NCBI GenBank assembly: GCA_026874595.1
Contig: CM049309.1
Coordinates: 12,574,576-12,638,575 of the forward strand
From: Sipunculus nudus
Taxonomy: Eukaryota > Annelida > Sipuncula > Golfingiida > Sipunculidae
Length of the DNA: 64,000 bases
Direction: 5' to 3'
Each line of letters begins with the position of its first letter. Positions within the stretch are counted from its first letter, which is position 1. This document shows positions 1 through 64,000 of the stretch, piece after piece. The translations under genes and the position numbers were made by a program. The notes beneath the pieces are model-generated. The model made no database searches, was not told the DNA's origin, and saw nothing but the letters and a program-made list of their open reading frames with translations.

Positions 1-5
1 TTAGG

Positions 6-1208
6 TTAAAAAGGAAACTGTTTGTGAAACTGGCTGAGCACCGTCTGGGTCTGTTCAGCAGGGATGAGGGCCATGAGCTCCAGGGCATCTCTCATTCTCT
101 TGAGCGTTTCATAGTTGTCTCTGCCCGTGACCGTCAGAGTGAAGACTTCCATATCACCTACTTTCCTCCGCTTGTCCATCGTGGCACCGACCTGCGGAGC
201 CCCAAGACCTGTGGCTTTTCTTTTCTGGCCCGCCTGTGGACCTGTCTTCTCATCCACCCGACGGTCCCGACCGGGGCAGGCACAGATTCGGACCTCGGCA
301 GACTGTCTGCCCAGCACTTGCCCCTGGTGTTCCAGCGTGAAGATGACCCTGAGAGGGCGTCTGTTCAGTCCACCCACACAGGAAGAGAAGCACATGAACT
401 GGTAGAGGTTGGTGATCCATTGGTTACCCGCTTGTGGTGTCTGATGAGATATAATGACTGACTGCCTGCGCGTTTCGGGGTCCTCGTAGTACCGGGAAAG
501 TGAATGTTCGCATCGCAGCAGGTGGGATGGTGCTGGGTGGTTGTCGTTGAACTCGCTTGTACCGGCGTGGTTTGGACATCGGGTGACGATCTCCTGCACG
601 TTGTCCGGTTTGACATAGACAGGCATGGCTCTGATAATACTACCACTGGGAGGTGGGGTGGCCGTGGTGAACTTGACCGGACAAGCATTGGCCATGCGCA
701 CATAGAGTTTATTCAGAGCTGGTGAGTAGGTCCAGTTGGCAGATTTGGTGTCCTTGACTGGCTGTTCGAAACCCACCTGGAAGCCGTAGTGGCCTGGGTA
801 TGCCGTGGCAGACGGCAGGTAGTGCTGCTGACCTGTGGCTGGAGAAGCCTGCGGTGACGGGGTTGATGTGGTCAGGGGTACAGGGATTTGCGAGTCCGCT
901 GCTCTGTCACTCATGTCACGTGACGCATTGGCTTCCAGCAGATCCTGTACGCTGTCGGCATGAGTGTAATATTCTTCGGGATCCGTTTTCAGAAGATCGG
1001 CGTGTGGACGGCCGAGAACTCCCTCCACGTCCGCCGTGCTGAGTGGACAGAGGTCCTCCGAATCCGAACCGGAACTGAGCGAATGCCACAGCTGATCCAC
1101 CTCATCTGAAACACCGTATTGCTCGGTGTCTTCTAGCACAAACGCTGGTTGCTTTTTCGCCGGGCTGGTTTGAAGATCGGTCCGATGATAGTGCATGAAT
1201 GAAGTCAT
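6..1208 (-). CDS. p53: p53 tumour-suppressor-family transcription factor, copy p1 (intronless)
   Basis: A 400-residue nuclear transcription factor with full p53 layout. Residues 33-56 form an acidic transactivation region with a V37-xxx-W41-xx-L44 motif where MDM2 binds in human p53. Residues about 115-150 are rich in proline, serine and threonine. The DNA-binding domain runs from about 153 to 317, with zinc ligands C211, H214, C273 and C277 (human C176, H179, C238, C242) and DNA-contact R283 and R307 (human R248, R273). K329-R330-K331 and K346 to K349 form a bipartite nuclear signal, and 353-382 is the tetramerisation strand and helix. The protein ends 18 residues later with no SAM domain. 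The start is supported by an in-frame TGA two codons upstream of the ATG. Copy-specific residues include G32, N94, Y130, N174, D202-N203 and S254, making p1 one of the more divergent open copies. Confidence 0.95.
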   Translation of the reverse strand: MTSFMHYHRTDLQTSPAKKQPAFVLEDTEQYGVSDEVDQLWHSLSSGSDSEDLCPLSTADVEGVLGRPHADLLKTDPEEYYTHADSVQDLLEANASRDMSDRAADSQIPVPLTTSTPSPQASPATGQQHYLPSATAYPGHYGFQVGFEQPVKDTKSANWTYSPALNKLYVRMANACPVKFTTATPPPSGSIIRAMPVYVKPDNVQEIVTRCPNHAGTSEFNDNHPAPSHLLRCEHSLSRYYEDPETRRQSVIISHQTPQAGNQWITNLYQFMCFSSCVGGLNRRPLRVIFTLEHQGQVLGRQSAEVRICACPGRDRRVDEKTGPQAGQKRKATGLGAPQVGATMDKRRKVGDMEVFTLTVTGRDNYETLKRMRDALELMALIPAEQTQTVLSQFHKQFPF

Positions 1209-1288
1209 TTTTTTTCAGTTATTGTGAATAGCAGGATGTTGTTATGTGAAAAGCGGCTCGGATACTGCAGTCAATTACGGGAAGTGGG

Positions 1289-1296
1289 TATATATA
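1289..1296 (-). promoter_or_regulatory. TATA box of p1
   Basis: TATATATA on the minus strand, 81 bases upstream of the p1 ATG. The usual spacing of about 30 bases would put transcription start near 1260, giving a leader of roughly 50 bases that ends in an A-run directly before the ATG. The element is present in every unit at 80 to 82 bases; the small shifts come from the A-run being 6 to 8 bases long. Confidence 0.65.
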
Positions 1297-1357
1297 TTTG
1301 ACCATTGTATTTAAAGTGATAAGTATTTCCTGAAGAGCGGTCAGTTCATAAGGCGTT

Positions 1358-1432
1358 GTTGAGAGTAGATATCTAGCGCAGTCTGGTACTCGCCATCGCA
1401 GAACCTATTGGACACGGTCCATTACTCTCAAC
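1358..1432. repeat. 10-bp inverted repeat upstream of p1 promoter
   Basis: GTTGAGAGTA (1358-1367) and its exact reverse complement TACTCTCAAC (1423-1432) bracket 55 bases. The left arm overlaps the palindrome TAGATATCTA. This could form a stem-loop in DNA or in an upstream transcript. It recurs in the other units that I compared. No function is known to me. Confidence 0.5.
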
Positions 1433-1439
1433 CGATCAC

Positions 1440-1535
1440 ATCACAGGGCGTGGGAGGAATGATAAGGTCGGGGCGCCCGGTGCGGGCAGGGCCGTCCCGG
1501 TCCACTGCTTCTCACTCGGAACCGGGCAAGCCTCT
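1440..1535. promoter_or_regulatory. GC-rich islet upstream of p1 with KLF/Sp-like site and p53-type half-site
   Basis: A sharply GC-rich stretch in otherwise AT-rich spacer, about 150 bases beyond the TATA box. GGGCGTGGG (1446-1454) resembles KLF/Sp/EGR-type sites. GGGCAAGCCT (1524-1533) fits the p53 half-site rule RRRCWWGYYY. In the copies with substitutions (p2 GAGCAAGCCT, p16 GGACAAGCCT) the rule is still met. A lone half-site is expected by chance about once in 4 kb, so binding is only a suggestion. A short plus-strand frame crosses the islet (ATG 1459, stop at 1650, 63 codons); it is broken by TAG at 51099-51101 in S16 and is probably not a gene. Confidence 0.35.
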
Positions 1536-1642
1536 TGATTATCATTACCAGTGCTCAGTTAAGGGAAATGACTTCAAACGGAGACTTAAACAATCGCAAT
1601 GTTCTTGCAGTGTAACAGTGAGAAGATTATTACTCGGAGACC

Positions 1643-1654
1643 GCATTTAAATGC
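1643..1654. repeat. Perfect 12-bp palindrome
   Basis: GCATTTAAATGC equals its own reverse complement. It lies just beyond the GC-rich islet and recurs in the other units. Confidence 0.55.
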
Positions 1655-1984
1655 AGTTCAGAAAAGAGGGACAATCATCATTAATTCATGCAGTCGCTGG
1701 TATTTTGCCGCTGTTGCGCTGAAACTAAACAACCATTTTAATTATCCTAGTGATACATAATAAAATAACAACAATTCAGTACAAGTACACGTGATGAGGT
1801 TTATTTAACAGGTTTGACTCAAGTGAATGATATTTTTTTAATGAATTCTATTTGGGCCGAATCGAAAAAAAAAATCTTATCTTCTCGTAATGATTTCTAT
1901 TTTATGTGCTCCTCGATTAGAATTATAAAGGGTGACACTAAAATTACCATTTTAAACGTAAAATGTTCGAAAGATTTTTGGCTA

Positions 1985-2006
1985 TTTTTTTTTTTTTTTT
2001 TTTTTT
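1985..2006. repeat. Hypervariable T-tract followed by AG
   Basis: A run of 22 T then AG, about 780 bases upstream of the p1 ATG and 1.33 kb past the p2 stop. Read on the gene strand it is an A-run. Its length ranges from 16 to 26 across units while the flanks barely change. It could be a slippage tract, an old poly(A) tail of the founding retrocopy with a long 3' UTR, or a polypyrimidine-AG acceptor for a plus-strand transcript. I see no AATAAA within 30 bases upstream on the gene strand, which weakens the tail reading. Confidence 0.6.
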
Positions 2007-2560
2007 AGGCTCATGGATTGACAGCGGTGATGTCATCCGGTGTGGGCGAAGTAACCAGCGACTAGGATAACCGCTGAGGAAACAGCTTCCGTAACTGACA
2101 GGCTTTAATAAATTAACAACTATATTTGTTCTCTTCTCACACACACATTCACGCGCGCACATGCAGTGAATCAATTTTTAATATATTAATGCGCACGATA
2201 AGAATAAAGAGATATATACATATCACCAATTAACATATATATTTTACTGCAGTGTCGCTGAATATACGTCAGGTGAAGACATCATGCAGTTCTTACATCA
2301 AACATTGCCGGCAGTCTGACCGACACGCACATGCATGTAAAAGTTTAAACAAACCAAAATGAGTCGTCAAGAAAAATCGACAAGTAACATCCAAAAATGC
2401 AGTTACCAATAAAAATACATTTTAACCAACACCTGCAGAAATAAAAAAAAATTTCCTAACCGCTTTGATGTAATACCGAGCAAAAGATCAAAGGCTGTTG
2501 TTTGTAAATTTGATGAAATTCGGAATTTTATTTTTGGTTCACCAAAGGCAATATCAAAAC

Positions 2561-2572
2561 GATAACGTTATC
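2561..2572. repeat. Perfect 12-bp palindrome, polymorphic between units
   Basis: GATAACGTTATC is self-complementary here. In S2, S3, S5, S7, S10 and S12 the first base is A instead of G, and in S6 and S11 the centre is ATGTT, so the symmetry is not preserved. Confidence 0.5.
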
Positions 2573-2752
2573 AAAAATAACTCCGACAAATTCACATGGC
2601 ATTTTTATGTGTGACATTGAAAGTTTGGGTTGAGTTACAGAATTAATCGGAAACGAGCTCGATATACAGGAAAGCGGCCCTTCATTTTCATGTTCCGCTG
2701 CACTCTTGTAAAGGCCGAGGATTAATTTGCGGGAACAACTTTTGTTTTGCTA

Positions 2753-2766
2753 TTGTACCGGTACAA
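2753..2766. repeat. Perfect 14-bp palindrome
   Basis: TTGTACCGGTACAA is self-complementary and looks unchanged in the units I checked. It sits within a longer stretch (about 2740-2955) that is strikingly uniform between units. No known binding factor is assigned. Confidence 0.55.
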
Positions 2767-2928
2767 AAGGCGACTTTGTCTGGGCCTGCGTATTCAGAAA
2801 ATGAGATATCCTGGGTTCCATCATCTTTTAATAGTGGGCTTTATATTTTGCGGGATTTATTTCACGAGCCCCGGGCAAAGACTGCAACAAAGTATTCATG
2901 TTCGGAAAGCGCGTACTGCATTGAGTCT

Positions 2929-2940
2929 CTATATATATAG
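2929..2940. repeat. 12-bp TA palindrome
   Basis: CTATATATATAG is flanked by GAGTCT on the left and TCTC on the right. It is self-complementary and present in all spacers. Confidence 0.5.
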
Positions 2941-3027
2941 TCTCTTGTATTGATAATGATGTAATCGCATGATTTTAATAAGGAAAATGGGTTACCAGAA
3001 TTCGTAACAGACAGGATTTTCTGCATA

Positions 3028-3080
3028 TTTATTGAAGATAAATGACAATAATATCTGACAGTGGGTTGAAAATATTTATT
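3028..3080 (-). terminator. Candidate poly(A) signals of p2
   Basis: Two AATAAA hexamers on the gene strand lie 3' of p2: one at 3080-3075 and one at 3033-3028, about 260 and 306 bases past the stop. The nearer one keeps the same spacing in other units that I checked (for example 6413-6408 for p3 and 55952-55947 for p18). The surrounding DNA is AT-rich, so chance matches are possible. Confidence 0.5.
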
Positions 3081-3294
3081 ATAATATAATTGAATATGTC
3101 AAGCAAATGAAATAGTTTATGTAGCAACAATATTGACATAACCCGCAACAATTTACATGTACACAAGGATGTTAGAAAAATATTGTTATTTTAGTGGATC
3201 AACACGTAAAAGCACCGAGTGCACGAAATATAAGCATATACATAGATGTAATATATTATAGCACCTAAAGAGTTGTGAACCTAATATTTGAGGC

Positions 3295-3308
3295 GCTGCT
3301 CATGCAGC
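3295..3308. repeat. Short hairpin just 3' of p2
   Basis: GCTGC-TCAT-GCAGC forms a 5-bp stem with a 4-base loop about 30 bases past the p2 stop on the gene strand. The stem is weakened in S3, S4 and S9 (GCATC in place of GCAGC) and in S19 (a change in the loop region), so strict conservation is not seen. Confidence 0.4.
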
Positions 3309-3338
3309 AGGCATGCAGAATGTCCTCTGGAAATTAGG

Positions 3339-4541
3339 TTAAAAAGGAAACTGTTTGTGAAACTGGCTGAGCACCGTCTGGGTCTGTTCAGCAGGGATGA
3401 GGGCCATGAGCTCCAGGGCATCTCTCATTCTCTTGAGCGTTTCATAGTTGTCTCTGCCCGTGACCGTCAGAGTGAAGACTTCCATATCACCTACTTTCCT
3501 CCGCTTGTCCATCGTGGCACCGACCTGCGGAGCCCCAAGACCTGTGGCTTTTCTTTTCTGGCCCGCCTGTGGACCTGTCTTCTCATCCACCCGACGGTCC
3601 CGACCGGGGCAGGCACAGATTCGGACCTCGGCAGACTGTCTGCCCAGCACTTGCCCCTGGTGTTCCAGCGTGAAGATGACCCTGAGAGGGCGTCTGTTCA
3701 GTCCACCCACACAGGAAGAGAAGCACATGAACTGGTAGAGGTTGGTGATCCATTGGTTACCCGCTTGTGGTGTCTGATGAGGTATAATGACTGACTGCCT
3801 GAGCGTTTCGGGGTCCTCGTAGTACCGGGAAAGTGAATGTTCGCATCGCAGCAGGTGGGATGGTGCTGGGTGGTTGTCGTTGAACTCGCTTGTACCGGCG
3901 TGGTTTGGACATCGGGTGACGATCTCCTGCACGTGTTCCGGCTTGACATAGACAGGCATGGCTCTGATAATACTACCGCTGGGAGGTGGGGTGGCCGTGG
4001 TGAACTTGACCGGACAAGCAGTGGCCATGCGCACATAGAGTTTATTCAGAGCTGGTGAGTAGGTCCAGTTGGCAGATTTGGTGTCCTTGACTGGCTGTTC
4101 GAAACCCACCTGGAAGCCGTAGTGGCCTGGGTATGCCGTGGCAGACGGCAGGGAGTGCTGCTGGCCTGTGGCTGGAGAAGCCTGCGGTGACGGGGTTGAT
4201 GTGGTCAGGGGTACAGGGATTTGCGAGTCCGCTGCTCTGTCACTCATGTCACGTGACGCATTGGCTTCCAGCAGATCCTGTACGCTGTCGGCATGAGTGT
4301 AATATTCTTCGTGATCCGTTTTCAGAAGATCGGCGTGTGGACGGCCGAGAACTCCCTCCACGTCCGCCGTGCTGAGTGGACAGAGGTCCTCCGAATCCGA
4401 ACCGGAACTGAGCGAATGCCACAGCTGATCCACCTCATCTGAAACATCCTATTGCTCGGTGTCTTCTAGCTCAAACGCTGGTTGCTTTTTCGCCGGGCTG
4501 GTTTGAAGATCGGTCCGATGATAGTGCATGAATGAAGTCAT
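3339..4541 (-). pseudogene. p53: p53 copy p2, nonsense mutation at codon 31
   Basis: The locus has full length (1203 bases) but TAC for Y31 has become TAG, just before the transactivation motif. Codons 32 to 400 stay open. The first in-frame ATG after the stop is M99, so initiation there would give a protein of about 302 residues with intact DNA-binding and tetramerisation domains and no transactivation motif, similar in layout to delta-N p53/p63 forms. Other changes are V24E, P77H, D94N and R247L. The first three match p5, while the AAG codon for K200 matches p14 to p20, so p2 looks like a mosaic. It could also be a plain dead copy. Confidence 0.85.
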
Positions 4542-6671
4542 TTTTTTTCAGTTATTGTGAATAGCAGGATGTTGTTATGTGAAAAGCGGCTCGGATACTG
4601 CAGTCAATTACGGGAAGTGGGTATATATATTTGACCATTGTATTTAAAGTGATAAGTATTTCCTGAAGAGCGGTCAGTTCATAAGGCGTTGTTGAGAGTA
4701 GATATCTAGCGCAGTCTGGTACTCGCCATCGCAGAACCTATTGGACACGGTCCATTACTCTCAACCCATCACATCACAGGGCGTGGGAGGAATGATTAGG
4801 TCGGGGCGCCCGGTGCGGGCAGGGCCGTCCCGGTCCACTGCTTCTCACTCGGAACCGAGCAAGCCTCTTGATTATCATTACCAGTGCTCAGTTAAGGGAA
4901 ATGACTTCAAACGGAGACTTAAACAATCGCAATGTTCTTGCAGTGTAACAGTGAGAAGATTATTACTCGGAGACCGCATTTAAATGCAGTTCAGAAAAGA
5001 GGGACAATCATCATTAATTCATGCAGTCGCTGGTATTTTGCCGCTGTTGCGCTGAAACTAAACAACCATTTTAATTATCCTAGTGATACATAATAAAATA
5101 ACAACAATTCAGTACAAGTACACGTGATGAGGTTTATTTAACAGGTTTGACTCAAGTGAATAATATTTTTTTAATGAATTCTTTTTGGGCCGAATCGAAA
5201 AAAAAAATCTTATCTTCTCGTAATGATTTCTATTTTATGTGCTCCTCGATTAGAATTATAAAGGGTGACACTAAAATTACCATTTTAAACGTAAAATGTT
5301 CGAAAGATTTTTGGCTATTTTTTTTTTTTTTTTTTTTTAGGCTCATGGATTGACAGCGGTGATGTCATCCGGTGTGGGCGAAGTAACCAGCGACTAGGAT
5401 AACCGCTGAGGAAACAGCTTCCGTAACTGACAGGCTTTAATAAATTAACAACTATATTTGTTCTCTTCTCACACACACATTCACGCGCGCACATGCAGTG
5501 AATCAATTTTTAATATATTAATGCGCAAGATAAGAATAAAGAGATATATACATATCACCAATTAACATATATATTTTACTGCAGTGTCGCTGAATATACG
5601 TCAGGTGAAGACATCATGCAGTTCTTACATCAAACATTGCCGGCAGTCTGACCGACACGCACATGCATGTAAAAGTTTAAACAAACCAAAATGAGTCGTC
5701 AAGAAAAATCGACAAGTAACATCCAAAAATGCAGTTACCAATAAAAATACCTTTTAACCAATACCTGCAGAAATAAAAAAAAAAATTCCTAACCGCTTTG
5801 ATGTAATACCGAGCAAAAGATCAAAGGCTGTTGTTTGTAAATTTGATGAAATTCGGAATTTTATTTTTGGTTCACCAAAGGCAATATCAAAACAATAACG
5901 TTATCAAAAATAACTCCGACAAATTCACATGGCATTTTTATGTGTGACATTGAAAGTTTGGGTTGAGTTACAGAATTAATCGGAAACGAGCTCGATATAC
6001 AGGAAAGCGGCCCTTCATTTTCATGTTCCGCTGCACTCTTGTAAAGGCCGAGGATTAATTTGCGGGAACAACTTTTGTTTTGCTATTGTACCGGTACAAA
6101 AGGCGACTTTGTCTGGGCCTGCGTATTCAGAAAACGAGATATCCTGGGTTCCATCATCTTTTAATAGTGGGCTTTATATTTTGCGGGATTTATTTCACGA
6201 GCCCCGGGCAAAGACTGCAACAAAGTATTCATGTTCGGAAAGCGCGTACTGCATTGAGTCTCTATATATATAGTCTCTTGTATTGATAATGATGTAATCG
6301 CATGATTTTAATAAGGAAAATGGGTTACCAGAATTCGTAACAGACAGGATTTTCTCCATATTTATTGAAGATAAATGACAATAATATCTGACAGTGGGTT
6401 GAAAATATTTATTATAATATAATTGAATATGTCAAGCAAATGAAATAGTTTATGTAGCAACAATATTGACATAACCCGCAACAATTTACATGTACACAAG
6501 GATGTTAGAAAAATATTGTTATTTTAGTGGATCAACACGTAAAAGCACCGAGTGCACGAAATATAAGCAAATACATAGATGTAATATATTTTAGCACCTA
6601 AAGAGTTGTGAACCTAATATTTGAGGCGCTGCTCATGCAGCAGGCATGCAGAATGTCCTCTGGAAATTAGG
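4542..6671. repeat. Spacer S2 between p2 and p3
   Basis: 2130 bases with the same order of elements as S1. The T-tract has 21 T (5318-5338). The p53-type half-site reads GAGCAAGCCT. Near the right end it has ATATATTTTAG where most spacers have ATATATTATAG, a variant shared only with S8. Confidence 0.9.
4622..4629 (-). promoter_or_regulatory. TATA box of p2
   Basis: TATATATA 81 bases upstream of the p2 ATG. The promoter looks intact although the frame is broken. Confidence 0.6.
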
Positions 6672-7874
6672 TTAAAAAGAAAACTGTTTGTGAAACTGGC
6701 TGAGCACCGTCTGGGTCTGTTCAGCAGGGATGAGGGCCATGAGCTCCAGGGCATCTCTCATTCTCTTGAGCGTTTCATAGTTGTCTCTGCCCGTGACCGT
6801 CAGAGTGAAGACTTCCATATCACCTACTTTCCTCCGCTTGTCCATCGTGGCACCGACCTGCGGAGCCCCAAGACCTGTGGCTTTTCTTTTCTGGCCCGCC
6901 TGTGGACCTGTCTTCTCATCCACCCGACGGTCCCGACCGGGGCAGGCACAGATTCGGACCTCGGCAGACTGTCTGCCCAGCACTTGCCCCTGGTGTTCCA
7001 GCGTGAAGATGACCCTGAGAGGGCGTCTGTTCAGTCCACCCACACAGGAAGAGAAGCACATGAACTGGTAGAGGTTGGTGATCCATTGGTTACCCGCTTG
7101 TGGTGTCTCATGAGGTATAATGACTGACTGCCTGCGCGTTTCGGGGTCCTCGTAGTACCGGGAAAGTGAATGTTCGCATCGCAGCAGGTGGGATGGTGCT
7201 GGGTGGTTGTCGTTGAACTCGCTTGTACCGGCGTGGTTTGGACATCGGGTGACGATCTCCTGCACGTGTTCCGGTTTGACATAGACAGGCATGGCTCTCA
7301 TAATACTACCGCTGGGAGGTGGGGTGGCCGTGGTGAACTTGACCGGACAAGCAGTGGCCATGCGCACATAGAGTTTATTCAGAGCTGGTGAGTAGGTCCA
7401 GTTGGCAGATTTGGTGTCCTTGACTGGCTGTTCGAAACCCACCTGGAAGCCGTAGTAGCCTGGGTATGCCGTGGCAGACGGCAGGGAGTGCTGCTGGCCT
7501 GTGGCTGGAGAAGCCTGCGGTGACGGGGTTGATGTGGTCAGGGGTACAGGGATTTGCGAGTCCGCTGCTCTGTCACTCATGTCACGTGACGCATCGGCTT
7601 CCAGCAGATCCTGTACGCTGTCGGCATGAGTGTAATATTCTTCGGGATCCGTTTTCAGAAGATCGGCGTGTGGACGGCCGAGAACTCCCTCCACGTCCGC
7701 CGTGCTGAGTGGACAGAGGTCCTCCGAATCCGAACCGGAACTGAGCGAATGCCACAGCTGATCCACCTCATCTGAAACATCGTTTTGCTCGGTGTCTTCT
7801 AGCACAAACGCTGGTTGCTTTTTCGCCGGGCTGGTTTGAAGATTGGTCCGATGATAGTGCATGAATGAAGTCAT
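6672..7874 (-). CDS. p53: p53 copy p3 (intronless, open)
   Basis: A complete 400-residue p53 frame with all zinc ligands and DNA-contact arginines. Distinguishing residues are N11, N31, Y140, M192, E256 (Q in most copies) and S399. The Q256E change is shared only with p9 and identifies p3 as the closest relative of the patch at p9. M192 replaces isoleucine at the place of human V157 in the DNA-binding core, a mild change. S399 near the C-terminus is shared with p6, p7, p9, p11 and p12. Confidence 0.94.
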   Translation of the reverse strand: MTSFMHYHRTNLQTSPAKKQPAFVLEDTEQNDVSDEVDQLWHSLSSGSDSEDLCPLSTADVEGVLGRPHADLLKTDPEEYYTHADSVQDLLEADASRDMSDRAADSQIPVPLTTSTPSPQASPATGQQHSLPSATAYPGYYGFQVGFEQPVKDTKSANWTYSPALNKLYVRMATACPVKFTTATPPPSGSIMRAMPVYVKPEHVQEIVTRCPNHAGTSEFNDNHPAPSHLLRCEHSLSRYYEDPETRRQSVIIPHETPQAGNQWITNLYQFMCFSSCVGGLNRRPLRVIFTLEHQGQVLGRQSAEVRICACPGRDRRVDEKTGPQAGQKRKATGLGAPQVGATMDKRRKVGDMEVFTLTVTGRDNYETLKRMRDALELMALIPAEQTQTVLSQFHKQFSF

Positions 7875-10009
7875 TTTTTTTTCAGTTATTGTGAATAGCA
7901 GGATGTTGTTATGTGAAAAGCGGCTCGGATACTGCAGTCAATTACGGGAAGTGGGTATATATATTTGACCATTGTATTTAAAGTGATAAGTATTTCCTGA
8001 AGAGCGGTCAGTTCATAAGGCGTTGTTGAGAGTAGATATCTAGCGCAGTCTGGTACTCGCCATCGCAGAACCTATTGGACACGGTCCATTACTCTCAACC
8101 CATCACATCACAGGGCGTGGGAGGAATGATTAGGTCGGGGCGCCCGGTGCGGGCAGGGCCGTCCCGGTCCACTGCTTCTCACTCGGAACCGGGCAAGCCT
8201 CTTGATTATCATTACCAGTGCTCAGTTAAGGGAAATGACTTCAAACGGAGACTTAAACAATCGCAATGTTCTTGCAGTGTAACAGTGAGAAGATTATTAC
8301 TCGGAGACCGCATTTAAATGCAGTTCAGAAAAGAGGGACAATCATCATTAATTCATGCAGTCGCTGGTATTTTGCCGCTGTTGCGCTGAAACTAAACAAC
8401 CATTTTAATTATCCTAGTGATACATAATAAAATAACAACAATTCAGTACAAGTACACGTGATGAGGTTCATTTAACAGGTTTGACTCAAGTGAATAATAT
8501 TTTTTTAATGAATTCTATTTGGGCCGAATCGAAAAAAAAATCTTATCTTCTCGTAATGATTTCTATTTTATGTGCTCCTCGATTAGAATTATAAAGGGTG
8601 ACACTAAAACTACCATTTTAAACGTAAAATGTTCGAAAGATTTTTGGCTATTTTTTTTTTTTTTTTTTTTTTTTAGGCTCATGGATTGACAGCGGTGATG
8701 TCATCCGGTGTGGGCGAAGTAACCAGCGACTAGGATAACCGCTGAGGAAACAGCTTCCGTAACTGACAGGCTTTAATAAATTAACAACTATATTTGTTCT
8801 CTTCTCACACACACATTCACGCGCGCACATGCAGTGAATCAATTTTTAATATATTAATGCGCACGATAAGAATAAAGAGATATATACATATCACCAATTA
8901 ACATATATATTTTACTGCAGTGTCGCTGAATATACGTCAGGTGAAGACATCATGCAGTTCTTACATCAAACATTGCCGGCAGTCTGACCGACACGCACAT
9001 GCATGTAAAAGTTTAAACAAACCAAAATGAGTCGTCAAGAAAAATCGACAAGTAACATCCAAAATGCAGTTACCAATAAAAATACATTTTAACCAATACC
9101 TGCAGAAATAAAAAAAAATTTCCTAACCGCTTTGATGTAATACCGAGCAAAAGATCAAAGGCTGTTGTTTGTAAATTTGATGAAATTCGGAATTTTATTT
9201 TTGGTTCACCAAAGGCAATATCAAAACAATAACGTTATCAAAAATAACTCCGACAAATTCACATGGCATTTTTATGTGTGACATTGAAAGTTTGGGTTGA
9301 GTTACAGAATTAATCGGAAACGAGCTCGATATACAGGAAAGCGGCCCTTCATTTTCATGTTCCGCTGCACTCTTGTAAAGGCCGAGGATTAATTTGCGGG
9401 AACAACTTTTGTTTTGCTATTGTACCGGTACAAAAGGCGACTTTGTCTGAGCCTGCGTATTCAGAAAATGAGATATCCTGGGTTCCATCATCTTTTAATA
9501 GTGGGCTTTATATTTTGCGGGATTTATTTCACGAGCCCCGGGCAAAGACTGCAACAAAGTATTCATGTTCGGAAAGCGCGTACTGCATTGAGTCTCTATA
9601 TATATAGTCTCCTGTATTGATAATGATGTAATCGCATGATTTTAATAAGGAAAATGGGTTACCAGAATTCGTAACAGACAGGATTTATTTTCTCCATATT
9701 TATTGAAGATAAATGACAATAATATCTGACAGTGGGTTGAAAATATTTATTATAATATAATTGAATATGTCAAGCAAATGAAATAGTTTATGTAGCAACA
9801 ATATTGACATAACCCGCAACAATTTACATGTACACAAGGATGTTAGAAAAATATTGTTATTTTAGTGGATCAACACGTAAAAGCACCGAGTGCACGAAAT
9901 ATAAGCAAATACATAGATGTAATATATTATAGCACCTAAAGAGTTGTGAACCTAATATTTGAGGCGCTGCTCATGCATCAGGCATGCAGAATGTCCTCTG
10001 GAAATTAGG
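7875..10009. repeat. Spacer S3 between p3 and p4
   Basis: 2135 bases. The T-tract has 24 T (8651-8674). GAGGTTCATTT near 8465 replaces GAGGTTTATTT, a variant shared with S7 and S12. A 4-base ATTT insertion near 9685 is shared with S4 and S9. No gene seen. Confidence 0.9.
7956..7963 (-). promoter_or_regulatory. TATA box of p3
   Basis: TATATATA 82 bases upstream of the p3 ATG; the leader A-run is one base longer than in p1. Confidence 0.6.
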
Positions 10010-11212
10010 TTAAAAAGGAAACTGTTTGTGAAACTGGCTAAGCACCGTCTGGGTCTGTTCAGCAGGGATGAGGGCCATGAGCTCCAGGGCATCTCTCATT
10101 CTCTTGAGCGTTTCATAGTTGTCTCTGCCCGTGACCGTCAGAGTGAAGACTTCCATATCACCTACTTTCCTCCGCTTGTCCATCGTGGCACCGACCTGCG
10201 GAGCCCCAAGACCTGTGGCTTTTCTTTTCTGGCCCGCCTGTGGACCTGTCTTCTCATCCACCCGACGGTCCCGACCGGAGCAGGCACAGATTCGGACCTC
10301 GGCAGACTGTCTGCCCAGCACTTGCCCCTGGTGTTCCAGCGTGAAGATGACCCTGAGAGGGCGTCTGTTCAGTCCACCCACACAGGAAGAGAAGCACATG
10401 AACTGGTAGAGGTTGGTGATCCATTGGTTACCCGCTTGTGGTGTCTGATGAGGTATAATGACTGACTGCCTGCGCGTTTCGGGGTCCTCGTAGTACCGGG
10501 AAAGTGAATGTTCGCATCGCAGCAGGTGGGATGGTGCTGGGTGGTTGTCGTTGAACTCGCTTGTACCGGCGTGGTTTGGACATCGGGTGACGATCTCCTG
10601 CACGTGTTCCGGTTTGACATAGACAGGCATGGCTCTCATAATACTACCGCTGGGAGGTGGGGTGGCCGTGGTGAACTTGACCGGACAAGCAGTGGCCATG
10701 CGCACATAGAGTTTATTCAGAGCTGGTGAGTAGGTCCAGTTGGCAGATTTGGTGTCCTTGACTGGCTGTTCGAAACCCACCTGGAAGCCGTAGTGGCCTG
10801 GGTATGCCGTGGCAGACGGCAGGGAGTGCTGCTGGCCTGTGGCTGGAGAAGCCTGCGGTGACGGGGTTGATGTGGTCAGGGGTACAGGGATTTGCGAGTC
10901 CGCTGCTCTGTCACTCATGTCACGTGACGCATCGGCTTCCAGCAGATCCTGTACGCTGTCGGCATGAGTGTAATATTCTTCGGGATCCGTTTTCAGAAGA
11001 TCGGCGTGTGGACGGCCGAGAACTCCCTCCACGTCCGCCGTGCTGAGTGGACAGAGGTCCTCCGAATCCGAACCGGAACTGAGCGAATGCCACAGCTGAT
11101 CCACCTCATCTGAAACATCGTATTGCTCGGTGTCTTCTAGCACAAACGCTGGTTGCTTTCTCGCCGGGCTGGTTTGAAGATGGGTCCGATGATAGTGCAT
11201 GAATGAAGTCAT
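10010..11212 (-). CDS. p53: p53 copy p4 (intronless, open, P312S)
   Basis: A complete 400-residue frame with H11, R18, M192 and S312. P312 is the proline of the CACPGRDRR segment, equal to human P278, in the loop-sheet-helix motif that contacts the major groove. P278 changes including serine are recurrent loss-of-function changes in human tumours, so p4 may encode a protein that tetramerises but binds DNA poorly. The tetramerisation domain and nuclear signal are unchanged. The frame is open, so I list it as a gene, with reduced certainty that its product acts as a normal p53. Confidence 0.92.
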   Translation of the reverse strand: MTSFMHYHRTHLQTSPARKQPAFVLEDTEQYDVSDEVDQLWHSLSSGSDSEDLCPLSTADVEGVLGRPHADLLKTDPEEYYTHADSVQDLLEADASRDMSDRAADSQIPVPLTTSTPSPQASPATGQQHSLPSATAYPGHYGFQVGFEQPVKDTKSANWTYSPALNKLYVRMATACPVKFTTATPPPSGSIMRAMPVYVKPEHVQEIVTRCPNHAGTSEFNDNHPAPSHLLRCEHSLSRYYEDPETRRQSVIIPHQTPQAGNQWITNLYQFMCFSSCVGGLNRRPLRVIFTLEHQGQVLGRQSAEVRICACSGRDRRVDEKTGPQAGQKRKATGLGAPQVGATMDKRRKVGDMEVFTLTVTGRDNYETLKRMRDALELMALIPAEQTQTVLSQFHKQFPF

Positions 11213-13358
11213 TTTTTTCAGTTATTGTGAATAGCAGGATGTTGTTATGTGAAAAGCGGCTCGGATACTGCAGTCAATTACGGGAAGTGGGTATATATAT
11301 TTGACCATTGTATTTAAAGTGATAAGTATTTCCTGAAGAGCGGTCAGTTCATAAGGCGTTGTTGAGAGTAGATATCTAGTGCAGTCTGGTACTCGCCATC
11401 GCAGAACCTATTGGACACGGTCCATTACTCTCAACCCATCACATCACAGGGCGTGGGAGGAATGATTAGGTCGGGGCGCCCGGTGCGGGCAGGGCCGTCC
11501 CGGTCCACTGCTTCTCACTCGGAACCGGGCAAGCCTCTTGATTATCATTACCAGTGCTCAGTTAAGGGAAATGACTTCAAACGGAGACTTAAACAATCGC
11601 AATGTTCTTGCAGTGTAACAGTGAGAAGATTATTACTCGGAGACCGCATTTAAATGCAGTTCAGAAAAGAGGGACAATCATCATTAATTCATGCAGTCGC
11701 TGGTATTTTGCCGCTGTTGCGCTGAAACTAAACAACCATTTTAATTATCCTAGTGATACATAATAAAATAACAACAATTCAGTACAAGTACACGTGATGA
11801 GGTTTATTTAACAGGTTTGACTCAAGTGAATAATATTTTTTTAATGAATTCTTTTTGGGCCGAATCGAAAAAAAAATCTTATCTTCTCGTAATGATTTCT
11901 ATTTTATGTGCTCCTCGATTAGAATTATTAGAATTATTAGAAGGGTGACACTAAAATTACCATTTTAAACGTAAAATGTTCGAAAGATTTTTGGCTATTT
12001 TTTTTTTTTTTTTTTTTTTTTTAGGCTCATGGATTGACAGCGGTGATGTCATCCGGTGTGGGCGAAGTAACCAGCGACTAGGATAACCGCTGAGGAAACA
12101 GCTTCCGTAACTGACAGGCTTTAATAAATTAACAACTATATTTGTTCTCTTCTCACACACACATTCACGCGCGCACATGCAGTGAATCAATTTTTAATAT
12201 ATTAATGCGCAAGATAAGAATAAAGAGATATATACATATCACCAATTAACATATATATTTTACTGCAGTGTCGCTGAATATACGTCAGGTGAAGACATCA
12301 TGCAGTTCTTACATCAAACATTGCCGGCAGTCTGACCGACACGCACATGCATGTAAAAGTTTAAACAAACCAAAATGAGTCGTCAAGAAAAATCGACAAG
12401 TAACATCCAAAAATGCAGTTACCAATAAAAATACATTTTAACCAATACCTGCAGAAATAAAAAAAAATTTCCTGACCGCTTTGATGTAATACCGAGCAAA
12501 AGATCAAAGGCTGTTGTTTGTAAATTTGATGAAATTCGGAATTTTATTTTTGGTTCACCAAAGGCAATATCAAAACGATAACGTTATCAAAAATAACTCC
12601 GACAAATTCACATGGCATTTTTATGTGTGACATTGAAAGTTTGGGTTGAGTTACAGAATTAATCGGAAACGAGCTCGATATACAGGAAAGCGGCCCTTCA
12701 TTTTCATGTTCCGCTGCACTCTTGTAAAGGCCGAGGATTAATTTGCGGGAACAACTTTTGTTTTGCTATTGTACCGGTACAAAAGGCGACTTTGTCTGAG
12801 CCTGCGTATTCAGAAAACGAGATATCCTGGGTTCCATCATCTTTTAATAGTGGGCTTTATATTTTGCGGGATTTATTTCACGAGCCCCGGGCAAAGACTG
12901 CAACAAAGTATTCATGTTCGGAAAGCGCGTACTGCATTGAGTCTCTATATATATAGTCTCCTGTATTGATAATGATGTAATCGCATGATTTTAATAAGGA
13001 AAATGGGTTACCAGAATTCGTAACAGACAGGATTTATTTTCTCCATATTTATTGAAGATAAATGACAATAATATCTGACAGTGGGTTGAAAATATTTATT
13101 ATAATATAATTGAATATGTCAAGCAAATGAAATAGTTTATGTAGCAACAATATTGACATAACCCGCAACAATTTACATGTACACAAGGATGTTAGAAAAA
13201 TATTGTTATTTTAGTGGATCAACACGTAAAAGCACCGAGTGCACGAAATATAAGCAAATACATAGATGTAATAGATTATAGCACCTAAAGAGTTGTGAAC
13301 CTAATATTTGAGGCGCTGCTCATGCATCAGGCATGCAGAATGTCCTCTGGAAATTAGG
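11213..13358. repeat. Spacer S4 between p4 and p5
   Basis: 2146 bases. The T-tract has 25 T (11998-12022). It carries a 9-base tandem duplication of TTAGAATTA at 11919-11936, which most spacers lack; it is shared with S8, S9 and S13. GTAATAGATTATAG near 13270 is shared only with S9. From about 11.8 kb this spacer belongs to the left copy of the higher-order repeat. Confidence 0.9.
11292..11299 (-). promoter_or_regulatory. TATA box of p4
   Basis: TATATATA 80 bases upstream of the p4 ATG; the leader A-run is one base shorter than in p1. Confidence 0.6.
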
Positions 13359-14306
13359 TTAAAAAGGAAACTGTTTGTGAAACTGGCTAAGCACCGTCTG
13401 GGTCTGTTCAGCAGGGATGAGGGCCATGAGCTCCAGGGCATCTCTCATTCTCTTGAGCGTTTCATAGTTGTCTCTGCCCGTGACCGTCAGAGTGAAGACT
13501 TCCATATCACCTACTTTCCTCCGCTTGTCCATCGTGGCACCGACCTGCGGAGCCCCAAGACCTGTGGCTTTTCTTTTCTGGCCCGCCTGTGGACCTGTCT
13601 TCTCATCCACCCGACGGTCCCGACCGGGGCAGGCACAGATTCGGACCTCGGCAGACTGTCTGCCCAGCACTTGCCCCTGGTGTTCCAGCGTGAAGATGAC
13701 CCTGAGAGGGCGTCTGTTGAGTCCACCCACACAGGAAGAGAAACACATGAACTGGTAGAGGTTGGTGATCCATTGGTTACCCGCTTGTGGTGTCTGATGA
13801 GGTATAATGACTGACTGCCTGCGCGTTTCGGGGTCCTCGTAGTACCGGGAAAGTGAATGTTCGCATCGCAGCAGGTGGGATGGTGCTGGGTGGTTGTCGT
13901 TGAACTCGCTTGTACCGGCGTGGTTTGGACATCAGGTGACGATCTCCTGCACGTGTTCCGGTTTGACATAGACAGGCATGGCTCTGATAATACTACCGCT
14001 GGGAGGTGGGGTGTCACGTGACGCATTGGCTTCCAGCAGATCCTGTACGCTGTCGGCATGAGTGTAATATTCTTCGTGATCCGTTTTCAGAAGATCGGCG
14101 TGTGGACGGCCGAGAACTCCCTCCACGTCCGCCGTGCTGAGTGGACAGAGGTCCTCCGAATCCGAACCGGAACTGAGCGAATGCCACAGCTGATCCACCT
14201 CATCTGAAACATCGTATTGCTCGGTGTCTTCTAGCTCAAACGCTGGTTGCTTTTTCGCCGGGCTGGTTTGAAGATCGGTCCGATGATAGTGCATGAATGA
14301 AGTCAT
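13359..14306 (-). pseudogene. p53: p53 copy p5, 85-codon deletion plus stop at R175 equivalent
   Basis: The locus is 948 bases instead of 1203. Codons 99 to 183 are missing in frame, removing the proline-rich linker and the first third of the DNA-binding domain. The join at about 14013 shares only TG with the lost side, which suggests end-joining. Codon 210 has changed from CGA to TGA; this is human R175, and the change is a C-to-T at a CpG. Only a short peptide of 124 residues could be made from the normal start. The sequence after the stop is still open to the usual end. V24E, P77H and D94N are present. Identical in structure to p10. Confidence 0.93.
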
Positions 14307-16432
14307 TTTTTTTTCAGTTATTGTGAATAGCAGGATGTTGTTATGTGAAAAGCGGCTCGGATACTGCAGTCAATTACGGGAAGTGGGTATATATATTTGA
14401 CCATTGTATTTAAAGTGATAAGTATTTCCTGAAGAGCGGTCAGTTCATAAGGCGTTGTTGAGAGTAGATATCTAGCGCAGTCTGGTACTCGCCATCGCAG
14501 AACCTATTGGACACGGTCCATTACTCTCAACCCATCACATCACAGGGCGTGGGAGGAATGATTAGGTCGGGGCGCCCGGTGCGGGCAGGGCCGTCCCGGT
14601 CCACTGCTTCTCACTCGGAACCGGGCAAGCCTCTTGATTATCATTACCAGTGCTCAGTTAAGGGAAATGACTTCAAACGGAGACTTAAACAATCGCAATG
14701 TTCTTGCAGTGTAACAGTGAGAAGATTATTACTCGGAGACCGCATTTAAATGCAGTTCAGAAAAGAGGGACAATCATCATTAATTCATGCAGTCGCTGGT
14801 ATTTTGCCGCTGTTGCGCTGAAACTAAACAACCATTTTAATTATCCTAGTGATACATAATAAAATAACAACAATTCAGTACAAGTACACGTGATGAGGTT
14901 TATTTAACAGGTTTGACTCAAGTGAATAATATTTTTTTAATGAATTCTTTTTGGGCCGAATCGAAAAAAAAAATCTTATCTTCTCGTAATGATTTCTATT
15001 TTATGTGCTCCTCGATTAGAATTATAAAGGGTGACACTAAAATTACCATTTTAAACGTAAAATGTTCGAAAGATTTTTGGCTATTTTTTTTTTTTTTTTT
15101 AGGCTCATGGATTGACAGCGGTGATGTCATCCGGTGTGGGCGAAGTAACCAGCGACTAGGATAACCGCTGAGGAAACAGCTTCCGTAACTGACAGGCTTT
15201 AATAAATTAACAACTATATTTGTTCTCTTCTCACACACACATTCACGCGCGCACATGCAGTGAATCAATTTTTAATATATTAATGCGCAAGATAAGAATA
15301 AAGAGATATATACATATCACCAATTAACATATATATTTTACTGCAGTGTCGCTGAATATACGTCAGGTGAAGACATCATGCAGTTCTTACATCAAACATT
15401 GCCGGCAGTCTGACCGACACGCACATGCATGTAAAAGTTTAAACAAACCAAAATGAGTCGTCAAGAAAAATCGACAAGTAACATCCAAAAATGCAGTTAC
15501 CAATAAAAATACATTTTAACCAATACCTGCAGAAATAAAAAAAAATTTCCTAACCGCTTTGATGTAATACCGAGCAAAAGATCAAAGGCTGTTGTTTGTA
15601 AATTTGATGAAATTCGGAATTTTATTTTTGGTTCACCAAAGGCAATATCAAAACAATAACGTTATCAAAAATAACTCCGACAAATTCACATGGCATTTTT
15701 ATGTGTGACATTGAAAGTTTGGGTTGAGTTACAGAATTAATCGGAAACGAGCTCGATATACAGGAAAGCGGCCCTTCATTTTCATGTTCCGCTGCACTCT
15801 TGTAAAGGCCGAGGATTAATTTGCGGGAACAACTTTTGTTTTGCTATTGTACCGGTACAAAAGGCGACTTTGTCTGGGCCTGCGTATTCAGAAAACGAGA
15901 TATCCTGGGTTCCATCATCTTTTAATAGTGGGCTTTATATTTTGCGGGATTTATTTCACGAGCCCCGGGCAAAGACTGCAACAAAGTATTCATGTTCGGA
16001 AAGCGCGTACTGCATTGAGTCTCTATATATATAGTCTCTTGTATTGATAATGATGTAATCGCATGATTTTAATAAGGAAAATGGGTTACCAGAATTCGTA
16101 ACAGACAGGATTTTCTCCATATTTATTGAAGATAAATGACAATAATATCTGACAGTGGGTTGAAAATATTTATTATAATATAATTGAATATGTCAAGCAA
16201 ATGAAATAGTTTATGTAGCAACAATATTGACATAACCCGCAACAATTTACATGTACACAAGGATGTTAGAAAAATATTGTTATTTTAGTGGATCAACACG
16301 TAAAAGCACCGAGTGCACGAAATATAAGCAAATACATAGATGTAATATATTATAGCACCTAAAGAGTTGTGAACCTAATATTTGAGGCGCTGCTCATGCA
16401 GCAGGCATGCAGAATGTCCTCTGGAAATTAGG
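14307..16432. repeat. Spacer S5 between p5 and p6
   Basis: 2126 bases with the usual elements and a short T-tract of 17 (15084-15100). It has the same length and tract as S10, its partner in block B. No gene seen. Confidence 0.9.
14388..14395 (-). promoter_or_regulatory. TATA box of p5
   Basis: TATATATA 82 bases upstream of the p5 ATG, unaffected by the lesions in the gene. Confidence 0.6.
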
Positions 16433-17635
16433 TTAAAAAGAAAACTGTTTGTGAAACTGGCTGAGCACCGTCTGGGTCTGTTCAGCAGGGATGAGGGCCA
16501 TGAGCTCCAAGGCATCTCTCATTCTCTTGAGCGTTTCATAGTTGTCTCTGCCCGTGACCGTCAGAGTGAAGACTTCCATATCACCTACTTTCCTCCGCTT
16601 GTCCATCGTGGCACCGACCTGCGGAGCCCCAAGACCTGTGGCTTTTCTTTTCTGGCCCGCCTGTGGACCTGTCTTCTCATCCACCCGACGGTCCCGACCG
16701 GGGCAGGCACAGATTCGGACCTCGGCAGACTGTCTGCCCAGCACTTGCCCCTGGTGTTCCAGCGTGAAGATGACCCTGAGAGGGCGTCTGTTCAGTCCAC
16801 CCACACAGGAAGAGAAGCACATGAACTGGTAGAGGTTGGTGATCCATTGGTTACGCGCTTGTGGTGTCTGATGAGGTATAATGACTGACTGCCTGCGCGT
16901 TTCGGGGTCCTCGTAGTACCGGGAAAGTGAATGTTCGCATCGCAGCAGGTGGGATGGTGCTGGGTGGTTGTCGTTGAACTCGCTTGTACCGGCGTGGTTT
17001 GGACATCGGGTGACGATCTCCTGCACGTGTTCCGGTTTGACATAGACAGGCATGGCTCTCATAATACTACCGCTGGGAGGTGGGGTGGCCGTGGTGAACT
17101 TGACCGGACAAGCAGTGGCCATGCGCACATAGAGTTTATTCAGAGCTGGTGAGTAGGTCCAGTTGGCAGATTTGGTGTCCTTGACTGGCTGTTCGAAACC
17201 CACCTGGAAGCCGTAGTAGCCTGGGTATGCCGTGGCAGACGGCAGGGAGTGCTGCTGGCCTGTGGCTGGAGAAGCCTGCGGTGACGGGGTTGATGTGGTC
17301 AGGGGTACAGGGATTTGCGAGTCCGCTGCTCTGTCACTCATGTCACGTGACGCATCGGCTTCCAGCAGATCCTGTACGCTGTCGGCATGAGTGTAATATT
17401 CTTCGGGATCCGTTTTCAGAAGATCGGCGTGTGGACGGCCGAGAACTCCCTCCACGTCCGCCGTGCTGAGTGGACAGAGGTCCTCCGAATCCGAACCGGA
17501 ACTGAGCGAATGCCACAGCTGATCCACCTCATCTGAAACATCGTATTGCTCGGTGTCTTCTAGCTCAAACGCTGGTTGCTTTTTCGCCGGGCTGGTTTGA
17601 AGATCGGTCCGATGATAGTGCATGAATGAAGTCAT
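16433..17635 (-). CDS. p53: p53 copy p6 (intronless, open)
   Basis: A complete 400-residue frame with E24, Y140, M192, R261 and S399. R261 replaces glycine at the place of human G226 in a surface loop before the zinc-binding MCFSSC segment, so folding may tolerate it. Zinc ligands, DNA contacts, nuclear signal and tetramerisation domain are intact. p11 encodes the same protein, as expected from the block A/B duplication. Confidence 0.94.
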   Translation of the reverse strand: MTSFMHYHRTDLQTSPAKKQPAFELEDTEQYDVSDEVDQLWHSLSSGSDSEDLCPLSTADVEGVLGRPHADLLKTDPEEYYTHADSVQDLLEADASRDMSDRAADSQIPVPLTTSTPSPQASPATGQQHSLPSATAYPGYYGFQVGFEQPVKDTKSANWTYSPALNKLYVRMATACPVKFTTATPPPSGSIMRAMPVYVKPEHVQEIVTRCPNHAGTSEFNDNHPAPSHLLRCEHSLSRYYEDPETRRQSVIIPHQTPQARNQWITNLYQFMCFSSCVGGLNRRPLRVIFTLEHQGQVLGRQSAEVRICACPGRDRRVDEKTGPQAGQKRKATGLGAPQVGATMDKRRKVGDMEVFTLTVTGRDNYETLKRMRDALELMALIPAEQTQTVLSQFHKQFSF

Positions 17636-19764
17636 TTTTTTTCAGTTATTGTGAATAGCAGGATGTTGTTATGTGAAAAGCGGCTCGGATACTGCAGTCA
17701 ATTACGGGAAGTGGGTATATATATTTGACCATTGTATTTAAAGTGATAAGTATTTCCTGAAGAGCGGTCAGTTCATAAGGCGTTGTTGAGAGTAGATATC
17801 TAGCGCAGTCTGGTACTCGCCATCGCAGAACCTATTGGACACGGTCCATTACTCTCAACCCATCACATCACAGGGCGTGGGAGGAATGATTAGGTCGGGG
17901 CGCCCGGTGCGGGCAGGGCCGTCCCGGTCCACTGCTTCTCACTCGGAACCGGGCAAGCCTCTTGATTATCATTTCCAGTGCTCAGTTAAGGGAAATGACT
18001 TCAAACGGAGACTTAAACAATCGCAATGTTCTTGCAGTGTAACAGTGAGAAGATTATTACTCGGAGACCGCATTTAAATGCAGTTCAGAAAAGAGGGACA
18101 ATCATCATTAATTCATGCAGTCGCTGGTATTTTGCCGCTGTTGCGCTGAAACTAAACAACCATTTTAATTATCCTAGTGATACATAATAAAATAACAACA
18201 ATTCAGTACAAGTACACGTGATGAGGTTTATTTAACAGGTTTGACTCAAGTGAATAATATTTTTTAATGAATTCTTTTTGGGCCGATTCGAAAAAAAAAA
18301 TCTTATCTTCTCGTAATGATTTCTATTTTATGTGCTCCTCGATTAGAATTATAAAGGGTGACACTAAAATTACCATTTTAAACGTAAAATGTTCGAAAGA
18401 TTTTTGGCTATTTTTTTTTTTTTTTTTTTTTTAGGCTCATGGATTGACAGCGGTGATGTCATCCGGTGTGGGCGAAGTAACCAGCGACTAGGATAACCGC
18501 TGAGGAAACAGCTTCCGTAACTGACAGGCTTTAATAAATTAACAACTATATTTGTTCTCTTCTCACACACACATTCACGCGCGCACATGCAGTGAATCAA
18601 TTTTTAATATATTAATGCGCAAGATAAGAATAAAGAGATATATACATATCACCAATTAACATATATATTTTACTGCAGTGTCGCTGAATATACGTCAGGT
18701 GAAGACATCATGCAGTTCTTACATCAAACATTGCCGGCAGTCTGACCGACACGCACATGCATGTAAAAGTTTAAACAAACCAAAATGAGTCGTCAAGAAA
18801 AATCGACAAGTAACATCCAAAAATGTAGTTACCAATAAAAATACATTTTAACCAATACCTGCAGAAATAAAAAAAAATTTCCTAACCGCTTTGATGTAAT
18901 ACCGAGCAAAAGATCAAAGGCTGTTGTTTGTAAATTTGATGAAATTCGGAATTTTATTTTTGGTTCACCAAAGGCAATATCAAAACGATAATGTTATCAA
19001 AAATAACTCCGACAAATTCACATGGCATTTTTATGTGTGACATTGAAAGTTTGGGTTGAGTTACAGAATTAATCGGAAACGAGCTCGATATACAGGAAAG
19101 CGGCCCTTCATTTTCATGTTCCGCTGCACTCTTGTAAAGGCCGAGGATTAATTTGCGGGAACAACTTTTGTTTTGCTATTGTACCGGTACAAAAGGCGAC
19201 TTTGTCTGGGCCTGCGTATTCAGAAAACGAGATATCCTGGGTTCCATCATCTTTTAATAGTGGGCTTTATATTTTGCGGGATTTATTTCACGAGCCCCGG
19301 GCAAAGACTGCAACAAAGTATTCATGTTCGGAAAGCGCGTACTGCATTGAGTCTCTATATATATAGTCTCTTGTATTGATAATGATGTAATCGCATGATT
19401 TTAATAAGGAAAATGGGTTACCAGAATTCGTAACAGACAGGATTTTCTCCATATTTATTGAAGATAAATGACAATAATATCTGACAGTGGGTTGAAAATA
19501 TTTATTATAATATAATTGAATATGTCAAGCAAATGAAATAGTTTATGTAGCAACAATATTGACATAACCCGCAACAATTTACATGTACACAAGGATGTTA
19601 GAAAAATATTGTTATTTTAGTGGATCAACACGTAAAAGCACCGAGTGCACGAAATATAAGCAAATACATAGATGTAATATATTATAGCACCTAAAGAGTT
19701 GTGAACCTAATATTTGAGGCGCTGCTCATGCAGCAGGCATGCAGAATGTCCTCTGGAAATTAGG
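17636..19764. repeat. Spacer S6 between p6 and p7
   Basis: 2129 bases; T-tract of 22 (18411-18432). The palindrome at GATAACGTTATC is altered to GATAATGTTATC, shared with S11. ATCATTTCCAG near 17970 differs from ATCATTACCAG in S11, one of the few differences between blocks A and B. Confidence 0.9.
17716..17723 (-). promoter_or_regulatory. TATA box of p6
   Basis: TATATATA 81 bases upstream of the p6 ATG. Confidence 0.6.
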
Positions 19765-20967
19765 TTAAAAAGAAAACTGTTTGTGAAACTGGCTGAGCAC
19801 CGTCTGGGTCTGTTCAGCAGGGATGAGGGCCATGAGCTCCAGGGCATCTCTCATTCTCTTGAGCGTTTCATAGTTGTCTCTGCCCGTGACCGTCAGAGTG
19901 AAGACTTCCATATCACCTACTTTCCTCCGCTTGTCCATCGTGGCACCGACCTGCGGAGCCCCAAGACCTGTGGCTTTTCTTTTCTGGCCCGCCTGTGGAC
20001 CTGTCTTCTCATCCACCCGACGGTCCCGACCGGGGCAGGCACAGATTCGGACCTCGGCAGACTGTCTGCCCAGCACTTGCCCCTGGTGTTCCAGCGTGAA
20101 GATGACCCTGAGAGGGCGTCTGTTCAGTCCACCCACACAGGAAGAGAAGCACATGAACTGGTAGAGGTTGGTGATCCATTGGTTACCCGCTTGTGGTGTC
20201 TGATGAGGTATAATGACTGACTGCCTGCGCGTTTCGGGGTCCTCGTAGTACCGGGAAAGTGAATGTTCGCATCGCAGCAGGTGGGATGGTGCTGGGTGGT
20301 TGTCGTTGAACTCGCTTGTACCGGCGTGGTTTGGACATCGGGTGACGATCTCCTGCACGTGTTCCGGTTTGACATAGACAGGCATGGCTCTCATAATACT
20401 ACCGCTGGGAGGTGGGGTGGCCGTGGTGAACTTGACCGGACAAGCAGTGGCCATGCGCACATAGAGTTTATTCAGAGCTGGTGAGTAGGTCCAGTTGGCA
20501 GATTTGGTGTCCTTGACTGGCTGTTCGAAACCCACCTGGAAGCCGTAGTAGCCTGGGTATGCCGTGGCAGACGGCAGGGAGTGCTGCTGGCCTGTGGCTG
20601 GAGAAGCCTGCGGTGACGGGGTTGATTTGGTCAGGGGTACAGGGATTTGCGAGTCCGCTGCTCTGTCACTCATGTCACGTGACGCATCGGCTTCCAGCAG
20701 ATCCTGTACGCTGTCGGCATGAGTGTAATATTCTTCGGGATCCGTTTTCAGAAGATCGGCGTGTGGACGGCCGAGAACTCCCTCCACGTCCGCCGTGCTG
20801 AGTGGACAGAGGTCCTCCGAATCCGAACCGGAACTGAGCGAATGCCACAGCTGATCCACCTCATCTGAAACATCGTTTTGCTCGGTGTCTTCTAGCACAA
20901 ACGCTGGTTGCTTTTTCGCCGGGCTGGTTTGAAGATTGGTCCGATGATAGTGCATGAATGAAGTCAT
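19765..20967 (-). CDS. p53: p53 copy p7 (intronless, open)
   Basis: A complete 400-residue frame with N11, N31, K114, Y140, M192 and S399. K114 lies in the serine/threonine/proline linker ahead of the DNA-binding domain and is unique to p7 and p12. Apart from K114 and the absence of E256 it resembles p3 and p9. All key DNA-binding and tetramerisation residues are kept. Confidence 0.94.
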   Translation of the reverse strand: MTSFMHYHRTNLQTSPAKKQPAFVLEDTEQNDVSDEVDQLWHSLSSGSDSEDLCPLSTADVEGVLGRPHADLLKTDPEEYYTHADSVQDLLEADASRDMSDRAADSQIPVPLTKSTPSPQASPATGQQHSLPSATAYPGYYGFQVGFEQPVKDTKSANWTYSPALNKLYVRMATACPVKFTTATPPPSGSIMRAMPVYVKPEHVQEIVTRCPNHAGTSEFNDNHPAPSHLLRCEHSLSRYYEDPETRRQSVIIPHQTPQAGNQWITNLYQFMCFSSCVGGLNRRPLRVIFTLEHQGQVLGRQSAEVRICACPGRDRRVDEKTGPQAGQKRKATGLGAPQVGATMDKRRKVGDMEVFTLTVTGRDNYETLKRMRDALELMALIPAEQTQTVLSQFHKQFSF

Positions 20968-23099
20968 TTTTTTTTCAGTTATTGTGAATAGCAGGATGTT
21001 GTTATGTGAAAAGCGGCTCGGATACTGCAGTCAATTACGGGAAGTGGGTATATATATTTGACCATTGTATTTAAAGTGATAAGTATTTCCTGAAGAGCGG
21101 TCAGTTCATAAGGCGTTGTTGAGAGTAGATATCTAGCGCAGTCTGGTACTCGCCATCGCAGAACCTATTGGACACGGTCCATTACTCTCAACCCATCACA
21201 TCACAGGGCGTGGGAGGAATGATTAGGTCGGGGCGCCCGGTGCGGGCAGGGCCGTCCCGGTCCACTGCTTCTCACTCGGAACCGGGCAAGCCTCTTGATT
21301 ATCATTACCAGTGCTCAGTTAAGGGAAATGACTTCAAACGGAGACTTAAACAATCGCAATGTTCTTGCAGTGTAACAGTGAGAAGATTATTACTCGGAGA
21401 CCGCATTTAAATGCAGTTCAGAAAAGAGGGACAATCATCATTAATTCATGCAGTCGCTGGTATTTTGCCGCTGTTGCGCTGAAACTAAACAACCATTTTA
21501 ATTATCCTAGTGATACATAATAAAATAACAACAATTCAGTACAAGTACACGTGATGAGGTTCATTTAACAGGTTTGACTCAAGTGAATAATATTTTTTTA
21601 ATGAATTCTATTTGGGCCGAATCGAAAAAAAAATCTTATCTTCTCGTAATGATTTCTATTTTATGTGCTCCTCGATTAGAATTATAAAGGGTGACACTAA
21701 AACTACCATTTTAAACGTAAAATGTTCGAAAGATTTTTGGCTATTTTTTTTTTTTTTTTTTTTTTTTTAGGCTCATGGATTGACAGCGGTGATGTCATCC
21801 GGTGTGGGCGAAGTAACCAGCGACTAGGATAACCGCTGAGGAAACAGCTTCCGTAACTGACAGGCTTTAATAAATTAACAACTATATTTGTTCTCTTCTC
21901 ACACACACATTCACGCGCGCACATGCAGTGAATCAATTTTTAATATATTAATGCGCACGATAAGAATAAAGAGATATATACATATCACCAATTAACATAT
22001 ATATTTTACTGCAGTGTCGCTGAATATACGTCAGGTGAAGACATCATGCAGTTCTTACATCAAACATTGCCGGCAGTCTGACCGACACGCACATGCATGT
22101 AAAAGTTTAAACAAACCAAAATGAGTCGTCAAGAAAAATCGACAAGTAACATCCAAAATGCAGTTACCAATAAAAATACATTTTAACCAATACCTGCAGA
22201 AATAAAAAAAAATTTCCTGACCGCTTTGATGTAATACCGAGCAAAAGATCAAAGGCTGTTGTTTGTAAATTTGATGAAATTCGGAATTTTATTTTTGGTT
22301 CACCAAAGGCAATATCAAAACAATAACGTTATCAAAAATAACTCCGACAAATTCACATGGCATTTTTATGTGTGACATTGAAAGTTTGGGTTGAGTTACA
22401 GAATTAATCGGAAACGAGCTCGATATACAGGAAAGCGGCCCTTCATTTTCATGTTCCGCTGCACTCTTGTAAAGGCCGAGGATTAATTTGCGGGAACAAC
22501 TTTTGTTTTGCTATTGTACCGGTACAAAAGGCGACTTTGTCTGGGCCTGCGTATTCAGAAAATGAGATATCCTGGGTTCCATCATCTTTTAATAGTGGGC
22601 TTTATATTTTGCGGGATTTATTTCACGAGCCCCGGGCAAAGACTGCAACAAAGTATTCATGTTCGGAAAGCGCGTACTGCATTGAGTCTCTATATATATA
22701 GTCTCCTGTATTGATAATGATGTAATCGCATGATTTTAATAAGGAAAATGGGTTACCAGAATTCGTAACAGACAGGATTTTCTCCATATTTATTGAAGAT
22801 AAATGACAATAATATCTGACAGTGGGTTGAAAATATTTATTATAATATAATTGAATATGTCAAGCAAATGAAATAGTTTATGTAGCAACAATATTGACAT
22901 AACCCGCAACAATTTACATGTACACAAGGATGTTAGAAAAATATTGTTATTTTAGTGGATCAACACGTAAAAGCACCGAGTGCACGAAATATAAGCAAAT
23001 ACATAGATGTAATATATTATAGCACCTAAAGAGTTGTGAACCTAATATTTGAGGCGCTGCTCATGCAGCAGGCATGCAGAATGTCCTCTGGAAAATAGG
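20968..23099. repeat. Spacer S7 between p7 and p8
   Basis: 2132 bases; T-tract of 25 (21744-21768). Shares the GAGGTTCATTT variant with S3 and S12. Partner of S12 in block B, which has one extra T. No gene seen. Confidence 0.9.
21049..21056 (-). promoter_or_regulatory. TATA box of p7
   Basis: TATATATA 82 bases upstream of the p7 ATG. Confidence 0.6.
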
Positions 23100-24303
23100 T
23101 TAAAAAGGAAACTGTTTGTGAAACTGGCTAAGCACCGTCTGGGTCTGTTCAGCAGGGATGAGGGCCATGAGCTCCAGGGCATCTCTCATTCTCTTGAGCG
23201 TTTCATAGTTGTCTCTGCCCGTGACCGTCAGAGTGAAGACTTCCATATCACCTACTTTCCTCCGCTTGTCCATCGTGGCACCGACCTGCGGAGCCCCAAG
23301 ACCTGTGGCTTTTCTTTTCTGGCCCGCCTGTGGACCTGTCTTCTCATCCACCCGACGGTCCCGACCAGGGGCAGGCACAGATTCGGACCTCGGCAGACTG
23401 TCTGCCCAGCACTTGCCCCTGGTGTTCCAGCGTGAAGATGACCCTGAGAGGGCGTCTGTTCAGTCCACCCACACAGGAAGAGAAGCACATGAACTGGTAG
23501 AGGTTGGTGATCCATTGGTTACCCGCTTGTGGTGTCTGATGAGGTATAATGACTGACTGCCTGCGCGTTTCGGGGTCCTCGTAGTACCGGGAAAGTGAAT
23601 GTTCGCATCGCAGCAGGTGGGATGGTGCTGGGTGGTTGTCGTTGAACTCGCTTGTACCGGCGTGGTTTGGACATCGGGTGACGATCTCCTGCACGTGTTC
23701 CGGTTTGACATAGACAGGCATGGCTCTGATAATACTACCGCTGGGAGGTGGGGTGGCCGTGGTGAACTTGACCGGACAAGCAGTGGGCATGCGCACATAG
23801 AGTTTATTCAGAGCTGGTGAGTAGGTCCAGTTGGCAGATTTGGTGTCCTTGACTGGCTGTTCGAAACCCACCTGGAAGCCGTAGTGGCCTGGGTATGCCG
23901 TGGCAGACGGCAGGGAGTGCTGCTGCCCTGTGGCTGGAGAAGCCTGCGGTGACGGGGTTGATGTGGTCAGGGGTACAGGGATTTGCGAGTCCGCTGCTCT
24001 GTCACTCATGTCACGTGACGCATCGGCTTCCAGCAGATCCTGTACGCTGTCGGCATGAGTGTAATATTCTTCGGGATCCGTTTTCAGAAGATCGGCGTGT
24101 GGACGGCCGAGAACTCCCTCCACGTCCGCCGTGCTGAGTGGACAGAGGTCCTCCGAATCCGAACCGGAACTGAGCGAATGCCACAGCTGATCCACCTCAT
24201 CTGAAACATCGTATTGCTCGGTGTCTTCTAGCACAAACGCTGGTTGCTTTCTCGCCGGGCTGGTTTGAAGATGGGTCCGATGATAGTGCATGAATGAAGT
24301 CAT
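23100..24303 (-). pseudogene. p53: p53 copy p8, +1 frameshift removing NLS and tetramerisation domain
   Basis: The locus is 1204 bases, one more than normal. An extra base at about 23367 (T on the gene strand) shifts the frame after P312. The predicted product has 319 residues: normal to the CACP segment, then seven altered residues and a stop. It keeps the transactivation motif, all zinc ligands and the R273 equivalent, but loses the R280 and R282 equivalents, the nuclear signal and the tetramerisation domain. A173P is also present, at the position of human A138, where changes are known to destabilise the fold. H11 and R18 place it with p4 and p14. Probably a non-functional or dimerisation-deficient product. 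Confidence 0.9.
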
Positions 24304-26442
24304 TTTTTTCAGTTATTGTGAATAGCAGGATGTTGTTATGTGAAAAGCGGCTCGGATACTGCAGTCAATTACGGGAAGTGGGTATATATATTTGACCATT
24401 GTATTTAAAGTGATAAGTATTTCCTGAAGAGCGGTCAGTTCATAAGGCGTTGTTGAGAGTAGATATCTAGTGCAGTCTGGTACTCGCCATCGCAGAACCT
24501 ATTGGACACGGTCCATTACTCTCAACCCATCACATCACAGGGCGTGGGAGGAATGATTAGGTCGGGGCGCCCGGTGCGGGCAGGGCCGTCCCGGTCCACT
24601 GCTTCTCACTCGGAACCGGGCAAGCCTCTTGATTATCATTACCAGTGCTCAGTTAAGGGAAATGACTTCAAACGGAGACTTAAACAATCGCAATGTTCTT
24701 GCAGTGTAACAGTGAGAAGATTATTACTCGGAGACCGCATTTAAATGCAGTTCAGAAAAGAGGGACAATCATCATTAATTCATGCAGTCGCTGGTATTTT
24801 GCCGCTGTTGCGCTGAAACTAAACAACCATTTTAATTATCCTAGTGATACATAATAAAATAACAACAATTCAGTACAAGTACACGTGATGAGGTTTATTT
24901 AACAGGTTTGACTCAAGTGAATAATATTTTTTTAATGAATTCTTTTTGGGCCGAATCGAAAAAAAAATCTTATCTTCTCGTAATGATTTCTATTTTATGT
25001 GCTCCTCGATTAGAATTATTAGAATTATTAGAAGGGTGACACTAAAATTACCATTTTAAACGTAAAATGTTCTAAAGATTTTTGGCTATTTTTTTTTTTT
25101 TTTTTTTTTTAGGCTCATGGATTGACAGCGGTGATGTCATCCGGTGTGGGCGAAGTAACCAGCGACTAGGATAACCGCTGAGGAAACAGCTTCCGTAACT
25201 GACAGGCTTTAATAAATTAACAACTATATTTGTTCTCTTCTCACACACACATTCACGCGCGCACATGCAGTGAATCAATTTTTAATATATTAATGCGCAA
25301 GATAAGAATAAAGAGATATATACATATCACCAATTAACATATATATTTTACTGCAGTGTCGCTGAATATACGTCAGGTGAAGACATCATGCAGTTCTTAC
25401 ATCAAACATTGCCGGCAGTCTGACCGACACGCACATGCATGTAAAAGTTTAAACAAACCAAAATGAGTCGTCAAGAAAAATCGACAAGTAACATCCAAAA
25501 ATGCAGTTACCAATAAAAATACATTTTAACCAATACCTGCAGAAATAAAAAAAAATTTCCTAACCGCTTTGATGTAATACCGAGCAAAAGATCAAAGGCT
25601 GTTGTTTGTAAATTTGATGAAATTCGGAATTTTATTTTTGGTTCACCAAAGGCAATATCAAAACGATAACGTTATCAAAAATAACTCCGACAAATTCACA
25701 TGGCATTTTTATGTGTGACATTGAAAGTTTGGGTTGAGTTACAGAATTAATCGGAAACGAGCTCGATATACAGGAAAGCGGCCCTTCATTTTCATGTTCC
25801 GCTGCACTCTTGTAAAGGCCGAGGATTGATTTGCGGGAACAACTTTTGTTTTGCTATTGTACCGGTACAAAAGGCGACTTTGTCTGGGCCTGCGTATTCA
25901 GAAAATGAGATATCCTGGGTTCCATCATCTTTTAATAGTGGGCTTTATATTTTGCGGGATTTATTTCACGAGCCCCGGGCAAAGACTGCAACAAAGTATT
26001 CATGTTCGGAAAGCGCGTACTGCATTGAGTCTCTATATATATAGTCTCCTGTATTGATAATGATGTAATCGCATGATTTTAATAAGGAAAATGGGTTACC
26101 AGAATTCGTAACAGACAGGATTTTCTCCATATTTATTGAAGATAAATGACAATAATATCTGACAGTGGGTTGAAAATATTTATTATAATATAATTGAATA
26201 TGTCAAGCAAATGAAATAGTTTATGTGGCAACAATATTGACATAACCCGCAACAATTTACATGTACACAAGGATGTTAGAAAAATATTGTTATTTTAGTG
26301 GATCAACACGTAAAAGCACCGAGTGCACGAAATATAAGCAAATACATAGATGTAATATATTTTAGCACCTAAAGAGTTGTGAACCTAATATTTGAGGCGC
26401 TGCTCATGCAGCAGGCATGCAGAATGTCCTCTGGAAATTAGG
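24304..26442. repeat. Spacer S8 between p8 and p9
   Basis: 2139 bases; T-tract of 22 (25089-25110). Has the 9-base TTAGAATTA duplication (25010-25027), the GATTGATTTGC variant near 25826 and TGTGGCAAC at 26225-26233, all shared with S13. By about 26361 it carries ATATATTTTAG as in S2, so the switch out of block A and into a p3-like patch lies between about 26228 and 26361. Confidence 0.9.
24383..24390 (-). promoter_or_regulatory. TATA box of p8
   Basis: TATATATA 80 bases upstream of the p8 ATG. Confidence 0.6.
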
Positions 26443-27645
26443 TTAAAAAGAAAACTGTTTGTGAAACTGGCTGAGCACCGTCTGGGTCTGTTCAGCAGGG
26501 ATGAGGGCCATGAGCTCCAGGGCATCTCTCATTCTCTTGAGCGTTTCATAGTTGTCTCTGCCCGTGACCGTCAGAGTGAAGACTTCCATATCACCTACTT
26601 TCCTCCGCTTGTCCATCGTGGCACCGACCTGCGGAGCCCCAAGACCTGTGGCTTTTCTTTTCTGGCCCGCCTGTGGACCTGTCTTCTCATCCACCCGACG
26701 GTCCCGACCGGGGCAGGCACAGATTCGGACCTCGGCAGACTGTCTGCCCAGCACTTGCCCCTGGTGTTCCAGCGTGAAGATGACCCTGAGAGGGCGTCTG
26801 TTCAGTCCACCCACACAGGAAGAGAAGCACATGAACTGGTAGAGGTTGGTGATCCATTGGTTACCCGCTTGTGGTGTCTCATGAGGTATAATGACTGACT
26901 GCCTGCGCGTTTCGGGGTCCTCGTAGTACCGGGAAAGTGAATGTTCGCATCGCAGCAGGTGGGATGGTGCTGGGTGGTTGTCGTTGAACTCGCTTGTACC
27001 GGCGTGGTTTGGACATCGGGTGACGATCTCCTGCACGTGTTCCGGTTTGACATAGACAGGCATGGCTCTCATAATACTACCGCTGGGAGGTGGGGTGGCC
27101 GTGGTGAACTTGACCGGACAAGCAGTGGCCATGCGCACATAGAGTTTATTCAGAGCTGGTGAGTAGGTCCAGTTGGCAGATTTGGTGTCCTTGACTGGCT
27201 GTTCGAAACCCACCTGGAAGCCGTAGTAGCCTGGGTATGCCGTGGCAGACGGCAGGGAGTGCTGCTGGCCTGTGGCTGGAGAAGCCTGCGGTGACGGGGT
27301 TGATGTGGTCAGGGGTACAGGGATTTGCGAGTCCGCTGCTCTGTCACTCATGTCACGTGACGCATCGGCTTCCAGCAGATCCTGTACGCTGTCGGCATGA
27401 GTGTAATATTCTTCGGGATCCGTTTTCAGAAGATCGGCGTGTGGACGGCCGAGAACTCCCTCCACGTCCGCCGTGCTGAGTGGACAGAGGTCCTCCGAAT
27501 CCGAACCGGAACTGAGCGAATGCCACAGCTGATCCACCTCATCTGAAACATCGTTTTGCTCGGTGTCTTCTAGCACAAACGCTGGTTGCTTTTTCGCCGG
27601 GCTGGTTTGAAGATTGGTCCGATGATAGTGCATGAATGAAGTCAT
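26443..27645 (-). CDS. p53: p53 copy p9 (intronless, open, p3-like patch)
   Basis: A complete 400-residue frame that encodes the same protein as p3, including the otherwise unique E256. By position in the five-unit period it should match p4 and p14 (H11, R18), but it does not. Its left flank switches to p3-type sequence at about 26.2-26.4 kb and its right flank returns to S4-type sequence by about 28.24 kb. This fits a gene-conversion tract or a crossover junction of roughly 1.5 to 2 kb that includes the whole gene. Confidence 0.94.
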   Translation of the reverse strand: MTSFMHYHRTNLQTSPAKKQPAFVLEDTEQNDVSDEVDQLWHSLSSGSDSEDLCPLSTADVEGVLGRPHADLLKTDPEEYYTHADSVQDLLEADASRDMSDRAADSQIPVPLTTSTPSPQASPATGQQHSLPSATAYPGYYGFQVGFEQPVKDTKSANWTYSPALNKLYVRMATACPVKFTTATPPPSGSIMRAMPVYVKPEHVQEIVTRCPNHAGTSEFNDNHPAPSHLLRCEHSLSRYYEDPETRRQSVIIPHETPQAGNQWITNLYQFMCFSSCVGGLNRRPLRVIFTLEHQGQVLGRQSAEVRICACPGRDRRVDEKTGPQAGQKRKATGLGAPQVGATMDKRRKVGDMEVFTLTVTGRDNYETLKRMRDALELMALIPAEQTQTVLSQFHKQFSF

Positions 27646-29793
27646 TTTTTTTTCAGTTATTGTGAATAGCAGGATGTTGTTATGTGAAAAGCGGCTCGGA
27701 TACTGCAGTCAATTACGGGAAGTGGGTATATATATTTGACCATTGTATTTAAAGTGATAAGTATTTCCTGAAGAGCGGTCAGTTCATAAGGCGTTGTTGA
27801 GAGTAGATATCTAGCGCAGTCTGGTACTCGCCATCGCAGAACCTATTGGACACGGTCCATTACTCTCAACCCATCACATCACAGGGCGTGGGAGGAATGA
27901 TTAGGTCGGGGCGCCCGGTGCGGGCAGGGCCGTCCCGGTCCACTGCTTCTCACTCGGAACCGGGCAAGCCTCTTGATTATCATTACCAGTGCTCAGTTAA
28001 GGGAAATGACTTCAAACGGAGACTTAAACAATCGCAATGTTCTTGCAGTGTAACAGTGAGAAGATTATTACTCGGAGACCGCATTTAAATGCAGTTCAGA
28101 AAAGAGGGACAATCATCATTAATTCATGCAGTCGCTGGTATTTTGCCGCTGTTGCGCTGAAACTAAACAACCATTTTAATTATCCTAGTGATACATAATA
28201 AAATAACAACAATTCAGTACAAGTACACGTGATGAGGTTTATTTAACAGGTTTGACTCAAGTGAATAATATTTTTTTAATGAATTCTTTTTGGGCCGAAT
28301 CGAAAAAAAAATCTTATCTTCTCGTAATGATTTCTATTTTATGTGCTCCTCGATTAGAATTATTAGAATTATTAGAAGGGTGACACTAAAATTACCATTT
28401 TAAACGTAAAATGTTCGAAAGATTTTTGGCTATTTTTTTTTTTTTTTTTTTTTTTTTAGGCTCATGGATTGACAGCGGTGATGTCATCCGGTGTGGGCGA
28501 AGTAACCAGCGACTAGGATAACCGCTGAGGAAACAGCTTCCGTAACTGACAGGCTTTAATAAATTAACAACTATATTTGTTCTCTTCTCACACACACATT
28601 CACGCGCGCACATGCAGTGAATCAATTTTTAATATATTAATGCGCAAGATAAGAATAAAGAGATATATACATATCACCAATTAACATATATATTTTACTG
28701 CAGTGTCGCTGAATATACGTCAGGTGAAGACATCATGCAGTTCTTACATCAAACATTGCCGGCAGTCTGACCGACACGCACATGCATGTAAAAGTTTAAA
28801 CAAACCAAAATGAGTCGTCAAGAAAAATCGACAAGTAACATCCAAAAATGCAGTTACCAATAAAAATACATTTTAACCAATACCTGCAGAAATAAAAAAA
28901 AATTTCCTAACCGCTTTGATGTAATACCGAGCAAAAGATCAAAGGCTGTTGTTTGTAAATTTGATGAAATTCGGAATTTTATTTTTGGTTCACCAAAGGC
29001 AATATCAAAACGATAACGTTATCAAAAATAACTCCGACAAATTCACATGGCATTTTTATGTGTGACATTGAAAGTTTGGGTTGAGTTACAGAATTAATCG
29101 GAAACGAGCTCGATATACAGGAAAGCGGCCCTTCATTTTCATGTTCCGCTGCACTCTTGTAAAGGCCGAGGATTAATTTGCGGGAACAACTTTTGTTTTG
29201 CTATTGTACCGGTACAAAAGGCGACTTTGTCTGAGCCTGCGTATTCAGAAAACGAGATATCCTGGGTTCCATCATCTTTTAATAGTGGGCTTTATATTTT
29301 GCGGGATTTATTTCACGAGCCCCGGGCAAAGACTGCAACAAAGTATTCATGTTCGGAAAGCGCGTACTGCATTGAGTCTCTATATATATAGTCTCCTGTA
29401 TTGATAATGATGTAATCGCATGATTTTAATAAGGAAAATGGGTTACCAGAATTCGTAACAGACAGGATTTATTTTCTCCATATTTATTGAAGATAAATGA
29501 CAATAATATCTGACAGTGGGTTGAAAATATTTATTATAATATAATTGAATATGTCAAGCAAATGAAATAGTTTATGTAGCAACAATATTGACATAACCCG
29601 CAACAATTTACATGTACACAAGGATGTTAGAAAAATATTGTTATTTTAGTGGATCAACACGTAAAAGCACCGAGTGCACGAAATATAAGCAAATACATAG
29701 ATGTAATAGATTATAGCACCTAAAGAGTTGTGAACCTAATATTTGAGGCGCTGCTCATGCATCAGGCATGCAGAATGTCCTCTGGAAATTAGG
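27646..29793. repeat. Spacer S9 between p9 and p10
   Basis: 2148 bases; T-tract of 25 (28433-28457). The first few hundred bases are p3-like (CTAGCGCAG near 27812, where S4 has CTAGTGCAG). From about 28.24 kb it matches S4, including the 9-base duplication (28354-28371), the ATTT insertion near 29470 and GTAATAGATTATAG near 29703. Confidence 0.9.
27727..27734 (-). promoter_or_regulatory. TATA box of p9
   Basis: TATATATA 82 bases upstream of the p9 ATG, the same spacing as in p3. Confidence 0.6.
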
Positions 29794-30741
29794 TTAAAAA
29801 GGAAACTGTTTGTGAAACTGGCTAAGCACCGTCTGGGTCTGTTCAGCAGGGATGAGGGCCATGAGCTCCAGGGCATCTCTCATTCTCTTGAGCGTTTCAT
29901 AGTTGTCTCTGCCCGTGACCGTCAGAGTGAAGACTTCCATATCACCTACTTTCCTCCGCTTGTCCATCGTGGCACCGACCTGCGGAGCCCCAAGACCTGT
30001 GGCTTTTCTTTTCTGGCCCGCCTGTGGACCTGTCTTCTCATCCACCCGACGGTCCCGACCGGGGCAGGCACAGATTCGGACCTCGGCAGACTGTCTGCCC
30101 AGCACTTGCCCCTGGTGTTCCAGCGTGAAGATGACCCTGAGAGGGCGTCTGTTGAGTCCACCCACACAGGAAGAGAAACACATGAACTGGTAGAGGTTGG
30201 TGATCCATTGGTTACCCGCTTGTGGTGTCTGATGAGGTATAATGACTGACTGCCTGCGCGTTTCGGGGTCCTCGTAGTACCGGGAAAGTGAATGTTCGCA
30301 TCGCAGCAGGTGGGATGGTGCTGGGTGGTTGTCGTTGAACTCGCTTGTACCGGCGTGGTTTGGACATCAGGTGACGATCTCCTGCACGTGTTCCGGTTTG
30401 ACATAGACAGGCATGGCTCTGATAATACTACCGCTGGGAGGTGGGGTGTCACGTGACGCATTGGCTTCCAGCAGATCCTGTACGCTGTCGGCATGAGTGT
30501 AATATTCTTCGTGATCCGTTTTCAGAAGATCGGCGTGTGGACGGCCGAGAACTCCCTCCACGTCCGCCGTGCTGAGTGGACAGAGGTCCTCCGAATCCGA
30601 ACCGGAACTGAGCGAATGCCACAGCTGATCCACCTCATCTGAAACATCGTATTGCTCGGTGTCTTCTAGCTCAAACGCTGGTTGCTTTTTCGCCGGGCTG
30701 GTTTGAAGATCGGTCCGATGATAGTGCATGAATGAAGTCAT
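29794..30741 (-). pseudogene. p53: p53 copy p10, same deletion and stop as p5
   Basis: 948 bases with the same 85-codon deletion, the same TGA at the R175-equivalent codon 210 and the same V24E, P77H and D94N changes as p5. The two lesions therefore arose once and were duplicated with the block. The 3' part (codons 211 to 400) remains open but has no start. Confidence 0.93.
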
Positions 30742-32867
30742 TTTTTTTTCAGTTATTGTGAATAGCAGGATGTTGTTATGTGAAAAGCGGCTCGGATACT
30801 GCAGTCAATTACGGGAAGTGGGTATATATATTTGACCATTGTATTTAAAGTGATAAGTATTTCCTGAAGAGCGGTCAGTTCATAAGGCGTTGTTGAGAGT
30901 AGATATCTAGCGCAGTCTGGTACTCGCCATCGCAGAACCTATTGGACACGGTCCATTACTCTCAACCCATCACATCACAGGGCGTGGGAGGAATGATTAG
31001 GTCGGGGCGCCCGGTGCGGGCAGGGCCGTCCCGGTCCACTGCTTCTCACTCGGAACCGGGCAAGCCTCTTGATTATCATTACCAGTGCTCAGTTAAGGGA
31101 AATGACTTCAAACGGAGACTTAAACAATCGCAATGTTCTTGCAGTGTAACAGTGAGAAGATTATTACTCGGAGACCGCATTTAAATGCAGTTCAGAAAAG
31201 AGGGACAATCATCATTAATTCATGCAGTCGCTGGTATTTTGCCGCTGTTGCGCTGAAACTAAACAACCATTTTAATTATCCTAGTGATACATAATAAAAT
31301 AACAACAATTCAGTACAAGTACACGTGATGAGGTTTATTTAACAGGTTTGACTCAAGTGAATAATATTTTTTTAATGAATTCTTTTTGGGCCGAATCGAA
31401 AAAAAAAATCTTATCTTCTCGTAATGATTTCTATTTTATGTGCTCCTCGATTAGAATTATAAAGGGTGACACTAAAATTACCATTTTAAACGTAAAATGT
31501 TCGAAAGATTTTTGGCTATTTTTTTTTTTTTTTTTAGGCTCATGGATTGACAGCGGTGATGTCATCCGGTGTGGGCGAAGTAACCAGCGACTAGGATAAC
31601 CGCTGAGGAAACAGCTTCCGTAACTGACAGGCTTTAATAAATTAACAACTATATTTGTTCTCTTCTCACACACACATTCACGCGCGCACATGCAGTGAAT
31701 CAATTTTTAATATATTAATGCGCAAGATAAGAATAAAGAGATATATACATATCACCAATTAACATATATATTTTACTGCAGTGTCGCTGAATATACGTCA
31801 GGTGAAGACATCATGCAGTTCTTACATCAAACATTGCCGGCAGTCTGACCGACACGCACATGCATGTAAAAGTTTAAACAAACCAAAATGAGTCGTCAAG
31901 AAAAATCGACAAGTAACATCCAAAAATGCAGTTACCAATAAAAATACATTTTAACCAATACCTGCAGAAATAAAAAAAAATTTCCTAACCGCTTTGATGT
32001 AATACCGAGCAAAAGATCAAAGGCTGTTGTTTGTAAATTTGATGAAATTCGGAATTTTATTTTTGGTTCACCAAAGGCAATATCAAAACAATAACGTTAT
32101 CAAAAATAACTCCGACAAATTCACATGGCATTTTTATGTGTGACATTGAAAGTTTGGGTTGAGTTACAGAATTAATCGGAAACGAGCTCGATATACAGGA
32201 AAGCGGCCCTTCATTTTCATGTTCCGCTGCACTCTTGTAAAGGCCGAGGATTAATTTGCGGGAACAACTTTTGTTTTGCTATTGTACCGGTACAAAAGGC
32301 GACTTTGTCTGGGCCTGCGTATTCAGAAAACGAGATATCCTGGGTTCCATCATCTTTTAATAGTGGGCTTTATATTTTGCGGGATTTATTTCACGAGCCC
32401 CGGGCAAAGACTGCAACAAAGTATTCATGTTCGGAAAGCGCGTACTGCATTGAGTCTCTATATATATAGTCTCTTGTATTGATAATGATGTAATCGCATG
32501 ATTTTAATAAGGAAAATGGGTTACCAGAATTCGTAACAGACAGGATTTTCTCCATATTTATTGAAGATAAATGACAATAATATCTGACAGTGGGTTGAAA
32601 ATATTTATTATAATATAATTGAATATGTCAAGCAAATGAAATAGTTTATGTAGCAACAATATTGACATAACCCGCAACAATTTACATGTACACAAGGATG
32701 TTAGAAAAATATTGTTATTTTAGTGGATCAACACGTAAAAGCACCGAGTGCACGAAATATAAGCAAATACATAGATGTAATATATTATAGCACCTAAAGA
32801 GTTGTGAACCTAATATTTGAGGCGCTGCTCATGCAGCAGGCATGCAGAATGTCCTCTGGAAATTAGG
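30742..32867. repeat. Spacer S10 between p10 and p11
   Basis: 2126 bases; T-tract of 17 (31519-31535). Indistinguishable by eye from S5. Confidence 0.9.
30823..30830 (-). promoter_or_regulatory. TATA box of p10
   Basis: TATATATA 82 bases upstream of the p10 ATG. Confidence 0.6.
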
Positions 32868-34070
32868 TTAAAAAGAAAACTGTTTGTGAAACTGGCTGAG
32901 CACCGTCTGGGTCTGTTCAGCAGGGATGAGGGCCATGAGCTCCAAGGCATCTCTCATTCTCTTGAGCGTTTCATAGTTGTCTCTGCCCGTGACCGTCAGA
33001 GTGAAGACTTCCATATCACCTACTTTCCTCCGCTTGTCCATCGTGGCACCGACCTGCGGAGCCCCAAGACCTGTGGCTTTTCTTTTCTGGCCCGCCTGTG
33101 GACCTGTCTTCTCATCCACCCGACGGTCCCGACCGGGGCAGGCACAGATTCGGACCTCGGCAGACTGTCTGCCCAGCACTTGCCCCTGGTGTTCCAGCGT
33201 GAAGATGACCCTGAGAGGGCGTCTGTTCAGTCCACCCACACAGGAAGAGAAGCACATGAACTGGTAGAGGTTGGTGATCCATTGGTTACGCGCTTGTGGT
33301 GTCTGATGAGGTATAATGACTGACTGCCTGCGCGTTTCGGGGTCCTCGTAGTACCGGGAAAGTGAATGTTCGCATCGCAGCAGGTGGGATGGTGCTGGGT
33401 GGTTGTCGTTGAACTCGCTTGTACCGGCGTGGTTTGGACATCGGGTGACGATCTCCTGCACGTGTTCCGGTTTGACATAGACAGGCATGGCTCTCATAAT
33501 ACTACCGCTGGGAGGTGGGGTGGCCGTGGTGAACTTGACCGGACAAGCAGTGGCCATGCGCACATAGAGTTTATTCAGAGCTGGTGAGTAGGTCCAGTTG
33601 GCAGATTTGGTGTCCTTGACTGGCTGTTCGAAACCCACCTGGAAGCCGTAGTAGCCTGGGTATGCCGTGGCAGACGGCAGGGAGTGCTGCTGGCCTGTGG
33701 CTGGAGAAGCCTGCGGTGACGGGGTTGATGTGGTCAGGGGTACAGGGATTTGCGAGTCCGCTGCTCTGTCACTCATGTCACGTGACGCATCGGCTTCCAG
33801 CAGATCCTGTACGCTGTCGGCATGAGTGTAATATTCTTCGGGATCCGTTTTCAGAAGATCGGCGTGTGGACGGCCGAGAACTCCCTCCACGTCCGCCGTG
33901 CTGAGTGGACAGAGGTCCTCCGAATCCGAACCGGAACTGAGCGAATGCCACAGCTGATCCACCTCATCTGAAACATCGTATTGCTCGGTGTCTTCTAGCT
34001 CAAACGCTGGTTGCTTTTTCGCCGGGCTGGTTTGAAGATCGGTCCGATGATAGTGCATGAATGAAGTCAT
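32868..34070 (-). CDS. p53: p53 copy p11 (intronless, open)
   Basis: A complete 400-residue frame that encodes the same protein as p6 (E24, Y140, M192, R261, S399). Any divergence of function from p6 would have to come from expression, not protein sequence. Confidence 0.94.
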   Translation of the reverse strand: MTSFMHYHRTDLQTSPAKKQPAFELEDTEQYDVSDEVDQLWHSLSSGSDSEDLCPLSTADVEGVLGRPHADLLKTDPEEYYTHADSVQDLLEADASRDMSDRAADSQIPVPLTTSTPSPQASPATGQQHSLPSATAYPGYYGFQVGFEQPVKDTKSANWTYSPALNKLYVRMATACPVKFTTATPPPSGSIMRAMPVYVKPEHVQEIVTRCPNHAGTSEFNDNHPAPSHLLRCEHSLSRYYEDPETRRQSVIIPHQTPQARNQWITNLYQFMCFSSCVGGLNRRPLRVIFTLEHQGQVLGRQSAEVRICACPGRDRRVDEKTGPQAGQKRKATGLGAPQVGATMDKRRKVGDMEVFTLTVTGRDNYETLKRMRDALELMALIPAEQTQTVLSQFHKQFSF

Positions 34071-36199
34071 TTTTTTTCAGTTATTGTGAATAGCAGGATG
34101 TTGTTATGTGAAAAGCGGCTCGGATACTGCAGTCAATTACGGGAAGTGGGTATATATATTTGACCATTGTATTTAAAGTGATAAGTATTTCCTGAAGAGC
34201 GGTCAGTTCATAAGGCGTTGTTGAGAGTAGATATCTAGCGCAGTCTGGTACTCGCCATCGCAGAACCTATTGGACACGGTCCATTACTCTCAACCCATCA
34301 CATCACAGGGCGTGGGAGGAATGATTAGGTCGGGGCGCCCGGTGCGGGCAGGGCCGTCCCGGTCCACTGCTTCTCACTCGGAACCGGGCAAGCCTCTTGA
34401 TTATCATTACCAGTGCTCAGTTAAGGGAAATGACTTCAAACGGAGACTTAAACAATCGCAATGTTCTTGCAGTGTAACAGTGAGAAGATTATTACTCGGA
34501 GACCGCATTTAAATGCAGTTCAGAAAAGAGGGACAATCATCATTAATTCATGCAGTCGCTGGTATTTTGCCGCTGTTGCGCTGAAACTAAACAACCATTG
34601 TAATTATCCTAGTGATACATAATAAAATAACAACAATTCAGTACAAGTACACGTGATGAGGTTTATTTAACAGGTTTGACTCAAGTGAATAATATTTTTT
34701 AATGAATTCTTTTTGGGCCGATTCGAAAAAAAAAATCTTATCTTCTCGTAATGATTTCTATTTTATGTGCTCCTCGATTAGAATTATAAAGGGTGACACT
34801 AAAATTACCATTTTAAACGTAAAATGTTCGAAAGATTTTTGGCTATTTTTTTTTTTTTTTTTTTTTTAGGCTCATGGATTGACAGCGGTGATGTCATCCG
34901 GTGTGGGCGAAGTAACCAGCGACTAGGATAACCGCTGAGGAAACAGCTTCCGTAACTGACAGGCTTTAATAAATTAACAACTATATTTGTTCTCTTCTCA
35001 CACACACATTCACGCGCGCACATGCAGTGAATCAATTTTTAATATATTAATGCGCAAGATAAGAATAAAGAGATATATACATATCACCAATTAACATATA
35101 TATTTTACTGCAGTGTCGCTGAATATACGTCAGGTGAAGACATCATGCAGTTCTTACATCAAACATTGCCGGCAGTCTGACCGACACGCACATGCATGTA
35201 AAAGTTTAAACAAACCAAAATGAGTCGTCAAGAAAAATCGACAAGTAACATCCAAAAATGTAGTTACCAATAAAAATACATTTTAACCAATACCTGCAGA
35301 AATAAAAAAAAATTTCCTAACCGCTTTGATGTAATACCGAGCAAAAGATCAAAGGCTGTTGTTTGTAAATTTGATGAAATTCGGAATTTTATTTTTGGTT
35401 CACCAAAGGCAATATCAAAACGATAATGTTATCAAAAATAACTCCGACAAATTCACATGGCATTTTTATGTGTGACATTGAAAGTTTGGGTTGAGTTACA
35501 GAATTAATCGGAAACGAGCTCGATATACAGGAAAGCGGCCCTTCATTTTCATGTTCCGCTGCACTCTTGTAAAGGCCGAGGATTAATTTGCGGGAACAAC
35601 TTTTGTTTTGCTATTGTACCGGTACAAAAGGCGACTTTGTCTGGGCCTGCGTATTCAGAAAACGAGATATCCTGGGTTCCATCATCTTTTAATAGTGGGC
35701 TTTATATTTTGCGGGATTTATTTCACGAGCCCCGGGCAAAGACTGCAACAAAGTATTCATGTTCGGAAAGCGCGTACTGCATTGAGTCTCTATATATATA
35801 GTCTCTTGTATTGATAATGATGTAATCGCATGATTTTAATAAGGAAAATGGGTTACCAGAATTCGTAACAGACAGGATTTTCTCCATATTTATTGAAGAT
35901 AAATGACAATAATATCTGACAGTGGGTTGAAAATATTTATTATAATATAATTGAATATGTCAAGCAAATGAAATAGTTTATGTAGCAACAATATTGACAT
36001 AACCCGCAACAATTTACATGTACACAAGGATGTTAGAAAAATATTGTTATTTTAGTGGATCAACACGTAAAAGCACCGAGTGCACGAAATATAAGCAAAT
36101 ACATAGATGTAATATATTATAGCACCTAAAGAGTTGTGAACCTAATATTTGAGGCGCTGCTCATGCAGCAGGCATGCAGAATGTCCTCTGGAAATTAGG
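34071..36199. repeat. Spacer S11 between p11 and p12
   Basis: 2129 bases; T-tract of 22 (34846-34867). Differs from S6 by ATCATTACCAG near 34406 and CCATTGTAATT near 34600. Confidence 0.9.
34151..34158 (-). promoter_or_regulatory. TATA box of p11
   Basis: TATATATA 81 bases upstream of the p11 ATG. Confidence 0.6.
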
Positions 36200-37402
36200 T
36201 TAAAAAGAAAACTGTTTGTGAAACTGGCTGAGCACCGTCTGGGTCTGTTCAGCAGGGATGAGGGCCATGAGCTCCAGGGCATCTCTCATTCTCTTGAGCG
36301 TTTCATAGTTGTCTCTGCCCGTGACCGTCAGAGTGAAGACTTCCATATCACCTACTTTCCTCCGCTTGTCCATCGTGGCACCGACCTGCGGAGCCCCAAG
36401 ACCTGTGGCTTTTCTTTTCTGGCCCGCCTGTGGACCTGTCTTCTCATCCACCCGACGGTCCCGACCGGGGCAGGCACAGATTCGGACCTCGGCAGACTGT
36501 CTGCCCAGCACTTGCCCCTGGTGTTCCAGCGTGAAGATGACCCTGAGAGGGCGTCTGTTCAGTCCACCCACACAGGAAGAGAAGCACATGAACTGGTAGA
36601 GGTTGGTGATCCATTGGTTACCCGCTTGTGGTGTCTGATGAGGTATAATGACTGACTGCCTGCGCGTTTCGGGGTCCTCGTAGTACCGGGAAAGTGAATG
36701 TTCGCATCGCAGCAGGTGGGATGGTGCTGGGTGGTTGTCGTTGAACTCGCTTGTACCGGCGTGGTTTGGACATCGGGTGACGATCTCCTGCACGTGTTCC
36801 GGTTTGACATAGACAGGCATGGCTCTCATAATACTACCGCTGGGAGGTGGGGTGGCCGTGGTGAACTTGACCGGACAAGCAGTGGCCATGCGCACATAGA
36901 GTTTATTCAGAGCTGGTGAGTAGGTCCAGTTGGCAGATTTGGTGTCCTTGACTGGCTGTTCGAAACCCACCTGGAAGCCGTAGTAGCCTGGGTATGCCGT
37001 GGCAGACGGCAGGGAGTGCTGCTGGCCTGTGGCTGGAGAAGCCTGCGGTGACGGGGTTGATTTGGTCAGGGGTACAGGGATTTGCGAGTCCGCTGCTCTG
37101 TCACTCATGTCACGTGACGCATCGGCTTCCAGCAGATCCTGTACGCTGTCGGCATGAGTGTAATATTCTTCGGGATCCGTTTTCAGAAGATCGGCGTGTG
37201 GACGGCCGAGAACTCCCTCCACGTCCGCCGTGCTGAGTGGACAGAGGTCCTCCGAATCCGAACCGGAACTGAGCGAATGCCACAGCTGATCCACCTCATC
37301 TGAAACATCGTTTTGCTCGGTGTCTTCTAGCACAAACGCTGGTTGCTTTTTCGCCGGGCTGGTTTGAAGATTGGTCCGATGATAGTGCATGAATGAAGTC
37401 AT
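36200..37402 (-). CDS. p53: p53 copy p12 (intronless, open)
   Basis: A complete 400-residue frame that encodes the same protein as p7, including the K114 marker. Zinc-binding and DNA-contact residues are intact. Confidence 0.94.
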   Translation of the reverse strand: MTSFMHYHRTNLQTSPAKKQPAFVLEDTEQNDVSDEVDQLWHSLSSGSDSEDLCPLSTADVEGVLGRPHADLLKTDPEEYYTHADSVQDLLEADASRDMSDRAADSQIPVPLTKSTPSPQASPATGQQHSLPSATAYPGYYGFQVGFEQPVKDTKSANWTYSPALNKLYVRMATACPVKFTTATPPPSGSIMRAMPVYVKPEHVQEIVTRCPNHAGTSEFNDNHPAPSHLLRCEHSLSRYYEDPETRRQSVIIPHQTPQAGNQWITNLYQFMCFSSCVGGLNRRPLRVIFTLEHQGQVLGRQSAEVRICACPGRDRRVDEKTGPQAGQKRKATGLGAPQVGATMDKRRKVGDMEVFTLTVTGRDNYETLKRMRDALELMALIPAEQTQTVLSQFHKQFSF

Positions 37403-39535
37403 TTTTTTTTCAGTTATTGTGAATAGCAGGATGTTGTTATGTGAAAAGCGGCTCGGATACTGCAGTCAATTACGGGAAGTGGGTATATATATTTGACCAT
37501 TGTATTTAAAGTGATAAGTATTTCCTGAAGAGCGGTCAGTTCATAAGGCGTTGTTGAGAGTAGATATCTAGCGCAGTCTGGTACTCGCCATCGCAGAACC
37601 TATTGGACACGGTCCATTACTCTCAACCCATCACATCACAGGGCGTGGGAGGAATGATTAGGTCGGGGCGCCCGGTGCGGGCAGGGCCGTCCCGGTCCAC
37701 TGCTTCTCACTCGGAACCGGGCAAGCCTCTTGATTATCATTACCAGTGCTCAGTTAAGGGAAATGACTTCAAACGGAGACTTAAACAATCGCAATGTTCT
37801 TGCAGTGTAACAGTGAGAAGATTATTACTCGGAGACCGCATTTAAATGCAGTTCAGAAAAGAGGGACAATCATCATTAATTCATGCAGTCGCTGGTATTT
37901 TGCCGCTGTTGCGCTGAAACTAAACAACCATTTTAATTATCCTAGTGATACATAATAAAATAACAACAATTCAGTACAAGTACACGTGATGAGGTTCATT
38001 TAACAGGTTTGACTCAAGTGAATAATATTTTTTTAATGAATTCTATTTGGGCCGAATCGAAAAAAAAATCTTATCTTCTCGTAATGATTTCTATTTTATG
38101 TGCTCCTCGATTAGAATTATAAAGGGTGACACTAAAACTACCATTTTAAACGTAAAATGTTCGAAAGATTTTTGGCTATTTTTTTTTTTTTTTTTTTTTT
38201 TTTTAGGCTCATGGATTGACAGCGGTGATGTCATCCGGTGTGGGCGAAGTAACCAGCGACTAGGATAACCGCTGAGGAAACAGCTTCCGTAACTGACAGG
38301 CTTTAATAAATTAACAACTATATTTGTTCTCTTCTCACACACACATTCACGCGCGCACATGCAGTGAATCAATTTTTAATATATTAATGCGCACGATAAG
38401 AATAAAGAGATATATACATATCACCAATTAACATATATATTTTACTGCAGTGTCGCTGAATATACGTCAGGTGAAGACATCATGCAGTTCTTACATCAAA
38501 CATTGCCGGCAGTCTGACCGACACGCACATGCATGTAAAAGTTTAAACAAACCAAAATGAGTCGTCAAGAAAAATCGACAAGTAACATCCAAAATGCAGT
38601 TACCAATAAAAATACATTTTAACCAATACCTGCAGAAATAAAAAAAAATTTCCTGACCGCTTTGATGTAATACCGAGCAAAAGATCAAAGGCTGTTGTTT
38701 GTAAATTTGATGAAATTCGGAATTTTATTTTTGGTTCACCAAAGGCAATATCAAAACAATAACGTTATCAAAAATAACTCCGACAAATTCACATGGCATT
38801 TTTATGTGTGACATTGAAAGTTTGGGTTGAGTTACAGAATTAATCGGAAACGAGCTCGATATACAGGAAAGCGGCCCTTCATTTTCATGTTCCGCTGCAC
38901 TCTTGTAAAGGCCGAGGATTAATTTGCGGGAACAACTTTTGTTTTGCTATTGTACCGGTACAAAAGGCGACTTTGTCTGGGCCTGCGTATTCAGAAAATG
39001 AGATATCCTGGGTTCCATCATCTTTTAATAGTGGGCTTTATATTTTGCGGGATTTATTTCACGAGCCCCGGGCAAAGACTGCAACAAAGTATTCATGTTC
39101 GGAAAGCGCGTACTGCATTGAGTCTCTATATATATAGTCTCCTGTATTGATAATGATGTAATCGCATGATTTTAATAAGGAAAATGGGTTACCAGAATTC
39201 GTAACAGACAGGATTTTCTCCATATTTATTGAAGATAAATGACAATAATATCTGACAGTGGGTTGAAAATATTTATTATAATATAATTGAATATGTCAAG
39301 CAAATGAAATAGTTTATGTAGCAACAATATTGACATAACCCGCAACAATTTACATGTACACAAGGATGTTAGAAAAATATTGTTATTTTAGTGGATCAAC
39401 ACGTAAAAGCACCGAGTGCACGAAATATAAGCAAATACATAGATGTAATATATTATAGCACCTAAAGAGTTGTGAACCTAATATTTGAGGCGCTGCTCAT
39501 GCAGCAGGCATGCAGAATGTCCTCTGGAAAATAGG
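37403..39535. repeat. Spacer S12 between p12 and p13
   Basis: 2133 bases; the longest T-tract in the window, 26 (38179-38204), one more than its partner S7. Confidence 0.9.
37484..37491 (-). promoter_or_regulatory. TATA box of p12
   Basis: TATATATA 82 bases upstream of the p12 ATG. Confidence 0.6.
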
Positions 39536-40739
39536 TTAAAAAGGAAACTGTTTGTGAAACTGGCTAAGCACCGTCTGGGTCTGTTCAGCAGGGATGAGGG
39601 CCATGAGCTCCAGGGCATCTCTCATTCTCTTGAGCGTTTCATAGTTGTCTCTGCCCGTGACCGTCAGAGTGAAGACTTCCATATCACCTACTTTCCTCCG
39701 CTTGTCCATCGTGGCACCGACCTGCGGAGCCCCAAGACCTGTGGCTTTTCTTTTCTGGCCCGCCTGTGGACCTGTCTTCTCATCCACCCGACGGTCCCGA
39801 CCAGGGGCAGGCACAGATTCGGACCTCGGCAGACTGTCTGCCCAGCACTTGCCCCTGGTGTTCCAGCGTGAAGATGACCCTGAGAGGGCGTCTGTTCAGT
39901 CCACCCACACAGGAAGAGAAGCACATGAACTGGTAGAGGTTGGTGATCCATTGGTTACCCGCTTGTGGTGTCTGATGAGGTATAATGACTGACTGCCTGC
40001 GCGTTTCGGGGTCCTCGTAGTACCGGGAAAGTGAATGTTCGCATCGCAGCAGGTGGGATGGTGCTGGGTGGTTGTCGTTGAACTCGCTTGTACCGGCGTG
40101 GTTTGGACATCGGGTGACGATCTCCTGCACGTGTTCCGGTTTGACATAGACAGGCATGGCTCTGATAATACTACCGCTGGGAGGTGGGGTGGCCGTGGTG
40201 AACTTGACCGGACAAGCAGTGGGCATGCGCACATAGAGTTTATTCAGAGCTGGTGAGTAGGTCCAGTTGGCAGATTTGGTGTCCTTGACTGGCTGTTCGA
40301 AACCCACCTGGAAGCCGTAGTGGCCTGGGTATGCCGTGGCAGACGGCAGGGAGTGCTGCTGCCCTGTGGCTGGAGAAGCCTGCGGTGACGGGGTTGATGT
40401 GGTCAGGGGTACAGGGATTTGCGAGTCCGCTGCTCTGTCACTCATGTCACGTGACGCATCGGCTTCCAGCAGATCCTGTACGCTGTCGGCATGAGTGTAA
40501 TATTCTTCGGGATCCGTTTTCAGAAGATCGGCGTGTGGACGGCCGAGAACTCCCTCCACGTCCGCCGTGCTGAGTGGACAGAGGTCCTCCGAATCCGAAC
40601 CGGAACTGAGCGAATGCCACAGCTGATCCACCTCATCTGAAACATCGTATTGCTCGGTGTCTTCTAGCACAAACGCTGGTTGCTTTCTCGCCGGGCTGGT
40701 TTGAAGATGGGTCCGATGATAGTGCATGAATGAAGTCAT
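39536..40739 (-). pseudogene. p53: p53 copy p13, same +1 frameshift as p8
   Basis: 1204 bases with the same inserted base after codon 312 (near 39803) and the same A173P as p8. The product would be the same 319-residue form without nuclear signal or tetramerisation domain. The downstream 3' part is intact in the other frame. Confidence 0.9.
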
Positions 40740-42878
40740 TTTTTTCAGTTATTGTGAATAGCAGGATGTTGTTATGTGAAAAGCGGCTCGGATACTGCAG
40801 TCAATTACGGGAAGTGGGTATATATATTTGACCATTGTATTTAAAGTGATAAGTATTTCCTGAAGAGCGGTCAGTTCATAAGGCGTTGTTGAGAGTAGAT
40901 ATCTAGTGCAGTCTGGTACTCGCCATCGCAGAACCTATTGGACACGGTCCATTACTCTCAACCCATCACATCACAGGGCGTGGGAGGAATGATTAGGTCG
41001 GGGCGCCCGGTGCGGGCAGGGCCGTCCCGGTCCACTGCTTCTCACTCGGAACCGGGCAAGCCTCTTGATTATCATTACCAGTGCTCAGTTAAGGGAAATG
41101 ACTTCAAACGGAGACTTAAACAATCGCAATGTTCTTGCAGTGTAACAGTGAGAAGATTATTACTCGGAGACCGCATTTAAATGCAGTTCAGAAAAGAGGG
41201 ACAATCATCATTAATTCATGCAGTCGCTGGTATTTTGCCGCTGTTGCGCTGAAACTAAACAACCATTTTAATTATCCTAGTGATACATAATAAAATAACA
41301 ACAATTCAGTACAAGTACACGTGATGAGGTTTATTTAACAGGTTTGACTCAAGTGAATAATATTTTTTTAATGAATTCTTTTTGGGCCGAATCGAAAAAA
41401 AAATCTTATCTTCTCGTAATGATTTCTATTTTATGTGCTCCTCGATTAGAATTATTAGAATTATTAGAAGGGTGACACTAAAATTACCATTTTAAACGTA
41501 AAATGTTCTAAAGATTTTTGGCTATTTTTTTTTTTTTTTTTTTTTTAGGCTCATGGATTGACAGCGGTGATGTCATCCGGTGTGGGCGAAGTAACCAGCG
41601 ACTAGGATAACCGCTGAGGAAACAGCTTCCGTAACTGACAGGCTTTAATAAATTAACAACTATATTTGTTCTCTTCTCACACACACATTCACGCGCGCAC
41701 ATGCAGTGAATCAATTTTTAATATATTAATGCGCAAGATAAGAATAAAGAGATATATACATATCACCAATTAACATATATATTTTACTGCAGTGTCGCTG
41801 AATATACGTCAGGTGAAGACATCATGCAGTTCTTACATCAAACATTGCCGGCAGTCTGACCGACACGCACATGCATGTAAAAGTTTAAACAAACCAAAAT
41901 GAGTCGTCAAGAAAAATCGACAAGTAACATCCAAAAATGCAGTTACCAATAAAAATACATTTTAACCAATACCTGCAGAAATAAAAAAAAATTTCCTAAC
42001 CGCTTTGATGTAATACCGAGCAAAAGATCAAAGGCTGTTGTTTGTAAATTTGATGAAATTCGGAATTTTATTTTTGGTTCACCAAAGGCAATATCAAAAC
42101 GATAACGTTATCAAAAATAACTCCGACAAATTCACATGGCATTTTTATGTGTGACATTGAAAGTTTGGGTTGAGTTACAGAATTAATCGGAAACGAGCTC
42201 GATATACAGGAAAGCGGCCCTTCATTTTCATGTTCCGCTGCACTCTTGTAAAGGCCGAGGATTGATTTGCGGGAACAACTTTTGTTTTGCTATTGTACCG
42301 GTACAAAAGGCGACTTTGTCTGGGCCTGCGTATTCAGAAAATGAGATATCCTGGGTTCCATCATCTTTTAATAGTGGGCTTTATATTTTGCGGGATTTAT
42401 TTCACGAGCCCCGGGCAAAGACTGCAACAAAGTATTCATGTTCGGAAAGCGCGTACTGCATTGAGTCTCTATATATATAGTCTCCTGTATTGATAATGAT
42501 GTAATCGCATGATTTTAATAAGGAAAATGGGTTACCAGAATTCGTAACAGACAGGATTTTCTCCATATTTATTGAAGATAAATGACAATAATATCTGACA
42601 GTGGGTTGAAAATATTTATTATAATATAATTGAATATGTCAAGCAAATGAAATAGTTTATGTGGCAACAATATTGACATAACCCGCAACAATTTACATGT
42701 ACACAAGGATGTTAGAAAAATATTGTTATTTTAGTGGATCAACACGTAAAAGCACCGAGTGCACGAAATATAAGCAAATACATAGATGTAATATATTATA
42801 GCACCTAAAGAGTTGTGAACCTAATATTTGAGGCGCTGCTCATGCAGCAGGCATGCAGAATGTCCTCTGGAAATTAGG
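40740..42878. repeat. Spacer S13 between p13 and p14
   Basis: 2139 bases; T-tract of 22 (41525-41546). Matches S8 to about 42663, including the 9-base duplication (41445-41462), GATTGATTTGC near 42262 and TGTGGCAAC, then reads ATATATTATAG where S8 reads ATATATTTTAG. Confidence 0.9.
40819..40826 (-). promoter_or_regulatory. TATA box of p13
   Basis: TATATATA 80 bases upstream of the p13 ATG. Confidence 0.6.
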
Positions 42879-44081
42879 TTAAAAAGGAAACTGTTTGTGA
42901 AACTGGCTAAGCACCGTCTGGGTCTGTTCAGCAGGGATGAGGGCCATGAGCTCCAGGGCATCTCTCATTCTCTTGAGCGTTTCATAGTTGTCTCTGCCCG
43001 TGACCGTCAGAGTGAAGACTTCCATATCACCTACTTTCCTCCGCTTGTCCATCGTGGCACCGACCTGCGGAGCCCCAAGACCTGTGGCTTTTCTTTTCTG
43101 GCCCGCCTGTGGACCTGTCTTCTCATCCACCCGACGGTCCCGACCGGGGCAGGCACAGATTCGGACCTCGGCAGACTGTCTGCCCAGCACTTGCCCCTGA
43201 TGTTCCAGCGTGAAGATGACCCTGAGAGGGCGTCTGTTGAGTCCACCCACACAGGAAGAGAAGCACATGAACTGGTAGAGGTTGGTGATCCATTGGTTAC
43301 CCGCTTGTGGTGTCTGATGAGGTATAATGACTGACTGCCTGCGCGTTTCGGGGTCCTCGTAGTACCGGGAAAGTGAATGTTCGCATCGCAGCAGGTGGGA
43401 TGGTGCTGGGTGGTTGTCGTTGAACTCGCTTGTACCGGCGTGGTTTGGACATCGGGTGACGATCTCCTGCACGTGTTCCGGCTTGACATAGACAGGCATG
43501 GCTCTGATAATACTACCGCTGGGAGGTGGGGTGGCCGTGGTGAACTTGACCGGACAAGCAGTGGCCATGCGCACATAGAGTTTATTCAGAGCTGGTGAGT
43601 AGGTCCAGTTGGCAGATTTGGTGTCCTTGACTGGCTGTTCGAAACCCACCTGGAAGCCGTAGTGGCCTGGGTATGCCGTGGCAGACGGCAGGGAGTGCTG
43701 CTGGCCTGTGGCTGGAGAAGCCTGCGGTGACGGGGTTGATGTGGTCAGGGGTACAGGGATTTGCGAGTCCGCTGCTCTGTCACTCATGTCACGTGACGCA
43801 TCGGCTTCCAGCAGATCCTGTTCGCTGTCGGCATGAGTGTTATATTCTTCGGGATCCGTTTTCAGAAGATCGGCGTGTGGACGGCCGAGAACTCCCTCCA
43901 CGTCCGCCGTGCTGAGTGGACAGAGGTCCTCCGAATCCGAACCGGAACTGAGCGAATGCCACAGCTGATCCACCTCATCTGAAACATCGTATTGCTCGGT
44001 GTCTTCCAGCACAAACGCTGGTTGCTTTCTCGCCGGGCTGGTTTGAAGATGGGTCCGATGATAGTGCATGAATGAAGTCAT
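42879..44081 (-). CDS. p53: p53 copy p14 (intronless, open)
   Basis: A complete 400-residue frame with H11, R18, N81 and E87. The last two lie in the second half of the transactivation region; V87E puts a charge in the hydrophobic SVQDLLEA segment that could act as a second activation motif. It is the first copy of the right-hand subfamily: K200 is encoded by AAG, as in p15 to p20. The DNA-binding and tetramerisation domains match the consensus. Confidence 0.94.
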   Translation of the reverse strand: MTSFMHYHRTHLQTSPARKQPAFVLEDTEQYDVSDEVDQLWHSLSSGSDSEDLCPLSTADVEGVLGRPHADLLKTDPEEYNTHADSEQDLLEADASRDMSDRAADSQIPVPLTTSTPSPQASPATGQQHSLPSATAYPGHYGFQVGFEQPVKDTKSANWTYSPALNKLYVRMATACPVKFTTATPPPSGSIIRAMPVYVKPEHVQEIVTRCPNHAGTSEFNDNHPAPSHLLRCEHSLSRYYEDPETRRQSVIIPHQTPQAGNQWITNLYQFMCFSSCVGGLNRRPLRVIFTLEHQGQVLGRQSAEVRICACPGRDRRVDEKTGPQAGQKRKATGLGAPQVGATMDKRRKVGDMEVFTLTVTGRDNYETLKRMRDALELMALIPAEQTQTVLSQFHKQFPF

Positions 44082-46211
44082 TTTTTTTTCAGTTATTGTG
44101 AATAGCAGGATGTTGTTATGTGAAAAGCGGCTCGGATACTGTAGTCAATTACGGGAAGTGGGTATATATATTTGACCATTGTATTTAAAGTGATAAGTAT
44201 TTCCTGAAGAGCGGTCAGTTCATAAGGCGTTGTTGAGAGTAGATATCTAGCGCAGTCTGGTACTCGCCATCGCAGAACCTATTGGACACGGTCCATTACT
44301 CTCAACCCATCACATCACAGTGCGTGGGAGGAATGATTAGGTCGGGGCGCCCGGTGCGGGCAGGGCCGTCCCGGTCCACTGCTTCTCACTCGGAACCGGG
44401 CAAGCCTCTTGATTATCATTACCAGTGCTCAGTTAAGGGAAATGACTTCAAACGGAGACTTAAACAATCGCAATGTTCTTGCAGTGTAACAGTGAGAAGA
44501 TTATTACTCGGAGACCGCATTTAAATGCAGTTCAGAAAAGAGGGACAATCATCATTGATTCATGCAGTCGCTGGTATTTTGCCGCTGTTGCGCTGAAACT
44601 AAACAACCATTTAAATTATCCTAGTGATACATAATAAAATAACAACAATTCAGTACAAGTACACGTGATGAGGTTTATTTAACAGGTTTGACTCAAGTGA
44701 ATAATATTTTTTTAATGAATTCTATTTGGGCCGAATCGGAAAAAAAATCTTATCTTCTCGTAATGTTTTCTATTTTATGTGCTCCTCGATTAGAATTATA
44801 AAGGGTGACACTAAAATTACCATTTTAAACGTAAAATGTTCGAAAGATTTTTGGCTATGTTTTTTTTTTTTTTTTTTAGGCTCATGGATTGACAGCGGTG
44901 ATGTCATCCGGTGTGGGCGAAGTAACCAGCGACTAGGATAACCGCTGAGGAAACAGCTTCCGTAACTGACAGGCTTTAATAAATTAACAACTATATTTGT
45001 TCTCTTCTCACACACACACATTCACGCGCGCACATGCAGTGAATCAATTTTTAATATATTAATGCGCAAGATAAGAATAAAGAGATATATACATATCACC
45101 AATTAACATATATATTTTACTGCAGTGTCGCTGAATATACGTCAGGTGAAGACATCATGCAGTTCTTACATCAAACATTGCCGGCAGTCTGACCGACACG
45201 CACATGCATGTAAAAGTTTAAACAAACCAAAATGAGTCGTCAAGAAAAATCGACAAGTAACATCCAAAAATGCAGTTACCAATAAAAATACATTTTAACC
45301 AACACCTGTAGAAATAAAAAAAAAATTCCTAACCGCTTTGATGTAATACCGAGCAAAAGATCAAAGGCTGTTGTTGGTAAATTTGATGAAATTCGGAATT
45401 TTATTTTTGGTTCACCAAAGGCAATATCAAAACGATAACGTTATCAAAAATAACTCCGACAAATTCACATGGCATTTTTATGTGTGACATTGAAAGTTTG
45501 GGTTGAGTTACAGAATTAATCGGAAACGAGCTCGATATACAGGAAAGCGGCCCTTCATTTTCATGTTCCGCTGCACTCTTGTAAAGGCCGAGGATTAATT
45601 TGCGGGAACAACTTTTGTTTTGCTATTGTACCGGTACAAAAGGCGACTTTGTCTGGGCCTGCGTATTCAGAAAATGAGATATCCTGGGTTCCATCATCTT
45701 TTAATAGTGGGCTTTATATTTTGCGGGATTTATTTCACGAGCCCCGGGCAAAGACTGCAACAAAGTATTCATGTTCGGAAAGCGCGTACTGCATTGAGTC
45801 TCTATATATATAGTCTCCTGTATTGATAATGATGTAATCGCATGATTTTAATAAGGAAAATGGGTTACCAGAATTCGTAACAGACAGGATTTTCTCCATA
45901 TTTATTGAAGATAAATGACAATAATATCTGACAGTGGGTTGAAAATATTTATTATAATATAATTGAATATGTCAAGCAAATGAAATAGTTTATGTAGCAA
46001 CAATATTGACATAACCCGCAACAATTTACATGTACACAAGGATGTTAGAAAAATATTGTTATTTTAGTGGATCAACACGTAAAAGCACCGAGTGCACGAA
46101 ATATAAGCAAATACATAGATGTAATATATTATAGCACCTAAAGAGTTGTGAACCTAATATTTGAGGCGCTGCTCATGCAGCAGGCATGCAGAATGTCCTC
46201 TGGAAATTAGG
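44082..46211. repeat. Spacer S14 between p14 and p15
   Basis: 2130 bases; T-tract of 18 (44860-44877) preceded by G (CTATG rather than CTA). First spacer with the ATGTTTTCT form near 44764 that marks S14 to S19. The CA repeat is one unit longer, (CA)6 at 45009-45020. Confidence 0.9.
44163..44170 (-). promoter_or_regulatory. TATA box of p14
   Basis: TATATATA 82 bases upstream of the p14 ATG. Confidence 0.6.
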
Positions 46212-47414
46212 TTAAAAAGGAAACTGTTTGTGAAACTGGCTAAGCACCGTCTGGGTCTGTTCAGCAGGGATGAGGGCCATGAGCTCCAGGGCATCTCTCA
46301 TTCTCTTGAGCGTTTCATAGTTGTCTCTGCCCGTGACCGTCAGAGTGAAGACTTCCATATCACCTACTTTCCTCCGCTTGTCCATCGTGGCACCGACCTG
46401 CGGAGCCCCAAGACCTGTGGCTTTTCTTTTCTGGCCCGCCTGTGGACCTGTCTTCTCATCCACCCGACGGTCCCGACCGGGGCAGGCACAGATTCGGACC
46501 TCGGCAGACTGTCTGCCCAGCACTTGCCCCTGGTGTTCAAGCGTGAAGATGACCCTGAGAGGGCGTCGGTTGAGTCCACCCACACAGGAAGAGAAGCACA
46601 TGAACTGGTAGAGGTTGGTGATCCATTGGTTACCCGCTTGTGGTGTCTGATGAGGTATAATGACTGACTGCCTGCGCGTTTCGGGGTCCTTGTAGTACCG
46701 GGAAAGTGAATGTTCGCATCGCAGCAGGTGGGATGGTGCTGGGTGGTTGTCGTTGAACTCGCTTGTACCGGCGTGGTTTGGACATCGGGTGACGATCTCC
46801 TGCACGTGTTCCGGCTTGACATAGACAGGCATGGCTCTGATAATACTACCGCTGGGAGGTGGGGTGGCCGTGGTGAACTTGACCGGACAAGCAGTGGCCA
46901 TGCGCACATAGAGTTTATTCAGAGCTGGTGAGTAGGTCCAGTTGGCAGATTTGGTGTCCTTGACTGGCTGTTCGAAACCCACCTGGAAGCCGTAGTGGCC
47001 TGGGTATGCCGTGGCAGACGGCAGGGAGTGCTGCTGGCCTGTGGCTGGAGAAGCCTGCGGTGACGGGGTTGATGTGGTCAGGGGTACAGGGATTTGCGAG
47101 TCCGCTGCTCTGTCACTCATGTCACGTGACGCATCGGCTTCAAGCAGATCCTGTACGCTGTCGGCATGAGTGTTATATTCTTCGGGATCCGTTTTCAGAA
47201 GATCGGCGTGTGGACGGCCGAGAACTCCCTCCACGTCCGCCGTGCTGAGTGGACAGAGGTCCTCCGAATCCGAACCGGAACTGAGCGAATGCCACAGCTG
47301 ATCCACCTCATCTGAAACATCGTATTGCTCGGTGTCTTCCAGCACAAACGCTGGTTGCTTTCTCGCCGGGCTGGTTTGAAGATCGGTCCGATGATAGTGC
47401 ATGAATGAAGTCAT
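46212..47414 (-). CDS. p53: p53 copy p15 (intronless, open)
   Basis: A complete 400-residue frame with R18, N81 (shared with p14) and K242 in place of glutamate in the RYYEDPE segment of the DNA-binding domain. E242K reverses charge on a surface loop away from the zinc site. All catalogued DNA contacts remain. Confidence 0.94.
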   Translation of the reverse strand: MTSFMHYHRTDLQTSPARKQPAFVLEDTEQYDVSDEVDQLWHSLSSGSDSEDLCPLSTADVEGVLGRPHADLLKTDPEEYNTHADSVQDLLEADASRDMSDRAADSQIPVPLTTSTPSPQASPATGQQHSLPSATAYPGHYGFQVGFEQPVKDTKSANWTYSPALNKLYVRMATACPVKFTTATPPPSGSIIRAMPVYVKPEHVQEIVTRCPNHAGTSEFNDNHPAPSHLLRCEHSLSRYYKDPETRRQSVIIPHQTPQAGNQWITNLYQFMCFSSCVGGLNRRPLRVIFTLEHQGQVLGRQSAEVRICACPGRDRRVDEKTGPQAGQKRKATGLGAPQVGATMDKRRKVGDMEVFTLTVTGRDNYETLKRMRDALELMALIPAEQTQTVLSQFHKQFPF

Positions 47415-49543
47415 TTTTTTTCAGTTATTGTGAATAGCAGGATGTTGTTATGTGAAAAGCGGCTCGGATACTGCAGTCAATTACGGGAAGTGGGTATATA
47501 TATTTGACCATTGTATTTAAAGTGATAAGTATTTCCTGAAGAGCGGTCAGTTCATAAGGCGTTGTTGAGAGTAGATATCTAGCGCAGTCTGGTACTCGCC
47601 ATCGCAGAACCTATTGGACACGGTCCATTACTCTCAACCCATCACATCACAGGGCGTGGGAGGAATGATTAGGTCGGGGCGCCCGGTGCGGGCAGGGCCA
47701 TCCCGGTCCACTGCTTCTCACTCGGAACCGGGCAAGCCTCTTGATTATCATTACCAGTGCTCAGTTAAGGGAAATGACTTCAAACGGAGACTTAAACAAT
47801 CGCAATGTTCTTGCAGTGTAACAGTGAGAAGATTATTACTCGGAGACCGCATTTAAATGCAGTTCAGAAAAGAGGGACAATCATCATTAATTCATGCAGT
47901 CGCTGGTATTTTGCCGCTGTTGCGCTGCAACTAAACAACCATTTAAATTATCCTAGTGATACATAATAAAATAACAACAATTGAGTACAAGTACACGTGA
48001 TGAGGTTTATTTAACAGGTTTGACTCAAGTGAATAATATTTTTTTAATGAATTCTATTTGGGCCGAATCGAAAAAAAAATCTTATCTTCTCGTAATGTTT
48101 TCTATTTTATGTGCTCCTCGATTAGAATTATAAAGGGTGACACTAAAATTACCATTTTAAACGTAAAATGTTCGAAAGATTTTTGGCTATGTTTTTTTTT
48201 TTTTTTTTTTTAGGCTCATGGATTGACAGCGGTGATGTCATCCGGTGTGGGCGAAGTAACCAGCGACTAGGATAACCGCTGAGGAAACAGCTTCCGTAAC
48301 TGACAGGCTTTAATAAATTAACAACTATATTTGTTCTCTTCTCACACACACATTCACGCGCGCACATGCAGTGAATCAATTTTTAATATATTAATGCGCA
48401 AGATAAGAATAAAGAGATATATACATATCACCAATTAACATATATATTTTACTGCAGTGTCGCTGAATATACGTCAGGTGAAGACATCATGCAGTTCTTA
48501 CATCAAACATTGCCGGCAGTCTGACCGACACGCACATGCATGTAAAAGTTTAAACAAACCAAAATGAGTCGTCAAGAAAAATCGACAAGTAACATCCAAA
48601 AATGCAGTTACCAATAAAAATACATTTTAACCAATACCTGCAGAAATAAAAAAAAATTTCCTAACCGCTTTGATGTAATACCGAGCAAAAGATCAAAGGC
48701 TGTTGTTTGTAAATTTGATGAAATTCGGAATTTTATTTTTGGTTCACCAAAGGCAATATCAAAACGATAACGTTATCAAAAATAACTCCGACAAATTCAC
48801 ATGGCATTTTTATGTGTGACATTGAAAGTTTGGGTTGAGTTACAGAATTAATCGGAAACGAGCTCGATATACAGGAAAGCGGCCCTTCATTTTCATGTTC
48901 CGCTTCACTCTTGTAAAGGCCGAGGATTAATTTGCGGGAACAACTTTTGTTTTGCTATTGTACCGGTACAAAAGGCGACTTTGTCTGGGCCTGCGTATTC
49001 AGAAAATGAGATATCCTGGGTTCCATCATCTTTTAATAGTGGGCTTTATATTTTGCGGGATTTATTTCACGAGCCCCGGGCAAAGACTGCAACAAAGTAT
49101 TCATGTTCGGAAAGCGCGTACTGCATTGAGTCTCTATATATATAGTCTCTTGTATTGATAATGATGTAATCGCATGATTTTAATAAGGAAAATGGGTTAC
49201 CAGAATTCGTAACAGACAGGATTTTCTCCATATTTATTGAAGATAAATGACATTAATATCTGACAGTGGGTTGAAAATATTTATTATAATATAATTGAAT
49301 ATGTCAAGCAAATGAAACAGTTTATGTAGCAACAATATTGACATAACCCGCAACAATTTACATGTACACAAGGATGTTAGAAAAATATTGTTATTTTAGT
49401 GGATCAACACGTAAAAGCACCGAGTGCACGAAATATAAGCAAATACATAGATGTAATATATTATAGCACCTAAAGAGTTGTGAACCTAATATTTGAGGCG
49501 CTGCTCATGCAGCAGGCATGCAGAATGTCCTCTGGAAATTAGG
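47415..49543. repeat. Spacer S15 between p15 and p16
   Basis: 2129 bases; T-tract of 20 (48192-48211) preceded by G. The usual elements are present and no gene is seen. Confidence 0.9.
47495..47502 (-). promoter_or_regulatory. TATA box of p15
   Basis: TATATATA 81 bases upstream of the p15 ATG. Confidence 0.6.
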
Positions 49544-50746
49544 TTAAAAAGGAAACTGTTTGTGAAACTGGCTGAGCACCGTCTGGGTCTGTTCAGCAGG
49601 GATGAGGGCCATGAGCTCCAGGGCATCTCTCATTCTCTTGAGCGTTTCATAGTTGTCTCTGCCCGTGACCGTCAGAGTGAAGACTTCCATATCACCTACT
49701 TTCCTCCGCTTGTCCATCGTGGCACCGACCTGCGGAGCCCCAAGACCTGTGGCTTTTCTTTTCTGGCCCGCCTGTGGACCTGTCTTCTCATCCACCCGAC
49801 GGTCCCGACCGGGGCAGGCACAGATTCGGACCTCGGCAGACTGTCTGCCCAGCACTTGCCCCTGGTGTTCCAGCGTGAAGATGACCCTGAGAGGGCGTCT
49901 GTTGAGTCCACCCACACAGGAAGAGAAGCACATGAACTGGTAGAGGTTGGTGATCCATTGGTTACCCGCTTGTGGTGTCTGATGAGGTATAATGACTGAC
50001 TGCCTGCGCGTTTCGGGGTCCTCGTAGTACCGGGAAAGTGAATGTTCGCATCGCAGCAGGTGGGATGGTGCTGGGTGGTTGTCGTTGAACTCGCTTGTAC
50101 CGGCGTGGTTTGGACATCGGGTGACGATCTCCTGCACGTGTTCCGGCTTGACATAGACAGGCATGGCTCTGATAATACTACCGCTGGGAGGTGGGGTGGC
50201 CGTGGTGAACTTGACCGGACAAGCAGTGGCCATGCGCACATAGAGTTTATTCAGAGCTGGTGAGTAGGTCCAGTTGGCAGATTTGGTGTCCTTGACTGGC
50301 TGTTCGAAACCCACCTGGAAGCCGTAGTGGCCTGGGTATGCCGTGGCAGACGGCAGGGAGTGCTGCTGGCCTGTGGCTGGAGAAGCCTGCGGTGACGGGG
50401 TTGATGTGGTCAGGGGTACAGGGATTTGCGAGTCCGCTGCTCTGTCACTCATGTCACGTGACGCATCGGCTTCCAGCAGATCCTGTACGCTGTCGGCATG
50501 AGTGTAATATTCTTCGGGATCCGTTTTCAGAAGATCGGCGTGTGGACGGCCGAGAACTCCCTCCACGTCCGCCGTGCTGAGTGGACAGAGGTCCTCCGAA
50601 TCCGAACCGGAACTGAGCGAATGCCACAGCTGATCCACCTCATCTGAAACATCGTATTGCTCGGTGTCTTCTAGCACAAACGCTGGTTGCTTTTTCGCCG
50701 GGCTGGTTTGAAGATCGGTCCGATGATAGTGCATGAATGAAGTCAT
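49544..50746 (-). CDS. p53: p53 copy p16 (intronless, open, consensus protein)
   Basis: A complete 400-residue frame that matches the majority residue at every variable position I compared, so it is the best single representative of the family in this window. Residue numbers in the other entries refer to it. The tetramerisation domain has N365 and A380 where human p53 has the R337-D352 salt-bridge pair, which is lost on both sides. Confidence 0.95.
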   Translation of the reverse strand: MTSFMHYHRTDLQTSPAKKQPAFVLEDTEQYDVSDEVDQLWHSLSSGSDSEDLCPLSTADVEGVLGRPHADLLKTDPEEYYTHADSVQDLLEADASRDMSDRAADSQIPVPLTTSTPSPQASPATGQQHSLPSATAYPGHYGFQVGFEQPVKDTKSANWTYSPALNKLYVRMATACPVKFTTATPPPSGSIIRAMPVYVKPEHVQEIVTRCPNHAGTSEFNDNHPAPSHLLRCEHSLSRYYEDPETRRQSVIIPHQTPQAGNQWITNLYQFMCFSSCVGGLNRRPLRVIFTLEHQGQVLGRQSAEVRICACPGRDRRVDEKTGPQAGQKRKATGLGAPQVGATMDKRRKVGDMEVFTLTVTGRDNYETLKRMRDALELMALIPAEQTQTVLSQFHKQFPF

Positions 50747-52880
50747 TTTTTTTCAGTTATTGTGAATAGCAGGATGTTGTTATGTGAAAAGCGGCTCGGA
50801 TACTGCAGTCAATTACGGGAAGTGGGTATATATATTTGACCATTGTATTTAAAGTGATAAGTATTTCCTGAAGAGCGGTCAGTTCATAAGGCGTTGTTGA
50901 GAGTAGATATCTAGCGCAGTCTGGTACTCGCCATCGCAGAACCTATTGGACACGGTCCATTACTCTCAACCCATCACATCACAGGGCGTGGGAGGAATGA
51001 TTAGGTCGGGGCGCCCGGTGCGGGCAGGGCCGTCCCGGTCCACTGCTTCTCACTCGGAACCGGACAAGCCTCTTGATTATCATTACCAGTGCTCAGTTTA
51101 GGGAAATGACTTCAAACGGAGACTTAAACAATCGCAATGTTCTTGCAGTGTAACAGTGAGAAGATTATTACTCGGAGACCGCATTTAAATGCAGTTCAGA
51201 AAAGAGGGACAATCATCATTAATTCATGCAGTCGCTGGTATTTTGCCGCTGTTGCGCTGAAACTAAACAACCATTTTAATTATCCTAGTGATACATAATA
51301 AAATAACAACAATTCAGTACAAGTACACGTGATGAGGTTTATTTAACAGGTTTGACTCAAGTGAATAATATTTTTTTTAATGAATTCTATTTGGGCCGAA
51401 TCGAAAAAAAAATCTTATCTTCTCGTAATGTTTTCTATTTTATGTGCTCCTCGATTAGAATTATAAAGGGTGACACTAAAATTACCATTTTAAACGTAAA
51501 ATGTTCGAAAGATTTTTGGCTATGTTTTTTTTTTTTTTTTTTTTTTAGGCTCATGGCTTGACAGCGGTGATGTCATCCGGTGTGGGCGAAGTAACCAGCG
51601 ACTAGGATAACCGCTGAGGAAACAGCTTCCGTAACTGACAGGCTTTAATAAATTAACAACTATATTTGTTCTCTTCTCACACACACACATTCACGCGCGC
51701 ACATGCAGTGAATCAATTTTTAATATATTAATGCGCAAGATAAGAATAAAGAGATATATACATATCACCAATTAACATATATATTTTACTGCAGTGTCGC
51801 TGAATATACGTCAGGTGAAGACATCATGCAGTTCTTACATCAAACATTGCCGGCAGTCTGACCGACACGCACATGCATGTAAAAGTTTAAACAAAAAAAA
51901 ATGAGTCGTCAAGAAAAATCGACAAGTAACATCCAAAAATGCAGTTACCAATAAAAATACATTTTAACCAACACCTGCAGAAATAAAAAAAAAATTCCTA
52001 ACCGCTTTGATGTAATACCGAGCAAAAGATCAAAGGCTGTTGTTTGTAAATTTGATGAAATTCGGAATTTTATTTTTGGTTCACCAAAGGCAATATCAAA
52101 ACGATAACGTTATCAAAAATAACTCCGACAAATTCACATGGCATTTTTATGTGTGACATTGAAAGTTTGGGTTGAGTTACAGAATTAATCGGAAACGAGC
52201 TATATATACAGGAAAGCGGCCCTTCATTTTCATGTTCCGCTGCACTCTTGTAAAGGCCGAGGATTCATTTGCGGGAACAACTTTTGTTTTGCTATTGTAC
52301 CGGTACAAAAGGCGACTTTGTCTGGGCCTGCGTATTCAGAAAATGAGATATCCTGGGTTCCATCATCTTTTAATAGTGGGCTTTATATTTTGCGGGATTT
52401 ATTTCACGAGCCCCGGGCAAAGACTGCAACAAAGTATTCATGTTCGGAAAGCGCGTACTGCATTGAGTCTCTATATATATAGTCTCCTGTATTGATAATG
52501 ATGTAATCGCATGATTTTAATAAGGAAAATGGGTTACCAGAATTCGTAACAGACAGGATTTTCTCCATATTTATTGAAGATAAATGACAATAATATCTGA
52601 CAGTGGGTTGAAAATATTTATTATAATATAATTGAATATGTCAAGCAAATGAAATAGTTTATGTAGCAACAATATTGACATAACCCGCAACAATTTACAT
52701 GTACACAAGGATGTTAGAAAAATATTGTTATTTTAGTGGATCAACACGTAAAAGCACCGAGTGCACGAAATATAAGCAAATGCATAGATGTAATATATTA
52801 TAGCACCTAAAGAGTTGTGAACCTAATATTTGAGGCGCTGCTCATGCAGCAGGCATGCAGAATGTCCTCTGGAAATTAGG
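50747..52880. repeat. Spacer S16 between p16 and p17
   Basis: 2134 bases; T-tract of 22 (51525-51546) preceded by G. The p53-type half-site reads GGACAAGCCT. AAG to TAG at 51099-51101 breaks the short plus-strand frame across the GC-rich islet. A run ACAAAAAAAAATG near 51894 replaces ACAAACCAAAATG. Confidence 0.9.
50827..50834 (-). promoter_or_regulatory. TATA box of p16
   Basis: TATATATA 81 bases upstream of the p16 ATG. Confidence 0.6.
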
Positions 52881-54083
52881 TTAAAAAGGAAACTGTTTGT
52901 GAAACTGGCTAAGCACCGTCTGGGTCTGTTCAGCAGGGATGAGGGCCATGAGCTCCAGGGCATCTCTCATTCTCTTGAGCGTTTCATAGTTGTCTCTGCC
53001 CGTGACCGTCAGAGTGAAGACTTCCATATCACCTACTTTCCTCCGCTTGTCCATCGTGGCACCGACCTGCGGAGCCCCAAGACCTGTGGCTTTTCTTTTC
53101 TGGCCCGCCTGTGGACCTGTCTTCTCATCCACCCGACGGTCCTGACCGGGGCAGGCACAGATTCTAACCTCGGCAGACTGTCTGCCCAGCACTTGCCCCT
53201 GGTGTTCCAGCGTGAAGATGACCCTGAGAGGGCGTCAGTTGAGTCCACCCACACAGGAAGAGAAGCACATGAACTGGTAGAGGTTGGTGATCCATTGGTT
53301 ACCCGCTTGTGGTGTCTGATGAGGTATAATGACTGACTGCCTGCGCGTTTCGGGGTCCTCGTAGTACCGGGAAAGTGAATGTTCGCATCGCAGCAGGTGG
53401 GATGGTGCTGGGTGGTTGTCGTTGAACTCGCTTGTACCGGCGTGGTTTGGACATCGGGTGACGATCTCCTGCACGTGTTCCGGCTTGCCATAGACAGGCA
53501 TGGCTCTGATAATACTACCGCTGGGAGGTGGGGTGGCCGTGGTGAACTTGACCGGACAAGCAGTGGCCATGCGCACATAGAGTTTATTCAGAGCTGGTGA
53601 GTAGGTCCAGTTGGCAGATTTGGTGTCCTTGACTGGCTGTTCGAAACCCACCTGGAAGCCGTAGTGGCCTGGGTATGCCGTGGCAGACGGCAGGGAGTGC
53701 TGCTGGCCTGTGGCTGGAGAAGCCTGCGGTGACGGGGTTGATGTGGTCAGGGGTACAGGGATTTGCGAGTCCGCTGCTCTGTCACTCATGTCACGTGACG
53801 CATCGGCTTCCAGCAGATCCTGTACGCTGTCGGCATGAGTGTAATATTCTTCGGGATCCGTTTTCAGAAGATCGGCGTGTGGACGGCCGAGAACTCCCTC
53901 CACGTCCGCCGTGCTGAGTGGACAGAGGTCCTCCGAATCCGAACCGGAACTGAGCGAATGCCACAGCTGATCCACCTCATCTGAAACATCGTATTGCTCG
54001 GTGTCTTCCAGCACAAACGCTGGTTGCTTTCTCGCCGGGCTGGTTTGAAGATCGGTCCGATGATAGTGCATGAATGAAGTCAT
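52881..54083 (-). pseudogene. p53: p53 copy p17, stop at R248 equivalent
   Basis: Full length, but codon 283 has changed from AGA to TGA. This is the human R248 position in the GGLNRRP loop. The predicted product has 282 residues and lacks the end of the DNA-binding domain, the nuclear signal and the tetramerisation domain. Further changes fit relaxed constraint: V199G before the stop and R314Q (human R280) after it. R18 is present. Codons 284 to 400 are otherwise open. Confidence 0.92.
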
Positions 54084-56210
54084 TTTTTTTCAGTTATTGT
54101 GAATAGCAGGATGTTGTTATGTGAAAAGCGGCTCGGATACTGCAGTCAATTACGGTAAGTGGGTATATATATTTGACCATTGTATTTAAAGTGATAAGTA
54201 TTTCCTGAAGAGCGGTCAGTTCATAAGGCGTTGTTGAGAGTAGATATCTAGCGCAGTCTGGTACTCGCCATCGCAGAACCTATTGGACACGGTCCATTAC
54301 TCTCAACCCATCACATCACAGGGCGTGGGAGGAATGATTAGGTCGGGGCGCCCGGTGCGGGCAGGGCCGTCCCGGTCCACTGCTTCTCACTCGGAACCGG
54401 GCAAGCCTCTTGATTATCATTACCAGTGCTCAGTTAAGGGAAATGACTTCAAACGGAGACTTAAACAATCGCAATGTTCTTGCAGTGTAACAGTGAGAAG
54501 ATTATTACTCGGAGACCGCATTTAAATGCAGTTCAGAAAAGAGGGACAATCATCATTAATTCATGCAGTCGCTGGTATTTTGCCGCTGTTGCGCTGCAAC
54601 TAAACAACCATTTAAATTATCCTAGTGATACATAATAAAATAACAACAATTCAGTACAAGTACACGTGATGAGGTTTATTTAACAGGTTTGACTCAAGTG
54701 AATAATATTTTTTTAATGAATTCTATTTGGGCCGAATCGAAAAAAAAATCTTATCTTCTCGTAATGTTTTCTATTTTATGTGCTCCTCGATAAGAATTAT
54801 AAAGGGTGACACTAAAATTACCATTTTAAACGTAAAATGTTCGAAAGATTTTTGGTTATGTTTTTTTTTTCTTTTTTAGGCTCATGGATTGGCAGCGGTG
54901 ATGTCATCCGGTGTGGGCGAAGTAACCAGCGACTAGGATAACCGCTGAGGAAACAGCTTTCGTAACTGACAGGCTTTAATAAATTAACAACTATATTTGT
55001 TCTCTTCTCACACACACATTCACGCGCGCACATGCAGTGAATCAATTTTTAATATATTAATGCGCAAGATAAGAATAAAGAGATATATACATATTACCAA
55101 TTAACATATATATTTTACTGCAGTGTCGCTGAATATACGTCAGGTGAAGACATCATGCAGTTCTAACATCAAACATTGCCGGCAGTCTGACCGACACGCA
55201 CATGCATGTAAAAGTTTAAACAAACCAAAATGAGTCGTCAAGAAAAAATCGACAAGTAACATCCAAAAATGCAGTTACCAATAAAAATACATTTTAACCA
55301 ATACCTGCAGAAATAAAAAAAAATTTCCTAACCGCTTTGATGTAATACCGAGCAAAAGATCAAAGGCTGTTGTTTGTAAATTTGATGAAATTCGGAATTT
55401 TATTTTTGGTTCACCAAAGGCAATATCAAAACGATAACGTTATCAAAAATAACTCCGACAAATTCACATGGCATTTTTATGTGTGACATTGAAAGTTTGG
55501 GTTGAGTTACAGAATTAATCGGAAACGAGCTCGATATACAGGAAAGCGGCCCTTCATTTTCATGTTCCGCTGCACTCTTTTAAAGGCCGAGGATTAATTT
55601 GCGGGAACAACTTTTGTTTTGCTATTGTACCGGTACAAAAGGCGACTTTGTCTGGGCCTGCGTATTCAGAAAATGAGATATCCTGGGTTCCATCATCTTT
55701 TAATAGTGGGCTTTATATTTTGCGGGATTTATTTCACGAGCCCCGGGCAAAGACTGCAACAAAGTATTCATGTTCGGAAAGCGCGTACTGCATTGAGTCT
55801 CTATATATATAGTCTCTTGTATTGATAATGATGTAATCGCATGATTTTAATAAGGAAAATGGGTTACCAGAATTCGTTACAGACAGGATTTTCTCCATAT
55901 TTATTGAAGATAAATGACAATAATATCTGACAGTGGGTTGAAAATATTTATTATAATATAATTGAATATGTCAAGCAAATGAAATAGTTTATGTAGCAAC
56001 AATATTGACATAACCCGCAACAATTTACATGTACACAAGGATGTTAGAAAAATATTGTTATTTTAGTGGATCAACACGTAAAAGCACCGAGTGCACGAAA
56101 TATAAGCAAATACATAGATGTAATATATTATAGCACCTAAAGAGTTGTGAACCTAATATTTGAGGCGCTGCTCATGCAGCAGGCATGCAGAATGTCCTCT
56201 GGAAATTAGG
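54084..56210. repeat. Spacer S17 between p17 and p18
   Basis: 2127 bases. The T-tract is interrupted: 10 T (54861-54870), C, 6 T (54872-54877), preceded by G. It has several private changes, including TGGCAGCGG for TGACAGCGG near 54889 and TTCTAACATC near 55161. Confidence 0.9.
54164..54171 (-). promoter_or_regulatory. TATA box of p17
   Basis: TATATATA 81 bases upstream of the p17 ATG; nearby TACGGTAAG replaces TACGGGAAG. Confidence 0.6.
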
Positions 56211-57413
56211 TTATAAAGGAAACTGTTTGTGAAACTGGCTGAGCACCGTCTGGGTCTGTTCAGCAGGGATGAGGGCCATGAGCTCCAGGGCATCTCTCAT
56301 TCTCTTGAGCGTTTCATAGTTGTCTCTGCCCGTGACCGTCAGAGTGAAGACTTCCATATCACCTACTTTCCTCCGCTTGTCCATCGTGGCACCGACCTGC
56401 GGAGTCCCAAGACCTGTGGCTTTTCTTTTCTGGCCCGCCTGTGGACCTGTCTTCTCATCCACCCGACGGTCCCGACCGGGGCAGGCACAGATTCGGACCT
56501 CGGCAGACTGTCTGCCCAGCACTTGCCCCTGGTGTTCCAGCGTGAAGATGACCCTGAGAGGGCGTCTGTTCAGTCCACCCACACAGGAAGAGAAGCACAT
56601 GAACTGGTAGAGGTTGGTGATCCATTGGTTACCCGCTTGTGGTGTCTGATGAGGTATAATGACTGACTGCCTGCGCGTTTCGGGGTCCTCGTAGTACCGG
56701 GAAAGTGAATGTTCGCATCGCAGCAGGTGGGATGGTGCTGGGTGGTTGTCGTTGAACTCGCTTGTACCGGCGTGGTTTGGACATCGGGTGACGATCTCCT
56801 GCACGTGTTCCGGCTTGACATAGACAGGCATGGCTCTGATAATACTACCGCTGGGAGGTGGGGTGGCCGTGGTGAACTTGACCGGACAAGCAGTGGCCAT
56901 GCGCACATAGAGTTTATTCAGAGCTGGTGAGTAGGTCCAGTTGGCAGATTTGGTGTCCTTGACTGGCTGTTCGAAACCCACCTGGAAGCAGTAGTGGCCT
57001 GGGTATGCCGTGGCAGACGGCAGGGAGTGCTGCTGGCCTGTGGCTGGAGAAGCCTGCGGTGACGGGGTTGATGTGGTCAGGGGTACAGGGATTTGCGAGT
57101 CCGCTGCTCTGTCACTCATGTCACGTGACGCATCGGCTTCCAGCAGATCCTGTACGCTGTCGGCATGAGTGTAATATTCTTCGGGATCCGTTTTCAGAAG
57201 ATCGGCGTGTGGACGGCCGAGAACTCCCTCCACGTCCGCCGTGCTGAGTGGACAGAGGTCCTCCGAATCCGAACCGGAACTGAGCGAATGCCACAGCTGA
57301 TCCACCTCATCTGAAACATCGTATTGCTCGGTGTCTTCTAGCACAAACGCTGGTTGCTTTTTCGCCGGGCTGGTTTGAAGATCGGTCCGATGATAGTGCA
57401 TGAATGAAGTCAT
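56211..57413 (-). CDS. p53: p53 copy p18 (intronless, open)
   Basis: A complete 400-residue frame with C142, T337 and L400. C142 lies in the [10 protein letters not shown] segment just before the DNA-binding core, T337 in the linker between the two halves of the nuclear signal, and L400 is the final residue. The three changes spare all DNA-binding, zinc and tetramer contacts. Confidence 0.94.
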   Translation of the reverse strand: MTSFMHYHRTDLQTSPAKKQPAFVLEDTEQYDVSDEVDQLWHSLSSGSDSEDLCPLSTADVEGVLGRPHADLLKTDPEEYYTHADSVQDLLEADASRDMSDRAADSQIPVPLTTSTPSPQASPATGQQHSLPSATAYPGHYCFQVGFEQPVKDTKSANWTYSPALNKLYVRMATACPVKFTTATPPPSGSIIRAMPVYVKPEHVQEIVTRCPNHAGTSEFNDNHPAPSHLLRCEHSLSRYYEDPETRRQSVIIPHQTPQAGNQWITNLYQFMCFSSCVGGLNRRPLRVIFTLEHQGQVLGRQSAEVRICACPGRDRRVDEKTGPQAGQKRKATGLGTPQVGATMDKRRKVGDMEVFTLTVTGRDNYETLKRMRDALELMALIPAEQTQTVLSQFHKQFPL

Positions 57414-59537
57414 TTTTTTTCAGTTATTGTGAATAGCAGGATGTTGTTATGTGAAAAGCGGCTCGGATACTGCAGTCAATTACGGGAAGTGGATATATAT
57501 ATTTGACCATTGAATTTTAGGTGATAAATATTTTTCTGAAGAGCGGTCAGTTCATAAGGCGTTGTTGAGAGTAGATATCTAGCGCAGTCTGGTACTCGCC
57601 ATCGCAGAACCTATTGGACACGGTCCATTACTTTCAACCCATCACATCACAGGGCGTGGGAGGAATGATTAGGTCGGGGCGCCCGGTGCGGGCAGGGCCG
57701 TCCCGGTCCACTGCTTCTCACTCGGAACCGGGCAAGCCTCTTGATTATCATTACCAGTGCTCAGTTAAGGGAAATGACTTCAAACGGAGAATTAAACAAT
57801 CGCAATGTTCTTGCAGTGTAACAGTGAGAAGATTATTACTCGGAGACCGCATTTAAATGCAGTTCAGAAAAGAGGGACAATCATCATTAATTCATGCAGT
57901 CGCTGGTATTTTGCCGCTGTTGCGCTGAAACTAAACAACCATTTTAATTATCCTAGTGATACATAATAAAATAACAACAATTCAGTACAAGTACACGTGA
58001 TGAGGTTTATTTAACAGGTTTGACTCAAGTAAATAATATTTTTTTAATGAATTCTATTTGGGCCGAATCGAAAAAAAAATCTTATCTTCTCGTAATGTTT
58101 TCTATTTTATGTGCTCCTCGATTAGAATTATAAAGGGTGACACTAAAATTACCATTTTAAACGTAAAATGTTTTGAAAGATTTTTGGCTATTTTTTTTTT
58201 TTTTTTAGGCTCATGGATTGACAGCGGTGATGTCATCCGGTGTGGGCGAAGTAACCAGCGACTAGGATAACCGCTGAGGAAACAGCTTCCGTAACTGACA
58301 GGCTTTAATAAATTAACAACTATATTTGTTCTCTTCTCACACACACATTCACGCGCGCACATGCAGTGAATCAATTTTAATATATTAATGCGCAAGATAA
58401 GAATAAAGAGATATATACATATCACCAATTAACATATATATTTTACTGCAGTGTCGCTGAATATACGTCAGGTGAAGACATCATGCAGTTCTTACATCAA
58501 ACATTGCCGGCAGTCTGACCGACACGCACATGCATGTAAAAGTTTAAACAAACCAAAATGAGTCGTCAAGAAAAATCGACAAGTAACATCCAAAAATGCA
58601 GTTACCAATAAAAATACATTTTAACCAATACCTGCAGAAATAAAAAAAAATTTCCTAACCGCTTTAATGTAATACCGAGCAAAAGATCAAAGGCTGTTGT
58701 TTGTAAATTTGATGAAATTCGGAATTTTATTTTTGGTTCACCAAAGGCAATATCAAAACGATAACGTTATCAAAAATAACTCCGACAAATTCACATGGCA
58801 TTTTTATGTGTGACATTGAAAGTTTGGGTTGAGTTACAGAATTAATCGGAAACGAGCTCGATATACAGGAAAGCGGCCCTTCATTTTCATGTTCCCCTGC
58901 ACTCTTTTAAAGGCCGAGGATTAATTTGCGGGAACAACTTTTGTTTTGCTATTGTACCGGTACAAAAGGCGACTTTGTCTGGGCCTGCGTATTCAGAAAA
59001 TGAGATATCCTGGGTTCCATCATCTTTTAATAGTGGGCTTTATATTTTGCGGGATTTATTTCACGAGCCCCGGGCAAAGACTGCAACAAAGTATTCATGT
59101 TCGGAAAGCGCGTACTGCATTGAGTCTCTATATATATAGTCTCTTGTATTGATAATGATGAAATCGCATGATTTTAATAAGGAAAATGGGTTACCAGAAT
59201 TCGTTACAGACAGGATTTTCTCCATATTTATTGAAGATAAATGACAATAATATCTGACAGTGGGTTGAAAATATTTATTATAATATAATTGAATATGTCA
59301 AGCAAATAAAATAGTTTATGTAGCAACAATATTGACATAACCCGCAACAATTTACATGTACACAAGGATGTTAGAAAAATATTGTTATTTTAGTGGATCA
59401 ACACGTAAAAGCACCGAGTGCACGAAATATAAGCAAATACATAGATGTAATATATTATAGCACCTAAAGAGTTGTGAACCTAATATTTGAGGCGCTGCTC
59501 ATGCAGCAGGCATGCAGAATGTCCTCTGGAAATTAGG
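57414..59537. repeat. Spacer S18 between p18 and p19
   Basis: 2124 bases; the shortest T-tract, 16 (58191-58206), without the preceding G typical of S14 to S17. It is the most altered spacer near its promoter, with at least five substitutions or indels between about 57492 and 57536. It also has ATGAAATCG near 59157 for ATGTAATCG. Confidence 0.9.
57494..57501 (-). promoter_or_regulatory. TATA box of p18
   Basis: TATATATA 81 bases upstream of the p18 ATG. The flank reads TGGATATATATA instead of TGGGTATATATA, which extends the AT run by one base. Confidence 0.55.
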
Positions 59538-60740
59538 TTAAAAAGGAAACTGTTTGTGAAACTGGCTGAGCACCGTCTGGGTCTGTTCAGCAGGGATGAG
59601 GGCCATGAGCTCCAGGGCATCTCTCATTCTCTTGAGCGTTTCATAGTTGTCTCTGCCCGTGACCGTCAGAGTGAAGACTTCCATATCACCTACTTTCCTC
59701 CGCTTGTCCATCGTGGCACCGACCTGCGGAGCCCCAAGACCTGTGGCTTTTCTTTTCTGGCCCGCCTGTGGACCTGTCTTCTCATCCACCCGACGGTCCC
59801 GACCGGGGCAGGCACAGATTCGGACCTCGGCAGACTGTCTGCCCAGCACTTGCCCCTGGTGTTCCAGCGTGAAGATGACCCTGAGAGGGCGTCTGTTCAG
59901 TCCACCCACACAGGAAGAGAAGCACATGAACTGGTAGAGGTTGGTGATCCATTGGTTACCCGCTTGTGGTGTCTGATGAGGTATAATGACTGACTGCCTG
60001 CGCGTTTCGGGGTCCTCGTAGTACCGGGAAAGTGAATGTTCGCATCGCAGCAGGTGGGATGGTGCTGGGTGGTTGTCGTTGAACTCGCTTGTACCGGCGT
60101 GGTTTGGACATCGGGTGACGATCTCCTGCACGTGTTCCGGCTTGACATAGACAGGCATGGCTCTGATAATACTACCGCTGGGAGGTGGGGTGGCCGTGGT
60201 GAACTTGACCGGACAAGCAGTGGCCATGCGCACATAGAGTTTATTCAGAGCTGGTGAGTAGGTCCAGTTGGCAGATTTGGTGTCCTTGACTGGCTGTTCG
60301 AAACCCACCTGGAAGCCGTAGTGGCCTGGGTATGCCGTGGCAGACGGCAGGGAGTGCTGCTGGCCTGTGGCTGGAGAAGCCTGCGGTGACGGGGTTGATG
60401 TGGTCAGGGGTACAGGGATTTGCGAGTCCGCTGCTCTGTCACTCATGTCACGTGACGCATCGGCTTCCAGCAGATCCTGTACGCTGTCGGCATGAGTGTA
60501 ATATTCTTCGGGATCCGTTTTCAGAAGATCGGCGTGTGGACGGCCGAGAACTCCCTCCACGTCCGCCGTGCTGAGTGGACAGAGGTCCTCCGAATCCGAA
60601 CCGGAACTGAGCGAATGCCACAGCTGATCCACCTCATCTGAAACATCGTATTGCTCGGTGTCTTCTAGCACAAACGCTGGTTTCTTTTTCGCCGGGCTCG
60701 TTTGAAGATCGGTCCGATGATAGTGCATGAATGAAGTCAT
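59538..60740 (-). CDS. p53: p53 copy p19 (intronless, open)
   Basis: A complete 400-residue frame that differs from the p16 protein only by K20 (Q in the others), which extends a small basic cluster near the N-terminus. It encodes a near-consensus p53. Confidence 0.95.
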   Translation of the reverse strand: MTSFMHYHRTDLQTSPAKKKPAFVLEDTEQYDVSDEVDQLWHSLSSGSDSEDLCPLSTADVEGVLGRPHADLLKTDPEEYYTHADSVQDLLEADASRDMSDRAADSQIPVPLTTSTPSPQASPATGQQHSLPSATAYPGHYGFQVGFEQPVKDTKSANWTYSPALNKLYVRMATACPVKFTTATPPPSGSIIRAMPVYVKPEHVQEIVTRCPNHAGTSEFNDNHPAPSHLLRCEHSLSRYYEDPETRRQSVIIPHQTPQAGNQWITNLYQFMCFSSCVGGLNRRPLRVIFTLEHQGQVLGRQSAEVRICACPGRDRRVDEKTGPQAGQKRKATGLGAPQVGATMDKRRKVGDMEVFTLTVTGRDNYETLKRMRDALELMALIPAEQTQTVLSQFHKQFPF

Positions 60741-62866
60741 TTTTTTTCAGTTATTGTGAATAGCAGGATGTTGTTATGTGAAAAGCGGCTCGGATACTGC
60801 AGTCAATTACGGGAAGTGGGTATATATATTTGACCATTGTATTTAAAGTGATAAGTATTTCCTGAAGAGCGGTCAGTTCATAAGGCGTTGTTGAGAGTAG
60901 ATATCTAGCGCAGTCTGGTACTCGCCATCGCAGAACCTATTGGACACGGTCCATTACTCTCAACCCATCACATCACAGGGCGTGGGAGGAATGATTAGGT
61001 CGGGGCGCCCGGTGCGGGCAGGGCCGTCCCGGTCCACTGCTTCTCACTCGGAACCGGGCAAGCCTCTTGATTATCATTACCAGTGCTCAGTTAAGGGAAA
61101 TGACTTCAAACGGAGAATTAAACAATCGCAATGTTCTTGCAGTGTAACAGTGAGAAGATTATTACTCGGAGACCGCATTTAAATGCAGTTCAGAAAAGAG
61201 GGACAATCATCATTAATTCATGCAGTCGCTGGTATTTTGCCGCTGTTGCGCTGAAACTAAACAACCATTTTAATTATCCTAGTGATACATAATAAAATAA
61301 CAACAATTCAGTACAAGTACACGTGATGAGGTTTATTTAACAGGTTTGACTCAAGTGAATAATATTTTTTTAATGAATTCTATTTGGGCCGAATCGAAAA
61401 AAAAATCTTATCTTCTCGTAATGTTTTCTATTTTATGTGCTCCTCGATTAGAATTATAAAGGGTGACACTAAAATTACCATTTTAAACGTAAAATGTTCG
61501 AAAGATTTTTGGCTATGTTTTTTTGTTTTTTTTTTAGGCTCATGGATTGACAGCGGTGATGTCATCCGGTGTGGGCGAAGTAACCAGCGACTAGGATAAC
61601 CGCTGAGGAAACAGCTTCCGTAACTGACAGGCTTTAATAAATTAACAACTATATTTGTTCTCTTCTCACACACACATTCACGCGCGCACATGCAGTGAAT
61701 CAATTTTTAATATATTAATGCGCAAGATAAGAATAAAGAGATATATACATATCACCAATTAACATATATATTTTACTGCAGTGTCGCTGAATATACGTCA
61801 GGTGAAGACATCATGCAGTTCTTACATCAAACATTGCCGGCAGTCTGACCGACACGCACATGCATGTAAAAGTTTAAACAAACCAAAATGAGTCGTCAAG
61901 AAAAATAGACAAGTAACATCCAAAAATGCAGTTACCAATAAAAATACATTTTAACCAATACCTGCAGAAATAAAAAAAATTTCCTAACCGCTTTGATGTA
62001 ATACCGAGCAAAAGATCAAAGGCTGTTGTTTGTAAATTTGATGAAATTCGGAATTTTATTTTTGGTTCACCAAAGGCAATATCAAAACGATAACGTTATC
62101 AAAAATAACTCCGACAAATTCACATGGCATTTTTATGTGTGACATTGAAAGTTTGGGTTGAGTTACAGAATTAATCGGAAACGAGCTCGATATACAGGAA
62201 AGCGGCCCTTCATTTTCATGTTCCGCTGCACTCTTGTAAAGGTCGAGGATTAATTTGCGGGAACAACTTTTGTTTTGCTATTGTACCGGTACAAAAGGCG
62301 ACTTTGTCTGGGCCTGCGTATTCAGAAAATGAGATATCCTGGGTTCCATCATCTTTTAATAGTGGGCTTTATATTTTGCGGGATTTATTTCACGAGCCCC
62401 GGGCAAAGACTGCAACAAAGTATTCATGTTCGGAAAGCGCGTACTGCATTGAGTCTCTATATATATAGTCTCTTGTATTGATAATGATGTAATCGCATGA
62501 TTTTAATAAGGAAAATGGGTTACCAGAATTCGTAACAGACAGGATTTTCTCCATATTTATTGAAGATAAATGACAATAATATCTGACAGTGGGTTGAAAA
62601 TATTTATTATAATATAATTGAATATGTCAAGCAAATGAAATAGTTTATGTAGCAACAATATTGACATAACCCGCAACAATTGACATGTACACAAGGATGT
62701 TAGAAAAATATTGTTATTTTAGTGGATTAACACGTAAAAGCACCGAGTGCACGAAATATAAGCAAATACATAGATGTAATATATTATAGCACCTAAAGAG
62801 TTGTGAACCTAATATTTGAGGCGCTGCTCATTCAGCAGGCATGCAGAATGTCCTCTGGAAATTAGG
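60741..62866. repeat. Spacer S19 between p19 and p20
   Basis: 2126 bases. The T-tract is interrupted by G: 7 T (61518-61524), G, 10 T (61526-61535). It shares with S18 the AGAATTAAAC variant near 61114. GCTCATTCAG near 62826 alters the small hairpin 3' of p20. Confidence 0.9.
60821..60828 (-). promoter_or_regulatory. TATA box of p19
   Basis: TATATATA 81 bases upstream of the p19 ATG. Confidence 0.6.
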
Positions 62867-64000
62867 TTAAAAAGGAAACTGTTTGTGAAACTGGCTGAGC
62901 ACCGTCTGGGTCTGTTCAGCAGGGATGAGGGCCATGAGCTCCAGGGCATCTCTCATTCTCTTGAGCGTTTCATAGTTGTCTCTGCCCGTGACCGTCAGAG
63001 TGAAGACTTCCATATCACCTACTTTCCTCCGCTTGTCCATCGTGGCACCGACCTGCGGAGCCCCAAGACCTGTGGCTTTTCTTTTCTGGCCCGCCTGTGG
63101 ACCTGTCTTCTCATCCACCCGACGGTCCCGACCGGGGCAGGCACAGATTCGGACCTCGGCAGACTGTCTGCCCAGCACTTGCCCCTGGTGTTCCAGCGTG
63201 AAGATGACCCTGAGAGGGCGTCTGTTCAGTCCACCCACACAGGAAGAGAAGCACATGAACTGGTAGAGGTTGGTGATCCATTGGTTACCCGCTTGTGGTG
63301 TCTGATGAGGTATAATGACTGACTGCCTGCGCGTTTCGGGGTCCTCGTAGTACCGGGAAAGTGAATGTTCGCATCGCAGCAGGTGGGATGGTGCTGGGTG
63401 GTTGTCGTTGAACTCGCTTGTACCGGCGTGGTTTGGACATCGGCTGACGATCTCCTGCACGTGTTCCGGCTTGACATAGACAGGCATGGCTCTGATAATA
63501 CTACCGCTGGGAGGTGGGGTGGCCGTGGTGAACTTGACCGGACAAGCAGTGGCCATGCGCACATAGAGTTTATTCAGAGCTGGTGAGTAGGTCCAGTTGG
63601 CAGATTTGGTGTCCTTGACTGGCTGTTCGAAACCCACCTGGAAGCCGTAGTGGCCTGGGTATGCCGTGGCAGACGGCAGGGAGTGCTGCTGGCCTGTGGC
63701 TGGAGAAGCCTGCGGTGACGGGGTTGATGTGGTCAGGGGTACAGGGATTTGCGAGTCCGCTGCTCTGTCACTCATGTCACGTGACGCATCGGCTTCCAGC
63801 AGATCCTGTACGCTGTCGGCATGAGTGTAATATTCTTCGGGATCCGTTTTCAGAAGATCGGCGTGTGGACGGCCGAGAACTCCCTCCACGTCCGCCGTGC
63901 TGAGTGGACAGAGGTCCTCCGAATCCGAACCGGAACTGAGCGAATGCCACAGCTGATCCACCTCATCTGAAACATCGTATTGCTCGGTGTCTTCTAGCAC
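62867..64000 (-). CDS. p53: p53 copy p20 (intronless, 5' end outside window)
   Basis: Open from codon 24 to the stop; the first 23 codons and the promoter lie past position 64000. The only protein difference seen from the p16 consensus is T209S, next to the R175-equivalent R210. The domain content is otherwise complete. The cut is the window edge and not a lesion. Confidence 0.93.
   Translation of the reverse strand: MLEDTEQYDVSDEVDQLWHSLSSGSDSEDLCPLSTADVEGVLGRPHADLLKTDPEEYYTHADSVQDLLEADASRDMSDRAADSQIPVPLTTSTPSPQASPATGQQHSLPSATAYPGHYGFQVGFEQPVKDTKSANWTYSPALNKLYVRMATACPVKFTTATPPPSGSIIRAMPVYVKPEHVQEIVSRCPNHAGTSEFNDNHPAPSHLLRCEHSLSRYYEDPETRRQSVIIPHQTPQAGNQWITNLYQFMCFSSCVGGLNRRPLRVIFTLEHQGQVLGRQSAEVRICACPGRDRRVDEKTGPQAGQKRKATGLGAPQVGATMDKRRKVGDMEVFTLTVTGRDNYETLKRMRDALELMALIPAEQTQTVLSQFHKQFPF

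Follow-up and report, generated by a model that had tools for sequence, protein, structure and literature searches.

DUX4, a homeobox retrogene for a DNA-binding transcription factor, is carried within each unit of the D4Z4 macrosatellite, and the D4Z4 unit is about 3.3 kb long. In primates, ELOA3 offers a further example, in which a homogenised tandem array has an intronless retrogene in each of its units and an intron-bearing homolog lies elsewhere; there are 12 copies in CHM13, 4-26 in human haplotypes and 22-67 in other primate haplotypes (PMC10664989). With regard to p53 itself, elephants are described as carrying about 20 TP53 retrogenes, at least one of them truncated in the DNA-binding domain, and these intronless copies exist alongside one intron-bearing gene (PMC5061548, PMC9935553). 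Among the annelids, Capitella and Helobdella are each reported to hold a single p53-family gene, and several invertebrate lineages hold multiple copies that arose through independent duplications (PMC8901663), so that multiplicity as such is not new. Among the titles and abstract openings listed for open-licence PMC articles (including PMC7531772, PMC10663159, PMC10303687, PMC12403961 and PMC11899663), no report of an invertebrate p53 tandem array was found. In PMC12403961, p53 appears in the reference list only.

The locus of Sipunculus nudus described here would best be read as resembling primate ELOA3 or DUX4/D4Z4, but it is larger and bears p53. As at D4Z4, a retrogene for a DNA-binding transcription factor lies within each unit. 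In contrast to the elephant retrogenes as reported, the copies form one continuous array of 138 units, most of those sampled are full length, and older, mostly open intronless frames occur on two further contigs (C5 and C2).

Results

A 64-kb stretch of the genome was analysed at its full length (the window). When one unit was aligned to the window by BLAST, 20 units were recovered, 19 of them complete and one cut, all with the p53 frame on the minus strand. The 20 unit starts agreed with the original prediction of 20 same-strand copies at about 3.33-kb spacing, and exactly 13 ORFs of 400 aa were open from ATG to stop, the number that had been predicted. The units were 98.5-100% identical to the query and mostly 3,327-3,351 bp in length, two of them being shorter (3,074 bp) owing to a deletion. 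Chance is no issue for the p53 array in the window.

The intact frames, all on the minus strand, lie at window positions 6..1208 (W01, 400 aa), 6672..7874 (W03, the reference copy P0001, in which the DNA-binding domain takes up residues 136-322 and the tetramerisation domain 346-385), 10010..11212 (W04), 16433..17635 (W06), 19765..20967 (W07), 26443..27645 (W09), 32868..34070 (W11), 36200..37402 (W12), 42879..44081 (W14), 46212..47414 (W15), 49544..50746 (W16), 56211..57413 (W18) and 59538..60740 (W19). Six units on the same strand are broken: W02 (3339..4541) by an in-frame stop at codon 31, W05 (13359..14306) by a 255-bp deletion with the first stop at codon 125, W08 (23100..24303) and W13 (39536..40739) by a 1-bp insertion each, W17 (52881..54083) by a stop at codon 283, and W10 (29794..30741), which shows zero substitutions relative to W05. 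The last minus-strand unit, W20 (62867..64000), is cut by the window edge and is intact beyond it (genome locus L111). A five-unit block of ~16.4 kb, also on the minus strand, occurs twice in succession (10010-26442 and 26443-42878), with 10, 0, 2, 0 and 1 substitutions between the paired units.

Genome-wide match rows, together with a spacing check, placed 138 head-to-tail p53 units on contig C4, this count being 141 C4 match rows minus three second pieces of one unit. The array extends unbroken for ~455 kb, from C4:12,527,974 to about 12,983,000 on a 97.5-Mb contig, with a median unit spacing of 3,330 bp (120 regular gaps) and no spacing above 3.4 kb. The earlier figure of 'at least 20' copies was thus correct as to the tandem arrangement and a large underestimate (about sevenfold) as to number, and the array is gene-bearing, as had been proposed. 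Among 99 sampled ORFs, 61 (62%) were intact, consistent with the mostly intact array that had been proposed; 78 of the 99 were distinct sequences, and the intact copies encoded 48 distinct proteins. The consensus ORF contained no stop, and neither the 99 sampled stretches nor the window contained any N. The left flank carries, outside the array, a 1.2-kb interspersed repeat that is present on many contigs of the assembly. Mean pairwise ORF divergence was 0.73%, which indicates that the array is young and its amplification recent. The locus is a gene-bearing macrosatellite, that is, many near-identical kilobase units arranged head-to-tail, each with an ORF.

The array protein matched Pfam P53 (PF00870; E 2e-63) and P53_tetramer (PF07710; E 2.4e-12) as well as solved p53/p63/p73 chains (best 1.2e-95), and its DNA-binding domain was 68% identical to that of Alvinella. 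It is a SAM-less, p53-like protein in which both the DNA-binding and the tetramerisation domain are present. Among the 61 intact copies, the motifs RCPNH, [14 protein letters not shown] and RICACPGRDR were kept in 59, 60 and 59, respectively; these hold the zinc ligands and DNA-contact residues. At the site of FxxxWxxL, the p53 transactivation motif that binds MDM2, 59 of the 61 carry VDQLWHSL, in which W and L are kept and F is replaced by V. A single SWIB match, covering 54 of 74 positions, was found in the genome (all nine candidates scored). The host p53-family sequence has F at the position of human N239, where an aromatic residue is reported for annelids and otherwise almost only for earlier-branching lineages (PMC8901663); this residue and the closeness of the C15 gene to Alvinella (below) point to a probable annelid host. 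A COX1 search of the genome returned bacterial oxidases and a 51-residue piece on C5, but no mitochondrial gene of full length.

The original prediction had suggested looking in the same genome for an intron-containing p53/p63/p73 parent, and a p63/p73-like gene was indeed found on C15. Its exons, read from the locus sequence with GT/AG borders, lie at L003 1990-2068, 4242-4428, 4877-5093, 5503-5707 and 6494-6615; four introns thus interrupt the coding stretch that corresponds to the array gene, which upholds the description of the array copies as intronless. The genome holds both an intron-bearing gene and, in the array, intronless copies of it. The C15 gene has a SAM-type exon (C15:52,535,558), as does the Capitella gene (PMC8901663), and its DNA-binding domain is 72% identical to that of the array and 86% to the Alvinella domain 7PC6. 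The C15 gene was probably the direct parent of the array gene; we say probably because the poly-A tail and target-site duplication of the founding retrocopy were not assigned, and because the first exons and transactivation motif of the C15 gene were not found in C15:52,509,500-52,521,500.

Eight further intronless p53 frames, one of them broken, were found on C5 and C2, with no stop in the C2 frame or in six of the seven C5 frames. The dS of the array gene was saturated against both its C5 relatives (1.7-1.9, omega 0.14-0.22) and the C15 gene, with dN/dS about 0.2, and the retrocopying was therefore ancient. The retrogene lineage is old and was under constraint before amplification. Of the proposal that an mRNA-derived p53 had been amplified, the recent amplification thus stands, but the retrocopying is ancient and there are several intronless p53 loci. 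Separate retrocopying events could have given rise to the C4, C5 and C2 genes, as alignment of the C4 unit with the C5 and C2 loci is confined to coding DNA and the C2 gene is very divergent. We regard this origin as doubtful, however: in the tree the C4 array and the C5 copies formed a group (96/91) that the C2 gene joined (87/80), with the C15 gene and Alvinella p53 outside it, and the C4, C5 and C2 genes have the N-terminal pattern S(S/T)(A/T)DV(E/D)(A/G)VL in common. The placement of C2, and hence a single origin, rests on the 87/80 support and a long branch.

The spacer of W03 (7875..10009, minus strand) holds the neighbouring copy's 3' flank, a 24-base poly-A tract (8651-8674) and a TATA-like stretch near the ATG. 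The TATA-like stretch upstream of the array ATG was noted by eye and bears on the putative promoter of the original prediction. No target-site duplication of the founding retrocopy, which is old, was assigned in spite of this poly-A tract. Two spacer stretches gave 141 and 140 first-look candidates genome-wide; 40 of each were scored and all lay inside the array, so that capture by a transposon as the p53 carrier is not favoured. The spacer contained one perfect p53 half-site and no full response element with two or fewer mismatches (0.35 expected in shuffles), and self-regulation by p53 through the spacer was set aside.

Changes within the array were compared with expected fractions derived from the spacer mutation spectrum. 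The 99 sampled ORFs held 130 nonsynonymous, 59 synonymous and 9 nonsense distinct changes, with observed fractions of 0.657/0.298/0.045 vs 0.685/0.271/0.043 expected (p=0.38). Nonsense changes thus occurred at about the neutral rate, and pN/pS was 0.87 (bootstrap 0.85, 0.63-1.20). Across 19 units, distinct changes numbered 50 in 1203 coding positions vs 86 in 2129 spacer positions. Indels numbered 2 in coding DNA vs 23 in spacer, but this depletion was rejected as a sign of selection as it disappeared when only indels outside simple repeats were counted (2 vs 4). The array copies drift close to neutrally, without clear purifying selection, and strong constraint within the array is excluded. 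Mild constraint may nevertheless operate, since the bootstrap interval reaches down to 0.63, N/S in the DNA-binding domain was below expectation (1.88 vs 2.51, p=0.20), and assumed flat spectra with transition weights 1, 2 and 3 gave pN/pS of 0.72 (p=0.035), 0.81 (p=0.19) and 0.88 (p=0.42).

Discussion

We consider it probable that a long-functional p53 retrogene was recently amplified into a gene-bearing macrosatellite of ~138 units. The mRNA of the host p63/p73-like gene on C15 would have been reverse-copied long ago to give an intronless, SAM-less p53-like gene, whose lineage would have kept its function and come to occupy C2, C5 and C4. A 3.33-kb stretch of C4, made up of one gene and its flanks, would then have been multiplied recently into the head-to-tail units, presumably via unequal exchange and block duplication. 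Some copies would be transcribed, and their product would be a p53-like transcription factor, redundant and mostly intact; every array copy would be dispensable on its own, and array copy number would differ among individuals.

A false duplication in the assembly could have inflated the copy number, as certain blocks of 16 kb hardly differ from one another (four of five unit pairs show 0-2 differences) and same-score neighbours sit about 124.1 kb apart by coordinates. This is very improbable in view of the 78 distinct ORFs among the 99 sampled, 200 distinct coding changes, the lack of N in those stretches and in the window, and a left flank whose repeat recurs on numerous contigs of this assembly. 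An adaptive reading would have the array amplified and retained because many p53 copies boost the DNA-damage, immune or germline response, an idea already put forward for the elephant TP53 retrogenes. The share of intact copies, their 48 distinct proteins, the constraint on the lineage prior to a recent amplification and the likelihood that per-copy selection in so large an array would be too weak to detect are all compatible with it. However, pN/pS and the neutral rate of nonsense changes argue against it, as does the comparison with ELOA3, which has a shown function and is under modest purifying selection, with 97% of its copies intact across primates and 93% in human haplotypes (PMC10664989), in contrast to the near-neutral p53 array with 62% intact. 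We thus find adaptation through dose unlikely, and the higher p53 dose or tumour resistance of the original prediction found no support, there being no clear purifying selection inside the array; the dose idea may hold all the same, since near-neutral drift of single copies is equally expected from redundancy.

The array might instead behave like DUX4, its copies kept silent in the body but active in the germline or early embryo, with the p53-like factor serving there in development or genome surveillance. What suggests this is resemblance, namely a DNA-binding-factor retrogene in each macrosatellite unit, as in D4Z4, together with ELOA3, described as a methylated, inducible retrogene array (PMC10664989); no regulatory motif was demonstrated in the spacer, however, and we hold this to be quite unlikely. 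A more speculative reading can be entertained with considerable reserve: the p53 macrosatellite may act as a dose reservoir of more than 100 p53-like genes, many of them expressed, SAM-less and with an altered MDM2-binding motif, which would make the p53 response unusually strong, or independent of MDM2, in soma, germline or embryo and could change quickly in copy number.

The derivation of a SAM-less p53-like gene from a SAM-bearing p63/p73-like gene would represent an independent route to such a gene. An excess of p53 has toxic effects in many animals, and an array of mostly intact frames therefore poses the question of whether it is silenced, buffered or used. A role of the array in cancer protection is possible and, as the array far exceeds the elephant expansion of about 20 copies as reported, it may provide a natural copy-number series for the debate on Peto's paradox.

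Organisation and extent of the p53 array

The window, which contains no N, holds 20 unit starts, the units being mostly about 3.33 kb long and sharing 98.5-100% identity with the reference unit. The p53 frame lies on the minus strand in all 20 units, as expected from the original prediction of 20 same-strand copies at this spacing, and the 13 copies it had called complete and open were recovered as 13 frames of 400 aa, the others being broken (six) or truncated by the window edge (one). Duplication in blocks is visible within the window, where two five-unit blocks can be paired unit by unit; the pairs differ by 10, 0, 2, 0 and 1 substitutions. The 3' end of the p53 frame faces a 168-aa antisense frame on the plus strand that occurs 16 times in the window (3288-3794 and 15 more places), a recurrence that is probably mechanical.

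In the assembly (1.43 Gb, 153 contigs) the window occupies C4:12,574,576-12,638,575. The whole assembly was searched with PF00870, and the 150 of 176 candidates scored comprised 141 matches in the array on C4, seven on C5 and one each on C2 and C15. Subtraction of three second pieces of a unit gave an array of 138 units. The distance between successive array matches never exceeded 3.4 kb, and the array is thus continuous from C4:12,527,974 to approximately 12,983,000, a span of about 455 kb. Partial or degenerate unit pieces lie farther out at both ends. The last two units (L012:1063-8941 = C4:12,977,562-12,985,440) are about 3.9-4.0 kb long, and in each of them part of the p53 frame is duplicated with overlap. 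Near the left edge lies a 1.2-kb (approximate length) interspersed repeat (L011:3720-4940 = C4:12,523,720-12,524,940); the best 40 of its 12,892 candidates, which were scored, fall on many contigs, the long matches at 82-88% identity. In a separate genome search, with 104 of 184 candidates scored, 91 of the 104 were without a stop and 13 had at least one; by its coordinates, neighbouring units of equal score recur about 124.1 kb apart.

The assembly also includes bacterial contigs (C60, C61, C62, C66, C72, C74, C75, C89 and C123; L015, L016), possibly several strains of one symbiont. A COX1 search returned nine matches of near-equal score across eight bacterial contigs; C123 carries a cbb3-type oxidase, and relatives of the C60 protein show 52-58% identity among the matches listed (at least 80).

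The array protein and its relatives

Pfam matches of the array protein were the p53 DNA-binding domain (DBD) and the tetramerisation domain; a SAM domain was not among them. The best-matching solved structure was 7pc6, a DBD from the annelid worm Alvinella pompejana (PMC8901663). In the FxxxWxxL motif, whose affinity for MDM2 is described as varying widely across animals (PMC10303687), V replaces F. A genome search for SWIB gave one match over 54 of 74 positions, possibly not MDM2.

The intron-bearing p63/p73-like gene on C15, the likely parental gene, has five exons with GT/AG borders spanning the DNA-binding and tetramerisation stretch, and a SAM-type exon downstream at 52,535,558 (motif search, judged by eye). 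Seven further intronless frames occupy two places on C5. Four, partly tandem in units of about 5.7 kb, lie at C5:29,051,000-29,072,000 with 95% identity over 10.5 kb, forming a second, smaller p53 cluster far diverged from the array; the other three lie at C5 15.98-16.01 Mb, one with two in-frame stops. A single intronless frame at C2:22,967,000 is open, without stops, and highly diverged; its N-terminal motif is altered to DPIWHPI. Identity of the array DBD is 72-74% with those of C5, 72% with that of the C15 gene and 61% with that of C2. The C15 and Alvinella DBDs share 86%; this identity and an F at the position of human N239 point to a host that is probably an annelid. In a tree of 12 DBDs, C4 grouped with C5 (support 96/91) and both with C2 (87/80), and the C15 gene and Alvinella branched separately from these intronless genes; of the nine inner branches, five had support below 80, and long branches led to C2 and to human p63.

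Tests of past and present selection

Between C4 and C5, dS was 1.7-1.9 and omega 0.14-0.22, with only about 40% of four-fold sites alike; dS between C4 and the C15 gene was 2.9. A frame still free of stops at such dS indicates a gene maintained by selection. Among the C5 copies, pooled pairwise omega was 0.40 (pairs not independent; broken copy excluded).

Selection inside the array was assessed in 99 ORFs sampled from the 138 units: the window contributed 19, and three blocks outside it, comprising 90 units, contributed the other 80. Under a strict rule, by which loss of the ATG or of the stop counts as broken, 61 were intact and 38 broken. Distinct changes comprised 130 amino-acid changing, 59 silent, nine nonsense and two stop-codon changes, giving a pN/pS of 0.87 (p 0.38) against the spacer's own mutation spectrum (bootstrap 0.85, 0.63-1.20), and nonsense changes relative to silent ones stood at 0.95 (0.38-1.82). 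Coding and spacer sequence of the 19 window units carried equal distinct changes per base (50/1203 vs 86/2129). N/S was 2.32 for changes exclusive to intact copies and 1.80 for those exclusive to broken copies, and intact copies are thus no more constrained. Two results count against a near-neutral reading, namely an N/S in the DBD of 1.88 where 2.51 was expected (p 0.20) and a pN/pS of 0.72 (p 0.035) under a flat spectrum that weights transitions and transversions equally; with transition weights of 2 and 3 the latter became 0.81 (p 0.19) and 0.88 (p 0.42). Strong constraint within the array is excluded, weak constraint is compatible with the data, and today's copies are drifting near neutrality.

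Comparison with known arrays and interpretation

The nearest described case is primate ELOA3, a tandem array of intronless retrogenes reported with 4-26 copies per haplotype in human and 22-67 in other primates; in primates 97% of the copies are intact, and purifying selection on them is modest (PMC10664989). DUX4/D4Z4 is the same kind of array as ELOA3. Elephants are reported to have about 20 TP53 retrogenes (PMC5061548, PMC9935553) and some invertebrate lineages several p53 copies (PMC8901663); among the open-licence papers listed by the literature searches, none reported an invertebrate p53 tandem array.

A p53-like retrogene that had worked for a long time was probably multiplied, together with its flanks, in recent time. 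The near-neutral drift of the copies fits a passive gene-bearing macrosatellite, and it also fits a dose array of more than 100 copies, each dispensable. The effect on p53 dose suggested in the original prediction is therefore possible in this animal, but unsupported.
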